DNA of 64,000 bases from Cryobacterium melibiosiphilum (lineage in GTDB: Bacteria > Actinomycetota > Actinomycetes > Actinomycetales > Microbacteriaceae). The DNA lies in the NCBI RefSeq assembly GCF_003602235.1, contig NZ_QZVS01000078.1, positions 1 through 64,000 of the forward strand, read 5' to 3'. Under the pieces are notes generated by a model, which had not been told where the DNA came from, did not search any database, and worked only from the letters and a program-made list of their open reading frames with translations. The position numbers and the translations under genes are program-made. Shown piece after piece: positions 1-64,000 of the stretch (position 1 is its first letter; each line of letters begins with the position of its first letter).

Positions 1-104
1 CTCGAGTCGAGCCCACTCGCTGTCAGATAAAACGGCAGTTCGCGACATGCGTCAACTGTGCCACACGACCCCACGGATCATTAGGAGACACGCCCTAGGC
101 GGCC

Positions 105-138
105 GCGTCGGGCATGGCGTGTTCGCCACGCCCGACGC
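105..138 (-). terminator. GC-rich hairpin behind the quinone oxidoreductase gene
   Basis: A 9-bp perfect stem (GCGTCGGGC with its complement) continues after one mismatch into a 5-bp stem (TGGCG/CGCCA) with a TGTT loop. It lies about 40 bp past the stop of the minus-strand gene ending at 178. There is no U-run, which is common in high-GC actinobacteria, so a terminator role is inferred from position and fold. I see no supported gene in bases 1-177. Confidence 0.45.
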
Positions 139-177
139 TGCGTTTGCAGCAGGTTCACGCACTCCGGCGGATGGGGA

Positions 178-1209
178 TCACCCCGCCGAGACGTCGATCA
201 GCACCTTACCGACGACCGCGCTCTCGACCAGGGCATGGGCATCCGCCGTGTGCGCCAGGTCGGCGCGGTGCAGCGGCAGCCCCGCCTCTTCACCCACAGC
301 CAGGGCGCCATCGACAAGGGCTGCGTTAATGTCTACGGCCGCCGCCCGGATCACGTCGGCCCCCACCGTGTAGAGCAGCACAAACTGATAGCGCACGTTG
401 AGGATGAAGTGCTGCACGATGTCGAGCGTCACCTCGTCACCGCCGTTGTTGGCGTAGACCGCGATCGATCCGCGGTTGCGGATGACGGCCAGGTTGAGCC
501 GCGCATTCTGGGCCGGAGAGACCTCCACGATCAGGTCCACCCCATCCGGGGCGATGGCGCGAATCTGGGCGACGACATCCGAGTCGGTGTAGGTGAGCAC
601 GTGCTGCGCGCCGGCCGCCGCGGCGAGCGCCGCTTTCGCCGGTCCACTCACGGTCGTGACAACGGATGCCCCCGCCCACCGCGCCAGCTGGATCGCCGCG
701 TGCCCGACCGCGCCGGCCCCGCCGGCGACAAGCACGGTCTTGCCGGTCAGGGCACCCGGGTGCAGCCGGTTGGGGCCGTCTTCGGCTACCGTCAGCGCGC
801 GGTACGCCGTGATCGCCGGCACCCCGAGGCTCGCGCCCTGGTCGAAGCTCGCGTTTGCCGGCAGCGCGAAGACGCGCTCCGCGGGAAGCACGGCGTATTC
901 CTGGGATGAGCCGCTATTCGAGCGCTGGTAGGCGGCGAGCGCCAGCCACACCCGGTCACCCACGGTGACGTGCTGCACGCCTTCGCCGACCGCGTCGACG
1001 ATGCCGGCGCCGTCTTGCCCGGGCACGACGTCGTCGAACGCGAGCGCCTCGCCCGGTGCCGAGCCGCGGCGGGACTTCCAGTCGGTGGGGTTCACGCCGC
1101 TGACCACGATGCGCACCCGCACCTCGTCGGCTCCGGGTTCGGTCACCGGCCGCTCGACGAGGCGGAGCACGGACGGGTCACCGGTCTGGCTGTACACAAT
1201 GGACTTCAT
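178..1209 (-). CDS. NADPH:quinone oxidoreductase (zinc-independent MDR family)
   Basis: This 343-residue protein belongs to the medium-chain dehydrogenase/reductase superfamily, quinone oxidoreductase (zeta-crystallin-like) branch, which reduces quinones or enones with NADPH in the cytosol. Visible features are an N-terminal GroES-like part, the GxDGAG-type turn typical of the family, and a Rossmann nucleotide site with the glycine motif AGGAGAVG near residue 160. Structural-zinc cysteines are absent, which fits the zinc-free branch. The ATG at 1209 opens MKSIVYSQTG, the normal start for this family; the reading frame is open further upstream but that stretch does not resemble protein. It is transcribed alone, in the same direction as the helicase gene 47 bp upstream. 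The substrate cannot be told from sequence. Confidence 0.85.
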   Translation of the reverse strand: MKSIVYSQTGDPSVLRLVERPVTEPGADEVRVRIVVSGVNPTDWKSRRGSAPGEALAFDDVVPGQDGAGIVDAVGEGVQHVTVGDRVWLALAAYQRSNSGSSQEYAVLPAERVFALPANASFDQGASLGVPAITAYRALTVAEDGPNRLHPGALTGKTVLVAGGAGAVGHAAIQLARWAGASVVTTVSGPAKAALAAAAGAQHVLTYTDSDVVAQIRAIAPDGVDLIVEVSPAQNARLNLAVIRNRGSIAVYANNGGDEVTLDIVQHFILNVRYQFVLLYTVGADVIRAAAVDINAALVDGALAVGEEAGLPLHRADLAHTADAHALVESAVVGKVLIDVSAG

Positions 1210-1256
1210 GTCAGGGGTAACGCAGGCGGGAGCAGAATGGTTCCCGGCACCGAGGG

Positions 1257-4040
1257 TCAGCGGTGGCGGCGGTACGGAGTGAAGGCCTTGCGCGGTTCTC
1301 CGACCGGCTTCACGGCCGGCATCGACGGGCTGCCATCGATCGACAGGGTTCCCTTGCAGTGCGGAAACCGCCCACACCCGAAAAACGGCCCGCGCTTCGA
1401 CACCCGCTCTACCATGAACGCGCGCCCACACTTCGGGCAGACCACCGACTTCAGCACCTCGCCGATCGCGTTGGTGCGCACGATCCGCTGGTCACGAATC
1501 AGCTCCATCACAAACCGCGACTCGTGCCTGTCGACCGTCACCAGCAGCACCCCGCGCCGTGCCCGCGTGAGCGCCACATAGAACAGCCGCCGCTCCTCCG
1601 CCTTCGGAAACTCCTCCGCAGCCGGCATCGCCAGGCGCAGCACCGGATCGGTCGGGATCGTGCTCGGAAACCCGTACTTTCCGTTCACCATGCCGACGAT
1701 CACGACGTAGTCGGCTTCGGCCCCCTTCGAGGCGTGGATTGTGGAGAAGGTGACCGAGAGCAGGTCGGCGAGGTCGGCGCATCCGCTGAGATATTTGCTC
1801 TGATGCTTATAGCGGCCGAGCACAAGCACCGAGAGCTTGCCGTTCGCGGTCCCGGGCAGTTTGCCGCTGGCCACATCGTCGTGCAGCAGTTTCAAGCGGT
1901 GACGGATGCCCGCGGCCACCGCGGTCTCCGAATCCACCGTCACGATGCCAATCGTCGGGGCATACTCCCGCGTCGACGAGACCACCGTTTTGGTGAGCTG
2001 GGCCGGGTTCTGCAGCACGAAGGCGCTAGAGGCATCCGCGATCGACTGCGGAAACCGAAACGTGCGCTCGAGGCGCAGCACCTCGCTCGGGCCGAACCAG
2101 GCCTCGAATCCGGTCATGACCGAGAGATCGGCGCCGGCGAAACGGTTGATGCTCTGCCAGTCGTCGCCGACCGCGAACAGGTAGCGGCCGGGCTGCGCCA
2201 CGAGCGCGCGGGCGAGGCGGGCGCGGGCGTAGCTGGCGTCCTGAAACTCGTCGACCATCACGAGCTCGTACGGACTCTGCCAGTCGCCGGCCTCGAGATG
2301 TTCGGCGGCGAGGGTGAGCATGTCTTCGAAGTCGATGCAGTCGTCCGCGGCCAGCTGCGCGTTCCATTCACGGCGCATAATCGTGAACAGACGCAGGAAC
2401 GACGCGTCGCGGTACCGGATCGGGCCCTGGGCCTGCTCGGCGAGGCGCACGGCCAGCTGGTCGTCGGTGAGGCAGTTGCTCTTGGCGTGGATCAGAAAGC
2501 TCCGAAACGTCTGCAACAGCAGCGCGTTCTCGACCGGTTTCTGCCCGGCAGCGAGGCGGTCGGCATCGGGCCGCAAGCGGATGCCTCGCGCGGTCAGCTG
2601 GGCACCGAGCGCGGTGAGGGCGCCACCGCCCCAGAGGTCAGACATGGTGGTTTCGAGCAGGGTCGTGCCGTTCGCGGCGTGAACCCCGCGCTTCCACTTC
2701 ATGCCGTCGAGGTAGCCGTCAAACGGTGACTCACCCTGCGCGTCGATGGCCCAGTGCTCGTGGTAGACGTTGATGCTCGGGTAGTAGAAGTCCGGGTGGT
2801 ACTGGCCGTGCTCAGCGTCGGCGGTGTCGACTTCATAGCGCTTCTCGTAGATGTAGTCGACGCCGTTGAAGAAGAGCCAGTCTGCGATCATCCGCTCGCC
2901 GGGGCTCTTGACGGTCTCGCCCTGCGAGGTTCGGTCTCCCTCGCTCGCGTCTGCGGTGGTGCCGTCGTCGTCTGGGTATTCGCGGGCGAGCACCGCACGA
3001 AAGAAGTCCCACTCGCTGCGGAACAGAACGTCGGTGGCCCGCAGCCGGTCAACAATGCGGCCGAGCTGAGCGATGTCGCCGCCGCCTTCGAGCCAGGGCG
3101 CCAGCGACGGCTTCTTTCCGGTTGCCTGGCCGATGACGTCCAGCCCGAAGCCGTGAAAGGTGCGGGCGACCACCTGGTCGGCGTCGAGCCCGAGCGGCTC
3201 GAGGCGGTTCCGTGTGCGCTTCTGCAGTTCTTTCGCGGCCGCGGCGTTGAAGGCGAGCAGGAGGATCTTGTCGGCGGCGATCAGGTTTCGGTGCAGCGCG
3301 TACCCGGCCTTGGCGACCATGGTCGAGGTCTTGCCGGATCCGGCGGAGGCGACCACGAGCATCCGGTTGTCGAAGCAGACCACCGCGCGGATCTGTTCCG
3401 GGGTCAGCGGCGAGCGTTCGACGCTGTCGAAGAAGTCGCGGCATTCCTCGGTCTCGGAGTCGAGGTGGCGCTGGTTTTCGCGGGCGATGATCACGGGCAG
3501 GTCTTCGGTCCAGAGAGCGATGGTGCCGGCGACATCGAGCGGTTGCGCGGCGATGTGAGCCTGCAGAGCGGGGTGGTCGAGCAGGTGGCTGAAGCCGACG
3601 GCGGCCTTCCGGGCGCTCCACTCGACGCTGAATTCGGTGGTCAGCCAGCCCTTCGTGCGCAGGTGGCGTGCGAGATCCGCCGTGAAGCTTGTCACCCAGA
3701 ACGTGGCCTGTCGGGCCGCCGCGTCGAACTCGGCGATGAGCTGGCGCAGCTGAAGCGACTGCTGTGCGTCGGCGAACGCGGCTTCGAAGGCCGCGGCGTC
3801 AGCCCGGCGGATGCCCCGGAGCCGTATCTCCCGCTCCCCCACCTGCAGCGTGAACTGGTTCCAGAACAGGCCGCGGGCCACGTCGAGAATCGCGCACGCC
3901 TCGAGGCCTGCATCGGTCGCGACGCCGTCGACCGTCACAGTGACGACGTCGTCGTGAAGGGCAAGCCGCCAGTCGCCGGAATTGGTGAGCGCCTTGCTCC
4001 AGGCGGACGGCTGCCAGGTCGCCAGCGTGTGCCGCGTCAT
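1257..4040 (-). CDS. UvrD/Rep-family DNA helicase with nuclease-like insert and C-terminal zinc ribbon
   Basis: This 927-residue superfamily 1 helicase resembles helicase IV (HelD of E. coli) in layout. All motifs are readable: Walker A SAGSGKT near residue 232, motif Ia LLAFNAAAAKEL, DEFQD (motif II) near 594, VGDDWQSINRF (III), LERTFRFPQSI (IV), TIHASKGAEADYV (V) and FYVALTRARRG (VI). Between the first and second helicase parts, around residues 395-430, lies a segment with EKRYE, HPDFYYP and HEHWAID, which looks like a PD-(D/E)XK-type nuclease signature. The C-terminus carries a topoisomerase-type zinc ribbon (CPKC...FFGCGRFPHC). The ATG at 4040 overlaps the stop of the upstream membrane gene as ATGA, so translation is probably coupled. 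It probably acts in DNA repair or defence; nuclease activity is inference. Confidence 0.85.
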   Translation of the reverse strand: MTRHTLATWQPSAWSKALTNSGDWRLALHDDVVTVTVDGVATDAGLEACAILDVARGLFWNQFTLQVGEREIRLRGIRRADAAAFEAAFADAQQSLQLRQLIAEFDAAARQATFWVTSFTADLARHLRTKGWLTTEFSVEWSARKAAVGFSHLLDHPALQAHIAAQPLDVAGTIALWTEDLPVIIARENQRHLDSETEECRDFFDSVERSPLTPEQIRAVVCFDNRMLVVASAGSGKTSTMVAKAGYALHRNLIAADKILLLAFNAAAAKELQKRTRNRLEPLGLDADQVVARTFHGFGLDVIGQATGKKPSLAPWLEGGGDIAQLGRIVDRLRATDVLFRSEWDFFRAVLAREYPDDDGTTADASEGDRTSQGETVKSPGERMIADWLFFNGVDYIYEKRYEVDTADAEHGQYHPDFYYPSINVYHEHWAIDAQGESPFDGYLDGMKWKRGVHAANGTTLLETTMSDLWGGGALTALGAQLTARGIRLRPDADRLAAGQKPVENALLLQTFRSFLIHAKSNCLTDDQLAVRLAEQAQGPIRYRDASFLRLFTIMRREWNAQLAADDCIDFEDMLTLAAEHLEAGDWQSPYELVMVDEFQDASYARARLARALVAQPGRYLFAVGDDWQSINRFAGADLSVMTGFEAWFGPSEVLRLERTFRFPQSIADASSAFVLQNPAQLTKTVVSSTREYAPTIGIVTVDSETAVAAGIRHRLKLLHDDVASGKLPGTANGKLSVLVLGRYKHQSKYLSGCADLADLLSVTFSTIHASKGAEADYVVIVGMVNGKYGFPSTIPTDPVLRLAMPAAEEFPKAEERRLFYVALTRARRGVLLVTVDRHESRFVMELIRDQRIVRTNAIGEVLKSVVCPKCGRAFMVERVSKRGPFFGCGRFPHCKGTLSIDGSPSMPAVKPVGEPRKAFTPYRRHR

Positions 4041-4387
4041 CGTGATTTGGCGAGCAGCTTGACTGTACGGATGACGAAGGCAATCAGCGCCAGCGGAATC
4101 GTAAACATCAGGATCGTTTGGGCCAAAGTCGTCATGGCGGACGTGGAATCCACGGGTACGCCATGGACACCGAGCCCGTATTGCAGGGCGAAATAGCCGG
4201 CCCCGCCGGCGAGAACCGTGAAGCCAAGGCCCATTAAAAAAAGCTTGGGACCATTGCGTCGGAGAACTTGTACGATTCCGTCGAGCATCCATGACGCGAC
4301 GAATGGCAGGATGCCTGCCAGCAGCATGACGCCTCCGATCGCGGCGAACTGCGACGTGAGCGTATCGGTCACAACGTTCAAGCTCAT
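4037..4387 (-). CDS. Small membrane protein of unknown function
   Basis: This 116-residue protein has three hydrophobic segments, at roughly residues 13-34, 45-66 and 84-108, and a basic C-terminus (RTVKLLAKSR). I do not recognise a family. I chose the ATG at 4387 because it is preceded by AAAGGA at good spacing; the frame stays open to 4552 but the extra residues are not membrane-like. Its TGA overlaps the ATG of the helicase gene, so the two form a translationally coupled pair. The gene diverges from the SRA-HNH endonuclease gene at 4555, and the gap of about 170 bp should contain both promoters. Confidence 0.6.
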   Translation of the reverse strand: MSLNVVTDTLTSQFAAIGGVMLLAGILPFVASWMLDGIVQVLRRNGPKLFLMGLGFTVLAGGAGYFALQYGLGVHGVPVDSTSAMTTLAQTILMFTIPLALIAFVIRTVKLLAKSR

Positions 4388-4554
4388 AGTGGCGTCCTTT
4401 TGTCCAACGAATGGCTCTGCGCACTGTAGCGACACAGTGCAGCTTAGCGCGACCTGGACGTCCATTTCCAAGGTCACTTGACCCCTAGAAATGGTCACAG
4501 TCAGGCTTTTCTTTCTTCCCCATCGATCGTTATCCTGGCACTGGGGGATCACTT

Positions 4555-5466
4555 ATGAGCAAGTTCTTTGGCACGCCCGACGGGGTTACAGTCGGCCAAC
4601 TATTCGAGAATCGGCGCGAGCTCCACGACGCTAACGTTCACCGGCCCACCCAACCCGGCATCAGCGGCACCAAAGCTGAAGGCGCGGACTCGATCGTCTT
4701 GTCGGGCGGATACGCTGACGACAAAGACCGCGGTGACTACATCATCTACACCGGACACGGTGGGCGCGCACCTAATGGCACTCGCCTAGTACGGGACCAG
4801 TCGCCAGATGCCCCAGGTAATGCGGGGCTCGCCACCAGCATGGCTCTGGGCCTGCCCGTGCGTGTTGTACGAAAACACACGAAGAGTTCCCCATTCGCAC
4901 CACCGTCTGGATATCGGTATTCAGGCTTGTACCTGGTCACACAGACCTGGATGGACAAGGGCCGCGACGGCTTTCAGATCGTTCGGTTTCGGCTCGAAAG
5001 AATTGATGAGCAACCGCCCCTGGAGCCGCAGAGTGCGAACATTCCAGACCCAGAGTATTCGTCGACGATTGTCTCAAGGCGGATTCGTGACTCGCAGCTT
5101 TCCCGACAGATTAAACAGCTTTATGACTTCCAGTGCCAGGTCTGCGAGACTCAAATACCCACGGTCAATGGGCACTCCTACGCTGAGGGTGCACACGTCC
5201 GCCCACTCGGTCGCCCGCACGTCGGCCGAGACAATTGGTCGAATATCCTCTGCATGTGTCCGAACCACCACACTCAATTTGACCTCGGTGGTATGGTCCT
5301 CACCGATCAAATGGAAGTCGTCGAAACGCGAAAAATGACAGCGATCGCTGAACTGACTTTTCGCAAGAGTCATTTTCTCGACATCACGAATGTGCAATAT
5401 CACCGGCACCTCTGGATATCGGAAGAGCAGGGTGATAGCTCGGCTCAGAAGCTCTATCGTGCATGA
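4555..5466 (+). CDS. SRA (YDG)-HNH endonuclease, probable type IV modification-dependent restriction enzyme
   Basis: This 303-residue protein combines an N-terminal SRA/YDG domain (about residues 1-155, with HRPTQPGISG, GADSIVLSGGY and the YTGHGG turn) with a C-terminal HNH nuclease. The HNH part shows zinc cysteines C194/C197 and C233 or C235, the catalytic-type histidine in AHVRP (H214), and CPNHH (235-239). SRA domains flip out 5-methyl- or 5-hydroxymethylcytosine, and SRA-HNH proteins such as TagI and ScoMcrA cleave DNA carrying those bases. No methyltransferase gene is nearby, as expected for a stand-alone type IV enzyme. The gene looks AT-richer than its neighbours and lacks the local GGATGC/GCATCC word, which suggests transfer. 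Cleavage specificity cannot be read from sequence. Confidence 0.85.
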   Translation: MSKFFGTPDGVTVGQLFENRRELHDANVHRPTQPGISGTKAEGADSIVLSGGYADDKDRGDYIIYTGHGGRAPNGTRLVRDQSPDAPGNAGLATSMALGLPVRVVRKHTKSSPFAPPSGYRYSGLYLVTQTWMDKGRDGFQIVRFRLERIDEQPPLEPQSANIPDPEYSSTIVSRRIRDSQLSRQIKQLYDFQCQVCETQIPTVNGHSYAEGAHVRPLGRPHVGRDNWSNILCMCPNHHTQFDLGGMVLTDQMEVVETRKMTAIAELTFRKSHFLDITNVQYHRHLWISEEQGDSSAQKLYRA

Positions 5467-5553
5467 CCAAGATCGCGGGCTGAGCGCCTTCGTTAACGAG
5501 CGACTACATGGCCTGTAACGCACTTGAGGGTGACCGGGTTCCGTGCCGGGCGG

Positions 5554-5569
5554 AGCGGCGGCAGCCGCT
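5554..5569 (+). terminator. Possible stem-loop between the SRA-HNH and SIR2 genes
   Basis: A 6-bp stem AGCGGC/GCCGCT with a GGCA loop lies about 90 bp downstream of the endonuclease stop and 40 bp before the next gene. It has no U-run. It could attenuate read-through, but the support is weak. Confidence 0.25.
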
Positions 5570-5610
5570 TCACCGCACGGCCGCGCTACCCCACATGCTA
5601 AGAATCAACC

Positions 5611-7218
5611 ATGACGCAATCACACGTGTACGTGATCATGGGCGATATCACCCACCTGAAGTGTGACGCGTGGATGCTGCCGAGCGACTCCCGCTACCAC
5701 ATGACCGGATTCTGGACCTCCGCCGTTGAAGGGCTGGCAGACGCGGTGGTGAAGTCCCGTAACTTCAAATATTCGCGCGGGAGGCTGTTCAGCATTCCCG
5801 TCAAGGGGTGGGCTGACACCGAGCCGCTCCCTATTCTGACGGCGGTGCCGCTACGGGGATTCACCGACGCCGCGGCCCTGCGCCCGCGCATCGCGAAGTT
5901 TGTTGAGGTCGCGGCGGAGGCAGCCCGCGCGCGCATCAAGGCTTCCGCGAAAGGGGATGACGGGCGACGCAATCCCCTGCTTGCGATGCCGTCGTTTGGC
6001 ACCGACGGCGGGGGCGGGGCGCTACTCAAAGGCGACGTGTTGCAGGCGATCCTCGAGCAGGCGCGCACCTCGGGCGCCAAGCACGGCGTCGACATCGTGC
6101 TGGTGCTACGCGACGAGCGCACGTTCGCGCTCGCCCAGGTCTTGCGCCAGAAGGATCCGCGCTACTGGACCGAACTGGCCGTCGGCGGGCGTCTTGACCA
6201 GGCGAAGGCTCTCGCCGAGCGCGCGAAGGCCGGCCGTCTCGTGCCGTTCATGGGAGCCGGAACGAGCGTGAGCGCCGGCGCGCCCACGTGGAAGGGGCTG
6301 ATCGCCGCCCTCGCCCGCGACGCGAAGCTCACCAGCGAAGAGACGGCGCGCCTGCTGGAACCGGGCATGTCGGCCCTCGACCAGGCGGGGTACCTGCGGG
6401 CGCGCTATGAGGCATCCGCTCTCGAAGGCACCGGAAAAGCGGATGCCGCCGGCCCTCGCCCCAGCTTCAACGCGCGGATCGCAGAGCACGTAGCTCTCAC
6501 GCGCTACGGCCTGGCACCGGCCCTGCTCGCGGGGCTGCGCACCGAGCAGGCGATCACGCTCAACTACGACGCGCTGTTCGAGCTCGCATCCGCTGATATC
6601 GGGGATGTGCGAACGGTGATTCCCGACAGCAAGGTCAACGGCAAGAAGTGGCTGCTGAAGCTGCACGGATCGGTCACGCGGCCCGAGACGATCGTGCTGA
6701 CCCGCGACGACTACCTGGGGTTCAACACGTCCCGGGACGCCCTGTCGGCCGTCGTCAAGGCGACCCTGATCACCCACCACCTGCTGTTCGTCGGGTTCGG
6801 ACTGAAGGACGACCACTTTCACGAGATCATCCACGACGTGCGGCGCGCGCTTCCGCAGGATGCCGACGGCACCGGCGCGATCGCGACAGCCTTGACCCTG
6901 CAGGCCAATCCGCTCAACGACATGCTCTGGAAGAGCCAGCTCGACCTCATCAGCATGGGCGAGCGGATGCCCGACGACAGCCTCGCCGACGCCGCCCGCA
7001 CCCTCGAGATCTTTCTCGACGCCCTGTTGGCGTTCTCAACTGACAGCCACTCGTACCTGCTCTCGGCGGAGTACGAGCACTCGCTCGGGGAGGAAGACGC
7101 CGCGCTGCGGGAAAGCCTGCTGAAGTTCTACAAGGAGGCCCGGCCGAATGGCGAGCCGACGCCGGCCTGGGCGGTCGTCGAGAAGGCGTTCCGCGACCTG
7201 GGGCACGACAAGCGCTGA
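5611..7218 (+). CDS. Macro-like/SIR2 domain fusion protein, probable NAD-consuming defence effector
   Basis: This 535-residue protein has two parts. Residues 1-190 begin with VYVIMGDITHLKCDAWMLPS, which matches the opening pattern of macro domains (GDITxLxxDAxVN), and end with a VDIVLVLRDE strand as macro folds do. Residues 205-470 carry all SIR2-like (SIR2_2) NAD-site motifs: PFMGAGTSVSAGAPTW (from 212), LNYD with N318, KLHGS with H352, and FVGFGLKDDHF (393-403). The asparagine and histidine needed for NAD cleavage are both present. SIR2 domains of this kind act as NADases in anti-phage systems (ThsA, DSR, short Argonaute partners). Whether the macro part binds ADP-ribose is inference. It lies directly downstream of a type IV endonuclease on the same strand. 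Confidence 0.75.
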   Translation: MTQSHVYVIMGDITHLKCDAWMLPSDSRYHMTGFWTSAVEGLADAVVKSRNFKYSRGRLFSIPVKGWADTEPLPILTAVPLRGFTDAAALRPRIAKFVEVAAEAARARIKASAKGDDGRRNPLLAMPSFGTDGGGGALLKGDVLQAILEQARTSGAKHGVDIVLVLRDERTFALAQVLRQKDPRYWTELAVGGRLDQAKALAERAKAGRLVPFMGAGTSVSAGAPTWKGLIAALARDAKLTSEETARLLEPGMSALDQAGYLRARYEASALEGTGKADAAGPRPSFNARIAEHVALTRYGLAPALLAGLRTEQAITLNYDALFELASADIGDVRTVIPDSKVNGKKWLLKLHGSVTRPETIVLTRDDYLGFNTSRDALSAVVKATLITHHLLFVGFGLKDDHFHEIIHDVRRALPQDADGTGAIATALTLQANPLNDMLWKSQLDLISMGERMPDDSLADAARTLEIFLDALLAFSTDSHSYLLSAEYEHSLGEEDAALRESLLKFYKEARPNGEPTPAWAVVEKAFRDLGHDKR

Positions 7219-7327
7219 CCGCCCAGTAGACCGCCGACATCCGCTGCCAGACGTGAACCCTGAGGGTAACAGCCGTGCTCAACGAGTATGACGCCAGCAT
7301 CGTCTTCAGTTGCGACACCGACTCGAC

Positions 7328-7723
7328 CTACGCTGTCTCGAGCAGTTGAGCATCTGTCTGGCTGGCCAATTTACGGTCGAAGGTCCAGAGCGGCTGATGA
7401 GAGGTCAAATCGGCCGCGGTTACCAAGCAGCAGTCTTCGAAGGACAGTTTGGGGTGAGCGACGTATAGAGAAAGAGCGCGATCGTGCAGCAGAACGTTGG
7501 CTACGATCTGCGGCAAAATCATGAGGCTGTGAATTGAATCTCGCTGCTGATCGCGTGTCAGACCGTAGGCACGCCCGAGCACGAAGACTGTCTCGATCAC
7601 GGCGATGTCTGAAACGAAGAACGGGCCACCCGTGAGCAGTAAGGAAACAGCCGCCGCGTGTTGATCGGGCACATCGTTGAGCAGGAGTCGGAGCACGACA
7701 TTTGCGTCCAACGATCCGGTCAC
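7328..7723 (-). CDS. vapC: PIN-domain ribonuclease toxin (VapC type)
   Basis: This 131-residue PIN-fold protein keeps the acidic metal-binding residues of active VapC RNases: D6 (SLDANVV), E44 (VIETVF), D97 (SFEDCC) and D116 (TFDRK). VapC toxins cleave tRNA or other RNAs and are held inactive by a co-encoded antitoxin. The gene overlaps the antitoxin gene by four bases, the classic toxin-antitoxin arrangement. It is convergent with the SIR2 gene. The pair is AT-richer than its surroundings, consistent with horizontal transfer. Confidence 0.85.
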   Translation of the reverse strand: MTGSLDANVVLRLLLNDVPDQHAAAVSLLLTGGPFFVSDIAVIETVFVLGRAYGLTRDQQRDSIHSLMILPQIVANVLLHDRALSLYVAHPKLSFEDCCLVTAADLTSHQPLWTFDRKLASQTDAQLLETA

Positions 7724-7974
7724 GAGTCCTCGCCGTCGTTCCGATGCGCTTGGAAGTACGCATCGACGTCGGTAACGGGCTCGATGATTGCCGCATAGCC
7801 CGAGACCCGGAGGCTCAGGGCCTCGATGTCCTCGACCGGCGAGACGGTGATGGTGCCGTTGGATTCATCTATCCAGACTTCAAGCCGATCACCGCGCTCA
7901 AGACCCAGTGCCTTGCGAATGGCCGTGGGAAGCGTCAGCTGTCCCTTGCTGCTCAACGTCACGACGGACTTCAT
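7720..7974 (-). CDS. vapB: AbrB/MazE-fold antitoxin (VapB type)
   Basis: This 84-residue protein has an N-terminal SpoVT-AbrB swapped-hairpin DNA-binding domain (VVTLSSKGQLTLPTAIRKAL, then GDRLEVWIDE) and an acidic C-terminal tail that would bind the toxin. It normally neutralises VapC and represses its own operon. The ATG at 7974 sits seven bases past a TACTAT -10-like box, so the message is probably leaderless. A 7-bp inverted repeat flanks that box (separate entry), which fits autoregulation. Confidence 0.8.
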   Translation of the reverse strand: MKSVVTLSSKGQLTLPTAIRKALGLERGDRLEVWIDESNGTITVSPVEDIEALSLRVSGYAAIIEPVTDVDAYFQAHRNDGEDS

Positions 7975-8000
7975 GTCTTACATAGTAGGTCGCGTAAGAC
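7975..8000 (-). promoter_or_regulatory. Candidate vapBC operator and leaderless promoter
   Basis: A perfect inverted repeat GTCTTAC (7975-7981) / GTAAGAC (7994-8000) with a 12-bp spacer lies immediately upstream of the antitoxin ATG. Read on the minus strand, the spacer contains TACTAT at the right distance to start transcription at the ATG. AbrB-type antitoxins repress by binding such palindromes. Operator function is inferred from position and symmetry. Confidence 0.5.
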
Positions 8001-8078
8001 GGAGCGTCCAATGGTAAGTGTGAGGTGACAGTCCTTAGGAATAGGCGTCTGAAGAGAACCGATGGCGCCGAAGATGCA

Positions 8079-8192
8079 CTAGTTGTCGAGGGGTAGCCCA
8101 ACGACGACACCGAAGCCCGCCGCCGCGAGGCCGAGCAGCGCCCAGAGCGCGCGCCGGCCGCATGCGGCTCTCACGGCCGCGTCGAGCAGGGC
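8079..8192 (-). pseudogene. Remnant resembling the C-terminal tail of the NERD protein at 61.4-62.2 kb
   Basis: Between two stop codons the minus strand encodes 37 residues that include LLDAAVRAACGRRALWALLG followed by a hydrophobic run and PLDN. The end of the NERD protein at 61429-62226 reads LLDEAVRGARRRRIGWGMLG, then a hydrophobic run and SPLG. The spacing LLDxAVRxAxxRRxxWxxLG is shared, so this is probably the leftover membrane tail of a related gene. It has no start codon of its own. The match is short and compositionally biased, so chance is not excluded. Confidence 0.35.
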
Positions 8193-8229
8193 CTACGGCG
8201 CGGACAGGTCGGGGGCCGGTGCCGGTGCC

Positions 8230-8256
8230 GGTGGTGGTGGTGGTGGTGGTGGTGGT
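8230..8256. repeat. (GGT)9 microsatellite
   Basis: Nine perfect GGT units follow two GCCGGT units inside the decayed stretch between vapB and the next gene. Read on the minus strand it would give a threonine run in an unsupported frame. I see no gene that uses it. Confidence 0.85.
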
Positions 8257-8302
8257 GAAGTGAAGCATCCGCTTCGGAAGATCTATGGTGACGCGGAGCT
8301 GA

Positions 8303-8506
8303 GGGCTCTACTGGTCGCTTGAATATCTCACCCTGGCCGTCTGGGCGAAGCCGGAGGACGTACCCCTGCGGCAGCTGGAGATCGGTGTGCTCTCGGGCTT
8401 GCGGCCACCGCTCAACCTGACGGATGTCCCGCAGCCGTGGCCACACCTCAGGGCAGCACGTAAGGCCTTGGCCGATGAGGCGCGAAGGTGGCAGCGCAGC
8501 GGTTGA
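8303..8506 (+). pseudogene. C-terminal remnant, possibly of a GIY-YIG nuclease-like protein
   Basis: After an in-frame stop the plus strand encodes 67 residues of convincing protein character: YWSLEYLTLAVWAKPEDVPL, then EIGVLSGLRPPLNLTDV, then PWPHLRAARKALADEARRW and a stop. The PPLNL segment followed by a basic helix resembles the end of GIY-YIG family proteins of actinobacteria. There is no ATG and a TGA lies at 8300-8302, so the N-terminal part has been lost. The family name is a tentative memory of the pattern. Together with the remnant at 8079-8192 it shows that 8.0-8.6 kb is a gene graveyard. Confidence 0.4.
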
Positions 8507-8533
8507 CAGCTGCTTTGTGAACCGCACGCCCGA

Positions 8534-8582
8534 CGAGCGAGAGTTCGCTCGCCATCACGCCCGGCCCCGTTCTTCTGGGGCC
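8534..8582. terminator. Two adjacent stem-loops behind the 8640-10072 gene pair
   Basis: One perfect 7-bp stem, CGAGCGA/TCGCTCG with a GAGT loop (8534-8551), is followed by a 6-bp stem GGCCCC/GGGGCC (8563-8582). They lie 58 bp beyond the stop of the minus-strand gene that ends at 8640, where its terminator would be expected. No U-run is present. The rest of 8507-8639 shows nothing else I can support. Confidence 0.4.
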
Positions 8583-8639
8583 AGTCGTGGAACTTGCCAC
8601 CCGGGCGCCCGCTCAGTGGGATTGCTGTGCGTCGCCGTG

Positions 8640-9476
8640 TCAGTTGCCCGGGGTGTGGTTTCGGTGCTTCCCGGTGAACCACAGGCCGGTCACATTCGAC
8701 CTGCGATAGGTGCCCAGAAATCCGACGGGTCTGACAATGACGTCAACGCGCCACGACCACTGCCCGACGTCGGGCAATTTCTTCGCCTGAGTATCGAGGT
8801 CGATGTACCAGGCATCCATCGTGTCCGTCAGAAAGACGGCCCGGCGGTCCGCGCGCGAAACTACCGAAATGGTCGCGTTCGGGTCGGGTTTTCCGCTCTC
8901 ACCGGAATGACCGGTCAAGTGCAGCGGATCTCCCCCGCCCTGGAAGTATTTCGATCCCGAACGCTCCACAACCGCTTGAGCATCGATCTTCCACCGCTCC
9001 CATGCGGGTGAAAGCGGCATACGTTGTTCCGGCCACTCCGCCCACCAGATGCATTCCGGGTTGAGGAAGGCGGGCTGACCGTGCAGGAGCCACGAGAGGT
9101 ACGCGTCCAGGTTTCCATCACGGTCCCACACCTCGGAGATGAGCGAGAGCGTCGGGTCGTCGACTGGTTTTCCCGCGTCGTACCACCACCGCAGCCCTCT
9201 GTCCGGGTGCGCCCATCCCAGTCGATGCAGCAGCAGGTAATGCAGCGCCGCCCAGTAGCCGAGGGACTGCGCATGAACGTCATCTGCCTGCGGCGCGGCA
9301 GGAACAGTGTGGCCCGAGAGCGGGGCCGCCAAGGCTTGGAACACGCCGGGAACGCCCCAAAACCACTCATACTGACCCCCGAGTTGTGCTTCACGGCGGC
9401 ACCCTGCGTCTTCGGCGAGACGGAGATCGGCCTCGCTGTTGAATCGCTGCCGCTCGAGGATGAAGTGATTCGTCAC
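8640..9476 (-). CDS. Hypothetical protein (278 aa)
   Basis: I do not recognise a family. The protein is soluble in appearance, has no signal peptide or membrane segment, and is rich in tryptophan and tyrosine (YEWFWGVPG, RWWYDAG, CIWWAEWPE). The start is GTG (MTNHFILERQ), two bases after the TGA of the HD hydrolase gene, so it is almost certainly co-transcribed and possibly translationally coupled with it. Codon use is the normal high-GC pattern. Confidence 0.6.
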   Translation of the reverse strand: MTNHFILERQRFNSEADLRLAEDAGCRREAQLGGQYEWFWGVPGVFQALAAPLSGHTVPAAPQADDVHAQSLGYWAALHYLLLHRLGWAHPDRGLRWWYDAGKPVDDPTLSLISEVWDRDGNLDAYLSWLLHGQPAFLNPECIWWAEWPEQRMPLSPAWERWKIDAQAVVERSGSKYFQGGGDPLHLTGHSGESGKPDPNATISVVSRADRRAVFLTDTMDAWYIDLDTQAKKLPDVGQWSWRVDVIVRPVGFLGTYRRSNVTGLWFTGKHRNHTPGN

Positions 9477-9478
9477 GC

Positions 9479-10072
9479 TCAGACGCCACTCAGTTGATCG
9501 ACATACGCGCTGGCGCGTGGTGTTTGGTGCTCCTCAAGAATCGCCGCGAGGGTCGTGCCCAACAGCCGGGCCGAGTTCTCGTACTTCTCCGTGAGGCGCG
9601 CCCGCGCCGCGTCCGTCAGCTTGGCCTGACGCGCGGGGTCGGCGTTGTGCGAGATGTCGGCCCGCTTCACGATCAGGGCGAGCGGGTCGGCCGCCACGCG
9701 GGCCATCGACTCGGCGAGCGGCTCCCCGGCACGCTTGGTGATGGCATCCACTGCCGTGACGACGTGCTCTTCGAAGCCGAGGGTGCGCAGGTAATCGAGG
9801 GTGACGGCCGTGTCTTCGACCACGTCGTGCAGCACGGCCACGATCTTCTCGTCATCGGTGGTCACCCGACGCATCACGGCGAGCGGGTGGCAAATATACG
9901 AGACGCCGAGCTTGTCGCGCTGGCCGGCGTGCGCCGACCGGGCCAGGTTCACCGCGGCGTCCAGCATTGTCGCGTGTGGCGTTGCGAGCAGAAACTCAGC
10001 GACGGCGGCCTGCACCTCGGCCAGTGTGTGGTCGAGGAGCTTCTTCGGCGCGGGCAGGTCGGGGGTGGTCAT
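9479..10072 (-). CDS. HD-domain (p)ppGpp hydrolase-like protein (SpoT/MESH1 hydrolase domain)
   Basis: This 197-residue protein consists only of the HD hydrolase fold found at the N-terminus of RelA/SpoT proteins. Diagnostic residues are present: AHAGQRDK with H48, YICHPLAVM with H62, and the HDVVEDT box (H82, D83, E86, D87). Stand-alone small alarmone hydrolases such as MESH1 cleave the 3'-pyrophosphate of (p)ppGpp, and MESH1 can also dephosphorylate NADPH. No synthetase domain is attached. The ATG at 10072 has AAGGAG eight bases upstream. It leads a two-gene unit with the hypothetical gene at 8640-9476. Confidence 0.75.
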   Translation of the reverse strand: MTTPDLPAPKKLLDHTLAEVQAAVAEFLLATPHATMLDAAVNLARSAHAGQRDKLGVSYICHPLAVMRRVTTDDEKIVAVLHDVVEDTAVTLDYLRTLGFEEHVVTAVDAITKRAGEPLAESMARVAADPLALIVKRADISHNADPARQAKLTDAARARLTEKYENSARLLGTTLAAILEEHQTPRASAYVDQLSGV

Positions 10073-10095
10073 GGTAGTGCTCCTTGTTCTTCTGA

Positions 10096-10872
10096 TCAGG
10101 GAAGGTACGGGCCCAGAACCCGGGCCGTGGTGAGAGCGAGCTTGCGGTGGATCGAGTCGTAGCAGGGCATCAGCTCGGTGGCGCCCATCACGGTGTGGAT
10201 CACACCGGCCGAATCGAAGATGGCGATCGGCTCGAGGTTGCGCAGCAGCGCCCAGAACGGCTGGAAGAAGTGCACGGGCCGCCCGGTCGAGGCGATCTGG
10301 GCATCCGCTTCGCGCGCGTACTCGTCTCGGGCCGCGATCGCCGACGGGAACCCCTGAAAATAGGGGCAGTCGGGGTCGTCATAGGGGTTCATCGGCGCCG
10401 GAACCGCGCACCACTCGTGCCGGTCGTCGACCGCGGTGGCGAGCGCACTGGCGATCACCCGGTAGCTGAGTGAGTGCGGCGTGGTGACCGGCACGGCCTT
10501 GGGGATGCCGAGGCCGGCCCCCACCTCGATGCGCTTCACGGTCTCGTGCGGGCTGACCGCCGCCATCATCTCGATCCAGCTGATGCTCGTGACCACGCCG
10601 TTGACGAGGTACTTGCAGCCGCCCACCAGGTCCCACTGGATGCTCATGCTGTCCTGCTCATCGTGCAGCAGCACCAGGCGGCCCTCGCCGGCAACCTCAT
10701 GGCCCGAGATGCGCAGGTGCGGATGCCGCCGCACCAGTTCGCTCGCGATCCACCAGATCTGCGCGGTGAGAAATCGATCCGCCGGCGGGGTATATTCCTC
10801 GTAACCGTCGTCGCCGCCGTCGTGGTCAGTGACGAAGTTGTCACCGGAATCGTTCGATACCGCGCCACTCAT
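10096..10872 (-). CDS. Hypothetical protein coupled to the ADP-ribosylglycohydrolase fusion
   Basis: This 258-residue protein has an acidic N-terminal tail (about 30 residues) and no membrane segment; I recognise no family. Its ATG overlaps the stop of the ADP-ribosylglycohydrolase/phosphatase gene by four bases, so the two are translated from one message and probably work together. The downstream gap to the HD hydrolase gene is only 23 bp, so all four minus-strand genes from 12347 to 8640 may be one transcript. Confidence 0.6.
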   Translation of the reverse strand: MSGAVSNDSGDNFVTDHDGGDDGYEEYTPPADRFLTAQIWWIASELVRRHPHLRISGHEVAGEGRLVLLHDEQDSMSIQWDLVGGCKYLVNGVVTSISWIEMMAAVSPHETVKRIEVGAGLGIPKAVPVTTPHSLSYRVIASALATAVDDRHEWCAVPAPMNPYDDPDCPYFQGFPSAIAARDEYAREADAQIASTGRPVHFFQPFWALLRNLEPIAIFDSAGVIHTVMGATELMPCYDSIHRKLALTTARVLGPYLP

Positions 10873-12347
10873 GCTCGGGCTCCCTCGGTGTTCGGGCCCT
10901 GGTGGGGGCTATCTGTGTTCGCTTCAGCTAACCGTACGACCGCGTCGCGCAGAAAGCGCTTCGGTGCCGCGGCCGGCAGGGCCGCGATGACCTCGGCGAG
11001 CGCCCGGTCAATCGGCACTCCACGGTGCACGGCGGCATACAACGCCGCGACCGACGGCGTGCGGCTCTGCGCCTGCGCGCAGTGCAGCAGCACCGTGTGC
11101 CCCTCCGCCCGCAGCGCGGCAACGACCTGCACGGTGTCGAGCAGCACGACGTCGAGATTGGGGTTCTTCGCCGGGTCGTCGTCGTCGATCAGGCGCACCT
11201 CCACGCGGTGACGGATGCGCGTGGGCACCTGCTTCGTTCCCACCCGACAGAGCGACACCACGGCGTCGATCTCGGCCGACAGCGCATCGAGGGCTCCGGC
11301 AGCGCCGAGCCACACGCCGTCGTCGTGCGGGTGCCGCACGAGGGTGGAGACGTCACCCAGGTAGGCGTAGTCGACGCTTTCCGCCTGCGCGTGGGCGAGG
11401 TCTGGGGTGGCGCTCGAGCCGAGACGCAGAAGGTCGGCCGCGGTCAGCCCCGGCCAGCCGTGCACGATGCGGCGCCACTCCGCGGGAACAGCGGACGCAC
11501 CCCAGCGCGCCCCGAGCAACCCGCCGGCAATCGCCGCCACGGTGTCGGTGTCGCGTCCGCCGCGCACGGCCGCGTCGAGGGCCAGACGCAGGTGCGTCGC
11601 ATCCGTCGCGGGTGTGGTGACGATGGCCGACCAGGCGCCCTGCAGCGCTTCGACGACCCAGCCGTTACGGGCGAAGTCGGCCGGCCGGCTGGTTTCGGCG
11701 ACCGCGAACCGGCCCTCCCAGAGGGCGCGCCGGTCGGCTGGCAGTGCCGGCAGGCCGATGCGCAGGTCGAGCTCACCCTCGAGCACGGCGTGCCGGATGG
11801 CCAGGCACCAGAGCACGCAGGCGTCGCCGGCATCCGCTTCATAGTGCGTGAGGCTGCTGACCAGCCGCGCCGCCTCGGCGAGCGCCGCCGGGTCGTGCAG
11901 GTAGGCCAGTGCCACCGGGGCGGTGCGCATGAGCGAGCCGTTGCCGGCGCTGCGCCCGTGGCGGTCGTGGTGCGCCTTCGCCACCTGTCGCACCGCGGAT
12001 GCCGTGGGCTCGGTGCGGGAGAGCACCGCCCGCAGCTGCACCCCCACGTCGGGCGCCGTCTTCGCCCAGTCGACCCACTGGGCGACGATGCCGTCGAGCA
12101 CGGTCTCGTCGCGCAGGTCGAGGCCGGCCGCCGCCGCCCGGGCCAGCGGAATGGCCATGGAGGTGTCGTCGGTCCACTCCCCCGGCGCCCAGCCGAAGCC
12201 GCCGCCACCCTGCATGCGCACCGGAGTGTGATCGGGCAGGGGCGCACCGAATTCGTAGCCGGCGCCGAGGGCGTCGCCGCAGGCCAGGCCGAGGAGCACG
12301 CCGGCGGCGCGGTCGCGCTGGGCGGTGCTGAGTGTGGTGTGGGTCAT
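10869..12347 (-). CDS. ADP-ribosylglycohydrolase fused to a dual-specificity-phosphatase-like domain
   Basis: Residues 1 to about 310 form an ADP-ribosylglycohydrolase (DraG/ARH) domain with the metal-site motifs GDALG, WTDDTSMA, GNGSLMRTAP and GGRDTDTVAAIAGGLLGA. These enzymes remove ADP-ribose from proteins or small molecules using two magnesium ions. Residues 340 to 480 resemble a cysteine phosphatase of the dual-specificity type: the P-loop HCAQAQSRTPS supplies C423 and R429 of the CX5R signature. The gene has GGGGAG before its ATG and is divergent from an NrtR-like regulator, with a shared 90-bp promoter region. What the phosphatase part dephosphorylates is unknown; an ADP-ribose 1''-phosphate or phosphoprotein substrate is speculation. 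Confidence 0.85.
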   Translation of the reverse strand: MTHTTLSTAQRDRAAGVLLGLACGDALGAGYEFGAPLPDHTPVRMQGGGGFGWAPGEWTDDTSMAIPLARAAAAGLDLRDETVLDGIVAQWVDWAKTAPDVGVQLRAVLSRTEPTASAVRQVAKAHHDRHGRSAGNGSLMRTAPVALAYLHDPAALAEAARLVSSLTHYEADAGDACVLWCLAIRHAVLEGELDLRIGLPALPADRRALWEGRFAVAETSRPADFARNGWVVEALQGAWSAIVTTPATDATHLRLALDAAVRGGRDTDTVAAIAGGLLGARWGASAVPAEWRRIVHGWPGLTAADLLRLGSSATPDLAHAQAESVDYAYLGDVSTLVRHPHDDGVWLGAAGALDALSAEIDAVVSLCRVGTKQVPTRIRHRVEVRLIDDDDPAKNPNLDVVLLDTVQVVAALRAEGHTVLLHCAQAQSRTPSVAALYAAVHRGVPIDRALAEVIAALPAAAPKRFLRDAVVRLAEANTDSPHQGPNTEGARA

Positions 12348-12401
12348 CTGATCTCCCCTGAGAGTTTGTGCGAATATGATCTATTCCCACCGTAGCGCAC
12401 G

Positions 12402-12431
12402 TTGACAGAATAAGCGCGCTTCTGAGACAAT
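12402..12431 (+). promoter_or_regulatory. Promoter and candidate operator of the NrtR-like gene
   Basis: TTGACA (12402-12407) and GACAAT (12426-12431) are 18 bp apart and would start transcription at about 12438, the GTG start, giving a leaderless message. An inverted repeat CAGAA-N9-TTCTG (12406-12424) lies between the boxes and encloses AAGCGCGCTT. Binding by the adjacent regulator is inferred from symmetry and position in the divergent spacer. Confidence 0.5.
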
Positions 12432-12437
12432 TAGGGG

Positions 12438-13058
12438 GTGCCCATGTATCGAGACTCCGCCGAGAAGCTGCTGACCGACTATCCTCGCCCGTCCCTTGCG
12501 GTGGATACCGCGGTGCTCACGGTGACCGGGGGTGCGCTGTGCGTGGCACTCGTGCAGAACAGGGATGGCTGGCGCCTTCCCGGAACCTTTGTGCACGAAC
12601 GCGAGACTCTGGCCGATGCCGTGCTGCGCTCGCTGCGCGACAAGGCACACATCGAGGGGCTCCGGCCGCGCCAGCTGCACGTGTTCGATGCGCCCGGCCG
12701 GGACACCCGCGGCTGGGTGATTTCGGTGGCGCACCTCGTGGTTGTGCCAGCGGCATCCGTTGCCCATGTCCAGATGCGTCCGGTTACCGAGGCGCACGGC
12801 CTGGTCTTTGACCACGACAAAATCGTCGAGTTGGCGGCCCGCACCCTGCGAGCCCAGTATCGCGTCGCGCCCGACCCGGAGAGCCTGCTCGGGCCGCAGT
12901 TCACGCTGCTCGACCTGCTGCGGCTGCACTCGGCGATCGCGGGTGAGCCGCTGGGCAAAGACACCTTTCGGCGGCACATGCGCAGCCACCTGCTCGAAAC
13001 GGATGCCTACCAGCAGGGCCTCGTGGGCAAGCCCGCGAAGCTGTTTCGGCACGCGTAG
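12438..13058 (+). CDS. nrtR: NrtR-family transcriptional regulator (degenerate Nudix + winged helix)
   Basis: This 206-residue protein has an N-terminal Nudix fold (to about residue 140) and a C-terminal winged-helix part (FTLLDLLRLHSAIAG through GKPAKLFRHA) as in NrtR regulators. The Nudix box position (GTFVHERETLADAVLRSLRD) lacks the glutamates needed for catalysis, so it should sense a ligand instead of cleaving it. Known NrtR proteins bind ADP-ribose and leave their operators when it is abundant. It diverges from an ADP-ribosylglycohydrolase gene, whose product releases ADP-ribose; this suggests local feedback control. GTG at 12438 fits a leaderless start; ATG at 12444 is an alternative. 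Confidence 0.75.
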   Translation: MPMYRDSAEKLLTDYPRPSLAVDTAVLTVTGGALCVALVQNRDGWRLPGTFVHERETLADAVLRSLRDKAHIEGLRPRQLHVFDAPGRDTRGWVISVAHLVVVPAASVAHVQMRPVTEAHGLVFDHDKIVELAARTLRAQYRVAPDPESLLGPQFTLLDLLRLHSAIAGEPLGKDTFRRHMRSHLLETDAYQQGLVGKPAKLFRHA

Positions 13059-13086
13059 TCCCAAGGCGGGCTCTGGCTCGGGGCGG

Positions 13087-13190
13087 GCGGCGGCATAACT
13101 CCTGCTGGTCGTCGCGGCGGCAGAAAAGTTCCGCGGAATCACGGGCCTCCGTCGCGATCGCCCCACGATCAGCAGGAGTTATGCCGCCGC
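13087..13190. repeat. Palindrome-bounded dispersed element, copy A
   Basis: Inverted arms of 26 bp (containing GGCATAACTCCTGCT and its complement) enclose about 52 bp. The interior shares GAAAAGTTCCGCGGAA and CGGGCCTCCGT with copy B. It lies between the convergent ends of the NrtR-like gene and the peptide transporter operon, where it could also act as a terminator. It is one of seven copies in this window. Confidence 0.9.
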
Positions 13191-13218
13191 AGCGGCCGCC
13201 GCGCTCTCCGCGGCCGGC

Positions 13219-14910
13219 CTAGCTCGCCGCGTCGAGCGCCGGGATGTGCGGGATCGAGTCCAGCAGCATCCGCGTGTACTCGTGCTGCGGCGACGTGAAG
13301 ACGTCGACCACGGCGCCGCGCTCCACGATCTCCCCCGCCTTCATGACCACGATCTGGTCGGCGATCAGCCGCACCACGGCCAGGTCGTGCGAGATGAAGA
13401 GGTAGCTCAGCCCGAGCTCGGTCTGCAGTTTCATGAGCAGCTCGAGAATCTGCGCCTGCACCAGCACGTCGAGGGCCGAGACCGGCTCATCGCAGATGAT
13501 CAGGTCGGGCTCGAGGGCGAGCGCGCGGGCAATGGCGATGCGCTGGCGCTGCCCGCCCGAGAGCTCGGTCGCGAACCGGTCGTAGATGCTCGCGTCGAGC
13601 GCCACCATCTCGAGCAGGTCCATGGCCCGTTCCCGCCGGGCCGCCCGGTTGCCCAGGCGGTAGATCTTCAGTGGCTCCTCGAGAATCTCGCCGACACTCG
13701 CCATCGGGTTCAGTGAGGCGTAGGGGTCCTGAAAGATGGGCTGCACCTGCTTGCGCAGGCCCTTGAGGTCCCGGCCGCGCAGGTGCGCGATATTCGTGCC
13801 GTTGAACTCCACCAGGCCGCTCGTCGGCTCCTCCAGCCGCAGCGCGATGCGTGCCGTCGTGGACTTGCCAGAGCCCGATTCGCCGACGATCGCGAGCGTC
13901 GTGCCCCGGTGCAGGTCGAAGTTGACGCCGGTGACTGCCTTGAAGGTCGTGCGCTTGCCGTCGGTGTGGCTGCGCACGGTGTACTCCTTCACCAGGTCGC
14001 GCACGTGCAGAATCACCGACGCCTCGCCGATCTGGCCGGTCACGGCGGCCGGATTGATCGGCTTCATGCGGGCGGAGGCCAGCGATGGCGCGGATTCCAC
14101 CAGCCGGCGAGTGTACTCGTGCTGGGGATTGCGCAGAATCTGGGCCGACGGCCCCTGCTCCACGATGCGCCCCTTATTCATCACGATGACGGTTTCGGCG
14201 CGCTCGGCGGCAAGACCCAGGTCGTGGGTGACGAGGATCATCGCCGTACCGAGGTCGTGCGTCAGCGAACTGAGGTGGTCCAAAATGGTGCGCTGCACCG
14301 TCACGTCGAGCGCCGAGGTCGGCTCGTCGGCGATCAGCAGTTCGGGCTGGCAGGCGAGCCCGATCGCGATCAGGGCGCGCTGGCGCATCCCACCCGAGAA
14401 TTCGTGCGGGTACTGCCTCGCCCGGGCCGGTGCGTCGGGCAGGCCTGCCCGCGCCAGCAGCTCGTTGACCTTGCCGCGCACGTCTTTACGGGTCGCCTTG
14501 CCGTGCGCCAGCAGCACCTCGGCGAGCTGGTCGCCGACCCGCATCACCGGGTTGAGGTTGGACATCGGATCCTGCGGCACCAGACCAATGTGCTTGCCCC
14601 GGATGCCCCGCAACGCCTTCTCGGAGTAGCCCGCGATATCGGTGCCCCGAAAGAAGATTTCGCCGCTCGTCACATCGCCGTTGCCCGGCAGCAGGCCGAG
14701 CACCGCATTGACGGTGGTGGTCTTGCCCGAACCGGACTCCCCCACGATCGCGAGGGTTTCGCCGCGGTGGAGCGTGAAGCTCACGCCCTGCACCCCGCTC
14801 ACCCGGCCCATCTCGGTCGTGAAGTCCACGGCGAGATCGCGCACGTCGAGAATCACCTCACGCTCCCGGTGCGGGTCGACGGTTTCAGCAACGATCTGGG
14901 TGTCGCTCAT
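13219..14910 (-). CDS. Peptide ABC transporter, fused double ATP-binding subunit (DppD-DppF type)
   Basis: This 563-residue protein is a tandem of two oligopeptide-type ATPase domains. Each has Walker A (GESGSGKTTT in the first, GESGSGKSTT in the second), a signature (LSGGQRQR in the second, FSGGMRQR in the first) and Walker B with DEP. The C-terminal oligopeptide extension is present in both. It powers uptake of peptides through the two permeases encoded just upstream. The ATG at 14910 overlaps the permease stop by four bases, and the gene is last in the operon. Confidence 0.92.
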   Translation of the reverse strand: MSDTQIVAETVDPHREREVILDVRDLAVDFTTEMGRVSGVQGVSFTLHRGETLAIVGESGSGKTTTVNAVLGLLPGNGDVTSGEIFFRGTDIAGYSEKALRGIRGKHIGLVPQDPMSNLNPVMRVGDQLAEVLLAHGKATRKDVRGKVNELLARAGLPDAPARARQYPHEFSGGMRQRALIAIGLACQPELLIADEPTSALDVTVQRTILDHLSSLTHDLGTAMILVTHDLGLAAERAETVIVMNKGRIVEQGPSAQILRNPQHEYTRRLVESAPSLASARMKPINPAAVTGQIGEASVILHVRDLVKEYTVRSHTDGKRTTFKAVTGVNFDLHRGTTLAIVGESGSGKSTTARIALRLEEPTSGLVEFNGTNIAHLRGRDLKGLRKQVQPIFQDPYASLNPMASVGEILEEPLKIYRLGNRAARRERAMDLLEMVALDASIYDRFATELSGGQRQRIAIARALALEPDLIICDEPVSALDVLVQAQILELLMKLQTELGLSYLFISHDLAVVRLIADQIVVMKAGEIVERGAVVDVFTSPQHEYTRMLLDSIPHIPALDAAS

Positions 14911-15797
14911 TTCAGGGCGCCTTTCACTTTGACGGCACGGGAATCGTTGAAGCGCATGCCCACGATGGTGGCCGAGAGCACGAGCAGCAGAATCATCAGC
15001 GACGGGAACAGCGTCTGCCACCAGGCCGAGACGAGCACGCCGTCACGCTGGGCGCTCTGCAGGATGCGGCCCCACGACCAGGTGTCCGGGTCGCCGAGGC
15101 CGAGAAAGCTCAGCCCGGCTTCGGCGATGACCGCGCGCGCTCCGGTGAGCAGCGCGTTCACGATCAGCAGCGGGCTGACCATCGGCAAAATCTCCTTCAG
15201 CATGATGCGCAGCGGCGACGCCCCAATGGCGCGGGCGCCGTCGATGAACGGCATCGCGCTCACGACCAGGGCGTTGGAGCGAATCAGGCGGCAGATCTCG
15301 GGCCAGGAGAAGAACCCGATCACGAGCGTCAGGGTGACGATGCTCGGGCCGACCATCGCGGTCACCACGATCATCAGGGGCAGCAGGGGAAGGGAGAGCA
15401 TGACGTCGGTGATCGTGGTGATCACGGCATCCGCTTTCTTGAAATAGGCCGCGACGATGCCGAGGAAGGCTCCGATCGCCACCGCGAGCAGCCCGGCGAA
15501 GAGGGCGACCAGCAGGCTCATGCGGGTTCCCCAGACGACCTGGGCGAGCACGTCGAGCCCGAGTCCGTCGGTTCCAAACGGATGCGCGGCCGTGGGCGGC
15601 TGCAGAATGTCCGTTCCGAGGCCCGACGGGTAGGGCACGATCATCGGACCGAAAATGCCGATCAGAGCGAAGACGGCGAGCGTGCCGAGCGAGATGTAGC
15701 CCACCGGGCTGCTGAAGAACCGCCGCCAGGTGCGCTGCCGGGGACTCATCCCCCGCGTGAAGCTGGGTGCGGGCGTGTTGATGGCTTGAGTGGTCAT
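14907..15797 (-). CDS. Peptide ABC transporter permease (DppC type)
   Basis: This 296-residue inner-membrane permease has a DppC-type N-terminal cytoplasmic stretch, a first membrane helix near residue 35, and the BPD_transp_1 core with the EAA loop (GARAIGASPLRIMLKEILP) and AEAGLSFLGLG. It forms the channel with the DppB-type partner encoded just before it. The ATG at 15797 opens MTTQAINTPA and overlaps the preceding gene's stop. Confidence 0.92.
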   Translation of the reverse strand: MTTQAINTPAPSFTRGMSPRQRTWRRFFSSPVGYISLGTLAVFALIGIFGPMIVPYPSGLGTDILQPPTAAHPFGTDGLGLDVLAQVVWGTRMSLLVALFAGLLAVAIGAFLGIVAAYFKKADAVITTITDVMLSLPLLPLMIVVTAMVGPSIVTLTLVIGFFSWPEICRLIRSNALVVSAMPFIDGARAIGASPLRIMLKEILPMVSPLLIVNALLTGARAVIAEAGLSFLGLGDPDTWSWGRILQSAQRDGVLVSAWWQTLFPSLMILLLVLSATIVGMRFNDSRAVKVKGALK

Positions 15798-16759
15798 GCG
15801 CGATTCCCCGTTCGGAGTTTGGGGTCCAAAAGCAGGCAGACGAGGTCGGTGAGGAGGTTGGCGAGCACGACGGTGATGGCGAGCAGGATGAAGGCGCCCT
15901 GGAGAATCGGGAAGTCCTGCCGCCCGACCGCTTCGTAGATGAGCGAGCCGATGCCCGGGTAGGCGAACACCGTCTCGGTCAGCACCGCGCCGCCGACGAG
16001 GGTGCCGAGTTGCAGCCCCATCAGGGTGACCGCGGGGATCACGGCGTTGCGCAGCCCGTGGTTCCAGATCACGGCCTGCGACGACAGGCCGCGGGAGCGG
16101 GCGCTGCGAATGTAGTCGGCGCCGAGCACCTGCAGCATGTTCGTGCGCACCGTCAGCGCGTAGGGCCCGATGTTGATGAAGACGAGCGAGAGCAGGGGAA
16201 GGATCAGGTGGGAGATGACGCTGGCAAAGTACTGCGGGCCTTCGACGAAGGAGCTCACGGCGCCGCCGATCGGAAACCAGCCGAGCTTCAGGGCGAACAC
16301 CGCCAGCAGCAGCACGGCCAGGCTCGGAACGAACATGGCTTGGCCGGCCATTCCGAAGAAGCGCAGGGCCTGGTCGGGAAGGCCGTCGCGCTTCACCGCG
16401 GCGGCGACGCCGAGCGGGATGCCGACGACGAGGGTGATGAGAAAGGCGGATCCGGCCAGCAGCAGCGTCCACGGCATCCGGTCGAAGAGCACCTCGGTGA
16501 CCGGTGACTGCGAGTAGAACGAGGAGCCCAGGTTGCCCTGGATCAGTTGCCAGAGGAATAGGCCGTACTGGGTGATGAGCGGCTGGTCGAGGCCGTAGTC
16601 CGCCAGCAGCTTGGCTTCGAGTGCCGGGTCGTTGACCCCGTCGAGCATGAGGGTGGTCGGGCCGCCGGGAAGCAGCCGGAGCAGGAAGAAGGTGATGGTG
16701 ACGGCGATCCAGACGGCCAGAACAGCACGGCCGACACGGGAAACCACGTAGCGAGTCAT
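15794..16759 (-). CDS. Peptide ABC transporter permease (DppB type)
   Basis: This 321-residue protein starts with MTRYVVSRVGRAVLAVWIAV, the typical first helix of DppB permeases, followed by the LPGGP loop, a periplasmic domain, and the EAA loop (SARSRGLSSQAVIWNHGLRN). The C-terminal LLDPKLRTG is also typical. It pairs with the DppC-type gene, overlapping it by four bases. Confidence 0.92.
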   Translation of the reverse strand: MTRYVVSRVGRAVLAVWIAVTITFFLLRLLPGGPTTLMLDGVNDPALEAKLLADYGLDQPLITQYGLFLWQLIQGNLGSSFYSQSPVTEVLFDRMPWTLLLAGSAFLITLVVGIPLGVAAAVKRDGLPDQALRFFGMAGQAMFVPSLAVLLLAVFALKLGWFPIGGAVSSFVEGPQYFASVISHLILPLLSLVFINIGPYALTVRTNMLQVLGADYIRSARSRGLSSQAVIWNHGLRNAVIPAVTLMGLQLGTLVGGAVLTETVFAYPGIGSLIYEAVGRQDFPILQGAFILLAITVVLANLLTDLVCLLLDPKLRTGNRA

Positions 16760-16820
16760 GAGCGAACCTTTCGGGTGACACGAAGGCGTGGGGCGGGCGC
16801 GGCCCGCCCCACGCGAACCG

Positions 16821-18449
16821 CTACGTGGCCGGGACTACCTGGGAGAGGGAGTACGGGTTGACCATGGAGAACGTTTCCGATCCGCTGGGCAGGTACCCCG
16901 TGAAGCGGGAGGAATTGTAGGCATTGCTCAGCGCCTCAACGTAGAGCGGCAACACGTAGGCGTTCTCGTGGATGTACGCGGCCGCCGCCTGGGTGTCGGC
17001 GATGTTGTCGGCCTCGGTGGTCGCGGCCGCAGCGGTCGCGATGAGGGAATCCATCTCGGCATCCACGACGTAGTTGTAGTAGAGCCCGGAGGTGTTGGCC
17101 GAGGAGTACTGCAGGGCGAGGCTCGTGGCCGGGCTGTTGATCTGGTTGAGCTTATGGATGTACAGATCAAAGTCGCCGGTCTTGGCCGCGGCGAGCGACG
17201 TGGCGCGCTCGGAGCAGGCCAGGGAGACGGTGATGCCCGCGGTCGCGAGGTTGTCGCGCACGATCTGCGCGGACTTCGCGTGGTTGGCATTGCCCTGGTC
17301 GCAGAGCAGCTTGAGGTCGATGCCGTCGAAGTAGTCGTCACCGTCGGCATCCGTGTACCCGGCGTCGGTCATCATGGTGCGGGCCTCGTCTGCGGTGAAG
17401 CTCCACTCCTCGATGTCGGGCTGGTAGTCGGTGTAGACCGGCAGCACCGGTCCGACCGGGTGGGTGCCGCGATCCTGCAGCACGCTGGTGAGGATGGCGT
17501 CGGTGTCGATGAGACCCGAGATGACCTGGCGCACGACCACGTCGTCGAGCGGTGCGCTCGAGGCGTTGAAGGTGAGCTTGGAGTAGTTGAGCGCCTCGGT
17601 CGTTTCGACGACCTCGATGTTCGGCTGGCTGGCGAGGCTCGTCACGGCTGACGACGGGATGGAGGGAGCAGCGAGGTCGAGGTCACCGCTCTGCAGGGCG
17701 AGCTGCATGGTGTTGAGGTCGGGGTAGATGCGAAATTCGACTCCCTCGACCGCTTCGTTTCCGTCGGCGGAGAGCGGGTAGCCCTCGTTGCGTTCGAAGG
17801 TATAGCTCTGGCCCTTGGTGATGCCGGTGAGGGTGAACGAGCCGCCGCTGACCCAGGCGTCTTCGTGGGCGTCGATGGGGTACTCGGCCAGGTTCGGCAC
17901 GTCGGCGAAGACGTGCATCGGCAGCACCTTCATCGACCGGGCGAGGTCCTGGGCCCAGCCGTAGCTCGCGCTCTTCATCGTCACCGAGAGTTCGGTGGGC
18001 GAGGTCACCTCGGCGGATGCGAGGTTGCTCGCGATCGTGATCCCGTGCAGCAGCTTGTCGCTGACGAACCGGTCGAGGGTGAACTTCACGTCGTCCGCCG
18101 TGATGGGTTCGCCATCGCTCCAGGAGAACTCGTCGCTCAGCACGATGTCGATGACCATGCCGTCGTCGCTGACCGTGTAGCTTTCGGCGAGGTGGGGCGA
18201 CAGCGTGCCGTCGATTTCGAGGGTGAACAGGTCGGGGTAGAGCTGGTTCATGATGTACTGATCGGAGATGCTGACGTTGTTCAGCGGCGCGAACTGCACG
18301 ACGTCGGTGGTGGTGCCGATACGCAGCACGCCACCCTGGGCAGTTTCGGTGCTGGCCCCGGTGCCGCCGCAGGCCGTGAGGGCGAGCGTGGCGGTCAGGA
18401 GCACGGCGGCGGATTTGGCGAGCGCGGCGGCTCGGGTGCGGTTCTTCAT
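16821..18449 (-). CDS. Peptide ABC transporter substrate-binding lipoprotein (SBP family 5)
   Basis: This 542-residue extracytoplasmic solute-binding protein has a lipoprotein signal with the lipobox LTAC (C27). It continues with family-5 features such as LYPDLFTLEIDGTLSPHLAESY and FSWSDGEPITADDVKFTLDR. It would deliver di- or oligopeptides to the permeases. Its start overlaps the stop of the amidohydrolase gene, so peptide capture and peptide processing are encoded together. Family 5 also includes nickel and sugar binders, so the ligand is inferred from the ATPase and amidohydrolase neighbours. Confidence 0.88.
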   Translation of the reverse strand: MKNRTRAAALAKSAAVLLTATLALTACGGTGASTETAQGGVLRIGTTTDVVQFAPLNNVSISDQYIMNQLYPDLFTLEIDGTLSPHLAESYTVSDDGMVIDIVLSDEFSWSDGEPITADDVKFTLDRFVSDKLLHGITIASNLASAEVTSPTELSVTMKSASYGWAQDLARSMKVLPMHVFADVPNLAEYPIDAHEDAWVSGGSFTLTGITKGQSYTFERNEGYPLSADGNEAVEGVEFRIYPDLNTMQLALQSGDLDLAAPSIPSSAVTSLASQPNIEVVETTEALNYSKLTFNASSAPLDDVVVRQVISGLIDTDAILTSVLQDRGTHPVGPVLPVYTDYQPDIEEWSFTADEARTMMTDAGYTDADGDDYFDGIDLKLLCDQGNANHAKSAQIVRDNLATAGITVSLACSERATSLAAAKTGDFDLYIHKLNQINSPATSLALQYSSANTSGLYYNYVVDAEMDSLIATAAAATTEADNIADTQAAAAYIHENAYVLPLYVEALSNAYNSSRFTGYLPSGSETFSMVNPYSLSQVVPAT

Positions 18450-19720
18450 GCTGTCCTTCTGTCCGTTGAGAGTGCGAGGGCGCGGATGCGGCGGTCGACG
18501 ACGATGGTGCCGTTCTGGATAACCAGGGAGATGTTCTGCGGATCGCCGAGCGAGTGGATGTCGGTGAGCGGGTTGGCCGCGGTCACGACCAGATCCGCGC
18601 GCTTGCCGATTTCGATGCTCCCGGCCTCGTCGTGCAGGCCGAGGAGACGAGCCGCTTCGGTCGTGCCGGCGACAATGGCTCGCATCGGGTCCATGCCGAG
18701 ATCGACCATGATGCCCAGTTCCCGCAGGTTCTGGCCGTGGGGAACCACGCCGCTGTCGGTGCCGAGGGCTACCTTGACCCCCGCGGCGAAGGCCCGTGAG
18801 ATGTTCTCTTCGAGCAGGGCGCGCACCCGGTTCTTCTTCTCGACCGCATAGGCGGTGGCCTTGGTCGGGTCGGGGGGCGTGGTGCCGGTCAGCAGGGTCG
18901 GAACCAGCCAGGCATCGTTGTCGAGCAACAGCTGGATGCCCTCGTCGTCGATGAGGTAGCCGTGCTCGATGCTCTTGATGCCGGCGCGCAGGGCGTTCTT
19001 GATACCGTTCGCGCCCTGAGCGTGCGCGGCGACGTAGACGCCCTTGTTGGTGGCCTCCTCGACGACCGCGCGCATCTCCTTCTCGGTGAAGCCGTCATGT
19101 TCGGGGGCGTCCCTCGGGCTCCACACCCCGCCGGTGGCCATGACCTTGACGACGCCGGCGCCCATCCGCAAAATCTCCCGGGTGAGTTTGCGGGCCGCGT
19201 CTTCGCCGTCGGCAGTCTTGCCGAAGTGCGCGCCGGCCGGGTGGCAGTCGAAGGGCACCGTCAGGGTGCGGGAGTCGGAGTGGCCGCCGGTCGGGCCCAT
19301 GGCGTGGATGGCCATGATCGCCCGAGGCCCGGCGATAATGCCGTGCTCAACGGCCATGGCGAGGGCGTAGTCGCTGCCGGAGAGGTCGCGCACGGTCGTC
19401 ACGCCCGCGTCGAGGGTGCGGCGGGCGTTACGCACGCCTCGAAAGTGAAGGAGGGCATCCGGCTCGTGCAGATACCCGGCGGGGTTCAGGGAGCCGTCCA
19501 TGGCGAGGTGAACGTGCACGTCCATGAAGCCGGGCAGCACGGTGGCGCCGTCGATGTCGACGAACTCGGTGTCGTCGGGCAGGTTCGGGAGTTCGGAGTG
19601 CGGCCCCATCCATTCGATGACTCCGTCGCGCACGACGAGGGATTGCCGGGGTCGTGGCGCGGCCCCCGTGCCGTCGATAATCGTGGCGTTGATCACTGCC
19701 ACTGCCTGATGCGTTTTCAC
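18446..19720 (-). CDS. Amidohydrolase, imidazolonepropionase/prolidase-like subgroup
   Basis: This 424-residue metal-dependent hydrolase shows the binuclear amidohydrolase set: HVH in FMDVHVHL, the bridging lysine in VVKVMATGG, AAHAQG, SIEHGY and the metal aspartate in GTDSG. Relatives include Xaa-Pro dipeptidases (Sgx9260-type) and cytosolic imidazolonepropionase-like enzymes. As first gene of a peptide-uptake operon, a prolidase-like role on imported dipeptides is plausible. I chose the GTG at 19720 because AGGAGG precedes it by seven bases; the open frame upstream lacks a ribosome site. The operon diverges from an Lrp-type regulator. Confidence 0.82.
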   Translation of the reverse strand: MKTHQAVAVINATIIDGTGAAPRPRQSLVVRDGVIEWMGPHSELPNLPDDTEFVDIDGATVLPGFMDVHVHLAMDGSLNPAGYLHEPDALLHFRGVRNARRTLDAGVTTVRDLSGSDYALAMAVEHGIIAGPRAIMAIHAMGPTGGHSDSRTLTVPFDCHPAGAHFGKTADGEDAARKLTREILRMGAGVVKVMATGGVWSPRDAPEHDGFTEKEMRAVVEEATNKGVYVAAHAQGANGIKNALRAGIKSIEHGYLIDDEGIQLLLDNDAWLVPTLLTGTTPPDPTKATAYAVEKKNRVRALLEENISRAFAAGVKVALGTDSGVVPHGQNLRELGIMVDLGMDPMRAIVAGTTEAARLLGLHDEAGSIEIGKRADLVVTAANPLTDIHSLGDPQNISLVIQNGTIVVDRRIRALALSTDRRTA

Positions 19721-19889
19721 GAAAAATCCTCCTGGAGCTAGTCGGGTACGGGTTCCCCTCACGGGCGACTTGATTGGTGATTCAACGTCATGCACGTAAC
19801 AGTCGTGTTGCGGTGCGGAATTCTGATACTTCGGCCGCGTAGATTGCAGATATGTGTCATGCCATAGCGCGAGCGTTTCGATAGATCGG

Positions 19890-20888
19890 ATGCAGCTCGA
19901 CGAACTCGACCGCCAGGTCATTCACGCCCTGCAAATCTGGCCTCGCGCGCCCTGGACCTTTATCGGCGAGGTGTTGGGCGTGGACCCGATGACGGCCTCC
20001 CGGCGCTGGCAGGTGATGGAGGACAACGGCTCCGCCTGGATCTCCGTCTCCGATGTCATCGCGGCCGAGTCCCTGCGCGCCATCATCGATATTCGGGTGA
20101 AATCCAGTCGGCTGCCCGACGCTCTTCTTGCCCTCGAGGCCGACCCGAGCGTGCGCACCCTGCGCTCGGTTCTGGGCGATTGGTCGATCAGCCTCGATTG
20201 GCAGGGTCACGACATCGTCGCCCTGGATGCGTACCTGACCGGCACCCTGACACGGCTGAAGGGCGTCATCGCCACGCGAACCCACATCGTGACCGGGGTT
20301 CTGCTGGAAGGCAGTGCCTGGCGGCTGCGCGCCCTGTCGCAGGAACAGGTTTCGACGCTGATGCACGCGGCCAGCTTTGACGATGTCGCCTCGCCCTCAC
20401 ACGAGGTGCACGAAATCGACGAACAGGTGCTGCGCAACGTCACCCTGGATGGCCGGGCGACGCTGACGAGCCTCGCGGAGCGGATGACGACCAGTGTGGC
20501 AACCGTGCGCCGTCATCTCAACCACATGATCAGTTCCCGGGCGCTGGTCATGCGCTGCGACGTGGCGCGGCCGCTGTCGGGCTGGCCGATCGCGGCACAC
20601 TTCATGTGCACCGTCGATCCGCGGCAGATCGCCGAGGTCGGGGAGGCGCTATCGCGCATCCGGGAGATCAGGGCGGCGCAGGTTCTGGTGGGGCCGTACA
20701 ATCTGTGCCTGAACTTCTGGGTGCGGTCGTTGCCCGAGATCACAGCGCTCGAGGCGCACCTGGCGCGCAACATCCCGCAGATTCGCATCGGGGAACGGTC
20801 GGTCACGTCGAACATGCTCAAGCACATGCAGGTGTCCCTGCGCGGCGACGGTCGGCGCACGGCCGTCGTGGGCGGCGCGGCGGCATAA
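19890..20888 (+). CDS. Lrp/AsnC-family regulator with two HTH domains
   Basis: This protein of about 332 residues has two AsnC-type helix-turn-helix regions: LDELDRQVIHALQIWPRAPW near the N-terminus and ATLTSLAERMTTSVATVRRH in the middle. Each is followed by a ligand-binding RAM-like segment. Such double Lrp proteins are common in actinobacteria and sense amino acids or peptides. It diverges from the amidohydrolase/peptide transporter operon and probably controls it. A GTG at 19854, seven bases past a TAGATT box, is an alternative leaderless start. The stop TAA at 20886-20888 lies inside the left arm of repeat copy B, so the final Gly-Ala-rich residues are partly element-encoded. Confidence 0.8.
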   Translation: MQLDELDRQVIHALQIWPRAPWTFIGEVLGVDPMTASRRWQVMEDNGSAWISVSDVIAAESLRAIIDIRVKSSRLPDALLALEADPSVRTLRSVLGDWSISLDWQGHDIVALDAYLTGTLTRLKGVIATRTHIVTGVLLEGSAWRLRALSQEQVSTLMHAASFDDVASPSHEVHEIDEQVLRNVTLDGRATLTSLAERMTTSVATVRRHLNHMISSRALVMRCDVARPLSGWPIAAHFMCTVDPRQIAEVGEALSRIREIRAAQVLVGPYNLCLNFWVRSLPEITALEAHLARNIPQIRIGERSVTSNMLKHMQVSLRGDGRRTAVVGGAAA

Positions 20889-20977
20889 CTCCTGCAGATC
20901 GTGGCGGCGGTCGAAAAGTTCCGCGGAAAGGCGGGCCTCCGTGCGCGGGGACTCGAGACGTGCAGGAGTTATGCCGC
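20880..20977. repeat. Palindrome-bounded dispersed element, copy B
   Basis: Arms GCGGCATAACTCCTGCA (20880-20896) and its exact complement (20961-20977) enclose about 64 bp. The interior matches copy A (GAAAAGTTCCGCGGAA, CGGGCCTCCGT). The left arm supplies the TAA of the Lrp-type regulator. Confidence 0.92.
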
Positions 20978-21104
20978 GCGCCGGCACGAGCCGAGCCAGA
21001 GTGGGGCCGGATGCCCGCCGGCACTCGCTCCCCTTGTCGTTGACGCTGGCGCCGCGCAGCAGGTCCATCAAGGTATGGGCGTCTGGCCGCACCGGTCGGG
21101 CCGG

Positions 21105-21187
21105 GGCATAACTCCTGCTGAGCGGACGGACGGCACGAATGGCGTCCGAAATTCGGGCGTCCCTCGTCTGCTGGCAGGAGTTATGCC
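21105..21187. repeat. Palindrome-bounded dispersed element, copy C
   Basis: Arms GGCATAACTCCTGC (21105-21118) and GCAGGAGTTATGCC (21174-21187) enclose a diverged interior of 55 bp. It is the second element in the 379-bp gap between the Lrp gene and the next gene. Between copies B and C (20978-21104) I see no gene. Confidence 0.88.
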
Positions 21188-21267
21188 GCGGCCGCGGCCG
21201 CACGACGTGATTTCCGGTGTCGATACGGCGGGGAAAATACCGGAATGCACGCGCGTAGGCTGCGGGG

Positions 21268-22236
21268 ATGCGCGCACTTCTTGTCACTCCTGCCGAAGCC
21301 CTCACCCTGACCACCGTGCCCGACCTCGTGCTCGGTGCCCGGGACATCCGTATCAAGGTTGCGGCCGCGGGCGTGAACCGGGCCGACGTGATGCAACGGC
21401 AGGGCCGCTACCCCTCGCCCGCCGACGCGCCGCAGTGGCCGGGGCTCGAGGTGTCGGGCCTGGTCATCGAGGTGGGCGGCGAGGTGACCCGGTTCGGGCT
21501 CGGTGACCGGGTCTGCGCGCTGCTGGCCGGCGGCGGGTACGCGACCGAGGCCGTGGTGCACGAAGACCTCGCCCTGCTGGTGCCGCTGTCGATGGACCTG
21601 ATCGACGCCGCCGCGCTGCCCGAGGCCCTCGCCACGGTCTGGTCGAACGTGTTGATGAGCGGCGCACTCGTGCCCGGCGAGACCCTGCTCGTGCACGGCG
21701 GCAGCAGCGGAATCGGCACGACCGCGATCCAGCTGGCCCGGCTGGCCGGCGCCCGGGTAGCCGTGACGGCCGGTTCGGCCGAGAAACTGGCCGCCTGCGA
21801 ATCGCTCGGGGCCGAGATTCTGATCAACTATCGCGAGCAGGACTTCGTCACCGAACTGAAGGCCGCGACCGACGGTCGCGGCGCCGACGTGATCCTCGAC
21901 ATCATGGGCGGCTCCTACGCCGCCCGCAACATCGACGCGCTCGCGGTGAACGGGCGCGTGATGGTGCTCGCCAACCAGAGCGGCGAACCGGCGACCTTCG
22001 ACCCGTTCCGCCTGATGCAGAAGCGCGGCCGCTACTGGGGCACGACCCTGCGGTCGCGGCCGCTGGCCGAAAAGGTCGCCATCATGCGGGCCCTCGAGGC
22101 CGCAGCCTGGCCGTGGATCGTCTCGGGCGCGTTTCGGCCGGTGATCGACAGTCGGTTCCGGTTCACCGAGGCGGCGGATGCCCACCGTCGGCTCGAAGCG
22201 TCCACTCACGTCGGCAAGATTCTGCTGGTGCCTTGA
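21268..22236 (+). CDS. NAD(P)H-quinone oxidoreductase (zeta-crystallin/PIG3 type)
   Basis: This 322-residue MDR-family protein matches the PIG3/QOR branch: AAGVNRADVMQRQGRYP near residue 35, PGLEVSGLV, and a nucleotide site LLVHGGSSGIGTTAIQLAR near 145. There is no structural-zinc loop. PIG3-like enzymes reduce ortho-quinones with NADPH. It stands alone, flanked by repeat copies C and D, and is transcribed away from the Lrp regulator. It is only distantly similar to the quinone oxidoreductase at the start of the window. Confidence 0.88.
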   Translation: MRALLVTPAEALTLTTVPDLVLGARDIRIKVAAAGVNRADVMQRQGRYPSPADAPQWPGLEVSGLVIEVGGEVTRFGLGDRVCALLAGGGYATEAVVHEDLALLVPLSMDLIDAAALPEALATVWSNVLMSGALVPGETLLVHGGSSGIGTTAIQLARLAGARVAVTAGSAEKLAACESLGAEILINYREQDFVTELKAATDGRGADVILDIMGGSYAARNIDALAVNGRVMVLANQSGEPATFDPFRLMQKRGRYWGTTLRSRPLAEKVAIMRALEAAAWPWIVSGAFRPVIDSRFRFTEAADAHRRLEASTHVGKILLVP

Positions 22237-22242
22237 GCCGCC

Positions 22243-22328
22243 CGGCTTAACTCCTGCTCCTCGCCGCGGGACCGCCGAAATCCGGGGACTCTCTGGCCGT
22301 ACCGGGGCATCCAGCAGGAGTTATGCCG
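22243..22328. repeat. Palindrome-bounded dispersed element, copy D
   Basis: Arms CGGCTTAACTCCTGCT (22243-22258) and AGCAGGAGTTATGCCG (22313-22328), with one mismatch, enclose a diverged 54-bp interior. It begins seven bases after the stop codon of the quinone oxidoreductase. Nothing else is supported between 22329 and 22529 except a possible short frame from ATG 22438. Confidence 0.88.
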
Positions 22329-22529
22329 CAGCCGGCCGAGAGCCGCGGCCCCGGTGGCCTTGCCTCAGCAGCTGCATCCTCACCCTGTTTCCGCGTGAGC
22401 TGTAGGGTCTGAGTAGGGTAATTCCTTCGCAGGGGGCATGCGCACGCCGTCTGACGCACTCAATGACGAGGAGATGCAGTGGCTTGTTCCATCGGCACGG
22501 TTCACCAGCTCAGCGATCGGGGCTGAGAG

Positions 22530-23414
22530 GTGCCGCGCACCCTGCTCCCCGGCCAACGCGCCCAACTCTGGGTTCTGACCCTCGACACCGGCGCCCGCCG
22601 ACTCGTTGCTGAGTCGTCAGATCTGCTCTTTGAGGCCCCCAATTGGACGCCCGACGGTGTCTCGCTATTGGTCAACGGTGACGGATGTCTGTTCCGCGTC
22701 GCCGTCGACGGCCGCACGCCCCTGACACCGGTCGACCTCGGCGCGATTCCGGCGATCAACAACGACCACGTGCTCTCGCCCGACGGTGCCACGATCTACG
22801 TCTCCTGCGGCGACGGCAGCCTGCGCGCCATCGAGCTCGTATCCGCCCGGTCGCGGATCGTCTCCAACGACCACGGGCCCGACTTTCGGCACTACCTGCA
22901 CGGCGTCTCCCCCGACGGCCTGACGCTCGCCTACATCGGGATGCGCATCAGCACCGACGGCAGCGTGGTGACCAATGTGTTCACCGTGCCGAGTGCCGGC
23001 GGGCCCGACAATCAGCTGACCGATGACGCGTTCGCCGACGACGGCGCCAATTTCAGCGCCGACGGCTCCACCGTCTTCTTCAACTCCGAACGGGCCGCAA
23101 CCCTGCCGGGGCACGCCCAACTCTTCGGCCTGACCCTGGCCGGGCGCGCGTTCACCCAACTGACCGACGACGAGCGGGTCAACTGGTTTCCGCAGCCCTC
23201 CCCCGACGGCCGGCACCTGGCCTACGTGAGTTTTCCCCCGGGCACACTCGGGCATCCCGCCGACGTCACCGTGCAGCTTCGACTCCTCGGCGTGGGCGGC
23301 GGCGAGCCTCGCACCCTGGCCACCGTCTTCGGCGGCCAGGGCACGATGAACGTTCCCAGCTGGTCGCCCGACGGCTCACAGCTAGCGTTCGTCGAGTACG
23401 TGCAGCCGCACTAG
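22530..23414 (+). CDS. TolB-like beta-propeller (PD40) protein
   Basis: This 294-residue cytosolic protein contains repeated PD40/WD40-like blades: EAPNWTPDG, NNDHVLSPDG, HGVSPDGLTLAY, GANFSADGST, FPQPSPDGRHLAY and PSWSPDG. There is no signal peptide, unlike true TolB. Proteins of this type are often found beside carbohydrate-use genes. The GTG at 22530 is forced by an in-frame stop just upstream. The gene ends tail-to-tail with the mannoside transporter operon; both stops are read from the same CTAG. Confidence 0.8.
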   Translation: MPRTLLPGQRAQLWVLTLDTGARRLVAESSDLLFEAPNWTPDGVSLLVNGDGCLFRVAVDGRTPLTPVDLGAIPAINNDHVLSPDGATIYVSCGDGSLRAIELVSARSRIVSNDHGPDFRHYLHGVSPDGLTLAYIGMRISTDGSVVTNVFTVPSAGGPDNQLTDDAFADDGANFSADGSTVFFNSERAATLPGHAQLFGLTLAGRAFTQLTDDERVNWFPQPSPDGRHLAYVSFPPGTLGHPADVTVQLRLLGVGGGEPRTLATVFGGQGTMNVPSWSPDGSQLAFVEYVQPH

Positions 23415-24232
23415 CGCCCGCTCGGCGCGGCCGGCCCCGAGCACGGTTCCTGCGTGAATCGCAGCTCGGGGTTCGGCGATGCCGCCAGGAGCGCTTTGGT
23501 GTAATCGTCTTGCGGGTCGAGAATGACCCGGTCGGAGGGCCCCTGTTCAACGATCCTGCCCTTGTTCAGCACAATGATTTCGTCGCTGAAATGCCGAGCC
23601 GTCGCGAGGTCGTGCGTGATGTAGAGCACACCGAGATCTTCTTCTCGCTGCAGCTTTCCGAGCAGGTTCAGCACCCCCAGGCGAATGGACACGTCAAGCA
23701 TCGACACCGGTTCGTCGGCGATCAGAACGCTCGGGCGGGGGGCCAGCGCTCGCGCGATGGCAACGCGCTGGCGTTGCCCACCGGATAGCTCGTGGGGCCG
23801 ACGTTCGGCGATCACCGCCGCCGGTTCCAGCTGCACCCGCTCGAGCAACCGCACGACTTCGGCGGTCACACCGTCTGGGCCGACCTGCCCGTGCAGTTGC
23901 AAGGGTCGCGCGAGGTGGTGCGAGACCGTGTGGAACGGATTCAGCGAGGCGAAAGGGTCTTGAAAGACCATCTGCACCTCTTTGCGATAGCGCCGGAGCG
24001 CGTTGCCATACCGGGGCACGGGTTTACCATCGAGCAGGATCGACCCGCTCGTAGGCCGTTCCAGCTGCAGCAGAATCTTCGCGATCGTCGACTTGCCGCT
24101 GCCGCTCTGGCCGACCAGGGCGATCGTTTTTCCGGGTTCCAGCCGAAAACTCACGTTGGCCACGGCCTTGAACTTTTTCGAGCCACGGATGCGGTATTCC
24201 TTGCTCACGCCGCGAAATTCCAGGACGGTCAT
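23411..24232 (-). CDS. Oligopeptide-type ABC transporter ATP-binding protein (DppF type)
   Basis: This 273-residue ATPase has Walker A GQSGSGKST near residue 40, LSGGQRQR, Walker B with DEPVSMLD and the H-loop (YITHDLA). It is the last gene of a five-gene transporter operon and overlaps the companion ATPase gene by four bases. Given the beta-mannosidase, LacI regulator and sugar kinase next door, the transporter probably imports mannooligosaccharides. Peptide-type ABC systems are known to carry beta-linked oligosaccharides in other bacteria. Confidence 0.9.
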   Translation of the reverse strand: MTVLEFRGVSKEYRIRGSKKFKAVANVSFRLEPGKTIALVGQSGSGKSTIAKILLQLERPTSGSILLDGKPVPRYGNALRRYRKEVQMVFQDPFASLNPFHTVSHHLARPLQLHGQVGPDGVTAEVVRLLERVQLEPAAVIAERRPHELSGGQRQRVAIARALAPRPSVLIADEPVSMLDVSIRLGVLNLLGKLQREEDLGVLYITHDLATARHFSDEIIVLNKGRIVEQGPSDRVILDPQDDYTKALLAASPNPELRFTQEPCSGPAAPSGR

Positions 24233-25095
24233 CGGGTCGCCTCACTGCTGAGAGCGGATGCCGCGCCGCTGCGCACGAAGCCGCCACGCTCACCGGTCAG
24301 GCTCGGAAAGGAGTGCAGCAATTTGTCGGTGTATTCGTGGCCGGCGTTGCGATAGATCTGTTCGGGGGTGTTGTATTCCACGATCTCCCCTTTGAGCATG
24401 ATCGCGATTCGGTCGCTGATCTCGAGCAACAGCGGCAGGTCGTGGGTGATGAAAATCACCGAGAAACCGAATTTGTGTCTCAGCTCGCTGATCTCCTGCA
24501 AAATGTCCCGCTGCACGAGCACGTCGAGCGCGGTCGTGGGTTCGTCCATGATCATCAGCTGGGGCTTCAACGCCAGGGCCATCGCGATCATGACCCGCTG
24601 ACGCATGCCGCCGGAGAGTTCATGGCTAAACGAGCGCAGGCGGTCCCGACCGACCCCGATCAGGTCGAGCAGGTCCGCACACTCCTCGATGCGTTCCGAC
24701 TTGCTCATCTCTGGCCGGTGCGTGGAGAAAATGTCGGTCATCTGCTTTTGAATGTTGATGACCGGGTTGAGGGCGTTCATCGCGCCCTGAAAGACCATCG
24801 AGACCTTGTCCCACCGGTATCGACGTAGTTCAGCCACGCTCAGCGCGTTGATGTCCACGTCGATGCCGCTCTGATCGTGAAAGATCGCCGATCCGTCGGT
24901 GATCTCGGCGGGGGGCCGCAGCAGTCGATTGATTCCGTAGGCGAGGGTCGTCTTGCCGCACCCCGATTCCCCGGCCAGACCGAGGATTTCACCTCGCCCC
25001 AACTCGAAGGACACGTCGCGCACGGCGTGCACCGGGGTCTCGACCTGATAGACGATGTTGTAGTTGTTCACGCTGAGTAAGCTGTCGGCGGTCAT
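24229..25095 (-). CDS. Oligopeptide-type ABC transporter ATP-binding protein (DppD type)
   Basis: This 288-residue ATPase has Walker A GESGCGKTTLA near residue 40, LSGGMRQR, Walker B MIMDEPTTALD and the H-loop FITHDL. The C-terminal HEYTDKLLHSFPSL is the family-specific oligopeptide tail. It overlaps its neighbours on both sides by four bases and would form the heterodimeric motor with the DppF-type protein. Confidence 0.9.
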   Translation of the reverse strand: MTADSLLSVNNYNIVYQVETPVHAVRDVSFELGRGEILGLAGESGCGKTTLAYGINRLLRPPAEITDGSAIFHDQSGIDVDINALSVAELRRYRWDKVSMVFQGAMNALNPVINIQKQMTDIFSTHRPEMSKSERIEECADLLDLIGVGRDRLRSFSHELSGGMRQRVMIAMALALKPQLMIMDEPTTALDVLVQRDILQEISELRHKFGFSVIFITHDLPLLLEISDRIAIMLKGEIVEYNTPEQIYRNAGHEYTDKLLHSFPSLTGERGGFVRSGAASALSSEATR

Positions 25096-26105
25096 ACAGT
25101 GACTCCTGCCTTGGTCGAGGCACGCAGCCGACGCGCGGCGCGCTTCTTGTTCTTGTCGAGGGACGCCGTGCGCAGGCGGGGATCGATGATCTCGTCAATG
25201 GCGAAGTTCACGAGCGAGAGCGCCCCGCCGAGCACGGCGATCATGAGCCCCGGCGGCACAAACCACCACCACGACCCGAGGGTGAGAGCAAAACCGTTCT
25301 GCGCCTGAAAGAGCATCGTGCCCCAGGTCAGGGCACCGGATGCGCCGAGCCCGAGATAACTCAGCCCGGCTTCACCCAGAATGGCGAAAATCACCGCGAG
25401 CACGAACTGCGAGGCCAGCACGGGAACCAGGTTGGGCAGGATTTCGACGCCGATGATGCGCCACTGCCGTTCGCCGGTGACCCGGGCCGCGGCGACATAG
25501 TCCCGACTGCGCAGGCTCAGGGTGACCGATCTCAGCACCCGGGCCGAGGCGGCCCAGCTCGTAATGGCAAGGATGACGGCGAGCATGAGGATGCTCTTGT
25601 CGGCCACATAGCTGGAGATGACGATGATCAGCGGCAGGGCGGGGATGACGAGCATCACGTTGGTGAACAGGGAGAAGCTCTCGTCGAGCCAGCCGCCGAC
25701 ATAACTGCCGATCACGCCGAAGATGACTGACAACAGCATGGCGAGCACCCCCACGACGACGCCGATGAAGAGCGAGCCGCGGGTCGCGTGGGCCATCTGG
25801 GCGAAGATGTCCTGGCCCGTCTGGGTTGTGCCAAGCCAGAACTCGCTGCTCGGGGGTGTGCGTCCGATGTCGCGAATGGACAGCGGGTTGCCGAGCAGCA
25901 TCGGCCCGAGTACTCCGAACAGGGCGATCGCGATGATGATGCCCAAGCCGACGGCGAGTTTCGGGGAGAGGCCCGAAAGCATCCGCTGCCAGCGCGGCCG
26001 GCGGCGTTCGAAGCGTGGACGGATTGCGGCGAGGGTGCCCGTCAGCGGGCGACCCGTTTCGCGCTGGGCGGCGGGGTCGGCAGGGGAGATCATATTCTCG
26101 GTCAC
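25092..26105 (-). CDS. ABC transporter permease (DppC type), probable mannooligosaccharide uptake
   Basis: This 337-residue permease has a long cytoplasmic N-terminus, a first helix near residue 55 (LAVGLGIIIAIALFGVLGPM), the EAA loop (AARVTGERQWRIIGVEILPN) and GEAGLSYLGLG. The start is GTG at 26105 with an ATG four codons later as an alternative. It lies nine bases after the stop of its DppB-type partner. Confidence 0.9.
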   Translation of the reverse strand: MTENMISPADPAAQRETGRPLTGTLAAIRPRFERRRPRWQRMLSGLSPKLAVGLGIIIAIALFGVLGPMLLGNPLSIRDIGRTPPSSEFWLGTTQTGQDIFAQMAHATRGSLFIGVVVGVLAMLLSVIFGVIGSYVGGWLDESFSLFTNVMLVIPALPLIIVISSYVADKSILMLAVILAITSWAASARVLRSVTLSLRSRDYVAAARVTGERQWRIIGVEILPNLVPVLASQFVLAVIFAILGEAGLSYLGLGASGALTWGTMLFQAQNGFALTLGSWWWFVPPGLMIAVLGGALSLVNFAIDEIIDPRLRTASLDKNKKRAARRLRASTKAGVTV

Positions 26106-26114
26106 TTCAGGGCC

Positions 26115-27104
26115 TCAGCTTCTGGCTCGCGTACGCGGGTCGATGACCGTGTAGAGCAGGTCCACGATGAGATTGGCTCCGAGCACGGTCAGGGTGATCA
26201 CCAGGAACAGGCCCTGCATGAGTGAGTAGTCGTTGTTGTTCACGGCCTGCAGCAGGGTGCTGCCCACTCCGGGATAGGAGAAGACCTGCTCGGTCACGAT
26301 CGACCCCGATACGACAAAACCGAGGGAGATGGCGAATCCCGCCACCGACGGCAGAATCGCGTTGCGAGCCGCGTAGGCCATCATGATGCGAGTGGGGCGT
26401 AGGCCTTTGGCCTCCGCCGTCACGATGTAATCCTCGGAGAGGGTCGACACCATCATGTTGCGCATGCCGAGCAGCCAGCCACCGAAAGAGGAGATGACGA
26501 TGGTCAGCGCGGGCAGGGTGCCGTAATAGATCGCGCTGGAAATGAAGTCCCAATCCCAGCTCGGTCCGGCGCCGGTATAGCTGTAGCCGCCGCTGACCGG
26601 GAAAATCTTGAACTGCACGGCGCTCACGTAGAGCAGAATGAGGGCCAGCCAGAAGTACGGGACCGCCTGGAACATCGTGGTGACCGGCACCAGGTTGTCG
26701 AGCCAGGAGCCGCGCTTCCAGCCGGCCAGCATGCCGAGGGTGATCCCCACCAGAAAGGCGATGATGGTGCCGATGCCGATCATCACGATCGTCCAGGGCA
26801 GGGCCTGGGCGATGATCTCCACGACCGGCTGCGGATAATAGGTGATCGAGACTCCGAAGTCGCCGGAAAAGATCCCCGTGAGGTAGCTCCAGTACTGCAC
26901 CAGGATCGGGTCGTTCGAGGTATCGCCGAGGAGGAGTTCGACGCTGTTGCGCAACTCAGGGGTAATCGGCCCACGCGCGGCTAACTTTTGAATCAGAATC
27001 TCGACCGGGTTGCCCGGCAGGAGACGAGGAATCAAGAAGTTGAGCGTCAACGCGGCCCAGAGGGCCACGACGTAGAAGCTGATTTTTCGAGCAAGATAGT
27101 TCAC
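26115..27104 (-). CDS. ABC transporter permease (DppB type), probable mannooligosaccharide uptake
   Basis: This 329-residue permease begins MNYLARKISFYVVALWAALT, has LPGNPVE after the first helix, and the EAA loop (TAEAKGLRPTRIMMAYAARN). The GTG at 27104 is preceded by GGGGGA. The region around the start is duplicated: AGTTCACTGCTCAG occurs at 27098-27111 and again at 27121-27134. The upstream copy therefore offers a short eight-codon frame whose TGA overlaps the real GTG. Confidence 0.9.
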   Translation of the reverse strand: MNYLARKISFYVVALWAALTLNFLIPRLLPGNPVEILIQKLAARGPITPELRNSVELLLGDTSNDPILVQYWSYLTGIFSGDFGVSITYYPQPVVEIIAQALPWTIVMIGIGTIIAFLVGITLGMLAGWKRGSWLDNLVPVTTMFQAVPYFWLALILLYVSAVQFKIFPVSGGYSYTGAGPSWDWDFISSAIYYGTLPALTIVISSFGGWLLGMRNMMVSTLSEDYIVTAEAKGLRPTRIMMAYAARNAILPSVAGFAISLGFVVSGSIVTEQVFSYPGVGSTLLQAVNNNDYSLMQGLFLVITLTVLGANLIVDLLYTVIDPRTRARS

Positions 27105-27161
27105 TGCTCAGTCCCCCAGAAGTTCACTGCTCAGCCCCGACGAACTCCTCCGGCGGCGCAC

Positions 27162-28838
27162 CTAGTTCACAACCTTCAAGTTTTTCGCGACCATGCCGTT
27201 GTCCCAGGACCGGTCAGGGCGCGGGTACGCGTACATGTTCTCCTCGGTGGGCCAGCCCGTGACCTTCTCCTCGTTGAAGATGGACAGGGCGCTGTTCACC
27301 AGCACGGGGATGTAGGGCATGTCCCGCACGATCTCGGTCTGGATCGTGGCGTATTCGGCGAGCTTGGCGTCATCCGTTGCGGCCGAAGATGCCGCTTCAA
27401 TGGCCGCGTCCACGATGGGGTTCGAGTACCGAACGTAGTTACGGTTAGAGGTCTCGCCGACCGGGGCAGTGTTCTTCGAGGCGAAGGAGTTCAGGTAGAC
27501 GTAGTACGGGTCAGCGGCCACACCCTGCGGCACCGAATCGAGCGAGAGTTCGAAGGTTCCGCTGGTCTTACTGCTGGTCCACTCCTGGAACGACACCTGG
27601 GCCGGCTTGAGCTCGATCCCCACCTCAAGAAGCTGCTGAGCGGCGGCCTCCATCGCGGCGATGTAGTCCGTCCAGCCGGTGACCACCTGCACGGTCATGC
27701 TGACGCGCTGGCCGTCCTTGGCATAGATGCCGTCGGATCCCTTGGCGTAGCCGGCGTCGAGAAGCACGGTGTCGGCGGCCTCGATGTTCGGCTCGCCGGG
27801 AACGGGCTCGGAGAACTCGGGGGCGATCCACTTGTCGTCACGGCCGAGCAGCGCGTAGGTCGGGGACATGGTGCCGTTGTAGCCCGAGAACGCGAGGGCG
27901 TTCAGCTGGTCGCGGTTCAGGCCGTTGTAGATCGCTTCGCGCACCGCGACATCCGTCTGCGGGCCGGTGCAGCCCAATGCCGCGTTCGAGCAGGTGAACA
28001 GCGCCGTCTGGTTCAGGGGCGTGTTGGTGTAGGTCAGCGAGGTTCCCTCGAAGATCTGATCGATGTCGGGCAGGAAGATTCCGGCCCAGTCGATTTGCCC
28101 GGAGAGCAGTGTGTCGGTGGCCGACTGGTTGCCGGTGAGCGAGATGAAGCGCAGGGCGTCAACGTCGGGCTCACCACCCCAGTAGGTCTCGTTCGCCGCG
28201 AGCACGTAGTTCTGCGGGTTGAATTCTGCGAGCTGGAACGCCCCGGATCCGACCGGACTGGCATTCTGGTTGGTCGTCGGGCTGTCCATCACGGACCAGA
28301 CGTGCTCCGGGATGATCGGGGTGTTGCCCAGGAAGGCCGGCGCATTCATGAACGCGGGCTCGTCGAAGGTGAACACGACCGTGTTGTCGTCGGGCTGGGT
28401 GACCTCGCCGTCGAAGCCGGCAATGTTGAAGGCCGGGACCTCCTTCAGCAGGTCGAAGGTGTACGCGACGTCGGATGCACTGAACGGCTCGCCGTCGCTC
28501 CATTCCGCGCCCTCTCTCGTGCTGACGGTGAGCACGGTTCCGTCGTCGTTGAAGCCGAATTCCGTGCCGAGCAGGGGTTCCGGATCGGCACCGGTCACGA
28601 TGTTGTAGTAGAACAACGGCTCGTAGATCATGCCCTGGGTGGACTGCAACGACCCGACGATGAACGGATTGAAGTTTTCGGCGAAGTCGCCGGTCACACC
28701 GGTGTAGACCACCACCTCGGTGTCTCCCGAAGCGGTGTCGTCGGCACCGGTGCCGCTGCAGGCCGACAGGGCGAGCACGGACGTCAGGAAGATCGCCGCT
28801 CCAGCCCATTTCGTGCGGCGCGATGGAACACAAGACAT
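27162..28838 (-). CDS. SBP family 5 substrate-binding lipoprotein, probable mannooligosaccharide binder
   Basis: This 558-residue lipoprotein has a signal peptide with lipobox LSAC (C27) and an acidic, threonine-rich linker. It then shows family-5 landmarks such as SDGEPFSASDVAYTFDLL and EGAEWSDG. The ATG at 28838 has GAGGAG six bases upstream. It is the first gene of the transporter operon. The family usually binds peptides; sugar binding is inferred from the adjoining beta-mannosidase and LacI regulator. The 207-bp spacer to the LacI gene contains CAACGTACAT, similar to candidate operators at 30.1-30.2 kb. Confidence 0.88.
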   Translation of the reverse strand: MSCVPSRRTKWAGAAIFLTSVLALSACSGTGADDTASGDTEVVVYTGVTGDFAENFNPFIVGSLQSTQGMIYEPLFYYNIVTGADPEPLLGTEFGFNDDGTVLTVSTREGAEWSDGEPFSASDVAYTFDLLKEVPAFNIAGFDGEVTQPDDNTVVFTFDEPAFMNAPAFLGNTPIIPEHVWSVMDSPTTNQNASPVGSGAFQLAEFNPQNYVLAANETYWGGEPDVDALRFISLTGNQSATDTLLSGQIDWAGIFLPDIDQIFEGTSLTYTNTPLNQTALFTCSNAALGCTGPQTDVAVREAIYNGLNRDQLNALAFSGYNGTMSPTYALLGRDDKWIAPEFSEPVPGEPNIEAADTVLLDAGYAKGSDGIYAKDGQRVSMTVQVVTGWTDYIAAMEAAAQQLLEVGIELKPAQVSFQEWTSSKTSGTFELSLDSVPQGVAADPYYVYLNSFASKNTAPVGETSNRNYVRYSNPIVDAAIEAASSAATDDAKLAEYATIQTEIVRDMPYIPVLVNSALSIFNEEKVTGWPTEENMYAYPRPDRSWDNGMVAKNLKVVN

Positions 28839-29045
28839 TGGATCTCCTCGTCATTGAGAATGAGACCAGGAGGACGGTCGATGAAGAATTCGCCTGCCCC
28901 CGGGCGAAGGGAAGACCCCTCAGGAGCAACGTACATCAGCTTTCACCGAGAGTCGAACAAAAGATGCGCCTCAAGAATCAGAGTTATGTTCATTTCCGGT
29001 TGATTCCGTGGAAGCCTACCGCTTACTAGGCGGGGGCCAATTTCG

Positions 29046-30056
29046 CTACTTTTCGGGGGGCAAAATTTCTCCCGATCCGCGATGAATCATCCGGGTCGGA
29101 ATCTCGATCTGCCGGCTGAACGCGGTCGGATCGGCCAAGCGTTCCAACGCGAGACGAGCAGCCGTGCGGCCCATGTCGAGGGCGTCGTAGCCGACGACCG
29201 AGATGCCGAGAGCGTCGGCGAGCTCGAAATCGTCGAACCCGATGAACGCGACCGGAGGCATCCGGTCTCGCAGAGCCCTGATGGCCCCGTGGCTGCCGCG
29301 GTTGTTGCCGGCCACGACGGCGGTGGGCGGGTCGTCGCCATCGAGAAGGCCGCGCACCACGCTCTCCGCGGCGATGGTCGGGTCGTCATCGAGCCGTTCC
29401 CAGCGCGCTGAGTCGGTCACCCCCACCTCGCGCAGCGCTTCCCGGTAGCCGGCCAGCCGTTCGCGCTGGGTGTACATCGCCGACGGGTTGCTGATGAAGG
29501 CGATCTTGCGGTGACCGAGGGCGGTCAGCGAGCGCACGGCCTCAGCCATGCCCTGCCGATTCTGCAGCACGACCGAATCGGCGACGAGGTTGCCCGCCGG
29601 CCGGTCGACGCTGATGATCGGGGTGCCGAGCTGGCGTTCACCGTCGAGATAGGACTGGTCGTCGGCGATCGGGATCAGCAGCAGCGCGCGCACGCGCTGG
29701 GAGAGGAGCGCGTCTACAACGACCTCTTCGCTGTCGGGTGCATCGGCGGTCGTAGCCAGCAGCATGGTGAAGCCACTCGCAGCCAATTCCCGCTCCACAC
29801 CTGCGGCGACGCGAAAGTAGAACGGGTTCTTCAGGTCGCCCATCACAAACGCGATCGTGTTGGTCACCCCGCCCCGACGCAGGTTGCGGGCGAGCCCGTT
29901 CGGGCGAAAACGCAACCGTTTCGCCGCGGTCAACACGCGGTCCTGGGTCGCGGCGGACACGTCGCCGGTGCCGGCGAACACCCGGGAAACGGTCTTCGAG
30001 CTGACCCCGGCAAGCTTGGCGACATCGGCCTGTGTGGCCCGTGGAAGTGTTGACAT
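29046..30056 (-). CDS. LacI-family transcriptional regulator of the mannoside cluster
   Basis: This 336-residue repressor-type protein starts with the LacI helix-turn-helix (TQADVAKLAGVSSKTVSRVF), a hinge region (RFRPNGLARNLRRG), and a periplasmic-binding-protein-like sensor domain with typical ends (AFIGFDDFELADALGISVVG). It lies between the transporter operon and the divergent beta-mannosidase gene, so it probably represses both until a mannoside is present. Confidence 0.9.
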   Translation of the reverse strand: MSTLPRATQADVAKLAGVSSKTVSRVFAGTGDVSAATQDRVLTAAKRLRFRPNGLARNLRRGGVTNTIAFVMGDLKNPFYFRVAAGVERELAASGFTMLLATTADAPDSEEVVVDALLSQRVRALLLIPIADDQSYLDGERQLGTPIISVDRPAGNLVADSVVLQNRQGMAEAVRSLTALGHRKIAFISNPSAMYTQRERLAGYREALREVGVTDSARWERLDDDPTIAAESVVRGLLDGDDPPTAVVAGNNRGSHGAIRALRDRMPPVAFIGFDDFELADALGISVVGYDALDMGRTAARLALERLADPTAFSRQIEIPTRMIHRGSGEILPPEK

Positions 30057-30097
30057 GACATGCCCTCGATTCAGTGCTGCTGGCTAATAGCGCCGAT

Positions 30098-30225
30098 GAC
30101 AACGTAAGACATTTTTTGGACATTTTGCACCCACGACCCAAACAAGGGGCACTCACAACCTAGTGTTTCACTGGCATCCGACCCGATCCAGCCCAAGCAG
30201 ACACAATGAGACAACGTGGACATTT
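30098..30225. promoter_or_regulatory. Two candidate operators in the lacI/beta-mannosidase spacer
   Basis: The 16-17 bp sites GACAACGTAAGACATTT (30098-30114) and GACAACGTGGACATTT (30210-30225) share GACAACGT and GACATTT, and occur once near each divergent gene. The second abuts the -35 box of the beta-mannosidase. They are direct, weakly symmetric repeats, so assignment to the LacI protein is a guess from position. Confidence 0.35.
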
Positions 30226-30229
30226 CGTT

Positions 30230-30259
30230 TTGACTCGCGTCATTTCGGGCCCGTAGCAT
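30230..30259 (+). promoter_or_regulatory. Promoter of the beta-mannosidase/kinase genes
   Basis: TTGACT (30230-30235) and TAGCAT (30254-30259) are 18 bp apart, about 80 bp before the chosen start codon. This fits a primary-sigma promoter read away from the LacI gene. Confidence 0.45.
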
Positions 30260-30343
30260 TGCTCCCACAGCGCCAACGGGGGCCGGTTCGCAGCAGGTGA
30301 ATGGGGCTTCCACGGATCAATGACGACCGAATTGGAGTACCTG

Positions 30344-32851
30344 ATGAACCAGTCACCGCCCACACTCACGTCGACCCCCCGCCGCATCCTGCCGGCCATC
30401 CGGCGCCTGGACGAGGGCTGGACGGTCGCCGCGGTCGACGGGGCCGGGGTTCCGGCGGAGGTGCGCGGCAGCATCGTGGCCGCGACCGTGCCCGGCTCGG
30501 TGCACACCGATCTGCTCGCGGCCGGCCTCATTCCCGATCCCTACCTGGATTCCAACGAACGTCAGCTCGCCTGGATCGGCCTCGCCGACTGGCGCTACAC
30601 GACCACGTTCGCCTGGCAGCCCGCCGACAGCACGAAGACCGAACTCAACTTTGCCGGTCTCGACACCGTCGCCGACATCGCGCTCAACGGGCATCCGGTC
30701 GGTCAGACCCGTAACATGCACCGCAGCTACCGCTTCGACGTGCGCGCTCTGCTGCGCTCGGGACTGAACGAACTCACGGTCACCTTTCGCTCGCCGATAC
30801 GCCACGCGGATGCCGCCAGTCTGGAGCTCGGCTACCGCCCGCACGTGAACCACCACCCCTACAACGCCATCCGCAAGATGGCCTGCAGCTTCGGCTGGGA
30901 CTGGGGCATCGATACCTCCAGCTCAGGCATGTGGCGCCCGGTCACGCTGGAGAGCTGGTCGACAGCGCGGCTGGCCACCGTGCGGCCGATCGCCACGGTC
31001 GACGCCAGCGACGGTCTCATCACCGTGCACGTCGATGTCGCCCGGGCGAGCGATGCCGCTGTGACCGTGGCGGCATCCGTCGCCGGACTCGACACCGAGG
31101 TGGAGCTCGCGGCCGGTGCGACGCACGCCGAGCTGAGCCTGCGCATCGGCGACGTCGCGCTGTGGTGGCCGCGCGGATACGGCGAGCAGCCGCTCTACGA
31201 CCTGGCCGTGACCCTGCGCAGCGGCGACACCATTCTCGACGAGGCCAACAAGCCTATCGGCTTTCGCACCGTGGAATTGGATATCACGCCCGACGCGGCG
31301 GGCACCCCGTTCACCATCGTCATCAACGGTCAGCCGGTGTTCGTGCGCGGAGCCAACTGGATTCCCGACGATGCATTCCCGCACCGAGTCGACCGGGCCC
31401 GCTACCGGGATCGCCTCGAACAGGCCGAGTTCGCCAACATCAACCTGCTGCGCATCTGGGGCGGCGGCATCTTCGAAAGCGACGACTTCTACGAGCTCTG
31501 CGACGAGCGCGGCATGCTCACCTGGCAGGACTTCTTGCTCGCCTGCGCGGCCTACTCCGAAGAGCAACCGCTCTGGGACGAAATGCAGGCCGAAGCGAGA
31601 GAAAACGTGACCCGCTTGGCGGCGCATCCGTCGCTCGTGGTGCTCAACGGCAACAACGAGAACATCTGGGGCTACGAGGACTGGAATTGGAAGCTGCGCC
31701 TTGATGGCAAGACCTGGGGCGCGGGCTACTACTACGAACTGTTCCCGGCCATCGTCGCCGAACTCGCCCCGCACGTCGGCTACACCCCCGGCAGCCCGTT
31801 CTCACCGGCGGTGGACGGTGACGTCGACGCGCACGTGCCCAACGACCCGTCTCACGGCACGATGCATATCTGGGACATCTGGAACCAGCGCGACTACCCG
31901 AATTACCTCGACTACCGACCGCGCTTCGTCGCCGAATTCGGCTGGCAGGGGCCGCCCACGTGGTCGACCATGACCGAGTCGATCAGCGACGCTCCGCTCA
32001 CGCCCGAGTCGCCCGGCATGGTGGTGCACCAGAAGGCGGCGCTCGGCAATGCGAAGCTGACCGACGGCCTGCTGGCGCACTTCGCCCTGCCGAACACGAT
32101 TGAAGACTGGCACTGGGCCATGTCGCTGAACCAGGCCAATGCCATCTCGACCGCCGTCGATCACCTGCGATCCCTGCAGCCGCACTGCATGGGTAGCATC
32201 GTCTGGCAGCTGAACGACTGCTGGCCGGTCACGTCGTGGGCCGCCGTCGACGGCTACGGCCGCCCCAAGCCGCTGCTCTACGCCCTGCGCCACGCCTACG
32301 CCGACCGGCTCGTCACCCTGCAGAAGCGCGACGGCGCCTTCGCCGCGGTCGCCGTGAACGACTCGGCCGACACCTGGACGGGCGCCCTCACCGTGCAACG
32401 GCTCTCGTTTGCGGGAACGATTCTCGCCGAGCACACCGAACAGGTCACCCTCGCGCCACGGTCAACGGCGACCGTGCCGCTGCCCGCAGCCGTTGCTTCG
32501 GCGACGGATGCGGCGGCGGAGCTTCTGCAGGCCGAGCTCACCGGGGTGCGCGCTCACCGCTTCTTCGCCGAACCGCGGGACACGGCACTCCACGTGCCCG
32601 ATCTCGCCACGAGCCTGGAACGCGTATCGGGCGGCTACCGGCTCACGGTGACGGCGAACGCCCTCGTGCGCGATCTGGCCCTGCTGGTCGACCAAGTCGA
32701 TCCGGCGGCGGGCGTCACCGACATGCTGGTGACCCTGCTGCCCGGCGAGCACGTCACGTTCGACATCACGTCACAGGCAGAACTCACCGCGGCGGATCTG
32801 TCGTGCCCCCTGGTCCTGCGCAGCGCCAACCAATTGGTCGCGCTCGGATAG
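30344..32851 (+). CDS. Beta-mannosidase (glycoside hydrolase family 2)
   Basis: This protein of about 835 residues has the GH2 layout: a jelly-roll domain (WRYTTTFAWQPAD), an immunoglobulin-like domain, a TIM barrel and C-terminal beta domains. The acid/base is in NGNNEN (E439) and the nucleophile in VAEFGW (E531). The W-rich PHVNHHPYNAIRKMACSFGW and FVRGANWIPDD stretches are typical of beta-mannosidases. It has no signal peptide, so it would cleave imported beta-1,4-mannooligosaccharides in the cytosol. I chose ATG 30344 because GGAG precedes it; ATG 30320 in the same frame lacks a ribosome site. Confidence 0.9.
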   Translation: MNQSPPTLTSTPRRILPAIRRLDEGWTVAAVDGAGVPAEVRGSIVAATVPGSVHTDLLAAGLIPDPYLDSNERQLAWIGLADWRYTTTFAWQPADSTKTELNFAGLDTVADIALNGHPVGQTRNMHRSYRFDVRALLRSGLNELTVTFRSPIRHADAASLELGYRPHVNHHPYNAIRKMACSFGWDWGIDTSSSGMWRPVTLESWSTARLATVRPIATVDASDGLITVHVDVARASDAAVTVAASVAGLDTEVELAAGATHAELSLRIGDVALWWPRGYGEQPLYDLAVTLRSGDTILDEANKPIGFRTVELDITPDAAGTPFTIVINGQPVFVRGANWIPDDAFPHRVDRARYRDRLEQAEFANINLLRIWGGGIFESDDFYELCDERGMLTWQDFLLACAAYSEEQPLWDEMQAEARENVTRLAAHPSLVVLNGNNENIWGYEDWNWKLRLDGKTWGAGYYYELFPAIVAELAPHVGYTPGSPFSPAVDGDVDAHVPNDPSHGTMHIWDIWNQRDYPNYLDYRPRFVAEFGWQGPPTWSTMTESISDAPLTPESPGMVVHQKAALGNAKLTDGLLAHFALPNTIEDWHWAMSLNQANAISTAVDHLRSLQPHCMGSIVWQLNDCWPVTSWAAVDGYGRPKPLLYALRHAYADRLVTLQKRDGAFAAVAVNDSADTWTGALTVQRLSFAGTILAEHTEQVTLAPRSTATVPLPAAVASATDAAAELLQAELTGVRAHRFFAEPRDTALHVPDLATSLERVSGGYRLTVTANALVRDLALLVDQVDPAAGVTDMLVTLLPGEHVTFDITSQAELTAADLSCPLVLRSANQLVALG

Positions 32852-32917
32852 CCCGCTGCCGGATTCTCTGCCCTATTTCCCTGCCTATTTTCTCTGCCCT
32901 ATATAAGAGGAACGACC

Positions 32918-33862
32918 ATGACCGTCGAAGTCACCGCGCGTGGCGCTACGCTGCTGGCCATTGACGCCGGCCAGACCGGAATTCGGGCGCGCCTGCGGGG
33001 GCTCGGAGTCGCGCGCGACTTCGACTTCGATGCTCTTCGCACGGACACCGCGCTGCTGCCCCAGATCGTGGCCGTTGTTGCGCAGGTTGGGGCGGCCGCC
33101 GGCCGAACGATCGACACCGTGTGCGCCGGTATCTCCGGTTTCACGGCCGTCGAGTGTGATCCCCGACAGCTAGCAGCAGCCGGTCGGGACTCGGGTGTGC
33201 GCCAGGTCGCGCTCGCGCACGACTCGGTCACGTCCTATCTCGGTGCCCTCGGCGCTGCACAAGGAGTGGTCGTTGCGTCGGGCACCGGGGTGGTCACCCT
33301 GGCCGTGGGTGACTCCGAGGTCGCGCGGGTGGACGGCTGGGGAAACCTGATCGGCGACGCCGGCAGCGGGTACTGGCTCGGGCGGGCGGGGCTCGAGGCC
33401 GTGATGCGCGCCCATGACGGCCGCGGCGCGCCGACCGCACTCACGCAGCGGGCCAGCGAGGAATTCGTCGATCTCGAGTTCGCATATCTCGATCTGCAGT
33501 CCGATCCGGGGCGAGTGCGCCGAATCGCCAGCTACGCCCGCTGGGTAACGGAGTGTGCCGACACGGATGCCGTCGCGGCCGCCCTGTGCGCACGAGCGGC
33601 CGACGAGTTGGTGCTCTCGGCCGCCACCGGCCTGCGGCGGGTCGGGGAGGCCGTGCGGTCGACTCCGGTAGCCGGGCGGATCGGGGGTGTCTTCGCATCC
33701 GCTGCGATAGCGACCCGCTTCGATGCCGGGCTGCGGGCGATTTGGCCGAACGTAGACATTTTCGCGGCTGCTGGATCGGCACTGGACGGCGCCGCGTTCT
33801 TGGCGCACCTGAGCCCCGACAGTGCCCTGAGCCCCTTCGTCGCGCGTTACGCCGAACCGTGA
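32918..33862 (+). CDS. BadF/BadG-type sugar kinase (N-acetylglucosamine kinase-like)
   Basis: This 314-residue ASKHA-fold kinase has the phosphate-1 motif LLAIDAGQTG near residue 12, an ASGTGVVTLAVG adenosine-site segment, and GDAGSGYWLGR, as in eukaryotic-type GlcNAc kinases and BadF ATPases. It follows the beta-mannosidase by 66 bp with AGAGG before its ATG and is probably co-transcribed. Phosphorylation of the released mannose or a related hexose is a reasonable inference. The last four codons and the TGA lie within a long perfect palindrome (33850-33913). Confidence 0.82.
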   Translation: MTVEVTARGATLLAIDAGQTGIRARLRGLGVARDFDFDALRTDTALLPQIVAVVAQVGAAAGRTIDTVCAGISGFTAVECDPRQLAAAGRDSGVRQVALAHDSVTSYLGALGAAQGVVVASGTGVVTLAVGDSEVARVDGWGNLIGDAGSGYWLGRAGLEAVMRAHDGRGAPTALTQRASEEFVDLEFAYLDLQSDPGRVRRIASYARWVTECADTDAVAAALCARAADELVLSAATGLRRVGEAVRSTPVAGRIGGVFASAAIATRFDAGLRAIWPNVDIFAAAGSALDGAAFLAHLSPDSALSPFVARYAEP

Positions 33863-33913
33863 GTTAAGCATCCGTTTCGGGCCGCAAAGCCATGCTTAAC
33901 TCACGGTTCGGCG
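33850..33913. terminator. 22-bp perfect palindrome overlapping the end of the kinase gene
   Basis: Arms CGCCGAACCGTGAGTTAAGC plus AT (33850-33871) and their exact complement (33892-33913) enclose a 20-nt loop. The stop codon of the kinase lies inside the left arm. It sits between convergent genes and probably ends transcription from both sides. The length and perfection of the stem exceed an ordinary terminator. Confidence 0.8.
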
Positions 33914-33929
33914 AAATGGCGGACGCCGG

Positions 33930-34424
33930 CTAGCGGTCGAGGGACTCGACGGCCTCGCAGGGGCTCGCGGTCGGGTCGGCGCGATGCACACTCGAGGCGA
34001 GCCGGCCGAGCAGGCTGCCGAGCTGGGCGGCATCCGCGCCCTCGAGCCCGCCCAGAATGGCCTGTTCGACGGCGGCGACACGTGCTTCGTAGCGAGCCAG
34101 CACGGCCACCCCCTCGGCCGTGGCCACGATCTTGCGCGCCCGGCGGTCGGCGGGGTCGGGCACCCGCTCGACCAGCGTGGCGGTCACCATGCCGTCGAGC
34201 AGGTAGGTCATGACCGTGCGATCGATGGCGAGGTGAGCGCCGATCGCCTGCTGCGACGGTAGCTCGTGGTGAATGACGGTGGAGAGCACCTGGTAGCAGC
34301 GCACCCCGCCGGGCAGGCCATCGACGGCATCCTCTTGCAGGCGCTGATAGCCGCGCAGCACCATGGCCAGGTTCCAGCCGAGGTCGCCGGGCACCGCCTG
34401 CGACACGGTCGCTTCGCTTGTCAT
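33930..34424 (-). CDS. MarR-family transcriptional regulator
   Basis: This 164-residue protein has the MarR winged helix: LPSQQAIGAHLAIDRTVMTYLLDGM as recognition region, then the wing VERVPDPADRRARKIVATAEG. MarR proteins usually repress divergent enzymes and are released by small aromatic or oxidised ligands. It is divergent from the F420/NADP reductase-like gene, with an 85-bp spacer holding that gene's promoter. Confidence 0.88.
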   Translation of the reverse strand: MTSEATVSQAVPGDLGWNLAMVLRGYQRLQEDAVDGLPGGVRCYQVLSTVIHHELPSQQAIGAHLAIDRTVMTYLLDGMVTATLVERVPDPADRRARKIVATAEGVAVLARYEARVAAVEQAILGGLEGADAAQLGSLLGRLASSVHRADPTASPCEAVESLDR

Positions 34425-34446
34425 AGGGCAATCCTAACCGCAAAGC

Positions 34447-34481
34447 ATGCAGTTGCATAGATCTTCTGCGCGGCATATGAT
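34447..34481 (+). promoter_or_regulatory. Promoter and candidate MarR operator
   Basis: TTGCAT (34453-34458) and TATGAT (34476-34481) are 17 bp apart, a strong promoter that would start about 22 bp before the ATG at 34510. The inverted repeat ATGCA-GT-TGCAT (34447-34458) overlaps the -35 box, and AGATC...GATCT (34459-34483) flanks the -10 box. Repressor binding is inferred. Confidence 0.6.
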
Positions 34482-34509
34482 CTGTAGAACAGAACAGTTT
34501 GGAGTCAGC

Positions 34510-35148
34510 ATGCACCCCACGATCGGAATCCTCGGCGCCGGCCGCGTCGGCACCGCCCTCGCCCGGCAGGCCGTGAAGGCCGGGTATCGGGTGCGCATCG
34601 CGACCGCGCAGCCCGCCGCCGACATCGACCTGCTGGTGAATATCGTCACGCCGGGAGCGCAGGCCGTCGACGCGAGCGAAGCGGCAGCATCCGACCTCGT
34701 GATCGTGGCCATCCCCCTGCACAAGTACCGCACCCTGAACCCCGCCGACTTGGCCGGCCGCATCGTCATCGACGCCATGAACTATTGGGCTCCCGTCGAC
34801 GGCGTGCACGATGATTTCGAAGCGGATGCCCGCACCTCGAGTGAGGTCGTCGCCCAGTTCCTGGCCGGCTCGCGGGTCGTGAAGTCGCTCAACCACATCG
34901 GCTATCACGAGATGGAAGAGGATGACCGGCCCGCCGGCGATCCTGAGCGCCGGGCGCTGGCCGTGGCCGGCGACGACGCTAACGCCAAGGACCTGGTCAG
35001 GGGCTTCATCGACCGGCTCGGTTACGACGCCGTCGACGCCGGACCGCTCGCCGCCGGGCGTGTTTTCGAACCCACAACCGCCATTTTCACCGGCAGCTAC
35101 ACCGCACCCGCGCTGCGTGCGCTGGTGCAGCATCCGCTCGCCGCGTAA
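34510..35148 (+). CDS. NADPH-dependent F420 reductase-like protein
   Basis: This 212-residue Rossmann protein begins TIGILGAGRVGTALARQAVK, the NADP-binding signature of the F420-dependent NADP reductase family (related to YdfG/NPD-type 'NADP oxidoreductase, coenzyme F420-dependent'). Other landmarks are VIVAIPLHKYRTL and VKSLNHIGYHEMEED. Many members lack proven F420 use. The ATG at 34510 follows GGAG; the frame upstream overlaps the promoter. It is followed at 30 bp by a luciferase-like oxidoreductase, a frequent pairing. Confidence 0.85.
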   Translation: MHPTIGILGAGRVGTALARQAVKAGYRVRIATAQPAADIDLLVNIVTPGAQAVDASEAAASDLVIVAIPLHKYRTLNPADLAGRIVIDAMNYWAPVDGVHDDFEADARTSSEVVAQFLAGSRVVKSLNHIGYHEMEEDDRPAGDPERRALAVAGDDANAKDLVRGFIDRLGYDAVDAGPLAAGRVFEPTTAIFTGSYTAPALRALVQHPLAA

Positions 35149-35178
35149 TCAATCACCCCTCAAATAATGGAGACCACC

Positions 35179-36219
35179 GTGGAAATCGGCGCCTACAGCT
35201 TCGGCGACACCCAGCTCAACCCCGACGGCAGCTCGCGCTCGACCGCCGAGGCCACCAAGAACCTGTTCGACGCGATCGTGCACGCCGACCGGGTGGGCCT
35301 TGACTACTTCGGCGTCGGCGAGCACCACACGGTGTCGATGCCGGCGTCGTCGCCCGGCACGATCATCGCCGCCGCGGCCGCCGCGACGACGCAGATCACC
35401 CTCGGCAGCGCGGCAAGCATCATCGGAACGGATGACCCGGTGCGGGTCTTTCAGCAGTTCGCGACCGCAGACGCCATCTCGGGCGGCGGCCGCATCGAGA
35501 TCACCGCCGGCCGCGGGTCAAGCGTCGAGACGTTCCCGCTGTTCGGCTACGACCTGAACGACTACGACGAGCTCTATGCCCAGAAGCTCGACCTGCTGCT
35601 CACACTGAACAACAACACGACCGAGAACGTGACTTGGTCGGGAACCGCGCGCCCGTCGCTGCCGGACCTCGCCGTCGTACCCCGCCCGGTGCAGGGCTCG
35701 CTGCCGATCTGGATCGCCACCGGCGGCAGCGCTCCGTCGTCGGCCCGCGCCGGCCGCCTCGGCCTGCCGCTGGCCTACGCCATCATCGGCGGGCAGCCGC
35801 ACCGCTTCGCGCCGCTCGCCCAGCTGTACCGGCAGTCCGCGGCCGCCGCCGGTCACACCGAGAACATCAAGGTCTCGGTTGCGACCTTCGGCCTCGTCGC
35901 ACCGACCAAGAAAGAAGCCGTCGAGCGCATGTACCCGGGCTGGGTCAACCTGAACGTGGAGATGGGCCGGCTGCGCGGCTGGCCGGCACCGCAGAAGGGC
36001 GCCTACCTCGCGCAGGTCGACGCGCCCAACGCCTACTTCGTCGGCGACCCCGACGACGTCGCCGAACGCATCGTGGCCCTGCACGGCCACCTCGGCCACA
36101 TGCGCCACTTCTTCCAGGGCGACCACGGCGGACTGCCGCACGAGTACCTGATGGAGTCGATCACCCTGCTGGCGACCGAGGTCAAGCCGCGGGTGGAGCG
36201 GTTGCTCGCCGCGAAGTAG
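35179..36219 (+). CDS. LLM-class flavin- or F420-dependent oxidoreductase
   Basis: This protein of about 346 residues belongs to the bacterial luciferase-like monooxygenase family: GLDYFGVGEHHTVSMPASSP near residue 45, LGSAASIIGTDDPVRVFQQF, and SGGRIEITAGRGSS. The family binds FMN or F420 and oxidises diverse small molecules. I chose GTG 35179 because GGAG lies six bases upstream; ATG 35167 in frame has no ribosome site. It forms a two-gene unit with the F420 reductase-like gene, probably under MarR control. Confidence 0.87.
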   Translation: MEIGAYSFGDTQLNPDGSSRSTAEATKNLFDAIVHADRVGLDYFGVGEHHTVSMPASSPGTIIAAAAAATTQITLGSAASIIGTDDPVRVFQQFATADAISGGGRIEITAGRGSSVETFPLFGYDLNDYDELYAQKLDLLLTLNNNTTENVTWSGTARPSLPDLAVVPRPVQGSLPIWIATGGSAPSSARAGRLGLPLAYAIIGGQPHRFAPLAQLYRQSAAAAGHTENIKVSVATFGLVAPTKKEAVERMYPGWVNLNVEMGRLRGWPAPQKGAYLAQVDAPNAYFVGDPDDVAERIVALHGHLGHMRHFFQGDHGGLPHEYLMESITLLATEVKPRVERLLAAK

Positions 36220-36259
36220 GCCTCGAGGGCTCCGTCAGGGACGGTGACGGGGCCGGCCG

Positions 36260-36358
36260 CGGCATAACTCCTGCTGATCGCGTGCGGCGGCAGATAGGTT
36301 CCGCGTCATGAAGGGCTTCTGCCGCTGAGGCCGAACACATCAGCAGGAGTTATGACGG
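36260..36358. repeat. Palindrome-bounded dispersed element, copy E
   Basis: Arms GGCATAACTCCTGCTGAT (36261-36278) and ATCAGCAGGAGTTATG (36339-36354) enclose an interior that matches copy F (GGTTCCGCGTC, GGGCTTCTGCCGCT, GGCCGAAC). It lies about 40 bp after the LLM oxidoreductase stop, between convergent genes. Confidence 0.9.
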
Positions 36359-36391
36359 CGGCCTCGCGGAGACACCCCGTCCCGACACGGA

Positions 36392-36423
36392 AAAGGGGCC
36401 GCACCGACCGGTGCGACCCCTTT
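36392..36423. terminator. Bidirectional terminator after the PTS genes
   Basis: AAAGGGG...CCCCTTT encloses a 7-bp inner stem CGCACCG/CGGTGCG, 20 bp after the EIIC stop. A/T runs at both ends allow termination in either direction for the convergent LLM and PTS transcripts. Confidence 0.8.
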
Positions 36424-36443
36424 ATCTGGACTGATATGGCCGA

Positions 36444-37988
36444 TTACGCCTTCTTGTCCGCCAGTTCGGCGGCCGCGGCGGCACGGGCCAGCTTGGCCTC
36501 GGCCTTTGCTGCGGCAGCGGAAGCCTTGAGCTCGGCGTCGATCGCGTCAACGAAGGCCGTGTGCTTGGCTCCGGGCATCCAGCCCTTGTTGACGACCTTG
36601 ACCTGGAACAGGATCGCCGCGAGCACCAGCACCACGCCGATCAGAACGGTGAGCATGACCCCGACGGCGGTGTTGTCGCCCAGCAGGCTCACGCCGATGA
36701 GGGTTCCGAACCAGCCGAAGTCGGTGTCGCCGAAGGTGCTGTTGGCAAAGCCGAGGCCGCCGAGCACGAGCAGCAGGATCGCCGGCAGGATGGTGATGAG
36801 GATTCCGTTGACGAAGCCACCGACCATGGCGCCGATTCGACCACCGGTCGCGTTGCCGTAGACACCGGCACCACCACCCGTGAAGAAGTGCGGCACCATG
36901 CCGGGCAGGATCAGCGCGAGGCCGAAGACCGGGCCGAGCCAGATGGCGAGCACGCCGAGGCTGAGCAGGCCACCGGCAAAGGACGCCAGGAACCCGATGA
37001 GTACGGCGTTGGCCGCGAACGGGAACACGATCGGAATGTCGAGCGCCGGCCGGGCACCGGGAACGACCTTCTCGGCGATGCCCTGGAAGGCGGGAACGAG
37101 CTCACCCAGGATGGTGCGCACGCCGTAGAGGATGATCGCGACACCGACACCGAACTGCAGGGCCTGGGCGAACGCGGCCATGATGAACGCGCCGGCGTCG
37201 GCGGAGGCGAAGATGGCGAGGGCATCCGCTCGGGGAAGCGCAATCAGTCCCCAGACCGCGAAGACCATGTAAATGGCGACCATCGAGACCGAGGTGGCGA
37301 CCATGGAGTCGCGCAGGAAGCGCAGGTTCTGCGGGAAGTTGATGTGCTCGGTCGACTTGCTGCGCTTGCCGACGGCCTGGCCAACTGCGCCGGCGGCGAT
37401 GTAGCCGAGGGTTCCGAAGTGGCCGATGGCGATGGTGTCGTCGCCGGTGATGCGCTTGGTCCACGGCTGGGCGAAGGCGGGCATGACGACCATGATCACG
37501 CCGAGCAGGCCACCGCCGATGACGACGACGAGCCAGCTGAGCTCGGAGCCGAACCCGACCGAGAGCACCACGGCAAGCATCATGGCCATGAAGACCATGT
37601 GGTGTCCGGTGAGGAACACGTACTTGAGCGGGGTGAAGCGGGCGAGCATCAGCATCACGACGAAGCCGACGACGAGCACGTAGGCGCTGGTGGCACCGAA
37701 TTCCTCGGCCGCGAGGGCGGTGATGACCTCATTGGTCGGGATCACGCCCTGCGCTCCGGTAACCTGCAAAATCAGCTCGCCGAGCGGGGTGAGGGAGGCG
37801 ACAACCACGCCGGCACCGGCCCCGAGGATCAGGAACCCGAGCGCCGCTTTCAGGCTGCCACCGATGATGGCGCCCACCGGGCGACGCAGGGCGATCAGCC
37901 CGACCGCCGTGATGATTCCCACCAGATAGGCCGGCACATTCAAAATCTGTTGGCCGATGAAATCCAGGATGACTAAGAACCACTCCAT
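36444..37988 (-). CDS. ulaA: PTS ascorbate-type transporter EIIC (UlaA/SgaT family)
   Basis: This 514-residue polytopic membrane protein begins MEWFLVILDFIGQQILNVPA, the conserved start of UlaA proteins, and has GHHMVFMAMM and the long hydrophobic core of the family. An alanine-, lysine- and glutamate-rich cytoplasmic tail ends the protein. UlaA carries L-ascorbate in enteric bacteria; related SgaT proteins may carry other sugars or sugar acids. It is the last gene of an EIIA-EIIB-EIIC operon. No UlaD/E/F enzymes are in the window, so the substrate is uncertain. Confidence 0.88.
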   Translation of the reverse strand: MEWFLVILDFIGQQILNVPAYLVGIITAVGLIALRRPVGAIIGGSLKAALGFLILGAGAGVVVASLTPLGELILQVTGAQGVIPTNEVITALAAEEFGATSAYVLVVGFVVMLMLARFTPLKYVFLTGHHMVFMAMMLAVVLSVGFGSELSWLVVVIGGGLLGVIMVVMPAFAQPWTKRITGDDTIAIGHFGTLGYIAAGAVGQAVGKRSKSTEHINFPQNLRFLRDSMVATSVSMVAIYMVFAVWGLIALPRADALAIFASADAGAFIMAAFAQALQFGVGVAIILYGVRTILGELVPAFQGIAEKVVPGARPALDIPIVFPFAANAVLIGFLASFAGGLLSLGVLAIWLGPVFGLALILPGMVPHFFTGGGAGVYGNATGGRIGAMVGGFVNGILITILPAILLLVLGGLGFANSTFGDTDFGWFGTLIGVSLLGDNTAVGVMLTVLIGVVLVLAAILFQVKVVNKGWMPGAKHTAFVDAIDAELKASAAAAKAEAKLARAAAAAELADKKA

Positions 37989-38042
37989 GAGAGGCTCCCC
38001 TTCTTACTCAGTCGTGCAATTAGTGGTGGGACAGAACCGGCG

Positions 38043-38315
38043 CTACTCGAGCGCGCCGGTGAGCTTTTCGGTGATCTCGTCGAGGTCGAAGAAGTTGTCG
38101 ATCACGATGACCTGGGCGTCGACGTCGCCGATCTCCTCGGCGAGCTCCTCGCTGGTCAGCACGATCTCAGCGTCGCGGGCCATGCCGCGGGCCACGCCGA
38201 TGTCGGCAGCCTCGACGTCGGCGTCGATGCCGAGCGTGCGGAGCACCTTTTCGGTGTTCATTTTCAGGAGAACGGATGTGCCGATCCCCATTCCGCAGAC
38301 CGCGATGATCTTCAT
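38043..38315 (-). CDS. ulaB: PTS ascorbate-type EIIB component
   Basis: This 90-residue cytosolic phosphocarrier starts MKIIAVCGMGIGTSVLLKMN; C7 in the CGMGIGTS loop is the phosphorylated cysteine of the family. It passes phosphate from EIIA to the incoming substrate at EIIC. It overlaps the EIIA gene by four bases and lies 54 bp before EIIC. Confidence 0.9.
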   Translation of the reverse strand: MKIIAVCGMGIGTSVLLKMNTEKVLRTLGIDADVEAADIGVARGMARDAEIVLTSEELAEEIGDVDAQVIVIDNFFDLDEITEKLTGALE

Positions 38316-38794
38316 GAGTGTGCCTTTCGTTCAGCAGTCAGTTCGGGGGTGGACATGAGTGCGAGGACCTCGGCGGGCGAGTCGGCGTTTTTCAGCGCGG
38401 CCAGCTGCTCGGTGTTCATGAGCACGCCGGCCAGGGCCTGCATCATCTCGAGGTGTCCGTCGTGGTCGGGGGCGGCGAGGCCGACGATGAGCGACACCGG
38501 ATCGTTCTTCTTGTGCCCGAAGCTCACGGGAGTCTCGAGGGTGACCCAGCTGAGGCCGGCGCGCAGCACGGCAGGCGAGGGGCGGGAGTGGGCGATGGCG
38601 AGGCCGGGAGCGATGACGATGTAGGGGCCGAGTTTCTCGACGGCGGCGATCATCTCGGCGGTGTAGACGTCGGTCGTGACGCCACCGGCCGCGAGGGCGT
38701 CACCGGCGAGGGTGATTGCGGCCCGCCAGTCGGCGGCGACGGCGTGGGTGCGAATCGACGCCGCGTCGAGATCGTGTGCCAGGTTGACCGTCAT
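38312..38794 (-). CDS. PTS EIIA component (fructose/mannitol-ascorbate type)
   Basis: This 160-residue PTS_EIIA_2 protein carries the phosphorylatable histidine in IVIAPGLAIAHSRPS, and VSLIVGLAAPDHDGHLEMMQ after it. The ATG at 38794 has GAGGAG eight bases upstream and opens MTVNLAHDLD. A longer open frame upstream runs antisense through the ROK gene and is not coding. It is the first gene of the PTS operon. Confidence 0.9.
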   Translation of the reverse strand: MTVNLAHDLDAASIRTHAVAADWRAAITLAGDALAAGGVTTDVYTAEMIAAVEKLGPYIVIAPGLAIAHSRPSPAVLRAGLSWVTLETPVSFGHKKNDPVSLIVGLAAPDHDGHLEMMQALAGVLMNTEQLAALKNADSPAEVLALMSTPELTAERKAHS

Positions 38795-38886
38795 GCGAAG
38801 ACTCCTCGGTTCCGGTCTTCCATTCACAAGACCACATCGTCTGCCCCAATTACCGGGGCTGTGATCCGAGCCTAATGCGGCGCCGC

Positions 38887-38924
38887 GACTTTTGTCTACA
38901 AGTGATCCGAAGTCAGGACTTTTG
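38887..38924 (-). promoter_or_regulatory. Direct repeat in the PTS operon promoter region
   Basis: GACTTTTG occurs at 38887-38894 and 38917-38924, exactly 30 bp (about three helix turns) apart, 90-130 bp before the EIIA start. Such phased half-sites suggest regulator binding. The protein is unknown; the ROK regulator ending at 38950 is the obvious candidate. Confidence 0.3.
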
Positions 38925-38949
38925 GCCCTGCCCCGGATCGCCGTCGGCG

Positions 38950-40110
38950 TCAGCTGCGGGTGAGATGGCTGATGCGGTCGGCGTCGAAGAGGGCGTCCTG
39001 GGCGATGAGTGAGGCGCCGAGCACGCCTGCCTTGTTGCCCAGCCGGCTGGGTTCCACGGTGAGGCCGGTGCCGGAAAAGGCGCGCACCCTGGCCAGCAGG
39101 GCCTCGCGCAGCGACGAGAGGTAGGGGTCGCCGGCCTCGGCGAGCTGGCCGCCGATCACGATCAGGGCGGGGTTCAGCAGCCCGGCAACGTCGACGAGGG
39201 CGTGCCCGATTTCCGCACCGGCCGCGGACAGCAGACGCACGGCATCCGGCGACCCCATACGGCTGAGCGCGACGATATCGCCGGTCGTGCGGATGCGGTA
39301 GCCGAGGGCGTTGAGCTCCCGGCGGATAGCGTAGCCGCTCGCGACGGCCTCGAGGCAGCCGCGCTGACCGCAACTGCAGAGTTCGGTGCCGTGGCGAAAG
39401 CTGTGCGAGAAGTCGCCGGCCCCGCCGCGGGACCCGCGGTAGACCCGGCCGTCGAGCACGAGCGCGCAGCCGATGCCGAGCCCCACCTTGAGTACGGTGA
39501 GGTCTCGGTGCTCGGGCCAGCCGAGCCGCGATTCGGCGACCGCCATGACGTTCACGTCCCGGTCGACGGCGAAGATCGCGCTGTAGTCCTGCGGAAAATG
39601 GTCCTTGACCAGCACGTCGTTCCACTGGGCGTCGATCTGGGGGGCGGCGAGCCGGCCGGTGGCGGCATCCACCGGCCCGGGTACCCCGACGCCGATTCCG
39701 CGCACGTCGGCCCGGGACTTGCCCAGCCCGCGCAGCAGGTAGTCGAAGACCTGGTTCGCCCAGGTGAAGACGGTGTCCGGACCCTCCCAGAGGCCGATCT
39801 CGGCCTGGTCCTCGATGAGGATCGTGGAGACGAGGTCGGTGATCGCGACGCGGGTGTGCGATCCGCCGATGTCGACGCTGAGTAGCAGCCCGGCGTCTTT
39901 ATTGAGGGCGAAGCTCTCGGCGGGTCGGCCGCCGCGGGAGTCGCTCTGGCCCGCCACGACGATGATGCCGGCATGGAGCAGTTCGTCGAGGCGGCGGGCG
40001 AGCGTGATGCGCGACCAGCCGAGCTCGTCGATCAGGGCCGGGCGGGTCGCGATGCCCGCGCGAATGAGGTCGAGAACGACCCCCGAGCCGGTCGACATCG
40101 CATGCGCCAC
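38950..40110 (-). CDS. ROK-family transcriptional regulator
   Basis: This 386-residue protein has an N-terminal winged helix (ALIDELGWSRITLARRLDEL) and a ROK sugar-kinase-like domain with VDIGGSHTRVAI, the zinc motif CSCGQRGCLEAVASG and GLLNPALIVIGGQL. ROK repressors such as NagC and Mlc sense sugars or PTS state. The GTG at 40110 has GAGGAGG five bases upstream. It lies between the PTS operon and a divergent transketolase, so it probably controls one or both. Confidence 0.9.
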   Translation of the reverse strand: MAHAMSTGSGVVLDLIRAGIATRPALIDELGWSRITLARRLDELLHAGIIVVAGQSDSRGGRPAESFALNKDAGLLLSVDIGGSHTRVAITDLVSTILIEDQAEIGLWEGPDTVFTWANQVFDYLLRGLGKSRADVRGIGVGVPGPVDAATGRLAAPQIDAQWNDVLVKDHFPQDYSAIFAVDRDVNVMAVAESRLGWPEHRDLTVLKVGLGIGCALVLDGRVYRGSRGGAGDFSHSFRHGTELCSCGQRGCLEAVASGYAIRRELNALGYRIRTTGDIVALSRMGSPDAVRLLSAAGAEIGHALVDVAGLLNPALIVIGGQLAEAGDPYLSSLREALLARVRAFSGTGLTVEPSRLGNKAGVLGASLIAQDALFDADRISHLTRS

Positions 40111-40135
40111 ACGGTCCTCCTCGTGATTGACTTAA

Positions 40136-40149
40136 GTATATTTATATAC
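40136..40149. promoter_or_regulatory. AT-rich palindrome, candidate ROK operator
   Basis: GTATAT-TT-ATATAC is a perfect 6-bp inverted repeat in the 43-bp spacer between the ROK gene and the transketolase. It overlaps TATACT, a good -10 box for the ROK gene (minus strand). ROK regulators typically bind AT-rich palindromes, so autorepression and joint control of transketolase are likely. Confidence 0.55.
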
Positions 40150-40153
40150 CAAT

Positions 40154-42280
40154 GTGTGCAGTATGACTTTGAAAAATAGTCTTGTCACCATCGATGCCGC
40201 TGTTGATCCGCCCGCCGACGGGCCCGCGGAGGCTGCGGCCGTCGCCGCCGCGATCGCGATCCCCGCCCACATTGTGCAGGCCAAGGGGCACGGCCACGGC
40301 GGCACGGCCATGGCGCTCGCCCCACTCTGCCACGTGCTCTTCTCCCGGGTGCTGCGACACAGCCCGCACAACCCGCACTGGGTCGCCCGGGACCGCCTCG
40401 TGCTCAGCGCCGGGCACGCGAGCCTGATGCTGTACGTGCAACTTTTCCTCACCGGCTACGGCCTGACCCTGGAGGACATCGCGGCCAGCCGCACCCTGGG
40501 TTCGCGCACTCCCGGGCACCCGGAACACGGCCTCACGCTGGGCGTCGAGATGAGCACCGGCCCGCTCGGGCAGGGTGTGGCATCCGCTGTCGGAATGGCC
40601 ATCGCCGCCCGCAAGGAAGCCGCCGCCTTCACCCCAGGGTCGGCGCTGCTCGACCACACGATCTGGGCGATCGCCGGCGACGGATGCCTGCAGGAGGGCG
40701 TCTCGGCCGAGGCCTCGAGCCTCGCGGGCACCCTCGGCCTCGACAATCTCGTGGTGCTCTGGGACGACAACGGCGTCACCATCGACGGCCCGACGACGGA
40801 TGCCTTCGCCGAAGACGTGCGCGCCCGGTACCGGGCCTATGGCTGGCGCGTGCTCGAGGTCGTCGACGCCACCGACCTGACCGAGATCGAGCGGATGCTG
40901 CGCCGCGCCGCCGAGCGCTGCGGTCGCCCCACGCTGGTGGCGGTGAAGACCACGATCGGGGCGCCCTCGACGGTTTTCGGCGGCCGGCCAGCGGCCCACG
41001 CGGGCGGTTTCGGCGCCGAAGAGGTGGCCGCCGTGAAGCGAACCCTGGGCTTCGCCGCCGATGCGACCCTGCAACAGCTCGTCACCCCCGGGGCGCTCGC
41101 ATTCTGTCGACGGGCCGTGCAGCGCGGGCTCGACCTCGAGGCCGCGTGGAACGGGTCGTTCGCGGCCTGGGCCGGGGCCAACCCCGACTCCGCCGCCGCG
41201 TGGCTGGAATTTCGCTCGGGCACGAACCAGCAGGCCGTGGCGGACGCGCTCGACCGGGTCGCGGCCGGCATCACCGAACCCGGCTCCCCGGTCGCCACCC
41301 GCAAGACCAACGGCGCGATCATCCAGGCACTCTCGGGAGTGATGGCCCTCTGGGGCGGATCGGCCGACCTGAGCGGGTCGACGAACGTGTCCCTACCGGG
41401 TGCCGCCGTGTCGGCCGAGAATCCCGGTGGTGCGTTCATCCACTTCGGCATTCGTGAGCACGCCATGGCCGCGATCCTCAGCGGCATCGCCCTGCACGGA
41501 CCCTGGCGTCCGTTCGCCTCGACCTACCTCGTGTTCAGCGACTACCTGCGCCCGGCGCTGCGGCTCGCAGCCCTGATGCGGCTGCCGGTCATCTACGTCT
41601 TCACCCACGATTCGGTCGCCGTGGGCGAGGACGGCCCCACCCACCAGCCGGTCGAGCAGATCGCGTCGCTGCGCACGGTTCCGGGGCTCTCCGTCGTGCG
41701 GCCGGCGGATGCCACCGAAACCGTCGCCGCCTGGCGTCGCCTGGTCGCCCGGCCGGAGGGGTCGACCGCGCTCATCCTGTCGCGGCAGGACGTGCCCGTG
41801 TTGGAGCGGGTGGTGGCCGGCGACGCACGTGACGGCGTGACGGCGCAGGGCACGGCCGACGCCACGACAGGTGTCGCGGCCGGCGGCTACGTCATCTGGC
41901 AGAGCGGCACCGGCCTCGACCTGGCCCTGATCGCGACCGGCAGCGAGGTGGCGCTCGCGATCGCCGCGGCCCGGCGTCTCAGCGAAGAAGATGGCCTGGC
42001 CGTGCGGGTCGTCTCGATGCCGTGCGTCGAGTGGTTTGCCGCCGCCGCCGAGCCGTATCGCCACACGGTATTGCCGCCGTCGTTGACCGCGCGCGTGGCG
42101 GTGGAAGCCGGCCGCACTGACGGCTGGTGGCGCTGGGTCGGATTCGCCGGCGAGGTGGTGGGAATCGACGAGTTCGGCGAGTCCGGAAGCGGCCCGCAGG
42201 TCATGGCACTGCGCGGCGTGACCGAAGAGCACGTGGTCGCCGCGGCGCGACGGGTGGTTGCGCGGGCTGCCGTGGCATAA
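40154..42280 (+). CDS. tkt: Transketolase
   Basis: This full-length 708-residue enzyme transfers two-carbon ketol units between sugar phosphates using thiamine diphosphate. Visible features are LSAGHASLMLY, the ThDP motif GDGCLQEGVSAEASSLAG followed by WDDNGVTIDG, the pyrimidine-domain HFGIREHAMAAIL and FTHDSVAVGEDGPTHQP. Start is GTG 40154 or ATG 40163; neither has a clear ribosome site. It lies next to a PTS and a ROK regulator and is probably a pathway-specific copy, not the housekeeping one. Its TAA at 42278-42280 is provided by repeat copy F. Confidence 0.9.
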   Translation: MCSMTLKNSLVTIDAAVDPPADGPAEAAAVAAAIAIPAHIVQAKGHGHGGTAMALAPLCHVLFSRVLRHSPHNPHWVARDRLVLSAGHASLMLYVQLFLTGYGLTLEDIAASRTLGSRTPGHPEHGLTLGVEMSTGPLGQGVASAVGMAIAARKEAAAFTPGSALLDHTIWAIAGDGCLQEGVSAEASSLAGTLGLDNLVVLWDDNGVTIDGPTTDAFAEDVRARYRAYGWRVLEVVDATDLTEIERMLRRAAERCGRPTLVAVKTTIGAPSTVFGGRPAAHAGGFGAEEVAAVKRTLGFAADATLQQLVTPGALAFCRRAVQRGLDLEAAWNGSFAAWAGANPDSAAAWLEFRSGTNQQAVADALDRVAAGITEPGSPVATRKTNGAIIQALSGVMALWGGSADLSGSTNVSLPGAAVSAENPGGAFIHFGIREHAMAAILSGIALHGPWRPFASTYLVFSDYLRPALRLAALMRLPVIYVFTHDSVAVGEDGPTHQPVEQIASLRTVPGLSVVRPADATETVAAWRRLVARPEGSTALILSRQDVPVLERVVAGDARDGVTAQGTADATTGVAAGGYVIWQSGTGLDLALIATGSEVALAIAAARRLSEEDGLAVRVVSMPCVEWFAAAAEPYRHTVLPPSLTARVAVEAGRTDGWWRWVGFAGEVVGIDEFGESGSGPQVMALRGVTEEHVVAAARRVVARAAVA

Positions 42281-42369
42281 CTCCTGCAGATCGTCGGCGG
42301 CGGCAGAAAGGTTCCGCGTCGTTATGGGCTTCTGCCGCTCGGGCCGAACGATTCTGCAGGAGTTATGCC
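42274..42369. repeat. Palindrome-bounded dispersed element, copy F
   Basis: Arms GGCATAACTCCTGCAGA (42274-42290) and TCTGCAGGAGTTATGCC (42353-42369) are exact complements. The interior matches copy E (GGTTCCGCGTC, GGGCTTCTGCCGCT, GGGCCGAAC). The left arm supplies the stop codon of transketolase. Confidence 0.92.
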
Positions 42370-42533
42370 GCCACCGCGCGCGGAACGCACTTTCAGTCGC
42401 CCTGACATAGCATCGAAGGGGCTGCCGCCACTGTGACGGTTGCTCCGCTCGGCCCAATCAGCCCTACCCCGTCAGCTCCACCCCCTCTGCTCCCACCCCT
42501 CTGCTCCCTCGTCGCCGGAAAGGCCCGCCCCAC

Positions 42534-43403
42534 ATGACCTATCCCGTTGCCGATACCCGCGTGACCTATGCGGCGGGGGCGGCGGAGGCATCCGCGCTCG
42601 TGCTGCACGTGGAGGACCTCAGCGACGGCCGCCGCGCGGTTCTGCTCGATACGACGTGCGCGCACCCCGTGGATGCCGGCTGGCCCGACCAGGGTGCCGA
42701 CCAGGCCGTGCTGCGCACCGAAACCGGCGACATCGCCCTGCTCGACTGCATCGTGGGCGCCACCGACGGCATCGGCTTGCACCTCGGGCGCGAGATTCCG
42801 GTACCCAAGGGCGCCGCGGGCTGGGCCTTCGTCGCGGCCCATATTGTCGCGGCCGGTGCCCCGATCGCCGAGGGTGACGCGGTGCGGGTCGTGGTCGACC
42901 CGGGCGTGCGCGCCCGCACCTCCGCGGGGCACACCGCCTGCCATCTTGCGTCGCTCGCCCTGAATCTGGCCGTCGAAGACCGCTGGAAGAAGCAGCCGCG
43001 GCCCGACGCCCTCGGCCGCCCCGACTTCGACGGCACGGCGATCGACGTGTCCCTGATCGGAGAGAACACCTCGACCGACGCCTACCGACTCGGCAAATCC
43101 CTGCGCAAGAAGGGCTTCGTGACCGAGGGGCTCGACGAGGCACTCCCGCTGCTGGCCGAGACGATCAACACGACGCTCGCCGACTGGGTGGCGACGGATG
43201 CCGCGGTGCGCATCGACCGCGACGGTGACGCTCTCACCGACCGTCGCTACTGGGTCTGTGAGCTCCCCGGAACCTCGGCGCGCATCCCGTGTGGCGGCAC
43301 CCACGTGTCGCGGCTGGGCGAACTCGGCCGGGTTCGGGTCACGCTCGAGTTGCACGACGTGGACGGCACGAGCGTGCTCACGATGGTCACAACGGTCGGC
43401 TGA
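42534..43403 (+). CDS. Alanyl-tRNA editing protein (AlaX-like)
   Basis: This 289-residue protein resembles the editing domain of alanyl-tRNA synthetase. Zinc ligands are visible in RTSAGHTACHLAS (HxxxH) and in CGGTHVSRLGEL (C and H). AlaX proteins hydrolyse serine or glycine wrongly attached to tRNA-Ala. The N-terminal 90 residues form the usual beta-rich lead domain, with LDTTCAHPVDAGWPDQG. It stands alone between repeat copies F and G. Confidence 0.82.
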   Translation: MTYPVADTRVTYAAGAAEASALVLHVEDLSDGRRAVLLDTTCAHPVDAGWPDQGADQAVLRTETGDIALLDCIVGATDGIGLHLGREIPVPKGAAGWAFVAAHIVAAGAPIAEGDAVRVVVDPGVRARTSAGHTACHLASLALNLAVEDRWKKQPRPDALGRPDFDGTAIDVSLIGENTSTDAYRLGKSLRKKGFVTEGLDEALPLLAETINTTLADWVATDAAVRIDRDGDALTDRRYWVCELPGTSARIPCGGTHVSRLGELGRVRVTLELHDVDGTSVLTMVTTVG

Positions 43404-43480
43404 GCGGCATCCGATACACGGTGCCGCGCCGGCGCAGACCCGCCGCGGGGATCATCCCGCGTGACCCCTGCGGCGTCGCG

Positions 43481-43579
43481 GCGGCACAACTCCTGCAGAT
43501 CGTGGGCAGCGCCTGGGAAGCACCGCGAGATGACGGGCCTCCGTCGTCGGCGCAGCGCGATCTGCAGGAGTTATGCCGC
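43481..43579. repeat. Palindrome-bounded dispersed element, copy G
   Basis: Arms GCGGCACAACTCCTGCAGAT (43481-43500, one mismatch) and ATCTGCAGGAGTTATGCCGC (43560-43579) enclose an interior that keeps CGGGCCTCCGTCG of copies A and B. It lies between the convergent AlaX-like and zinc-ribbon genes. Confidence 0.9.
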
Positions 43580-43596
43580 GGGGCCAGCGAGCTCCC

Positions 43597-43959
43597 TTAG
43601 CCGAAGAGCTCGCCGAGCCAATTCTCCTTCTTCTTGGGCCGGTAGCCATCGCGACCGTCACGGTCGCGGTCGCGGTCCCCGTAGCCGCGGTCACGGTCAC
43701 GGTCGCCGTAGCCCCGGTCACGGTCGCGGTCGCCGTATTGCGGCGCGCGGGCATCCGGGTACTGCGGCTGCGGCGCGGCCGGGGCCACCGGCGCGACCGG
43801 CGCGGGAGCCGCGGCGGCGAACTCCTTCTCGGCGCGATCGATGATCTTGTCGAGCTCTCCTCGGTCGAGCCAAACTCCCCGGCACTGCGGGCAGTAGTCG
43901 ATTTCCACGCCAGCGCGCTCGCTCATGACGAGAGTGGCTCCGTCGGTGGGGCATTTCAT
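43597..43959 (-). CDS. Zinc-ribbon (zf-TFIIB) protein with Asp-Arg repeats
   Basis: This 120-residue protein starts with a TFIIB-type zinc ribbon (MKCPTDGATL, then YCPQCRGVWLDRGELDKII), followed by an Ala-Pro-rich linker. Three nine-residue repeats of the form GYGDRDRDR come next, then a basic tail (RPKKKENWLGELFG). The family is widespread and its function is unknown. The charged repeat is encoded by a 27-bp DNA repeat and is probably disordered. Confidence 0.8.
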   Translation of the reverse strand: MKCPTDGATLVMSERAGVEIDYCPQCRGVWLDRGELDKIIDRAEKEFAAAAPAPVAPVAPAAPQPQYPDARAPQYGDRDRDRGYGDRDRDRGYGDRDRDRDGRDGYRPKKKENWLGELFG

Positions 43960-44152
43960 GGGCGTCCTCCAGAACGTCGGTGAAGTTCGATCGTAGACAC
44001 CAGGCCGGGGTTGAAGCTGTGAACGTGACCGGGGAGAGTGCTGAGGCGCTGAGGTGCGGAGAACGCACCTTCGTTTGCGACACGGAGGTGCTTTTTCCGT
44101 ACCTCACCTTCCGAAGCCGGATGCTCGCGCGGCCGGGTCTAGGGTGACAAGG

Positions 44153-45298
44153 GTGAATGCACCCGAGCGCGCCGCCCTCATCGACCTCGACGCGATCCGC
44201 CACAACGTGCGCCGGCTGGCCGAGATCGCCGCCCCCGCCGCCGTGATGGCCGTCGTGAAAGCGGATGCCTACGGCCACGGCGCCCTGCCCGTCGCCCGCG
44301 CCGCGCTCGACGCCGGCGCAACCTGGCTCGGGGTCGCCCACATCAGTGAGGCACTCCCCCTGCGCGCCGCCGGGCTCACCGCTCCCCTGCTGGCCTGGCT
44401 GCACACCGTCGACAGCGACTTTGCCGCGGCGATCGCCGCCGACGTCGACCTCGGCTGCTCGGGGTGGGAGCTGCCGCAGATCGTGGCGGCGGCCGGGCTG
44501 CTCGGCCGGAGCGCACGCATCCATCTGAAAATCGACACCGGGCTGGGGCGCAACGGCTGTACGATCGCCGAACTGCCCGCGCTGCTGGCCGACGTCGCCC
44601 GGCACCAGGCGGCCGGCCAGATCGAGGTGGTGGGCATCTTCAGCCACCTCGCCGTCGCCGACGAGCCCGAACGCCCCGAAACGGATGCCCAGCTCGCGCT
44701 TTTTCACGAGGCCGTGGACCTCGCCCACGCGGCCGGGGTGCATCCGTCGATCCGGCACCTGGCGAACAGCCCGGCCACGCTCACGCGCCCCGACATCCAC
44801 CTCGACCTGGTGCGCACCGGGCTCGCGCTCTACGGGCTGTCACCGCTGGCCGGCCGCACCCCGGCGAGCCTCGGGCTGCGGCCGGCGATGACTCTCGTCA
44901 CCCAGATCGCGCACTGTAAAGAGGTCCCCGCCGACCAGGGAGTGTCCTACGGGCTGAACTATCGCACCCCGGCCGCGACGACCCTCGCGCTCGTGCCGCT
45001 GGGCTACGCCGATGGGATTCCGCGCATCGCGACCGGCGGCCCGGTGCGGGTGAACGGGGTGACCTACCCGGTCGTCGGCCGCATCGCGATGGACCAGATG
45101 GTCATCGACCTCGGCGAGGCCGGACTCGTGACCGGCGGCCACAGCCTGCTCGGGGCCGAGGCCGTCTTGTTCGGCCCGGGCGACGACGGCGAAGCGAGCG
45201 TCGACGACTGGGCGGCGGCGGCCGGCACCATCAACTATGAGGTCGTGACGCGCATCAGCCCGCGGGTTCCGCGGGTCTATCGGGGCGCGACGTCCTGA
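44153..45298 (+). CDS. alr: Alanine racemase
   Basis: This 381-residue PLP enzyme interconverts L- and D-alanine for peptidoglycan. The PLP lysine is in VVKADAYGHG (K36) and the second catalytic base is the tyrosine of GVSYGLNYRT (Y266). GRIAMDQMVID and INYEVVTRI are also diagnostic. I chose GTG 44153, with AGGG eight bases upstream; GTG 44144 is an alternative. The 193-bp spacer to the divergent zinc-ribbon gene shows no further gene. Confidence 0.93.
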   Translation: MNAPERAALIDLDAIRHNVRRLAEIAAPAAVMAVVKADAYGHGALPVARAALDAGATWLGVAHISEALPLRAAGLTAPLLAWLHTVDSDFAAAIAADVDLGCSGWELPQIVAAAGLLGRSARIHLKIDTGLGRNGCTIAELPALLADVARHQAAGQIEVVGIFSHLAVADEPERPETDAQLALFHEAVDLAHAAGVHPSIRHLANSPATLTRPDIHLDLVRTGLALYGLSPLAGRTPASLGLRPAMTLVTQIAHCKEVPADQGVSYGLNYRTPAATTLALVPLGYADGIPRIATGGPVRVNGVTYPVVGRIAMDQMVIDLGEAGLVTGGHSLLGAEAVLFGPGDDGEASVDDWAAAAGTINYEVVTRISPRVPRVYRGATS

Positions 45299-45329
45299 AC
45301 TGTCGATTCGTACCACCTGTGGGGCCGCG

Positions 45330-45348
45330 ACCCCGCTATACGGGGTTT
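45330..45348 (+). terminator. Terminator of alanine racemase
   Basis: ACCCCG-CTATA-CGGGGT followed by TTT lies 32 bp after the stop. A second stem, CGACGGATG/CATCCGTCG (45393-45424), lies further down in the spacer before the LacI gene. Confidence 0.6.
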
Positions 45349-45476
45349 GCGCGCTCACAGCTGTCACTGATCGACACGTCGACGGCGCGAGGCGACGGAT
45401 GCGCCGGGCCCGGGCCATCCGTCGGCCGCCGGTTCGCGCGCGCCCCTGCGCCCCGCGCCGCGTCACGCACCGAATG

Positions 45477-45498
45477 TTGGACCGGTCCTGCCTAGAGT
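45477..45498 (+). promoter_or_regulatory. LacI-type operator and leaderless promoter of the regulator gene
   Basis: TTGGACCGGTCC (45477-45488) matches 12 of the 14 bp of the perfect operator found before the target operon at 46654. TAGAGT (45493-45498) is a -10-like box placed to start transcription at the ATG at 45505, so the message may be leaderless and the repressor would block its own promoter. Confidence 0.6.
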
Positions 45499-45504
45499 AG
45501 GAGC

Positions 45505-46512
45505 ATGACCAAGCGGGCGACCATTCGAGACGTAGCGGCCCTCGCCGGGGTGTCGAAATCCGTGGTCTCACTCGTGCTGCGCGGCACCGGTTACGTCAGC
45601 GCGGGCAAGCGCGACGCGGTCACCGCCGCCGTGCACCAGCTCGACTACCGCACCAACGCTGCGGCCCGCACGCTCACCGAAGCCCGCAGCTACACGGTCG
45701 GCGTGGTGCTGAACGACCTGCGCAACCCCTGGTTCGTCGACGCCGTCGACGGCCTCAACGCCGTGCTCAATCAGAACGGGCTGCAGATGCTGCTCGGCGA
45801 CCACCGCCTCGACAGCCGCGGCGGCTCGTCACTGCTCGGCAAGCTGCTCGAGATGAACGTGGACGGCCTCGTTCTCGTGGGCACGCTGCCCCAGACGGAA
45901 GACCTGATCACCGCGGTCGGCCAGGTACCCACGGTGGTGCTCGGGGCTCCGGAAGCCCCGCATCCGTCGGCGGACGTTGTGACCGGCGACAACGAGGCCG
46001 GCGCGCAGCTGGCCGTGCAGCACCTCGTCGACCTCAGGCATCGCCGCATCGCGCACATCGGGGCCGGACCGTCGCCGGTGGGTCGAGCCCGCCGCGCCGG
46101 CTATGAACGCGCCATGCTCGCGCACGGCCTCGGCGAGTATGTGCTCACCGTCGACGGCGACTTCACCGAGGCCGGCGGCCACGCCGCCGGCCTCGCCCTG
46201 CTGGGCCTCGACCCCCGCCCCACCGCGATCTTCGCCGTCAACGACATGACCGCCTTCGGCCTGCTGTCGGCGGCGGATGCGCTGGGCCTCGCCGTTCCCG
46301 ACGACCTCTCGATCGTGGGGTACGACAACACCCCCACCGCCCGCATGCAGCACATCAGCCTCACCAGCATCGACAACGCCGACGGACGCAGCGGCCGACG
46401 GGCCGGGGAACTGCTCGTGGCGCGGCTGGCCAATCCGGGCCTGGCACGGTCGATCACTCTGCACGAACCCACCCTCGCCGCCCGTGGCAGCAGCCGCCCG
46501 CCGCGGCCCTGA
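45505..46512 (+). CDS. LacI-family regulator of the cyclitol/sugar operon
   Basis: This 335-residue protein has the LacI helix-turn-helix (TIRDVAALAGVSKSVVSLVL), the hinge YRTNAAARTLTEARS and the sensor domain (SIVGYDNTPTARMQHISLTS). It precedes an operon of two dehydrogenases, an isomerase and an ABC transporter on the same strand. The palindromic site before both promoters fits LacI-type recognition (central CG). Confidence 0.9.
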   Translation: MTKRATIRDVAALAGVSKSVVSLVLRGTGYVSAGKRDAVTAAVHQLDYRTNAAARTLTEARSYTVGVVLNDLRNPWFVDAVDGLNAVLNQNGLQMLLGDHRLDSRGGSSLLGKLLEMNVDGLVLVGTLPQTEDLITAVGQVPTVVLGAPEAPHPSADVVTGDNEAGAQLAVQHLVDLRHRRIAHIGAGPSPVGRARRAGYERAMLAHGLGEYVLTVDGDFTEAGGHAAGLALLGLDPRPTAIFAVNDMTAFGLLSAADALGLAVPDDLSIVGYDNTPTARMQHISLTSIDNADGRSGRRAGELLVARLANPGLARSITLHEPTLAARGSSRPPRP

Positions 46513-46613
46513 CCCGGCCCGCTCCGCGAGCTCCGGCCTCACGGCCTCCCGGCCTCCCGGCCTCCCGGCCTCGCGCTCTCGCGCACGAGTGTGTGCATTT
46601 GTCAGAACAAACC

Positions 46614-46642
46614 TTGACGGGTACGCGGTGAGCCGCTAACCT
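46614..46642 (+). promoter_or_regulatory. Promoter of the cyclitol/sugar operon
   Basis: TTGACG (46614-46619) and TAACCT (46637-46642) are 17 bp apart and would start transcription near 46649, just before the operator at 46654. Confidence 0.45.
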
Positions 46643-46653
46643 GATCACAGATG

Positions 46654-46667
46654 TTGGACCGGTCCAA
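46654..46667. promoter_or_regulatory. Perfect LacI-type operator TTGGACCGGTCCAA
   Basis: This 14-bp perfect palindrome with a central CCGG lies just downstream of the predicted transcription start and 83 bp before the first dehydrogenase gene. A 12-of-14 copy precedes the adjacent LacI gene. Confidence 0.75.
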
Positions 46668-46749
46668 TACTGTCTGATCCACGCGGTCGCGAGCAGGCCG
46701 AGACCGGCTCCGCCAACTCCGCCCACCTCCACTGACGCAGGGAACGCTC

Positions 46750-47787
46750 ATGAAAAATGTACGACTCGGACTCATCGGCGTCGGCCGAATCGGCGTGATG
46801 CACGCCCGCAACATCACCGCGCTCGCCGCCCGGTCAGCGCCCGGCAGCACGGTCACCCTCGCCCTCACGGATGTCGCCGCCGAACACGCGCAGGCCGTCG
46901 CCGCCGACCTCGGCGCCGAGTACCTGCCGAGCGTCGACGCGCTCATCGCCTCGGGGATCGACGGACTCGTCATCGCCACCGGAACCGCACTGCACCCCGA
47001 ACACATCCGTGCCGGGGTCGATGCCGGCATCCCGGTGTTCTGCGAGAAGCCCGTCGCCGTGAACGTCGCCGAATCAGTGCCGGTTCTGGACTACATCCGC
47101 GAGCACCACGGCGTCGTGCAGATCGGCCACCAGCGCCGCTTCGACGCCGGCTACCTCGAGGCCCGGCGAGCGTTCCAGGCCGGCGAACTCGGCTGGATCC
47201 ACAGCCTGCGCGCGGTCACCTGCGACATGACCCCGCCGCCGGTGGAGTTTCTCGCCGGGTCCGGCGGGCTGTTTCGCGATTGCTCGGTGCACGACTTCGA
47301 CATTCTGCGCTGGGTCACCGGCCGCGAGATCGTCGAGGTCTACGCCCGCGGCAGCAACAACGGCGATCCCGCGATCGGCGCGGTCGGCGACGTCGACACG
47401 GCCGTGGCCCTCGTCACCTTCGACAACGGCATGATCGGTACCGTCAGCGCCAGCCGCTACAACGGCGGCGGCCACGACGTGCGCCTCGAACTTCAGGGCT
47501 CCGCGGGCACCCTGCTCGTGGGACTCGACGAGCAGAGCGCCCTCTGCTCGGCCGAGACGGGCATCCGCTTTCCGACCGGTACGCCCCATCTCACCTTCGC
47601 GGAACGTTTCGACCAGGCCTACCGCAGCGAGATGGCCGCCTTCGTCGAACTCGTGCGCGGTGAGCGCAGCAACCCCTGCACCCCCGACGACGCCGTCGCG
47701 GCCAGCCGGGTAGCGGATGCCGCACAGGAGTCCCTCGAGACCGGCCTGCCCGTGCGTGTCGCCGGCGCCCCCGCCCTCGTGGGCTGA
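46750..47787 (+). CDS. Gfo/Idh/MocA-family oxidoreductase (inositol 2-dehydrogenase-like)
   Basis: This 345-residue NAD(P)-dependent dehydrogenase starts VRLGLIGVGRIGVMHARNIT (Rossmann). It continues with FCEKPVAVNV (the catalytic-lysine motif EKP), QIGHQRRFDAGY, and DCSVHDFDILRWVTG with the histidine and aspartate typical of myo-inositol 2-dehydrogenases. It would oxidise a ring or open-chain sugar alcohol at one carbon. It is the first of six structural genes behind the LacI operator. Confidence 0.85.
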   Translation: MKNVRLGLIGVGRIGVMHARNITALAARSAPGSTVTLALTDVAAEHAQAVAADLGAEYLPSVDALIASGIDGLVIATGTALHPEHIRAGVDAGIPVFCEKPVAVNVAESVPVLDYIREHHGVVQIGHQRRFDAGYLEARRAFQAGELGWIHSLRAVTCDMTPPPVEFLAGSGGLFRDCSVHDFDILRWVTGREIVEVYARGSNNGDPAIGAVGDVDTAVALVTFDNGMIGTVSASRYNGGGHDVRLELQGSAGTLLVGLDEQSALCSAETGIRFPTGTPHLTFAERFDQAYRSEMAAFVELVRGERSNPCTPDDAVAASRVADAAQESLETGLPVRVAGAPALVG

Positions 47788-47842
47788 CCCCTTCTTCTGC
47801 TCGTTCACCATCCGTGTTCCCATTCACCGTGGAGGTACCCCC

Positions 47843-48868
47843 GTGCGTTTCGTAGTTCTCGGCGCAGGCCGAATCGGCCTGGCCCATGTCAACACCCTGA
47901 TGCACCAGGACGGAGTCGACGACCTGTTCATCGCCGACCTCGACCCGGCCCGCGCCGAGGCGGCCGCGGCATCCGTTCCCGGAGCGTCGTTCGGTTCGAT
48001 CGACTCGGCCTTCGCCTCGAACCCCGACGGCATCGTCATCGCCGCGCCCACCGCCGTGCACGCCGAACTCATCCTGCGGTCGGTGCGGGCCGGCATCCCC
48101 ACGTTCTGCGAGAAGCCGCTCGCCGAATCGCTGAGCTCCACGCTCGCGGTGGTCGAAGAGGTCGAACGGCACGACGTTGCCGTTCAGATCGGCTTCCAAC
48201 GCCGGTTCGACGCCGGCTACGCCGAGGCGCGCCGCGCCCTCGCCGCCGGGGAGATCGGCGAACTCCGCCGCATGCACCTGGTCACCTGCGACCCGACTCC
48301 ACCGCCGGCGGAGTACGTGCCGGTCAGCGGCGGCCTCTATCGCGACTGCCACATTCACGACTTCGACATTCTGCGCTGGGTGACCGGCCGGGAGGTCGCG
48401 TCCGTCTTCGCGACCGGTCGCAACCGCGGAGCCGACTACTTCGCCGCCGCCGGCGACATCGACGAATCGGCGACCATCCTCACGCTCGATGACGGCACCC
48501 TCGTCACCCTGCAGGGCTCCCGTTACAACGGCGCCGGCTACGACGTGCGCATGGAACTGGCCGGCACCATCGGCAACCGCACGGTCGGCCTCGATGAGCG
48601 GATGCCGCTGACCAGCACCGAGCCGGGCATCACCTTTCCGACCGGGTCGCCCTGGCCCACCTTCCAGGACCGTTTCGCCGATGCCTATTCCGCGGAACTG
48701 GCCGCGTTCGTCGCCGTCGCCGCCGGAACGGCCAGCAGCCGGTGCACCCCGCGGGACGCCCTCGAAGCCCTCTACATCGCCGAAGCCGCTTCTCTCTCCC
48801 GCGTGCAGGGCCGCGTCGTGCGGCTCGACGAGGTGCAGGCATCCGCCCTGGTCGAGGCCCGCGCATGA
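47843..48868 (+). CDS. Second Gfo/Idh/MocA-family oxidoreductase
   Basis: This 341-residue paralogue of the preceding enzyme shares FCEKPLAESL, QIGFQRRFDAGYAEARRALA and DCHIHDFDILRWVTG. The GTG at 47843 has GGAGG upstream; the open frame before it covers the end of the previous gene. The two dehydrogenases are clearly related and probably act on successive or epimeric intermediates of one substrate. Confidence 0.85.
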   Translation: MRFVVLGAGRIGLAHVNTLMHQDGVDDLFIADLDPARAEAAAASVPGASFGSIDSAFASNPDGIVIAAPTAVHAELILRSVRAGIPTFCEKPLAESLSSTLAVVEEVERHDVAVQIGFQRRFDAGYAEARRALAAGEIGELRRMHLVTCDPTPPPAEYVPVSGGLYRDCHIHDFDILRWVTGREVASVFATGRNRGADYFAAAGDIDESATILTLDDGTLVTLQGSRYNGAGYDVRMELAGTIGNRTVGLDERMPLTSTEPGITFPTGSPWPTFQDRFADAYSAELAAFVAVAAGTASSRCTPRDALEALYIAEAASLSRVQGRVVRLDEVQASALVEARA

Positions 48869-49800
48869 CCGCCGCAGCGCAGGCCGCCGCAGCGCACGAA
48901 ACGGTCGCCCTGGCCGCCCGCATCGCCGTCGCGCCGATTTCGTGGGGGGTCTGCGAGGTTCCCGGCTGGGGCTGGCAGCTGAGCCCGGAGCGGGTTCTGG
49001 CGGACATGCGCGACCTCGGCGTGACCGCGACCGAGTTCGGGCCCGAGGGTTTTCTCCCGAACGACCCGGCCGAGAAAGCCAGCACCCTGGGTGCCTTCGG
49101 CCTCGACGCGGTCGGCGGATTCGTGCCGATCGTGCTGCACGACGCCGACGTCGACCCGGTTCCCCTGATCGCGGCCGAATTGGAAGGGTTTCTCGCCGCC
49201 GGCGCGACCCGCCTGGTGCTCTCGGCCGACACCGGGCAGCTCGGCTACGACTCGCGCCCCACCCTGACCGAGACGCAGTGGCAGACCCTGCTCGGCAACC
49301 TCGACCGCATCGCCCAGCACGCGGCCGGGCGCGGAATCGTCGCCTCGCTGCACCCGCACGTGGGCACGCTGGTCGAATCCACCGCGGACGTCGCCCAGGT
49401 GCTGACCGGGTCGAGCATCGGCCTGTGCCTCGACACCGGCCATCTGCTGATCGGCGGCACGGACCCGGTCGACATCGCCGTGCAGCACGCCGACCGCATC
49501 TCCCACGTGCACCTCAAAGACGTGCGGATGGGCCTGGCCGAGGGCGTTCAGCGCGGCGAACTCAGCTACACGGATGCCGTGCGCCGCGGCATGTACGTGC
49601 CGCTCGGCGAGGGGGACATCGACATCGCGACCATCGTCACGAGCCTCGAAGCCACCGGCTACACCGGCTACTACGTGCTCGAACAGGACACCATCCTGAC
49701 CGGGGAGCCCACTGCCACCGATGCCCCCCACCTCGCTGTGCGCCGCAGCATCGACTTCATCCTCGGCCTCCCCACAGCCCCGACGGCCCCGACCGACTAA
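48865..49800 (+). CDS. Sugar phosphate isomerase/epimerase family protein (IolE-like TIM barrel)
   Basis: This 311-residue AP-endonuclease-2-type TIM barrel starts with IAVAPISWGVCEVPGWGWQL and has metal-ligand segments SLHPHVGTLVES, GLCLDTGHLLIGG and HVHLKDVRMGLAEG, followed by VPLGEGDID. The pattern matches inosose dehydratases and related epimerases. It overlaps the preceding dehydrogenase gene as ATGA. With the dehydrogenases it suggests an inositol-type or keto-sugar pathway. Confidence 0.85.
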   Translation: MTAAAQAAAAHETVALAARIAVAPISWGVCEVPGWGWQLSPERVLADMRDLGVTATEFGPEGFLPNDPAEKASTLGAFGLDAVGGFVPIVLHDADVDPVPLIAAELEGFLAAGATRLVLSADTGQLGYDSRPTLTETQWQTLLGNLDRIAQHAAGRGIVASLHPHVGTLVESTADVAQVLTGSSIGLCLDTGHLLIGGTDPVDIAVQHADRISHVHLKDVRMGLAEGVQRGELSYTDAVRRGMYVPLGEGDIDIATIVTSLEATGYTGYYVLEQDTILTGEPTATDAPHLAVRRSIDFILGLPTAPTAPTD

Positions 49801-49861
49801 CCGCCACCACCGACTCACCCCGCTACAACCACAGCACCTGAATCCAATGGAGGATCAACTG

Positions 49862-50860
49862 ATGCGTCACACCACCCGTCCCACGCCCGCCACCAGCCGC
49901 ACGGGCTGGCTGGCCCTGCTGCTGGCCGTACCGCTGGTCCTGACCGGATGCTCCGGCACCGGCCAGGAATCCACGACCGACACCACCACGTCGACGGATG
50001 CCGCCACCGGCACGATCGCGGTCGTCACCCACAGCACCCCCGGCGATAATTTCTGGGACGTCGTCAAGAGCGGCGCCGAACAGGCCGGCGCCGACCTCGG
50101 CATGAACGTCACGTACCAGGGCGACGGTGACCCGGTGAAACAAAGCCAGCTCATCGACGCGGCCATCGCCACCGATCCCGACGGCCTGATCGTGTCGATG
50201 GCCAACCCCGACGGCGTGCGCAGCGCCGTTGAGAAGGCCGTCGCCGCCGGCATCCCGGTGATCACCATCAACGCCGGGCTCGACCAGTCCGCCGAGTTCG
50301 GCGCCGAGACCCACGTCGGCCAGAGCGAGTTCATCGCCGGCCAGGGCGCCGGGGAGCAACTGGCCGACGCCGGTGCCAGCAACGTCATCTGCGTCATCCA
50401 CGAAGCCGGCAACGTGTCGCTCGAAGAGCGCTGCGCGGGAGCTGCCGATACGCTGGGCACGGTCACGAACCTGCAGGTGGACGTCGCCAACATCGCCGAC
50501 GCGAAGAACACCATCAGCAGCATGCTGCTCTCCGACCCCTCCATCGATGGGGTGCTCACGCTGAACCCCGGCATCGCCGTAGCCGCCGCGCAGGCCAACA
50601 CCGAGGCCGGCGGCACCGCCCTGCTGGCCACCTTCGACGTCTCCGCCGACGTCACCGCCCTGATCGAAGACGGCTCGATCCTCTTCGCCGTCGACCAGCA
50701 GCCCTATTCCCAGGGCTACCTGCCCGTCGTCTTCCTCACCCTGCAGCTGCGCAACGGTGACGTCGTCGGTGGCGGCCAGCCGGTCTACTCCGGGCCCGGC
50801 TTCGTCACGAAGGACAACGCAGCGCAGGTCGCCGAGTTCGCCGTCAAGGGCACCCGATGA
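49862..50860 (+). CDS. Sugar ABC transporter substrate-binding lipoprotein (CUT2, RbsB-like)
   Basis: This 332-residue lipoprotein has lipobox LTGC (C30), an Asp/Thr-rich linker and a Peripla_BP_4 domain with [20 protein letters not shown] and [15 protein letters not shown] precedes the ATG at 49862. It would bind a monosaccharide or cyclitol outside the membrane. Its stop overlaps the permease start. Confidence 0.9.
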
Positions 50861-51921
50861 CCCTCACCGCTCCCACCGCCACAGCGGCACCGGCAGCGCC
50901 CCCGGTCGACGAGCGCCTCACGCCCGCCGGCCCGATCGTGAAGCTGCTGCGACGACCCGAGATCGGCGCCCTCGTCGCCGCCCTGGCCATCTTCGCGTTC
51001 TTCTCCCTCACGACCGAGGTCTTCCTCTCCCCGGCTGGAGTGTCCACCTGGCTCTATTCGGCCAGCCTCTTCGGCATCATGGCCGTCGCGGTAGCGATGC
51101 TGATGATCGGCGGGGAATTCGACCTCTCCGCCGGCGCGATGACCGGCACCACCGGGCTCATCGTCGGCGTGATGACCACCCAGTGGGGCCTGAACGTCTG
51201 GATCGCGATGCTCATCGCCCTCGCCGTGGCCCTCACGGTCGGCGCGAGCAACGCGATCATCGTGATGAAGACCGGCCTGCCGAGCTTCATCGTGACCCTC
51301 GCCACGTTCTTCATCCTCCAGGGCGTGAACCTCGCCGTGACGAAGCTCATCACCGGTTCGGTGGTGATCCAGGGCATGGGCACGGTGCCCATGTTCGACC
51401 AGGTCAAGGTGTTCTTCGGCTCTTCCTTCACCCTGTTCGGGATGAGCCTCAAAATCGCCGTGATCTGGTGGATCCTCGCCATCATCGTGGCCACCTGGGT
51501 GCTCATCCGCACCCGCGCCGGAAACTGGATCTTCGCTGTCGGCGGTCAGCTGCAGAGCTCCCGCCAGGTCGGCATCCCGGTCATGAAGGTCAAGATCGGC
51601 CTGTTCATGACCACCGCCGGCGCCGGCTGGCTGGTCGGCATGCTGATGCTCTTCGACGTCTCCACCGTGCAGGCCACCACCGGCATCGGCCAGGAATTCA
51701 TCTACATCATCTGCGCCGTCGTCGGCGGCTGCCTGCTCACCGGCGGCTACGGATCCGCGATCGGCGCCGCCCTCGGTGCCCTGATCTACGGCATGACCCT
51801 GCAGGGCATCGTCTTCGCCCAGTGGGACAACAACTGGCTCAAGGCCTTCCTCGGGGGCATGCTGCTGCTCGCCGTGCTCGTCAACCTCTACGTTCGCAAA
51901 CGGGCAGGAGTCCGCTCATGA
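50857..51921 (+). CDS. Sugar ABC transporter permease (CUT2, RbsC-like)
   Basis: This 354-residue polytopic permease has about ten hydrophobic segments, [20 protein letters not shown] (the CUT2 hallmark), and [20 protein letters not shown]. It overlaps both neighbours by four bases. It forms the channel of the uptake system as a homodimer in related transporters. Confidence 0.92.
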
Positions 51922-52730
51922 GCCACACCACCAGTTCCGCCTCCCCCACGTCGAGTGCACCTCCGATCCTGGAAGTGCGCGACATCGGCAAGAGTTACGG
52001 AGCCATCCGCGCCCTGCACACCGTGTCCGCCTCCGTCGGCGTCGGCGAGGTGCTCTGCGTGCTCGGCGACAACGGCGCCGGCAAGTCGACGTTCATCAAG
52101 ATCCTCGCCGGGGCGCACGCCCACACCGAGGGTGAGCTGCTCTCCTACGGGCAGTCGCTCACCTTCACGAGTCCGCGACACGCGCTGGATCTCGGCATCG
52201 CCACGGTCTATCAGGACCTCGCGGTCGTGCCCCTGATGCCGGTGTGGCGCAACTTCTTTCTGGGCTCCGAGATCACGACGGGGTTCGGCCCGTTCAGATT
52301 TCTCGACGTGAAAGGTATGCGCGACATCACGAAGGCGGAGCTGGGCAAGATGGGCATCGACCTGCGCGACGTCGACCAGCCCATCGGCACCCTGTCCGGC
52401 GGTGAGCGGCAGTCGGTGGCCATCGCCCGCGCCGTGTATTTCGGCGCCAAGGTGGTCATTCTCGACGAACCCACTGCGGCGCTCGGCGTGAAGCAGTCCG
52501 GGGTCGTGCTCAAATACATCGCCCAGGCGAGGGACCGCGGCCTTGGGGTGGTGTTCATCACCCACAACCCGCACCACGCCTACCCGGTGGGCGACCGATT
52601 CCTGCTGCTCAAACGCGGCACCAGCATCGGCTCATTCGTGAAGAGCGAAATCAGCATCGAAGAGATGACCGGCTTGATGGCCGGCGGCGCCGAGCTCGCC
52701 TCGCTCGCCCACGAGCTGCAACGCCGCTAG
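51918..52730 (+). CDS. Sugar ABC transporter ATP-binding protein (single-domain CUT2)
   Basis: This 270-residue ATPase has Walker [11 protein letters not shown] near residue 55, [20 protein letters not shown] (typical of FrcA-like CUT2 ATPases), LSGGERQ and Walker [13 protein letters not shown]. It has one nucleotide domain; most CUT2 ATPases have two, so a homodimer is expected. ATG 51918 overlaps the permease stop. It is the last gene of the operon. Confidence 0.9.
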
Positions 52731-52756
52731 TCCCGCGACCACCGCCGCCGGGGTTG

Positions 52757-54700
52757 CTAAACGGGCTGCGGCCCGCTGTCACGAACCGAATCGTCGGACG
52801 CGGCGACGGATGCGGCAGCCACGGCGGCCACGGCCGCCACGACAACGACGACCGCGGTGACGGCGGCCTCGGCGAGGGTGGCCTCGGCGAGGGTGGCCTC
52901 GGCGAGGGTGGCCTCGGCGCTCGTCGGATCGGTGCTCGTGGGATCGGCGCTGCTGGGGTCGGCGCTGGTGGCCTCGGCGCTGGTGGGGTCGGCGCTGCTG
53001 GGGTCGGGGCTGGCGGCGACCGAGACAGCGGTGCTGGGAGCCGCAAAGACCTGGTCGCGGCCGCCATGTTTAGCCTCGTAGAGGGCGGCATCCGCTCGCG
53101 CCAGCCAGGCCGACACGGTCTCGTCGGGTTCCAGCGCGGCGACGCCCACGCTGACCGTGCACACCAGCCCCGGTGCGACGCTCGCCCAGGAGTGGGCGCG
53201 CACCAGGGCGAGGAGGCGCTCGCAGGCCAGCTGCGCGGCATCCAGCCCGGTATCGGAGAACACGAGCAGAAATTCCTCGCCGCCGACCCGCACGGCGAGG
53301 TCGGTGCCGCGAATGATGGTGCGCAGCATCTCGGCCATGATGGTGAGCACCTCGTCGCCCGCGCCGTGGCCGAAGCGGTCGTTCACCCGTTTGAAGTGGT
53401 CGAAATCGATCATCGCCGCGCAGAGCGGGCGCCCCTCGGTCTGGGCGAGTCCGACCATCCACGGCAGTTCCCGGTCGAGGGCCCGGCGATTCGCCAGGAG
53501 GGTCAGCGGATCGGTGTGGGCCTGACTATCGAGTTCCTCGGCGCGCACCCGGGCCATGCTGGCTTCCAGCTGCGAGCGTTGCAGCTCGTGGCGGGCGTGC
53601 TCCATTTCGATGGTGTTGATCAGCATCTGCGACTGCAGCCCGGCCGTCTGCACGGTCATTCGCAGCGTCACCTCGTGCAGCTGCTCGTGGTGTTCGAGCG
53701 CCCGATCGAACCGGCCGCCGGCCTTGTGCATCTCGAAGAGGGAGCGGTGCAGTTTGGCGAGCAGCTTGGGTTCTTCGGCGATATCGGGATCGGTGAGTTG
53801 GGCTTCCATCATCGCGGTCGCCTCGTTCACGTGGCCCGCAGCGCGCGCGAGTTCGGCGAACTGAGCGTCGATGTCGATCTCGAGGCTGCGATAGCCGTGC
53901 AGCCGGCTGAGGGCCTTGCCCTGTCGACCGTGCTCCTGGGCTTCCGCGTGCTGTCCGAGTCGAATCAGGATGTTCACGAGGTTCGTATGGGCAAGCGCCT
54001 CGTTGAAGGGGTTGCTCTGCATCTGCGCGAGCGTCGCGGCCTGGCGCATCAGCGTCAGGGCTTGGGTCAGCGGATGCGTCGCCTCCTCGCCCTGCGCCAT
54101 CAGCGCCTGCGCCGACACCAGATAGGTGTCACCCAGATTGTTCAGGGCGACGAAATTGATCTCCGGATCGTGCAGCCCCTGCGCCACCACCAGCGCCTGG
54201 GTTCCGAGGTCTACGGCCCGCTCCACATCATCCATCGCCCCGTGCACGAGAGACGACCGGCTGAGGGCCCAGAACTCGGCGAGGGGACTGGCGCAGGCGC
54301 GCGCCGCGCTGAGCGCGCCGAGCACATGACGCAGGGCCGTCTCGTTGAGGGAGGTGTCGGTGAAAGCCAGCGCGAGGGTGCAGTGCACGTCGGACTGCGC
54401 GAGCCGATCGTCGTGCTCCGTGAAATATTCCAGAGCGAGCAGGCCGTGCCGCACGCAGGCCGGGTAGTCGCCGAGCCGCAAGCGGTGCAGGCTGAGCAGT
54501 GTGCGGGCCTGCGCTCGGTGCAGCGCCGTCGCGGTCGGCTCGGCCAGGGCCCGTTCGGCCTGTTCGGCACCCAGCCGATGCTGCCCGTTGCCGCGGGAGA
54601 GCCGGCTGCTGTCGAGCATCTCGTCGATGCCCACCGCCCGGTTCGGTGCCGTGTCGTCGCCGACCAGGCCCTTGCCGACACCAGCGTCCGGTTCGATCAT
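52757..54700 (-). CDS. Diguanylate cyclase with N-terminal TPR region and repetitive tail
   Basis: This 647-residue cytosolic protein has an N-terminal helical TPR-like region (about residues 30-370) with no membrane segment, and a GGDEF domain at about 400-565. The active-site motif is GGEEF (473-477), and RGTD five residues before it is the inhibitory I-site. DFDHFKRVNDRFGHGAGDEV is also typical. It should make cyclic di-GMP and be product-inhibited. Residues after about 570 are a low-complexity pentapeptide repeat encoded by a 15-bp DNA repeat, followed by an Ala/Val-rich stretch. The role of the tail is unknown. Confidence 0.85.
   Translation of the reverse strand: MIEPDAGVGKGLVGDDTAPNRAVGIDEMLDSSRLSRGNGQHRLGAEQAERALAEPTATALHRAQARTLLSLHRLRLGDYPACVRHGLLALEYFTEHDDRLAQSDVHCTLALAFTDTSLNETALRHVLGALSAARACASPLAEFWALSRSSLVHGAMDDVERAVDLGTQALVVAQGLHDPEINFVALNNLGDTYLVSAQALMAQGEEATHPLTQALTLMRQAATLAQMQSNPFNEALAHTNLVNILIRLGQHAEAQEHGRQGKALSRLHGYRSLEIDIDAQFAELARAAGHVNEATAMMEAQLTDPDIAEEPKLLAKLHRSLFEMHKAGGRFDRALEHHEQLHEVTLRMTVQTAGLQSQMLINTIEMEHARHELQRSQLEASMARVRAEELDSQAHTDPLTLLANRRALDRELPWMVGLAQTEGRPLCAAMIDFDHFKRVNDRFGHGAGDEVLTIMAEMLRTIIRGTDLAVRVGGEEFLLVFSDTGLDAAQLACERLLALVRAHSWASVAPGLVCTVSVGVAALEPDETVSAWLARADAALYEAKHGGRDQVFAAPSTAVSVAASPDPSSADPTSAEATSADPSSADPTSTDPTSAEATLAEATLAEATLAEAAVTAVVVVVAAVAAVAAASVAASDDSVRDSGPQPV
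52862..53011. repeat. 15-bp coding minisatellite in the diguanylate cyclase gene
   Basis: Ten 15-bp units run without interruption. The first four are nearly identical (GGTGGCCTCGGCGAG type) and the next six are variants such as GCTGGGGTCGGCGCT. On the minus strand they encode five-residue units such as LAEAT, SADPT and SAEAT. Confidence 0.9.
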
Positions 54701-54785
54701 GTGCAGCTCCCCCGGCTGATCGCGAGACGCCAGCTCAGCAGCCCTGAAAACATCTTAGGCACCGACGCGAACGAAAACAGGACCT

Positions 54786-54810
54786 GTGGCACTGTTTTTT
54801 GCAGCGCCAC
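54786..54810. other. Hairpin upstream of the diguanylate cyclase gene
   Basis: GTGGCACTG and CAGCGCCAC pair over nine positions with one mismatch around a T-rich loop, about 90 bp before the cyclase start. It could be an operator or the terminator of the PucR gene's antisense side; I cannot decide. Confidence 0.3.
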
Positions 54811-54847
54811 ACACTGTCGTGCGCCACCACACAGCGGAGGTCGTGTT

Positions 54848-56056
54848 CTACAGCCGCGGCCGGCCGGCCCAGCGCTCGGCTTTGAGGGCGAGGTGCAGTT
54901 CGAGGCGCGCCTGGCCGCCGAGCGGGTCCACCCCGATCAGTGAACGGATGCGTCCCAACCGGTTGTAGATGCTGGTGCGATGCAGGTGCAGCTGCTCGGC
55001 GACATCCGCCACCGAACCGTCCTTGTCGTACAGCAGCTCCAGCACGGGCAGCAGTTCCCCGTTGCGGTCGAGCTCGCGCAGTTCGGAGTAGAGCGTGGAC
55101 TCCCCCGGAGACACGTCGCGCCCGTCGACGGCCAGAAACTGGTAGACGCCGATGCCGCGGAACGAGACGAGCGCGCCGAGCTGGGCATCCACCCAGCCGG
55201 CCTGCACGGCGCTGCGCGCCTCGGCATAGGCGCCCGGAAGCCGGCGCAGGTCGGAGAACGGCTCGCTCAGGCCGAGCAGGGCGGGAGAAGCGGCCTGGCC
55301 GCCGCGCCGCGAGACCTCGAGCCCGAAACGGCGCAGGATCTCGGATTCGTCGACCCCGTCGATCGCGTCCTGCAGCAGCAGAACGGCGTGCGTCTCGGTG
55401 CCGGCGGAGAACAGCACGGCATTGATGCCGAGCGTCGCGTGCAGTGCGGACAACCGCTGCAGCAGGCTGCTCTCGGCGGGGTTACGGGTCGCGGTATCAC
55501 CGCGTTCGAGCAGCGTCGCCAGCCGCCAGGGGCCGCGGCCGTGCACCCCGGGCCAGCCGCCGACGGCCACGACGGCATCACGGTCGCCGAAACACGCGGC
55601 GAGAAACTGCGTTTCGCGCACGCGCCGCCCGTCGGAGTCCGCGCTCGTACGGTTCAACAGCATCTCGGCGAGGGAGTCCATCTCGGGGCGCACGACCCGC
55701 AGCTCGGCCAGGATGGCGCCCGGCTCGAGCTCATCGTCGAGCTGCAACACCCAGAGGTACCCCACGCGAAATCCGCGGGCGAGCAGCGGCACGCAGACTC
55801 GGCCGAGCATACCGAGCCCGGCGTTGGCCGGAACCGGCACGGGCTTGACGGCGGTCGCGATGCCGTGGCTGAGCTGCCAGGTGCTGACATCCGGCGGAAC
55901 CAGCTTGCTCAGCAGAAAATTCGTGCGCACCCGGTCGGCCGTGGCCTGGTGCGCGCTGTACGCCAGGAGTCCACCGTCGAGGTCTTCGAGGGAGAGGGCG
56001 CGGCCGAGGTGCGCGGCAATGATGGCGACCGCCTGGTCGATGTCGGCCGCTTTCAT
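54848..56056 (-). CDS. PucR/CdaR-family transcriptional regulator
   Basis: This 402-residue protein has a C-terminal PucR helix-turn-helix (SVADVAEQLHLHRTSIYNRL, then GRIRSLIGVDPL) and a GGDEF-like CdaR middle part. The N-terminal region looks like a sensory domain. It is divergent from alanine dehydrogenase. In Bacillus the PucR-family protein AdeR activates ald, so the same role is likely here. Confidence 0.85.
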   Translation of the reverse strand: MKAADIDQAVAIIAAHLGRALSLEDLDGGLLAYSAHQATADRVRTNFLLSKLVPPDVSTWQLSHGIATAVKPVPVPANAGLGMLGRVCVPLLARGFRVGYLWVLQLDDELEPGAILAELRVVRPEMDSLAEMLLNRTSADSDGRRVRETQFLAACFGDRDAVVAVGGWPGVHGRGPWRLATLLERGDTATRNPAESSLLQRLSALHATLGINAVLFSAGTETHAVLLLQDAIDGVDESEILRRFGLEVSRRGGQAASPALLGLSEPFSDLRRLPGAYAEARSAVQAGWVDAQLGALVSFRGIGVYQFLAVDGRDVSPGESTLYSELRELDRNGELLPVLELLYDKDGSVADVAEQLHLHRTSIYNRLGRIRSLIGVDPLGGQARLELHLALKAERWAGRPRL

Positions 56057-56372
56057 AGGCCAATCCTACGGAACGCTCGCCGGGCCACTTCAACGGAAGG
56101 CGACAATCGACGCACGTTGGCGCTACAGATGTCGAGTCGGCCGGGCGTCCACAATGAACGCCGCGACTCGGCCGAACACCGGCCAGCGCGGAAAAACCCC
56201 CGGGAAAGCGGCAATTCGGGGGCCCTCGTGTGGGCGGGGGATCGCCGGAAGCGAGTTATGACATCCGTCGCCGACGTGGTCAGGGCCCGGCTGCAGGAAA
56301 ATCCCGGGCCTATCGTTTCAACGCCGACCAATGTCGATCGGCGCCGCGCCCACAACGAGCCAGGAGTTACCC
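56057..56372. other. Divergent spacer between the PucR gene and ald
   Basis: This 316-bp stretch holds no gene I can support. A short frame from ATG 56257 runs into the ald start and is out of frame with it. Promoters for both genes and the activator site should be here, but I see no strong symmetric motif. Confidence 0.5.
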
Positions 56373-57512
56373 ATGATCATTGGTGTCCCCACCGAAGTTA
56401 AGAACAACGAGTTCCGCGTGGCCATCACCGCCGCCGGGGTACACGAAGCGAAGCTTCACGGCCACACCGTGCTCGTGCAGGCCGGAGCCGGAGTCGCCTC
56501 GGGCTTCAGCGATGCCGACTACACCGCAGCCGGCGCCGACATCATCGACACCGCCGCCGCGGTCTGGGCCGGCGCCGACATGGTGCTCAAGGTGAAAGAG
56601 CCGATCGAGACCGAGTACGTGTACTTTCGCCGGGGCCTGATCCTCTTCACCTACCTGCACCTCGCCGCCGAGCCCGAGCTCGCCACCGCGCTGCTCGAGT
56701 CGGGCGTCACCGCCATCGCCTACGAGACCGTGCAGAAGGCCGACCGTTCGCTGCCGCTGCTCGCCCCGATGAGCGAGGTCGCCGGCCGCCTGGCCGTTCA
56801 GGTCGGCGCCGCGTCGATGACCCGCCCGGGCGGCGGCCCCGGCATCCTGATGGGTGGCGTTCCCGGCGTGCGCGCCGCGAAGGTCACCGTGATCGGCGCC
56901 GGCGTCGCTGGCTCCAACGCCGCCGCGCTGGCCATCGGCATGGGCGCGGACGTCACCATCCTCGACATCAACATCGACCGCCTGCGCGAACTCGACGCCC
57001 AGTACGCCGGACGACTGAAGACCATTGCCAGCAACGCCTACGAGATCGACCGTGCCGTGATCGAGGCCGACCTCGTGGTCGGTTCCGTGCTGATCCCGGG
57101 CGCCAAGGCCCCCAAGCTCGTCACCAACGAGCTCGTCTCGCGCATGAAGCCGGGCAGCGTGCTCGTGGACATCGCCGTCGACCAGGGCGGCTGCTTCGAA
57201 GGCACCCATGCCACCACCCACGAAGACCCCACCTTCGCGGTGCACGGCTCGATCTTCTACTGCGTCGCCAACATGCCCGGCGCCGTTCCGCAGACCTCGA
57301 CGCTCGCGCTGACCAACGTCACCCTGCCGTACGCGATCTCGATCGCCGACCGCGGCGTGCGCGCCGCATTCGAGCGCGACGCGGCCCTCGCCGGCGGCCT
57401 GAACATCGCCGCCGGCCAGATCGCGAACCGCTCGGTGAGCATCGCGCTCGACCTGCCGCTCGCGAGCTGGACCGACCTCGTCACCGACACCCCGGCGCTC
57501 GTCACCGCCTAA
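56373..57512 (+). CDS. ald: Alanine dehydrogenase
   Basis: This 379-residue enzyme converts L-alanine and NAD to pyruvate, ammonium and NADH. Conserved residues include [20 protein letters not shown] at the start, the catalytic-type K75 in KVKEP, H96 in YLHLAAEPE, and the NAD site [12 protein letters not shown]. The ATG at 56373 has AGGAG upstream. It is followed by a terminator and then a CycA-type permease, linking it to alanine use. Confidence 0.95.
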
Positions 57513-57528
57513 CACCCCGCAGACGGAT

Positions 57529-57560
57529 GCCGCGGGGCCGGCACACACCGGCCCCGCGGC
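57529..57560 (+). terminator. Terminator of ald
   Basis: A perfect 13-bp GC stem (GCCGCGGGGCCGG and complement) with a CACACA loop lies 16 bp after the ald stop, followed by CCTT. Confidence 0.75.
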
Positions 57561-57639
57561 CCTTCGACGACCCGATTTGCGCCCACCGGGCGCGGATCGA
57601 AATGATTGAGTCACCACAAACTTTGGGGGAAGAAGAGTT

Positions 57640-59151
57640 ATGTCTAAAGTGACGTCGCCGGCCGGGCGACCCGGGGCATCCGTCGCCCGTTCGTCGGGCA
57701 GCATCCTGCCGAGCTCGGAGCAGCCGCACCTCGCCCGATCGCTGTCGAATCGGCACATCCAGCTGATCGCGATCGGCGGAGCCATTGGAACGGGCCTGTT
57801 CATGGGCTCGGGCAAGACCATCTCGCTCGCCGGGCCCTCGGTGATCTTCGTCTATATGATCATCGGCTTCATGCTCTTCTTCGTGATGCGCGCGATGGGC
57901 GAACTGCTGCTGAGCAACCTCGCGTACAAGTCGTTCAGCGACTTCGCCGGCGACCTGCTCGGCCCGTGGGCCGCGTTCTTCACCAGCTGGACCTACTGGC
58001 TGTGCTGGATCGTGACCGGCATCGCCGAACTGATCGCCATCGCGATCTACGTGGGCTATTGGTGGCCCGACCTGCCGCTGTGGATTCCGGCGCTGATCGC
58101 GATCGGAGTGCTGCTGCTGCTCAACCTGTCGACCGTGAAGGCCTTCGGCGAGACCGAGTTCTGGTTCGCCCTGATCAAGATCGTGGCGATCGTGGCGCTC
58201 ATCGTGGTGGGCCTGGTCATGGTCGCCACCCGATTCGAGGCGCCGGGCGGCACCACCGCGAGCTTCAGCAACCTCTGGAACGACGGCGGCATGTTCCCGA
58301 CCGGGCCGATGGGCTTCGTCGCGGGCTTCCAGATCGCCGTGTTCGCCTTTGTCGGCCTCGAACTCGTGGGCACGACCGCCGCGGAGGCCAAGGACCCCGA
58401 GAAGAACCTGCCCAAGGCGATCAACTCGATCCCTCTGCGCATCATGCTCTTCTACGTTCTCGCCCTGATCATGATCATGACCGTCACCCCGTGGCGCGAG
58501 GTCACGGCCGATGTCAGCCCCTTCGTGGCCATGTTCACGCTGGCCGGGCTCGGCATCGCCGCGTCTGTGATCAACTTCGTGGTGCTCACGAGCGCGGCAT
58601 CGTCGGCGAACTCTGGCCTGTATTCCACGTCACGGATGCAGTACGGCCTGGCCGGCGAGGGTGACGCCCCGCGCCGCTTCGGCCGGCTGACCCGCCGCAA
58701 GGTGCCCGCGAACGCGCTGTTGTTCTCGTGCATGTTCCTGGCCACGAGTGCCCTGCTGCTCTACGCGAACAAGTCGATCATCGAGGTGTTCACGGTCGTG
58801 ACCACGATGTCGGCGGTGCTGTTCATGTTCGTCTGGACGATCATCCTCACGAGCTACCTCGCCTATCGTCGCCGCCGCCCGCAGCTGCACGCCGCCTCGA
58901 AGTTCAGGATGCCCGGCGGCGTCTGGATGTGCTGGGTCGTGCTCGGGTTCTTCGGTTTTCTGATCTGGGCGCTCACCCAAAAGGCGGACACCCTCGAGGC
59001 CCTGCTGATGGTGCCGGTGTGGTTCGTCATTCTCGGGAGCGCGTGGGCGATCATCCGTCGTCGCCCGGAGCACCGAGCGCGCCAGTCGCTGCACGAGGCC
59101 GCGGTGCGCATCGACGCCGTGGCCGCAGCCGAGTGGGCCGCCACCCGCTGA
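57640..59151 (+). CDS. cycA: Amino acid permease, CycA-like (D-serine/D-alanine/glycine transporter)
   Basis: This 503-residue APC-superfamily transporter has about 12 membrane segments, with [20 protein letters not shown] (the substrate-site GxIGTGLF loop), [20 protein letters not shown] and [20 protein letters not shown]. CycA proteins import D-alanine, D-serine, glycine and L-alanine with protons. GGAAGAAG precedes the ATG. Its position after ald and the presence of alr in the window support an alanine substrate. Confidence 0.87.
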
Positions 59152-59165
59152 CCCGCTGGCCGGGG

Positions 59166-60830
59166 TTAGTCGCGCAGGGCGGCGCGGGCGAGCAGCACGG
59201 CGCCGGGCAGGCTCAGTTCGTCGGACTGGCCCCTGCCCGGCAGCAGCCTGCCCGTTCCGGCCCAGGACAGCACGTCGACGGTCTTCATCGCCTCGGCGTA
59301 CGCCGAGTCGTTGCCGTAGCGGCCGCCGCCGCCGATCTCCCAGCCCAGGATCGAGCTGAACTTGTCGAGGTCGGCGCGCATCTTCACGAAACCCGTCGCT
59401 TCGCCCGCCCCGACGACCATGAGCACCAGGAACGCGATCTCGCGACCGACCGGTGTGCGCTCCAGCGGGAGCCTCGCCGCGATGGCCTGCCACATCTTCT
59501 CGGGCGACTCGCGCGCGGAGCGCCCCAGCTTCGTGGGCACGAGAACACCACGCAGCTTGCGCGCGAGGCCCAGGGCGACGACCGCTTCACGCAGATCGCC
59601 CAGGTGATACACGGCGGACTCCCGATTGGCCGGTCGAAGCCAGGAGCGGTCGGGGTCGAGCTCCTTCATCAGCGTGCGCACGCGGGCGGGCGGCAGGAAG
59701 CCGGCCGCGGTGAGCGTGATCCCGTCGCCCAGATGCATCAGATAGCGACGGATGACCATGGTCGCCGTCTCGACGGCGTCGTGCGGGAGCTCCGCCTGCG
59801 GCACCATGGCGGCGCCGACGTAACCGGCGAAGAAGCGCTGGGCTTGCACCCCGACGTGCGTGAACATGGCACGCAGGGCCTCCCGGGGGATGCCGGACTG
59901 CACCATGGCCGCGGCGAACCAGGGTTCGGTGGTCTCAGCGTGATCGAGACCAGCAGCGTCGGGACCGTCCCAGTGGTTCGCGCCGGCCGGCCCGAGGTCG
60001 AGCCAGTCGAGGCCGGCGTCGGCGAGGTCGAGGCGGGCGAGCCCCCGGTTGATGGCGCCGAGGTCGATCTCGTCGACGAAGCCGCGCAGGTTCAGGGCCC
60101 GGATCGTCGGCAACCACTGCTCACGGTCGGGGTGCCCCGAGTGGGCGGCGACCGTGAGCAGGTGGTCGTAGCTGAACATGCCGCCGACATCTTCGGGCGG
60201 GCCGTTGCGGGCGCCGTCGAGGCAGCGCACCGCGGCATCCGGTGAATCCGGCTCGACCAGATCGAGGGTCAGGGTGTGGTCCCAGCCGTCGCCGAAATCG
60301 TAGGTGTAGTGCAGCAGATCGCCGGGCTCGGCGAGAAATTGGTCGAGGCGCAGGTCGCTTTCCATCACACCGACGTCGCCCTCGGCGAGCGCGAACGGGG
60401 TCAGGATGCCCTCGGTCTCGTAGCCGAGGGGGTCGCCCGCGGTCGTGAACTGGTGCAGGTGGGTATCTTCCCAGCCGATGGCGACCTGGATCACCTCGTG
60501 CAGCCGGTCGAGGCGGATGTCGCTCGGCAGGCTCAGCGAACGCCAGATCGGCGGGGCCGAGTCGTTGAGCCGGACGCGCACGCACAACCGGCGCGGTTCG
60601 CTCGGCGGGGTCAGCAGGGGCAGCGGATTCTTCTCGCGCACGGCGAAAAAGGACGCGGGCTCGGTCGGCCCGGTTGGCGGCGTGGGAATCTGGTCGCCCG
60701 CGTTCTGCGCGTGCAGGCGTTCCTTGGCGGCGAACAGGTCGATCACGTTGTCGACGGGCGGAGGCGCGCCCTGCGGGTCAGGCCGGAGCGGCAGGTCCAC
60801 TGGTGGCTTGGGCGTCCATTGCTCAGTCAT
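59166..60830 (-). CDS. Plasmid pRiA4b ORF-3-like domain protein
   Basis: This 554-residue protein contains a PRiA4_ORF3 domain at roughly residues 80-240: RVRLNDSAPPIWRSLSLPSD, WEDTHLHQFTTAG, DLLHYTYDFGDGWDHTL and a Cys/Gly-rich end (DGARNGPPEDVGG). The domain is widespread, sometimes carried by IS1096-type elements as a passenger, and its function is unknown. The remainder (300-554) is helical and unassigned. I chose ATG 60830 (MTEQWTPKPP). No transposase or inverted repeat flanks it, so it is not evidence for an insertion sequence. It is convergent with cycA, 14 bp apart. Confidence 0.8.
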   Translation of the reverse strand: MTEQWTPKPPVDLPLRPDPQGAPPPVDNVIDLFAAKERLHAQNAGDQIPTPPTGPTEPASFFAVREKNPLPLLTPPSEPRRLCVRVRLNDSAPPIWRSLSLPSDIRLDRLHEVIQVAIGWEDTHLHQFTTAGDPLGYETEGILTPFALAEGDVGVMESDLRLDQFLAEPGDLLHYTYDFGDGWDHTLTLDLVEPDSPDAAVRCLDGARNGPPEDVGGMFSYDHLLTVAAHSGHPDREQWLPTIRALNLRGFVDEIDLGAINRGLARLDLADAGLDWLDLGPAGANHWDGPDAAGLDHAETTEPWFAAAMVQSGIPREALRAMFTHVGVQAQRFFAGYVGAAMVPQAELPHDAVETATMVIRRYLMHLGDGITLTAAGFLPPARVRTLMKELDPDRSWLRPANRESAVYHLGDLREAVVALGLARKLRGVLVPTKLGRSARESPEKMWQAIAARLPLERTPVGREIAFLVLMVVGAGEATGFVKMRADLDKFSSILGWEIGGGGRYGNDSAYAEAMKTVDVLSWAGTGRLLPGRGQSDELSLPGAVLLARAALRD

Positions 60831-60911
60831 CCCGAGCCAGTGTACGGGGCCCCTGTGTAGAGCGCTCCGGTGGGCGCGTGCCACCGAGCGCGGGCGGGCT
60901 TAGTGTGAAGC

Positions 60912-61334
60912 ATGGGGAACTCACGGAGCGCCGGCACGACACGCACCACACCACCGCTGAACTTTCGGCTCACACTCGCCCTGACCGGGCTGGCCGTGAT
61001 CGCGACGGGACTCGCGGTGAACGCCGTCGTCACGGGCGTCACGGGCGATCTGCTGGGCGGTGCCCTCTACGCGGTGCTCGTGTGCCTGGCGGTCGCCTTC
61101 ATGGCTCCGCGGCGCCATCCGATCATGATCGGTGCGGTGGGATTCATGCTCTGCGCCCTCGTGGAGCTCTTTCAGCTCACGGGGATTCCGAGCGCGATCG
61201 CCGACGTCTTCGCGCAGGCAGCCTTGGTGCTCGGAACGACCTTCGTGCCGCTCGACTTCGCGGCCTATCTGGTGGGAGCAGGGTGTGCCGCGGCCGGGCT
61301 GGCCCTGAGCCGCGCGTCGCGCACCGCCAACTAG
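60912..61334 (+). CDS. DUF2809 family membrane protein
   Basis: This 140-residue protein has four hydrophobic segments and the DUF2809 pattern of ALYAVLVCLAVAFMAPRRHP, ALVELFQLTGIP and LGTTFVPLDFAAYLVG. The function of the family is unknown. It is divergent from the pRiA4b-type gene, with an 81-bp spacer. Confidence 0.75.
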   Translation: MGNSRSAGTTRTTPPLNFRLTLALTGLAVIATGLAVNAVVTGVTGDLLGGALYAVLVCLAVAFMAPRRHPIMIGAVGFMLCALVELFQLTGIPSAIADVFAQAALVLGTTFVPLDFAAYLVGAGCAAAGLALSRASRTAN

Positions 61335-61341
61335 CCTATTC

Positions 61342-61412
61342 CGGTCCAGCTAGCCCAGCACGGCCTGGTTGCCCAGCACGGTCCAGCTAGCCCAACACGG
61401 CCAGCTAGACCG
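61342..61412. repeat. Imperfect short repeats between convergent genes
   Basis: GGTCCAGCTAGCCCAGCACGG (61344-61364 region) recurs as GGTCCAGCTAGCCCAACACGG (61380-61400), with partial units GCCCAGCACGG and CCAGCTAGACCGG between and after. The block fills the space between the DUF2809 and NERD genes. GCTAGC palindromes recur in it. Confidence 0.65.
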
Positions 61413-61428
61413 GTGCGGTCCAGGCAAC

Positions 61429-62226
61429 TCAGAGCAGGCTGGCCCCGAGCGGTGACAGCACCGTGACGAGTGTCAGGCCCGCGCCCAGCAGAGCCGCGCC
61501 CAGCATGCCCCAGCCGATGCGCCGCCTGCGGGCGCCGCGCACGGCCTCGTCGAGCAGCAGAAACCGTTCCCGCAGTTCGTCGGGTTCGATCGCGGGCAGC
61601 GCGCTCCACAGCTCGGGGCTGTCGATGACGGTGACCAGCGCCATCCGCTCGGCGGGCCCGAGCACGGTGGGGAGGGTCGTGAGCCAGCGGCGCAGGTCCT
61701 CGGCATCGATGACTTTGACCTGGGCGGGGCGCTCGCGAATCGTGATGCGTTTCGGGTCGACGCAGGCGACCACCGGGCGAACGGAGGTGCGCAGCGGGGT
61801 GAGGTCGCGCAGGATGCGGGTCAGGCGGTGGGCCTCGAACTCGGCGTCGCGAATGTAGGGCCTCTTTTCCCGCCCCACCATCAGCGTGCGGTGCGCCACC
61901 CAGATCTTCGCCCCGCGGTGCAGCTTGGTCGTGATCGTGAACACCCCGGCCGGGCCCACGAGCAGGTGGTCGATGTCGCTCTCACGGGTGCGCACGGGAA
62001 GGGCGTGAAAGACGGTCCAGCCGCCGGGCAGGCCGGCCAGCAGCCGCGCGACGGCGATTTCGCCCTGCGCTCCGAGATACCAGGGCAGGCTCTCGGCTCC
62101 GAGCGGCGACCGCCCGGCAAGTCGGGCGAATCGGGACCGCGGAGGGACCAGGCTCTGCTCGAGCAGCAGCACCTCGATGACGGACTGTGCCGCAAATCGC
62201 TGCCGCATAGTGTGCGTTTCTGACAT
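61429..62226 (-). CDS. NERD-domain protein with C-terminal membrane segment
   Basis: This 265-residue protein has a nuclease-related (NERD) domain at about residues 50-160: YLGAQGEIAVARLL, the acidic ESDIDHLLVGPAGVFTITTK (with the D and K of the nuclease-like core), and YIRDAEFEAHRL. A single hydrophobic segment ends the protein. NERD proteins are presumed DNA-processing or signalling proteins; activity is unproven. GAGGGG precedes the ATG. Its tail resembles the remnant at 8079-8192. Confidence 0.8.
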   Translation of the reverse strand: MSETHTMRQRFAAQSVIEVLLLEQSLVPPRSRFARLAGRSPLGAESLPWYLGAQGEIAVARLLAGLPGGWTVFHALPVRTRESDIDHLLVGPAGVFTITTKLHRGAKIWVAHRTLMVGREKRPYIRDAEFEAHRLTRILRDLTPLRTSVRPVVACVDPKRITIRERPAQVKVIDAEDLRRWLTTLPTVLGPAERMALVTVIDSPELWSALPAIEPDELRERFLLLDEAVRGARRRRIGWGMLGAALLGAGLTLVTVLSPLGASLL

Positions 62227-62441
62227 GGATGACCCCTCTCGGCTGCCGAATCTAGCGATCGAACTCCGAGTTCACGCAGCCCCCGAACTGGCCGTAGCGG
62301 GCCGCCCGAATATGGGATCGCGGGTCCAACCGTGCGGCTCTATGCTGGTCGTGACGGTGCGGGTGCCAGTTCGGGGACTGATCACTGCGGCCGGGTAGTC
62401 CTAGACTCGGCTCGCCCACTGTCGCAACGCGAGGACTTTCC

Positions 62442-62738
62442 ATGGATCTGCCCGGCCCCGGCTGGCCCTTCGAACCGAGCGACGCCGCGCGGGCCCGTGG
62501 GCGCAACACCTGGGCCTTCACCGGGCTGATGTTCTCGGCGGGCTCACTGCTGCTCAATCCGTTCGGGATCGTGGGGCTGATCGGCATCGTGTTCTCAGCC
62601 CTGGGCCTGGCCCGCTCGCACCAACTGGAAGGCATGGCCTACCGCGTCACGGGCCGAGGACAGTCACTGATAGGCCTGGGAATCGGACTGGCCGAGACGG
62701 TGTATTTCGCCTATCGACTCGGCGAATACCTGAGCTGA
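62442..62738 (+). CDS. Small membrane protein (DUF4190-like)
   Basis: This 98-residue protein has two hydrophobic segments (NTWAFTGLMFSAGSLLLNPF and a second glycine-rich one after LARSHQLEGM), giving a helical hairpin. The arrangement resembles DUF4190 proteins. GAGGA precedes the ATG by seven bases. The function is unknown. Confidence 0.6.
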   Translation: MDLPGPGWPFEPSDAARARGRNTWAFTGLMFSAGSLLLNPFGIVGLIGIVFSALGLARSHQLEGMAYRVTGRGQSLIGLGIGLAETVYFAYRLGEYLS

Positions 62739-62886
62739 CCTCGGACACTTCCTTCTGGACTCCCCGACGCGTGGCTGAGACCGGGCTGTGGATTCGGTAA
62801 CGCTTTACGCACCGGCGGCGCGGCGATTGTGTCACCCGTCCGGGGGCCCGCAGGCTGGAGGCAACAAAATTGAGGACACCTGCACC

Positions 62887-63498
62887 ATGAAAAAGAAGAC
62901 TGCCCTGATTTCCGGTGCCGCCGCACTCGTTCTCATCCTCGGCGGAGTCGGCATCGCCGTCGCCGTCGACGCAAACGACAACGACAGCCGCCTGACCGGT
63001 GAGACGCTGGAGCGGGCCAGCAACGCTGCCCTCGCTGAGGTCGGCACCGGCACCGTCACGAGCGCCGAGCGCACCAACGACGACGGTGCCTCCTACGCGA
63101 TCGAGGTGCGCCTCGACAACGGCGACGAGGTCGACGTTGAGCTCAACGACTCCTTCGAGGTCATCTGGGTCGGCGACTTCGACTCCAACGACGACGACAA
63201 CGGCTCGGCGACTGTTCCGAGTTCGACGGCCACGGCCGACGCTGCCGCGGCTGCCGCTGCTGCCGCCGCTGCCGCTGCCGCTGCGGAGGCCGCCACCGCG
63301 ACATCCGCTGAGTCCCGCGCCAGCGCCGAGGCGGCCGCCCTCGCCGCCGTCGGCAGCGGCACCGTCACCGAATTCGACATCAGCGACGACAACGACCACC
63401 TCTACGAGGTCGAGGTCACCCAGGCGAATGGCCAGGACGTCGATGTCGAACTCGATGCGAACTTCACCGTTCTGCGCGTGGACGACGTCGCACGCTAA
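62887..63498 (+). CDS. Secreted or membrane-anchored protein with two PepSY-like domains
   Basis: This 203-residue protein has a basic start (MKKKT) and one hydrophobic segment (residues 6-25), then two similar blocks of about 55 residues: NAALAEVGTGTVTSAERTND...VDVELNDSFEVIWV and AAALAAVGSGTVTEFDISDD...VDVELDANFTVLRV. The blocks look like PepSY-type domains. They are joined by a spacer with about 15 consecutive alanines. The internal duplication is clear; function (for example protease inhibition at the cell surface) is not known. Confidence 0.7.
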   Translation: MKKKTALISGAAALVLILGGVGIAVAVDANDNDSRLTGETLERASNAALAEVGTGTVTSAERTNDDGASYAIEVRLDNGDEVDVELNDSFEVIWVGDFDSNDDDNGSATVPSSTATADAAAAAAAAAAAAAAAEAATATSAESRASAEAAALAAVGSGTVTEFDISDDNDHLYEVEVTQANGQDVDVELDANFTVLRVDDVAR

Positions 63499-63545
63499 CC
63501 CCTTCCGCACGACGCGAATTCCCGGTCTGACCCGGCACACAGACA

Positions 63546-63567
63546 GCCCCGGCAACGTCGCCGGGGC
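63546..63567 (+). terminator. Terminator after the PepSY-like gene
   Basis: GCCCCGGC-AACGTC-GCCGGGGC followed by GTTCTGGTTT lies 48 bp after the stop. Confidence 0.75.
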
Positions 63568-63679
63568 GTTCTGGTTTCCGCGCCGGGCCGTCACGGGCGG
63601 CGGCCGCGGGGTTCGACCGTGCTCGCCCCTCGGCGGTAGAATTGGCAGGCCACTCCGGTGACCCGAGCGATTGCGACGG

Positions 63680-64000
63680 ATGCTCCAAGACCCGAACGTT
63701 CCCCCCTCGGCTTCGGCCACTCCCGCAGATGCGGGACGCTCCGCAGCCGGTTCTTCTGAACCCGCAGCCGGGACCTCGCCGGCACCGGTTCCGACGGCAT
63801 CCGGCCCGGCGGCATCCGGCCCGACGGCCGCAGCGCCGGTATCCGCTCTGCCGCCCCGATCGCGCCTGCGCGCGGCGGTGCGCCGCCTGCTCGGCCGCCC
63901 GGAGAACACCCCGGGCGCGCACCGCGTCACTGCCCCAGACACCGCCAAGGCCGATACGCCGCTCACCGCCCTGCTCACCGCCCTGCTCGCCGAGCGGGAA
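63680..64000 (+). CDS. N-terminal part of an unidentified protein (cut by the window end)
   Basis: An open frame from ATG 63680 continues to the last base without a stop (107 codons). The first 60 residues are rich in Ala, Pro, Ser and Gly and probably disordered. They are followed by a basic stretch (RSRLRAAVRRLLGRPE) and then a segment ending TPLTALLTALLAERE. I do not recognise the protein. The opposite strand is also open here, but its translation is low-complexity and extends through the PepSY-like gene, so it is the weaker reading. Confidence 0.5.
   Translation, partial: MLQDPNVPPSASATPADAGRSAAGSSEPAAGTSPAPVPTASGPAASGPTAAAPVSALPPRSRLRAAVRRLLGRPENTPGAHRVTAPDTAKADTPLTALLTALLAERE

Follow-up and report, generated by a model that had tools for sequence, protein, structure and literature searches.

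Introduction

MITEs, Correia/NEMIS and ERIC repeats are short, intergenic and bounded by inverted repeats, as are the elements described here. For the REPIN-RAYT systems, a passage of PMC3116915 describes several arm types per genome, each adjoining its own distinct single-copy gene. In PMC7319586 the antitoxin AbiEi is described as binding its two inverted repeats cooperatively, with bending of the DNA, and PMC3710099 introduces MTES_1575, a domain of a multidomain HEPN protein, as a new Vsr REase. We analysed a 64-kb stretch of DNA from a Cryobacterium-type genome, called the window in the following, which contains seven inverted-arm elements. They seem to be part of a so far undescribed bacterial system that pairs a nuclease gene with dispersed two-armed repeats, which flank the gene and match it in sequence.

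Results

Seven two-armed elements in the window

The seven elements of the window carry the arms GCATAACTCCTGC / GCAGGAGTTATGC, and a first-pass annotation that had reported them with their inverted arms was confirmed in number and position. Element A (13093..13184; all coordinates are given without strand) lies between convergent NUDIX/NrtR-type and ABC transporter ATPase genes and, like elements B (20883..20974), C (21106..21186) and F (42275..42368), has both arms exact. Elements D (22245..22326), E (36262..36355) and G (43484..43576) each show one mismatch in one arm; E is located between convergent luciferase-like monooxygenase and PTS EIIC genes, and C starts 131 bp past the end of B. 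The TAA stop codons of the AsnC/Lrp-type gene preceding B (19854-20888) and of the transketolase gene preceding F (40154-42280) fall inside the left arm (GCA TAA). Measured between the outer ends of the 13-mers, the lengths are 92 bp for A and B, 81 bp for C and 82 bp for D, both of the short class, 94 bp for E and F and 93 bp for G; these length classes replace the two interior subtypes, with C and D as diverged members, that had been proposed. A search with the 14-bp arm at up to 3 mismatches gave 15 matches in the window, against a mean of 3.96 and a maximum of 10 in 100 shuffles; 14 of them are the arms of A to G (11 exact, 3 with one mismatch) and the fifteenth, at 42928 with 3 mismatches, is not part of these elements.

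Copies and placement in the genome and its relatives

The whole genome that contains the window has 40 exact 14-bp arms and 19 pairs with both 13-bp arms exact, each count being 0 in the control. In the window and the loci of the same genome the arms occur as pairs of 81-94 bp, and no unpaired arm at 0-1 mismatch was found in the window and 30 scanned loci, 20 of them from this genome. Further copies are present in the relatives as well, with 53 of the 57 genus genomes and 7 of 13 from a sister genus carrying the family; none of the viral stretches listed (at least 120) held an arm pair of element length. Nor did a catalogued repeat family come up: Rfam at gathering threshold gave 0 matches in the window, and the arm letters had no relevant match in paper text.

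Among 119 family elements, 31 are located between convergent, 62 between tandem and 21 between divergent genes, 5 have no called gene on one side and none lies inside a called gene, these counts resting on a home-made gene caller. The arm overlaps a stop codon in 12 of the 119. The claim that all copies lie directly behind a gene's 3' end was thus true of the seven in the window (C being 217 bp behind) but not of the family, and the mixed contexts, with 21 of 119 divergent, speak against terminators as a general role. The arms could be perfect transcribed stems, functional on either strand by their symmetry, and many copies do come after a gene. The arms can pair; RNAalifold, however, gave the arm stem only, with no interior consensus fold and a covariation term of 0.05, the arms scarcely vary, divergent placements exist, and RNA leaves unexplained the helix-turn length steps found in three data sets. 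We regard RNA hairpins or terminators as highly improbable. A conserved RNA or attC-like single-strand fold looks unlikely too, given the missing interior consensus structure, the same covariation term and the empty Rfam window search.

Length jumps were seen at orthologous loci. They had been considered as proof of vertical descent, a reading weakened because one intergenic gap holds different element types in different species.

A gene flanked by elements

A close homolog (at least 60% identity) of one gene is flanked on both sides by elements in all 22 genomes holding it, including the genome of the window, where it maps outside the window. At 20 of these 22 the flanked gene occupies one syntenic locus, shared by descent; in the window's genome and in G029 the gene-element unit lies at two other places, making three places in all. 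Elements sit behind the gene as well as before it. In the loci read, the adjacent genes resemble glpK and a HAD hydrolase (named from reading). The other 35 of the 57 genomes are without a close homolog and 31 of these still give type-1 matches, so that the elements would either outlive the gene or be served by another homolog. Type-1 model matches per genome had a median of 40.5 with a close homolog (22 genomes) versus 20 without (35). The statistical tests ignore phylogeny.

The flanked gene is predicted, from its modelled structure (mean pLDDT 92), to encode an AbiEi-like DNA-binding part and a Vsr/homing-endonuclease-type nuclease; in the window's genome the protein has 295 aa (G000:C68:177238-178122). 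The N-terminal region is AbiEi-like, with a winged helix-turn-helix and the second AbiEi domain: Foldseek matched the N-terminal ~190 residues to AbiEi (6y8q_A, E 2.4e-5, TMt 0.54). For the nuclease part, where Foldseek E-values are only 0.01-0.06, the matches were the catalytic domain of I-Bth0305I (TMt 0.80, E 0.02), which we take to be an EDxHD enzyme, and Vsr 1cw0 (E 0.024); a profile search found the endonuclease-like 3hrl (E 5.2e-5). PF13338 and PF18741 matched below their cut-offs, and PF04480 above its cut-off in one of two proteins. Residues E190, D217, E227, H234 and D243 are invariant in 50 alignment rows and present in 19 of 19 further sequences. Homologs at E<=1e-25 were found in 141 of 299 genomes of the family, in 53 of 85 genera.

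The linked gene is not a transposase, and the earlier statement that none is present held for the ten proteins neighbouring the elements, to which the check extended. No clear target-site duplication was found at the 119 elements. Repeats at the arm edges exceeded permutation at 2 bp (z 4.8) and 4 bp (z 3.5), were depleted at 3 bp (z -5.5) and gave nothing at 5-9 bp; such an alternation is more in keeping with symmetric C/G next to the arms than with duplication, very short duplications being possible too. No clean insertion junction was seen at the elements, and the empty sites were too diverged to separate insertion from deletion. PF01797 was present in 0 of 41 genus genomes, with 5 of 14 control genomes positive, so the RAYT that the first-pass annotation had suggested looking for was not recovered and REP/RAYT identity was rejected. 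What stands of its MITE- or REP/BIME-like proposal is a REP/BIME-like family of inverted pairs, extragenic, non-autonomous and dispersed, with a cognate trans-acting gene outside the window; the DDE-type MITE is not supported, since the flanked gene is no transposase and target-site duplication is not clear.

Matched arms in diverged homologs

At the same locus, eight same-genus homologs of 49-54% identity are accompanied by a different arm, GGCTAACTCAGGAGA or a close variant, which the script found on both sides within 2 mismatches in seven of the eight; at L359 the downstream arm copy is diverged and was recognised by eye. For homologs from other genera (38-51% identity), an arm common to both flanks was found at 13 of 25 loci, the nulls being 0/600 in the window, 0/750 in shuffled sequence and 0/492 in own loci; when flanks were swapped between loci, 21 of 600 shared an arm. 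Further loci gave a both-side arm in 14 of 20, nine at 9-mers (null 0/800) and five only at 8-mers (null 3/800). The script found no shared arm at 12 of the 25 other-genus and 6 of the 20 further loci, 3 of these 18 being truncated at contig ends.

Searches with arms taken from the gene flanks led to two more genome-wide families. Type-2 arm pairs occur in 16 of 57 genomes (control 0), namely in 10 of 14 with the best homolog of that clade versus 6 of 43 others, and type-4 pairs in 22 of 57 (control 0), with up to 134 copies and 7 in the window's genome; both types were found also in genomes without the expected clade. G015 and G016, each with a homolog, had 0 exact type-2 or type-4 pairs and 0 type-1 matches; L433 (G016) showed an own arm and L434 (G015) none. 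In Mantel tests uncorrected for kinship (24 loci), arm distance tracked HTH distance (r 0.38) and nuclease distance (r 0.35); with nuclease distance held, HTH distance gave r 0.23 (p 0.010) and helix 20-36 alone r 0.06 (p 0.27). The wing residue at position 40 (D or G), noticed post hoc, is G with all 10 AGG-type arms versus 1 of 14 others, but it is only a hint of an arm-type determinant because every more distant homolog for which an arm was found carries G whatever that arm.

These matched flanks bear on another reading, a MITE family whose DDE transposase has gone unrecognised and in which the AbiEi-nuclease gene is a passenger. Terminal inverted repeats, dispersed copies and gap contents differing among species are what such a family would show, and its length classes could come from synapsis of very short ends, a helical-phase dependence being known for very short IS50 derivatives. 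The passenger, however, would need its own matching arm flanks across many homolog lineages, target-site duplication is not clear, and no solitary arm at 0-1 mismatch stands beside the 81-94 bp pairs of the window and the scanned loci of its genome. We consider this explanation rather improbable.

Length classes and A/T phasing

Distances from AAC to GTT (n=233) fall into classes about one helical turn apart, 62-64, 72-74, 82-87 and 94-96 bp, in a list that uses 75 of the 82 type-2 copies, is drawn up without the paralog elements and omits, for want of an AAC anchor in their arms, L392 (58/58 bp) and L393 (85/85 bp). The classes recur in three data sets; the flank element L437 (67 bp vs 73) falls outside the steps. 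In the short class, A/T tracts return every 10 bp (z 23.9 in 23 short type-1 elements, z 25.1 in 38 type-4 elements), and in the long class the 10-bp signal is weak (z 5.2) and the peak lies at 13-14 bp. A protein that bridged the two arms, looping the DNA between them, would be expected to go with such length steps and A/T tracts.

Loop-forming regulators typically show helical phasing, and the pairs might be fixed binding sites, selected as repression or architectural loops of an AbiEi-type regulator or chromosome-folding factor; gains and losses would be ordinary turnover, and the gene-adjacent elements autoregulatory. AbiEi relatives are autorepressors acting on inverted repeats (PMC7319586). 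In nine orthologous pairs, identity was 297/306 in the arms, 367/515 in the interiors and 423/760 in the 40-bp flanks, the arm value being inflated because most loci were found by exact arms. Against fixed sites, the placement given above (31 convergent, 62 tandem and 21 divergent of 119) ignores promoters, type-4 pairs vary from 0 to 134 per genome, the nuclease residues are conserved, and elements lie behind the gene too, in a unit found at three places. Fixed, non-mobile sites seem to us unlikely, if a serious contender.

Discussion

At the level of sequence, the elements, their length classes and A/T phasing, the gene-element linkage, the clade-following arm type and the conserved nuclease residues are established. 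We explain them by a two-part system, to which we give, with looping, cutting and spread as proposed below, a probability of roughly 0.6. Its first part would be the protein, AbiEi-like in its N-terminal region and with the Vsr/homing-endonuclease-type nuclease at the C-terminal end, and its second the population of cognate elements, with two inverted arms of 13-18 bp spaced by ~45, 56 or 67 bp. We infer binding, looping, cutting and mobilisation: two protein molecules, one per arm, would meet and loop the intervening DNA. The loop would close well only with both arms on the same helix face, a requirement that could account for the whole-turn lengths and for the phased A/T tracts in tight loops. 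The conserved nuclease might then cut or nick the DNA, and repair or strand transfer would spread or restore intergenic elements in the manner of homing or REPIN-RAYT.

We also lean, with some caution, towards a wider reading: a widespread actinobacterial class, selfish or domesticated, of AbiEi-fold homing-endonuclease-type proteins, each owning genome-wide helically phased, curved two-armed loops, with several systems of different arms per genome sharing intergenic gaps across species. A large group of proteins combining AbiEi-like and MTES_1575/DUF559-type nuclease parts would gain from the two-part system a partner and a role open to testing. If mobilisation is true, the REPIN-RAYT question, namely how short-sequence populations persist in bacterial genomes, would have a second answer that evolved independently. 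The helix-turn length steps and the phased A/T tracts of the shortest loops may also be a natural record of the limits of DNA twist and bending, readable in sequence and testable in vitro.

Compared with MITEs, Correia/NEMIS and ERIC repeats, the interiors here are barely conserved, the lengths are stepped and the loci scanned showed no transposase with these ends. The C-terminal fold resembles Vsr-like/EDxHD homing endonucleases (I-Bth0305I, TMt 0.80), REase_MTES_1575 and DUF559, with invariant E, D, H and D; unlike EDxHD homing endonucleases, no intron or intein setting was seen and the candidate targets are tens of two-armed repeats. With the AbiEi antitoxins of type IV toxin-antitoxin systems the protein shares the fold of its N-terminal ~190 residues, and the arms are inverted repeats such as those of which AbiEi monomers, in the paper cited above, bind two and bend the DNA. 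It differs by the additional nuclease domain, by arms ~45-67 bp apart where AbiEi repeats are 3 or 13 bp apart, and by many genome-wide sites instead of one promoter. As in the REPIN-RAYT systems of Pseudomonas and E. coli, the elements are extragenic inverted doublets of a conserved arm and a spacer, and each repeat type adjoins its own cognate gene, here of a different gene family. The enzyme, AbiEi plus a Vsr-like nuclease, is unrelated to RAYT (PF01797 in 0 of 41 genomes), and where REPIN-RAYT has a conserved hairpin interior, the elements described here have helix-turn length steps and phased A/T tracts.

Distribution and placement of the elements

All seven two-armed elements (A to G) that the first-pass annotation had located in the window were present where it had placed them, with lengths of 92 (A), 92 (B), 81 (C), 82 (D), 94 (E), 94 (F) and 93 bp (G) between the outer ends of the 13-bp arms. 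The window contained 15 arm matches, more than each of 100 shuffles, and 14 of them were the arms of A to G (11 exact, three with one mismatch); no solitary arm with 0-1 mismatch was found in the window and 30 loci scanned. The whole genome (G000, 4.7 Mb in 97 contigs) carried 40 exact 14-bp arms and 19 pairs in which neither 13-bp arm had a mismatch. The search for further copies in relatives, proposed as a check together with a covariance model, returned exact pairs of this arm family (type 1) in G000 itself and in 28 of 36 further genomes from the genus. Exact type-1 pairs were also found in 9/299 genomes and 3/85 genera of a family sample, and in 0/23 genomes of other families. The covariance model, built from 60 copies, gave matches in 53 of the 57 genomes of the genus (all except G015, G016, G027 and G063) and in 7 of the 13 from the sister genus that includes G139; both strands of each element matched and at most 75 candidates were scored, hence high counts are lower bounds. 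On the 3.3-Mb contig C1 of G139 the elements were clustered, 16 of the 25 places listed lying at 0.12-0.75 Mb and six at 2.23-2.34 Mb. Single exact arms in Nocardioides (L014, L058, L064, L068) were rejected as chance matches, reading as the ribosome-binding site and ATG of a chaperonin-like gene.

Placement directly behind a gene's 3' end, first described for all seven elements, did not extend to the whole family: among 119 elements, 31 lay in convergent and 62 in tandem gaps, with 21 in divergent gaps and five without an assigned orientation. None lay within a called gene, and 12/119 overlapped the stop codon of the adjoining gene; the arms of B and F contain the stop of the upstream gene (GCA TAA, window 20883-20888 and 42275-42280). 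Adjoining tandem elements were seen for B and C and at L248, L251 and L261. The tandem elements at L248:2982-3254 and L261:1501-1775 had similar interiors and a spacing of 180-194 bp, which suggests local duplication.

A partner gene flanked by elements

The first sign of a partner, which lies outside the window, was a gene between two elements in five species. Close homologs (at least 60% identity to the partner protein) were found in 22/57 genomes in a genus-wide search, and all 22 had elements on either side by covariance model (21 by simple arm matching). Flank similarity placed 20 of the 22 at one common locus, whose flanks read as glpK and HAD hydrolase in the translations of the loci read; the G000 unit sits elsewhere, between genes read as adenosine-deaminase-like and acetyltransferase-like, and the G029 unit at a third place. 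Four of the 22 (L342, L344, L346, L352) had one internal stop, with elements still present in these genomes.

Two proteins scanned against Pfam hit REase_MTES_1575 (PF18741), AbiEi_4 (PF13338) and DUF559 (PF04480), of which DUF559 alone passed the cut-off, in one of the two; an NCBIfam search with the partner protein gave no match. The predicted structure was confident (mean pLDDT 92, pTM 0.87). Its top Foldseek match was AbiEi (E 2.4e-5), followed by the I-Bth0305I catalytic domain (TMt 0.80), Vsr and 3hrl (E 0.01-0.06), and a profile search reached 3hrl at E 5.2e-5. Residues E190, D217, E227, H234 and D243 were invariant across 50 rows, and another 19 homologs also carried them.

Link between arm type and protein clade

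Eight same-genus homologs of 49-54% identity sat at the common locus named above and were flanked by a different arm, GGCTAACTCAGGAGA or close variants, detected by script on both sides with at most two mismatches in 7/8. Pairs of this type 2 occurred in 16/57 genomes (control 0), namely in 10/14 genomes whose best homolog belonged to that clade vs 6/43 others. Among 25 best homologs from other genera, one per genome (38-51% identity, two with incomplete flanks), 13 had an arm common to both sides, including AACTCCTGC, AACTCAGGC, AACTCATGC, AACTCAGCC, AACTCCTGA, AACTCCTCA and others. Null sets gave 0/600, 0/750 and 0/492; flanks swapped between loci retained a common arm in 21/600, partly because AACTCCTGC is common to several loci. 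Twenty further loci, seven more clade members and 13 more distant homologs, yielded a common arm in 14. The arm TTCGACGGA (type 4), met as a third palindrome in one gap of G363 and G062, was then found beside a G363 homolog; its exact pairs occurred in 22/57 genomes, with seven in G000 and up to 134 (G025). A second G000 homolog (G000:C66:5936-6751, L438) had TTCGACGG-armed type-4 elements on either side. That arm type is linked to protein clade is our firmest conclusion (probability about 0.9).

L436, L437 and L439 were grouped with L438 under the TTCGACGG observation. More arm types (GAATTCAGG, TGCAGGAT, TGACAGCTG, AACGACGCC, GCAGGCTGAA) stood beside homologs at L441, L442, L443, L446, L435, L391 and L392, where some elements were shorter (56-59 bp).

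Stepwise lengths and a bridged loop

By length, 118 distinct elements fell at 80-82 (22), 90-94 (95) and 103 bp (1), in a tolerant arm search of 45-130 bp on loci that mostly came from matches to an exact-arm pattern spanning 76-106 bp. Measured from AAC to GTT within the arms, 125 type-1, 75 type-2 and 33 other-genus elements, taken as three data sets, gave classes of 62-64, 72-74, 82-87 and 94-96 bp with empty gaps between them, class means of 63.0, 73.2, 84.6 and 94.7 and best periods of 11.5, 10.8 and 10.9 bp; two loci from other genera, L392 (58/58 bp) and L393 (85/85 bp), lack the AAC anchor and were excluded. The L437 element fell outside the steps (67 bp vs 73). Orthologous sites differed by whole steps, 92/81/81 at a locus read as lysC-asd and 82/92/103 at a second locus. 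Against shuffles that keep composition, not kinship, short-class interiors showed A/T runs at 10-bp intervals (z 23.9 at period 10), as did 38 type-4 sequences (z 25.1); the long class, with a central CCGCGTGATTCCGGGG-like motif and otherwise little, was weak at 10 bp (z 5.2) and peaked at 13-14 bp. RNAalifold predicted the arm stem alone (covariation 0.05). Length steps, A/T phasing and this prediction favour a double-stranded loop bridged by protein, and the first two suggest that two protein molecules may bridge the arms. This agrees with the behaviour of AbiEi, for which a published study describes binding to two inverted repeats and bending of the DNA; the repeats of its relative Rv2827c are 10 bp further apart (PMC7319586).

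Gain, loss and spread

Of 13 genomes compared at one intergenic gap, ten were informative (not G001, G024, G338). Type 1 occupied the gap in G032, G370 and G026, and a type 2-like element did so in G011 and G025; G005 had one type-2 and one type-1-like element there, G363 and G062 had type 4, and G007 (38 bp) and G018 (67 bp) had no element. A second gap held type 1 in G363, G062 and G370, not in G007. Nine orthologous pairs showed 71% identity in interiors, 56% in 40-bp flanks and 97% in arms, the last biased upwards because most loci were found by exact arms. Flank duplications of 2 and 4 bp exceeded permutation, those of 3 bp fell far below it and 5-9 bp gave no signal, a pattern in keeping with symmetric C/G bordering the arms.

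The main alternative is that the elements are non-mobile, with a regulatory or architectural role. We infer, as the most economical account, that the nuclease would spread them, since this accounts for their dispersal, their position on either side of the gene and the relocated unit.

A text search confined to one open-access collection found no description of such a system among the papers listed. The Y1 transposase of REPIN-RAYT was not found in 41 genomes of the genus; the logic joining elements and partner gene is nevertheless alike to that of REPIN-RAYT, as set out in its description (PMC3116915).
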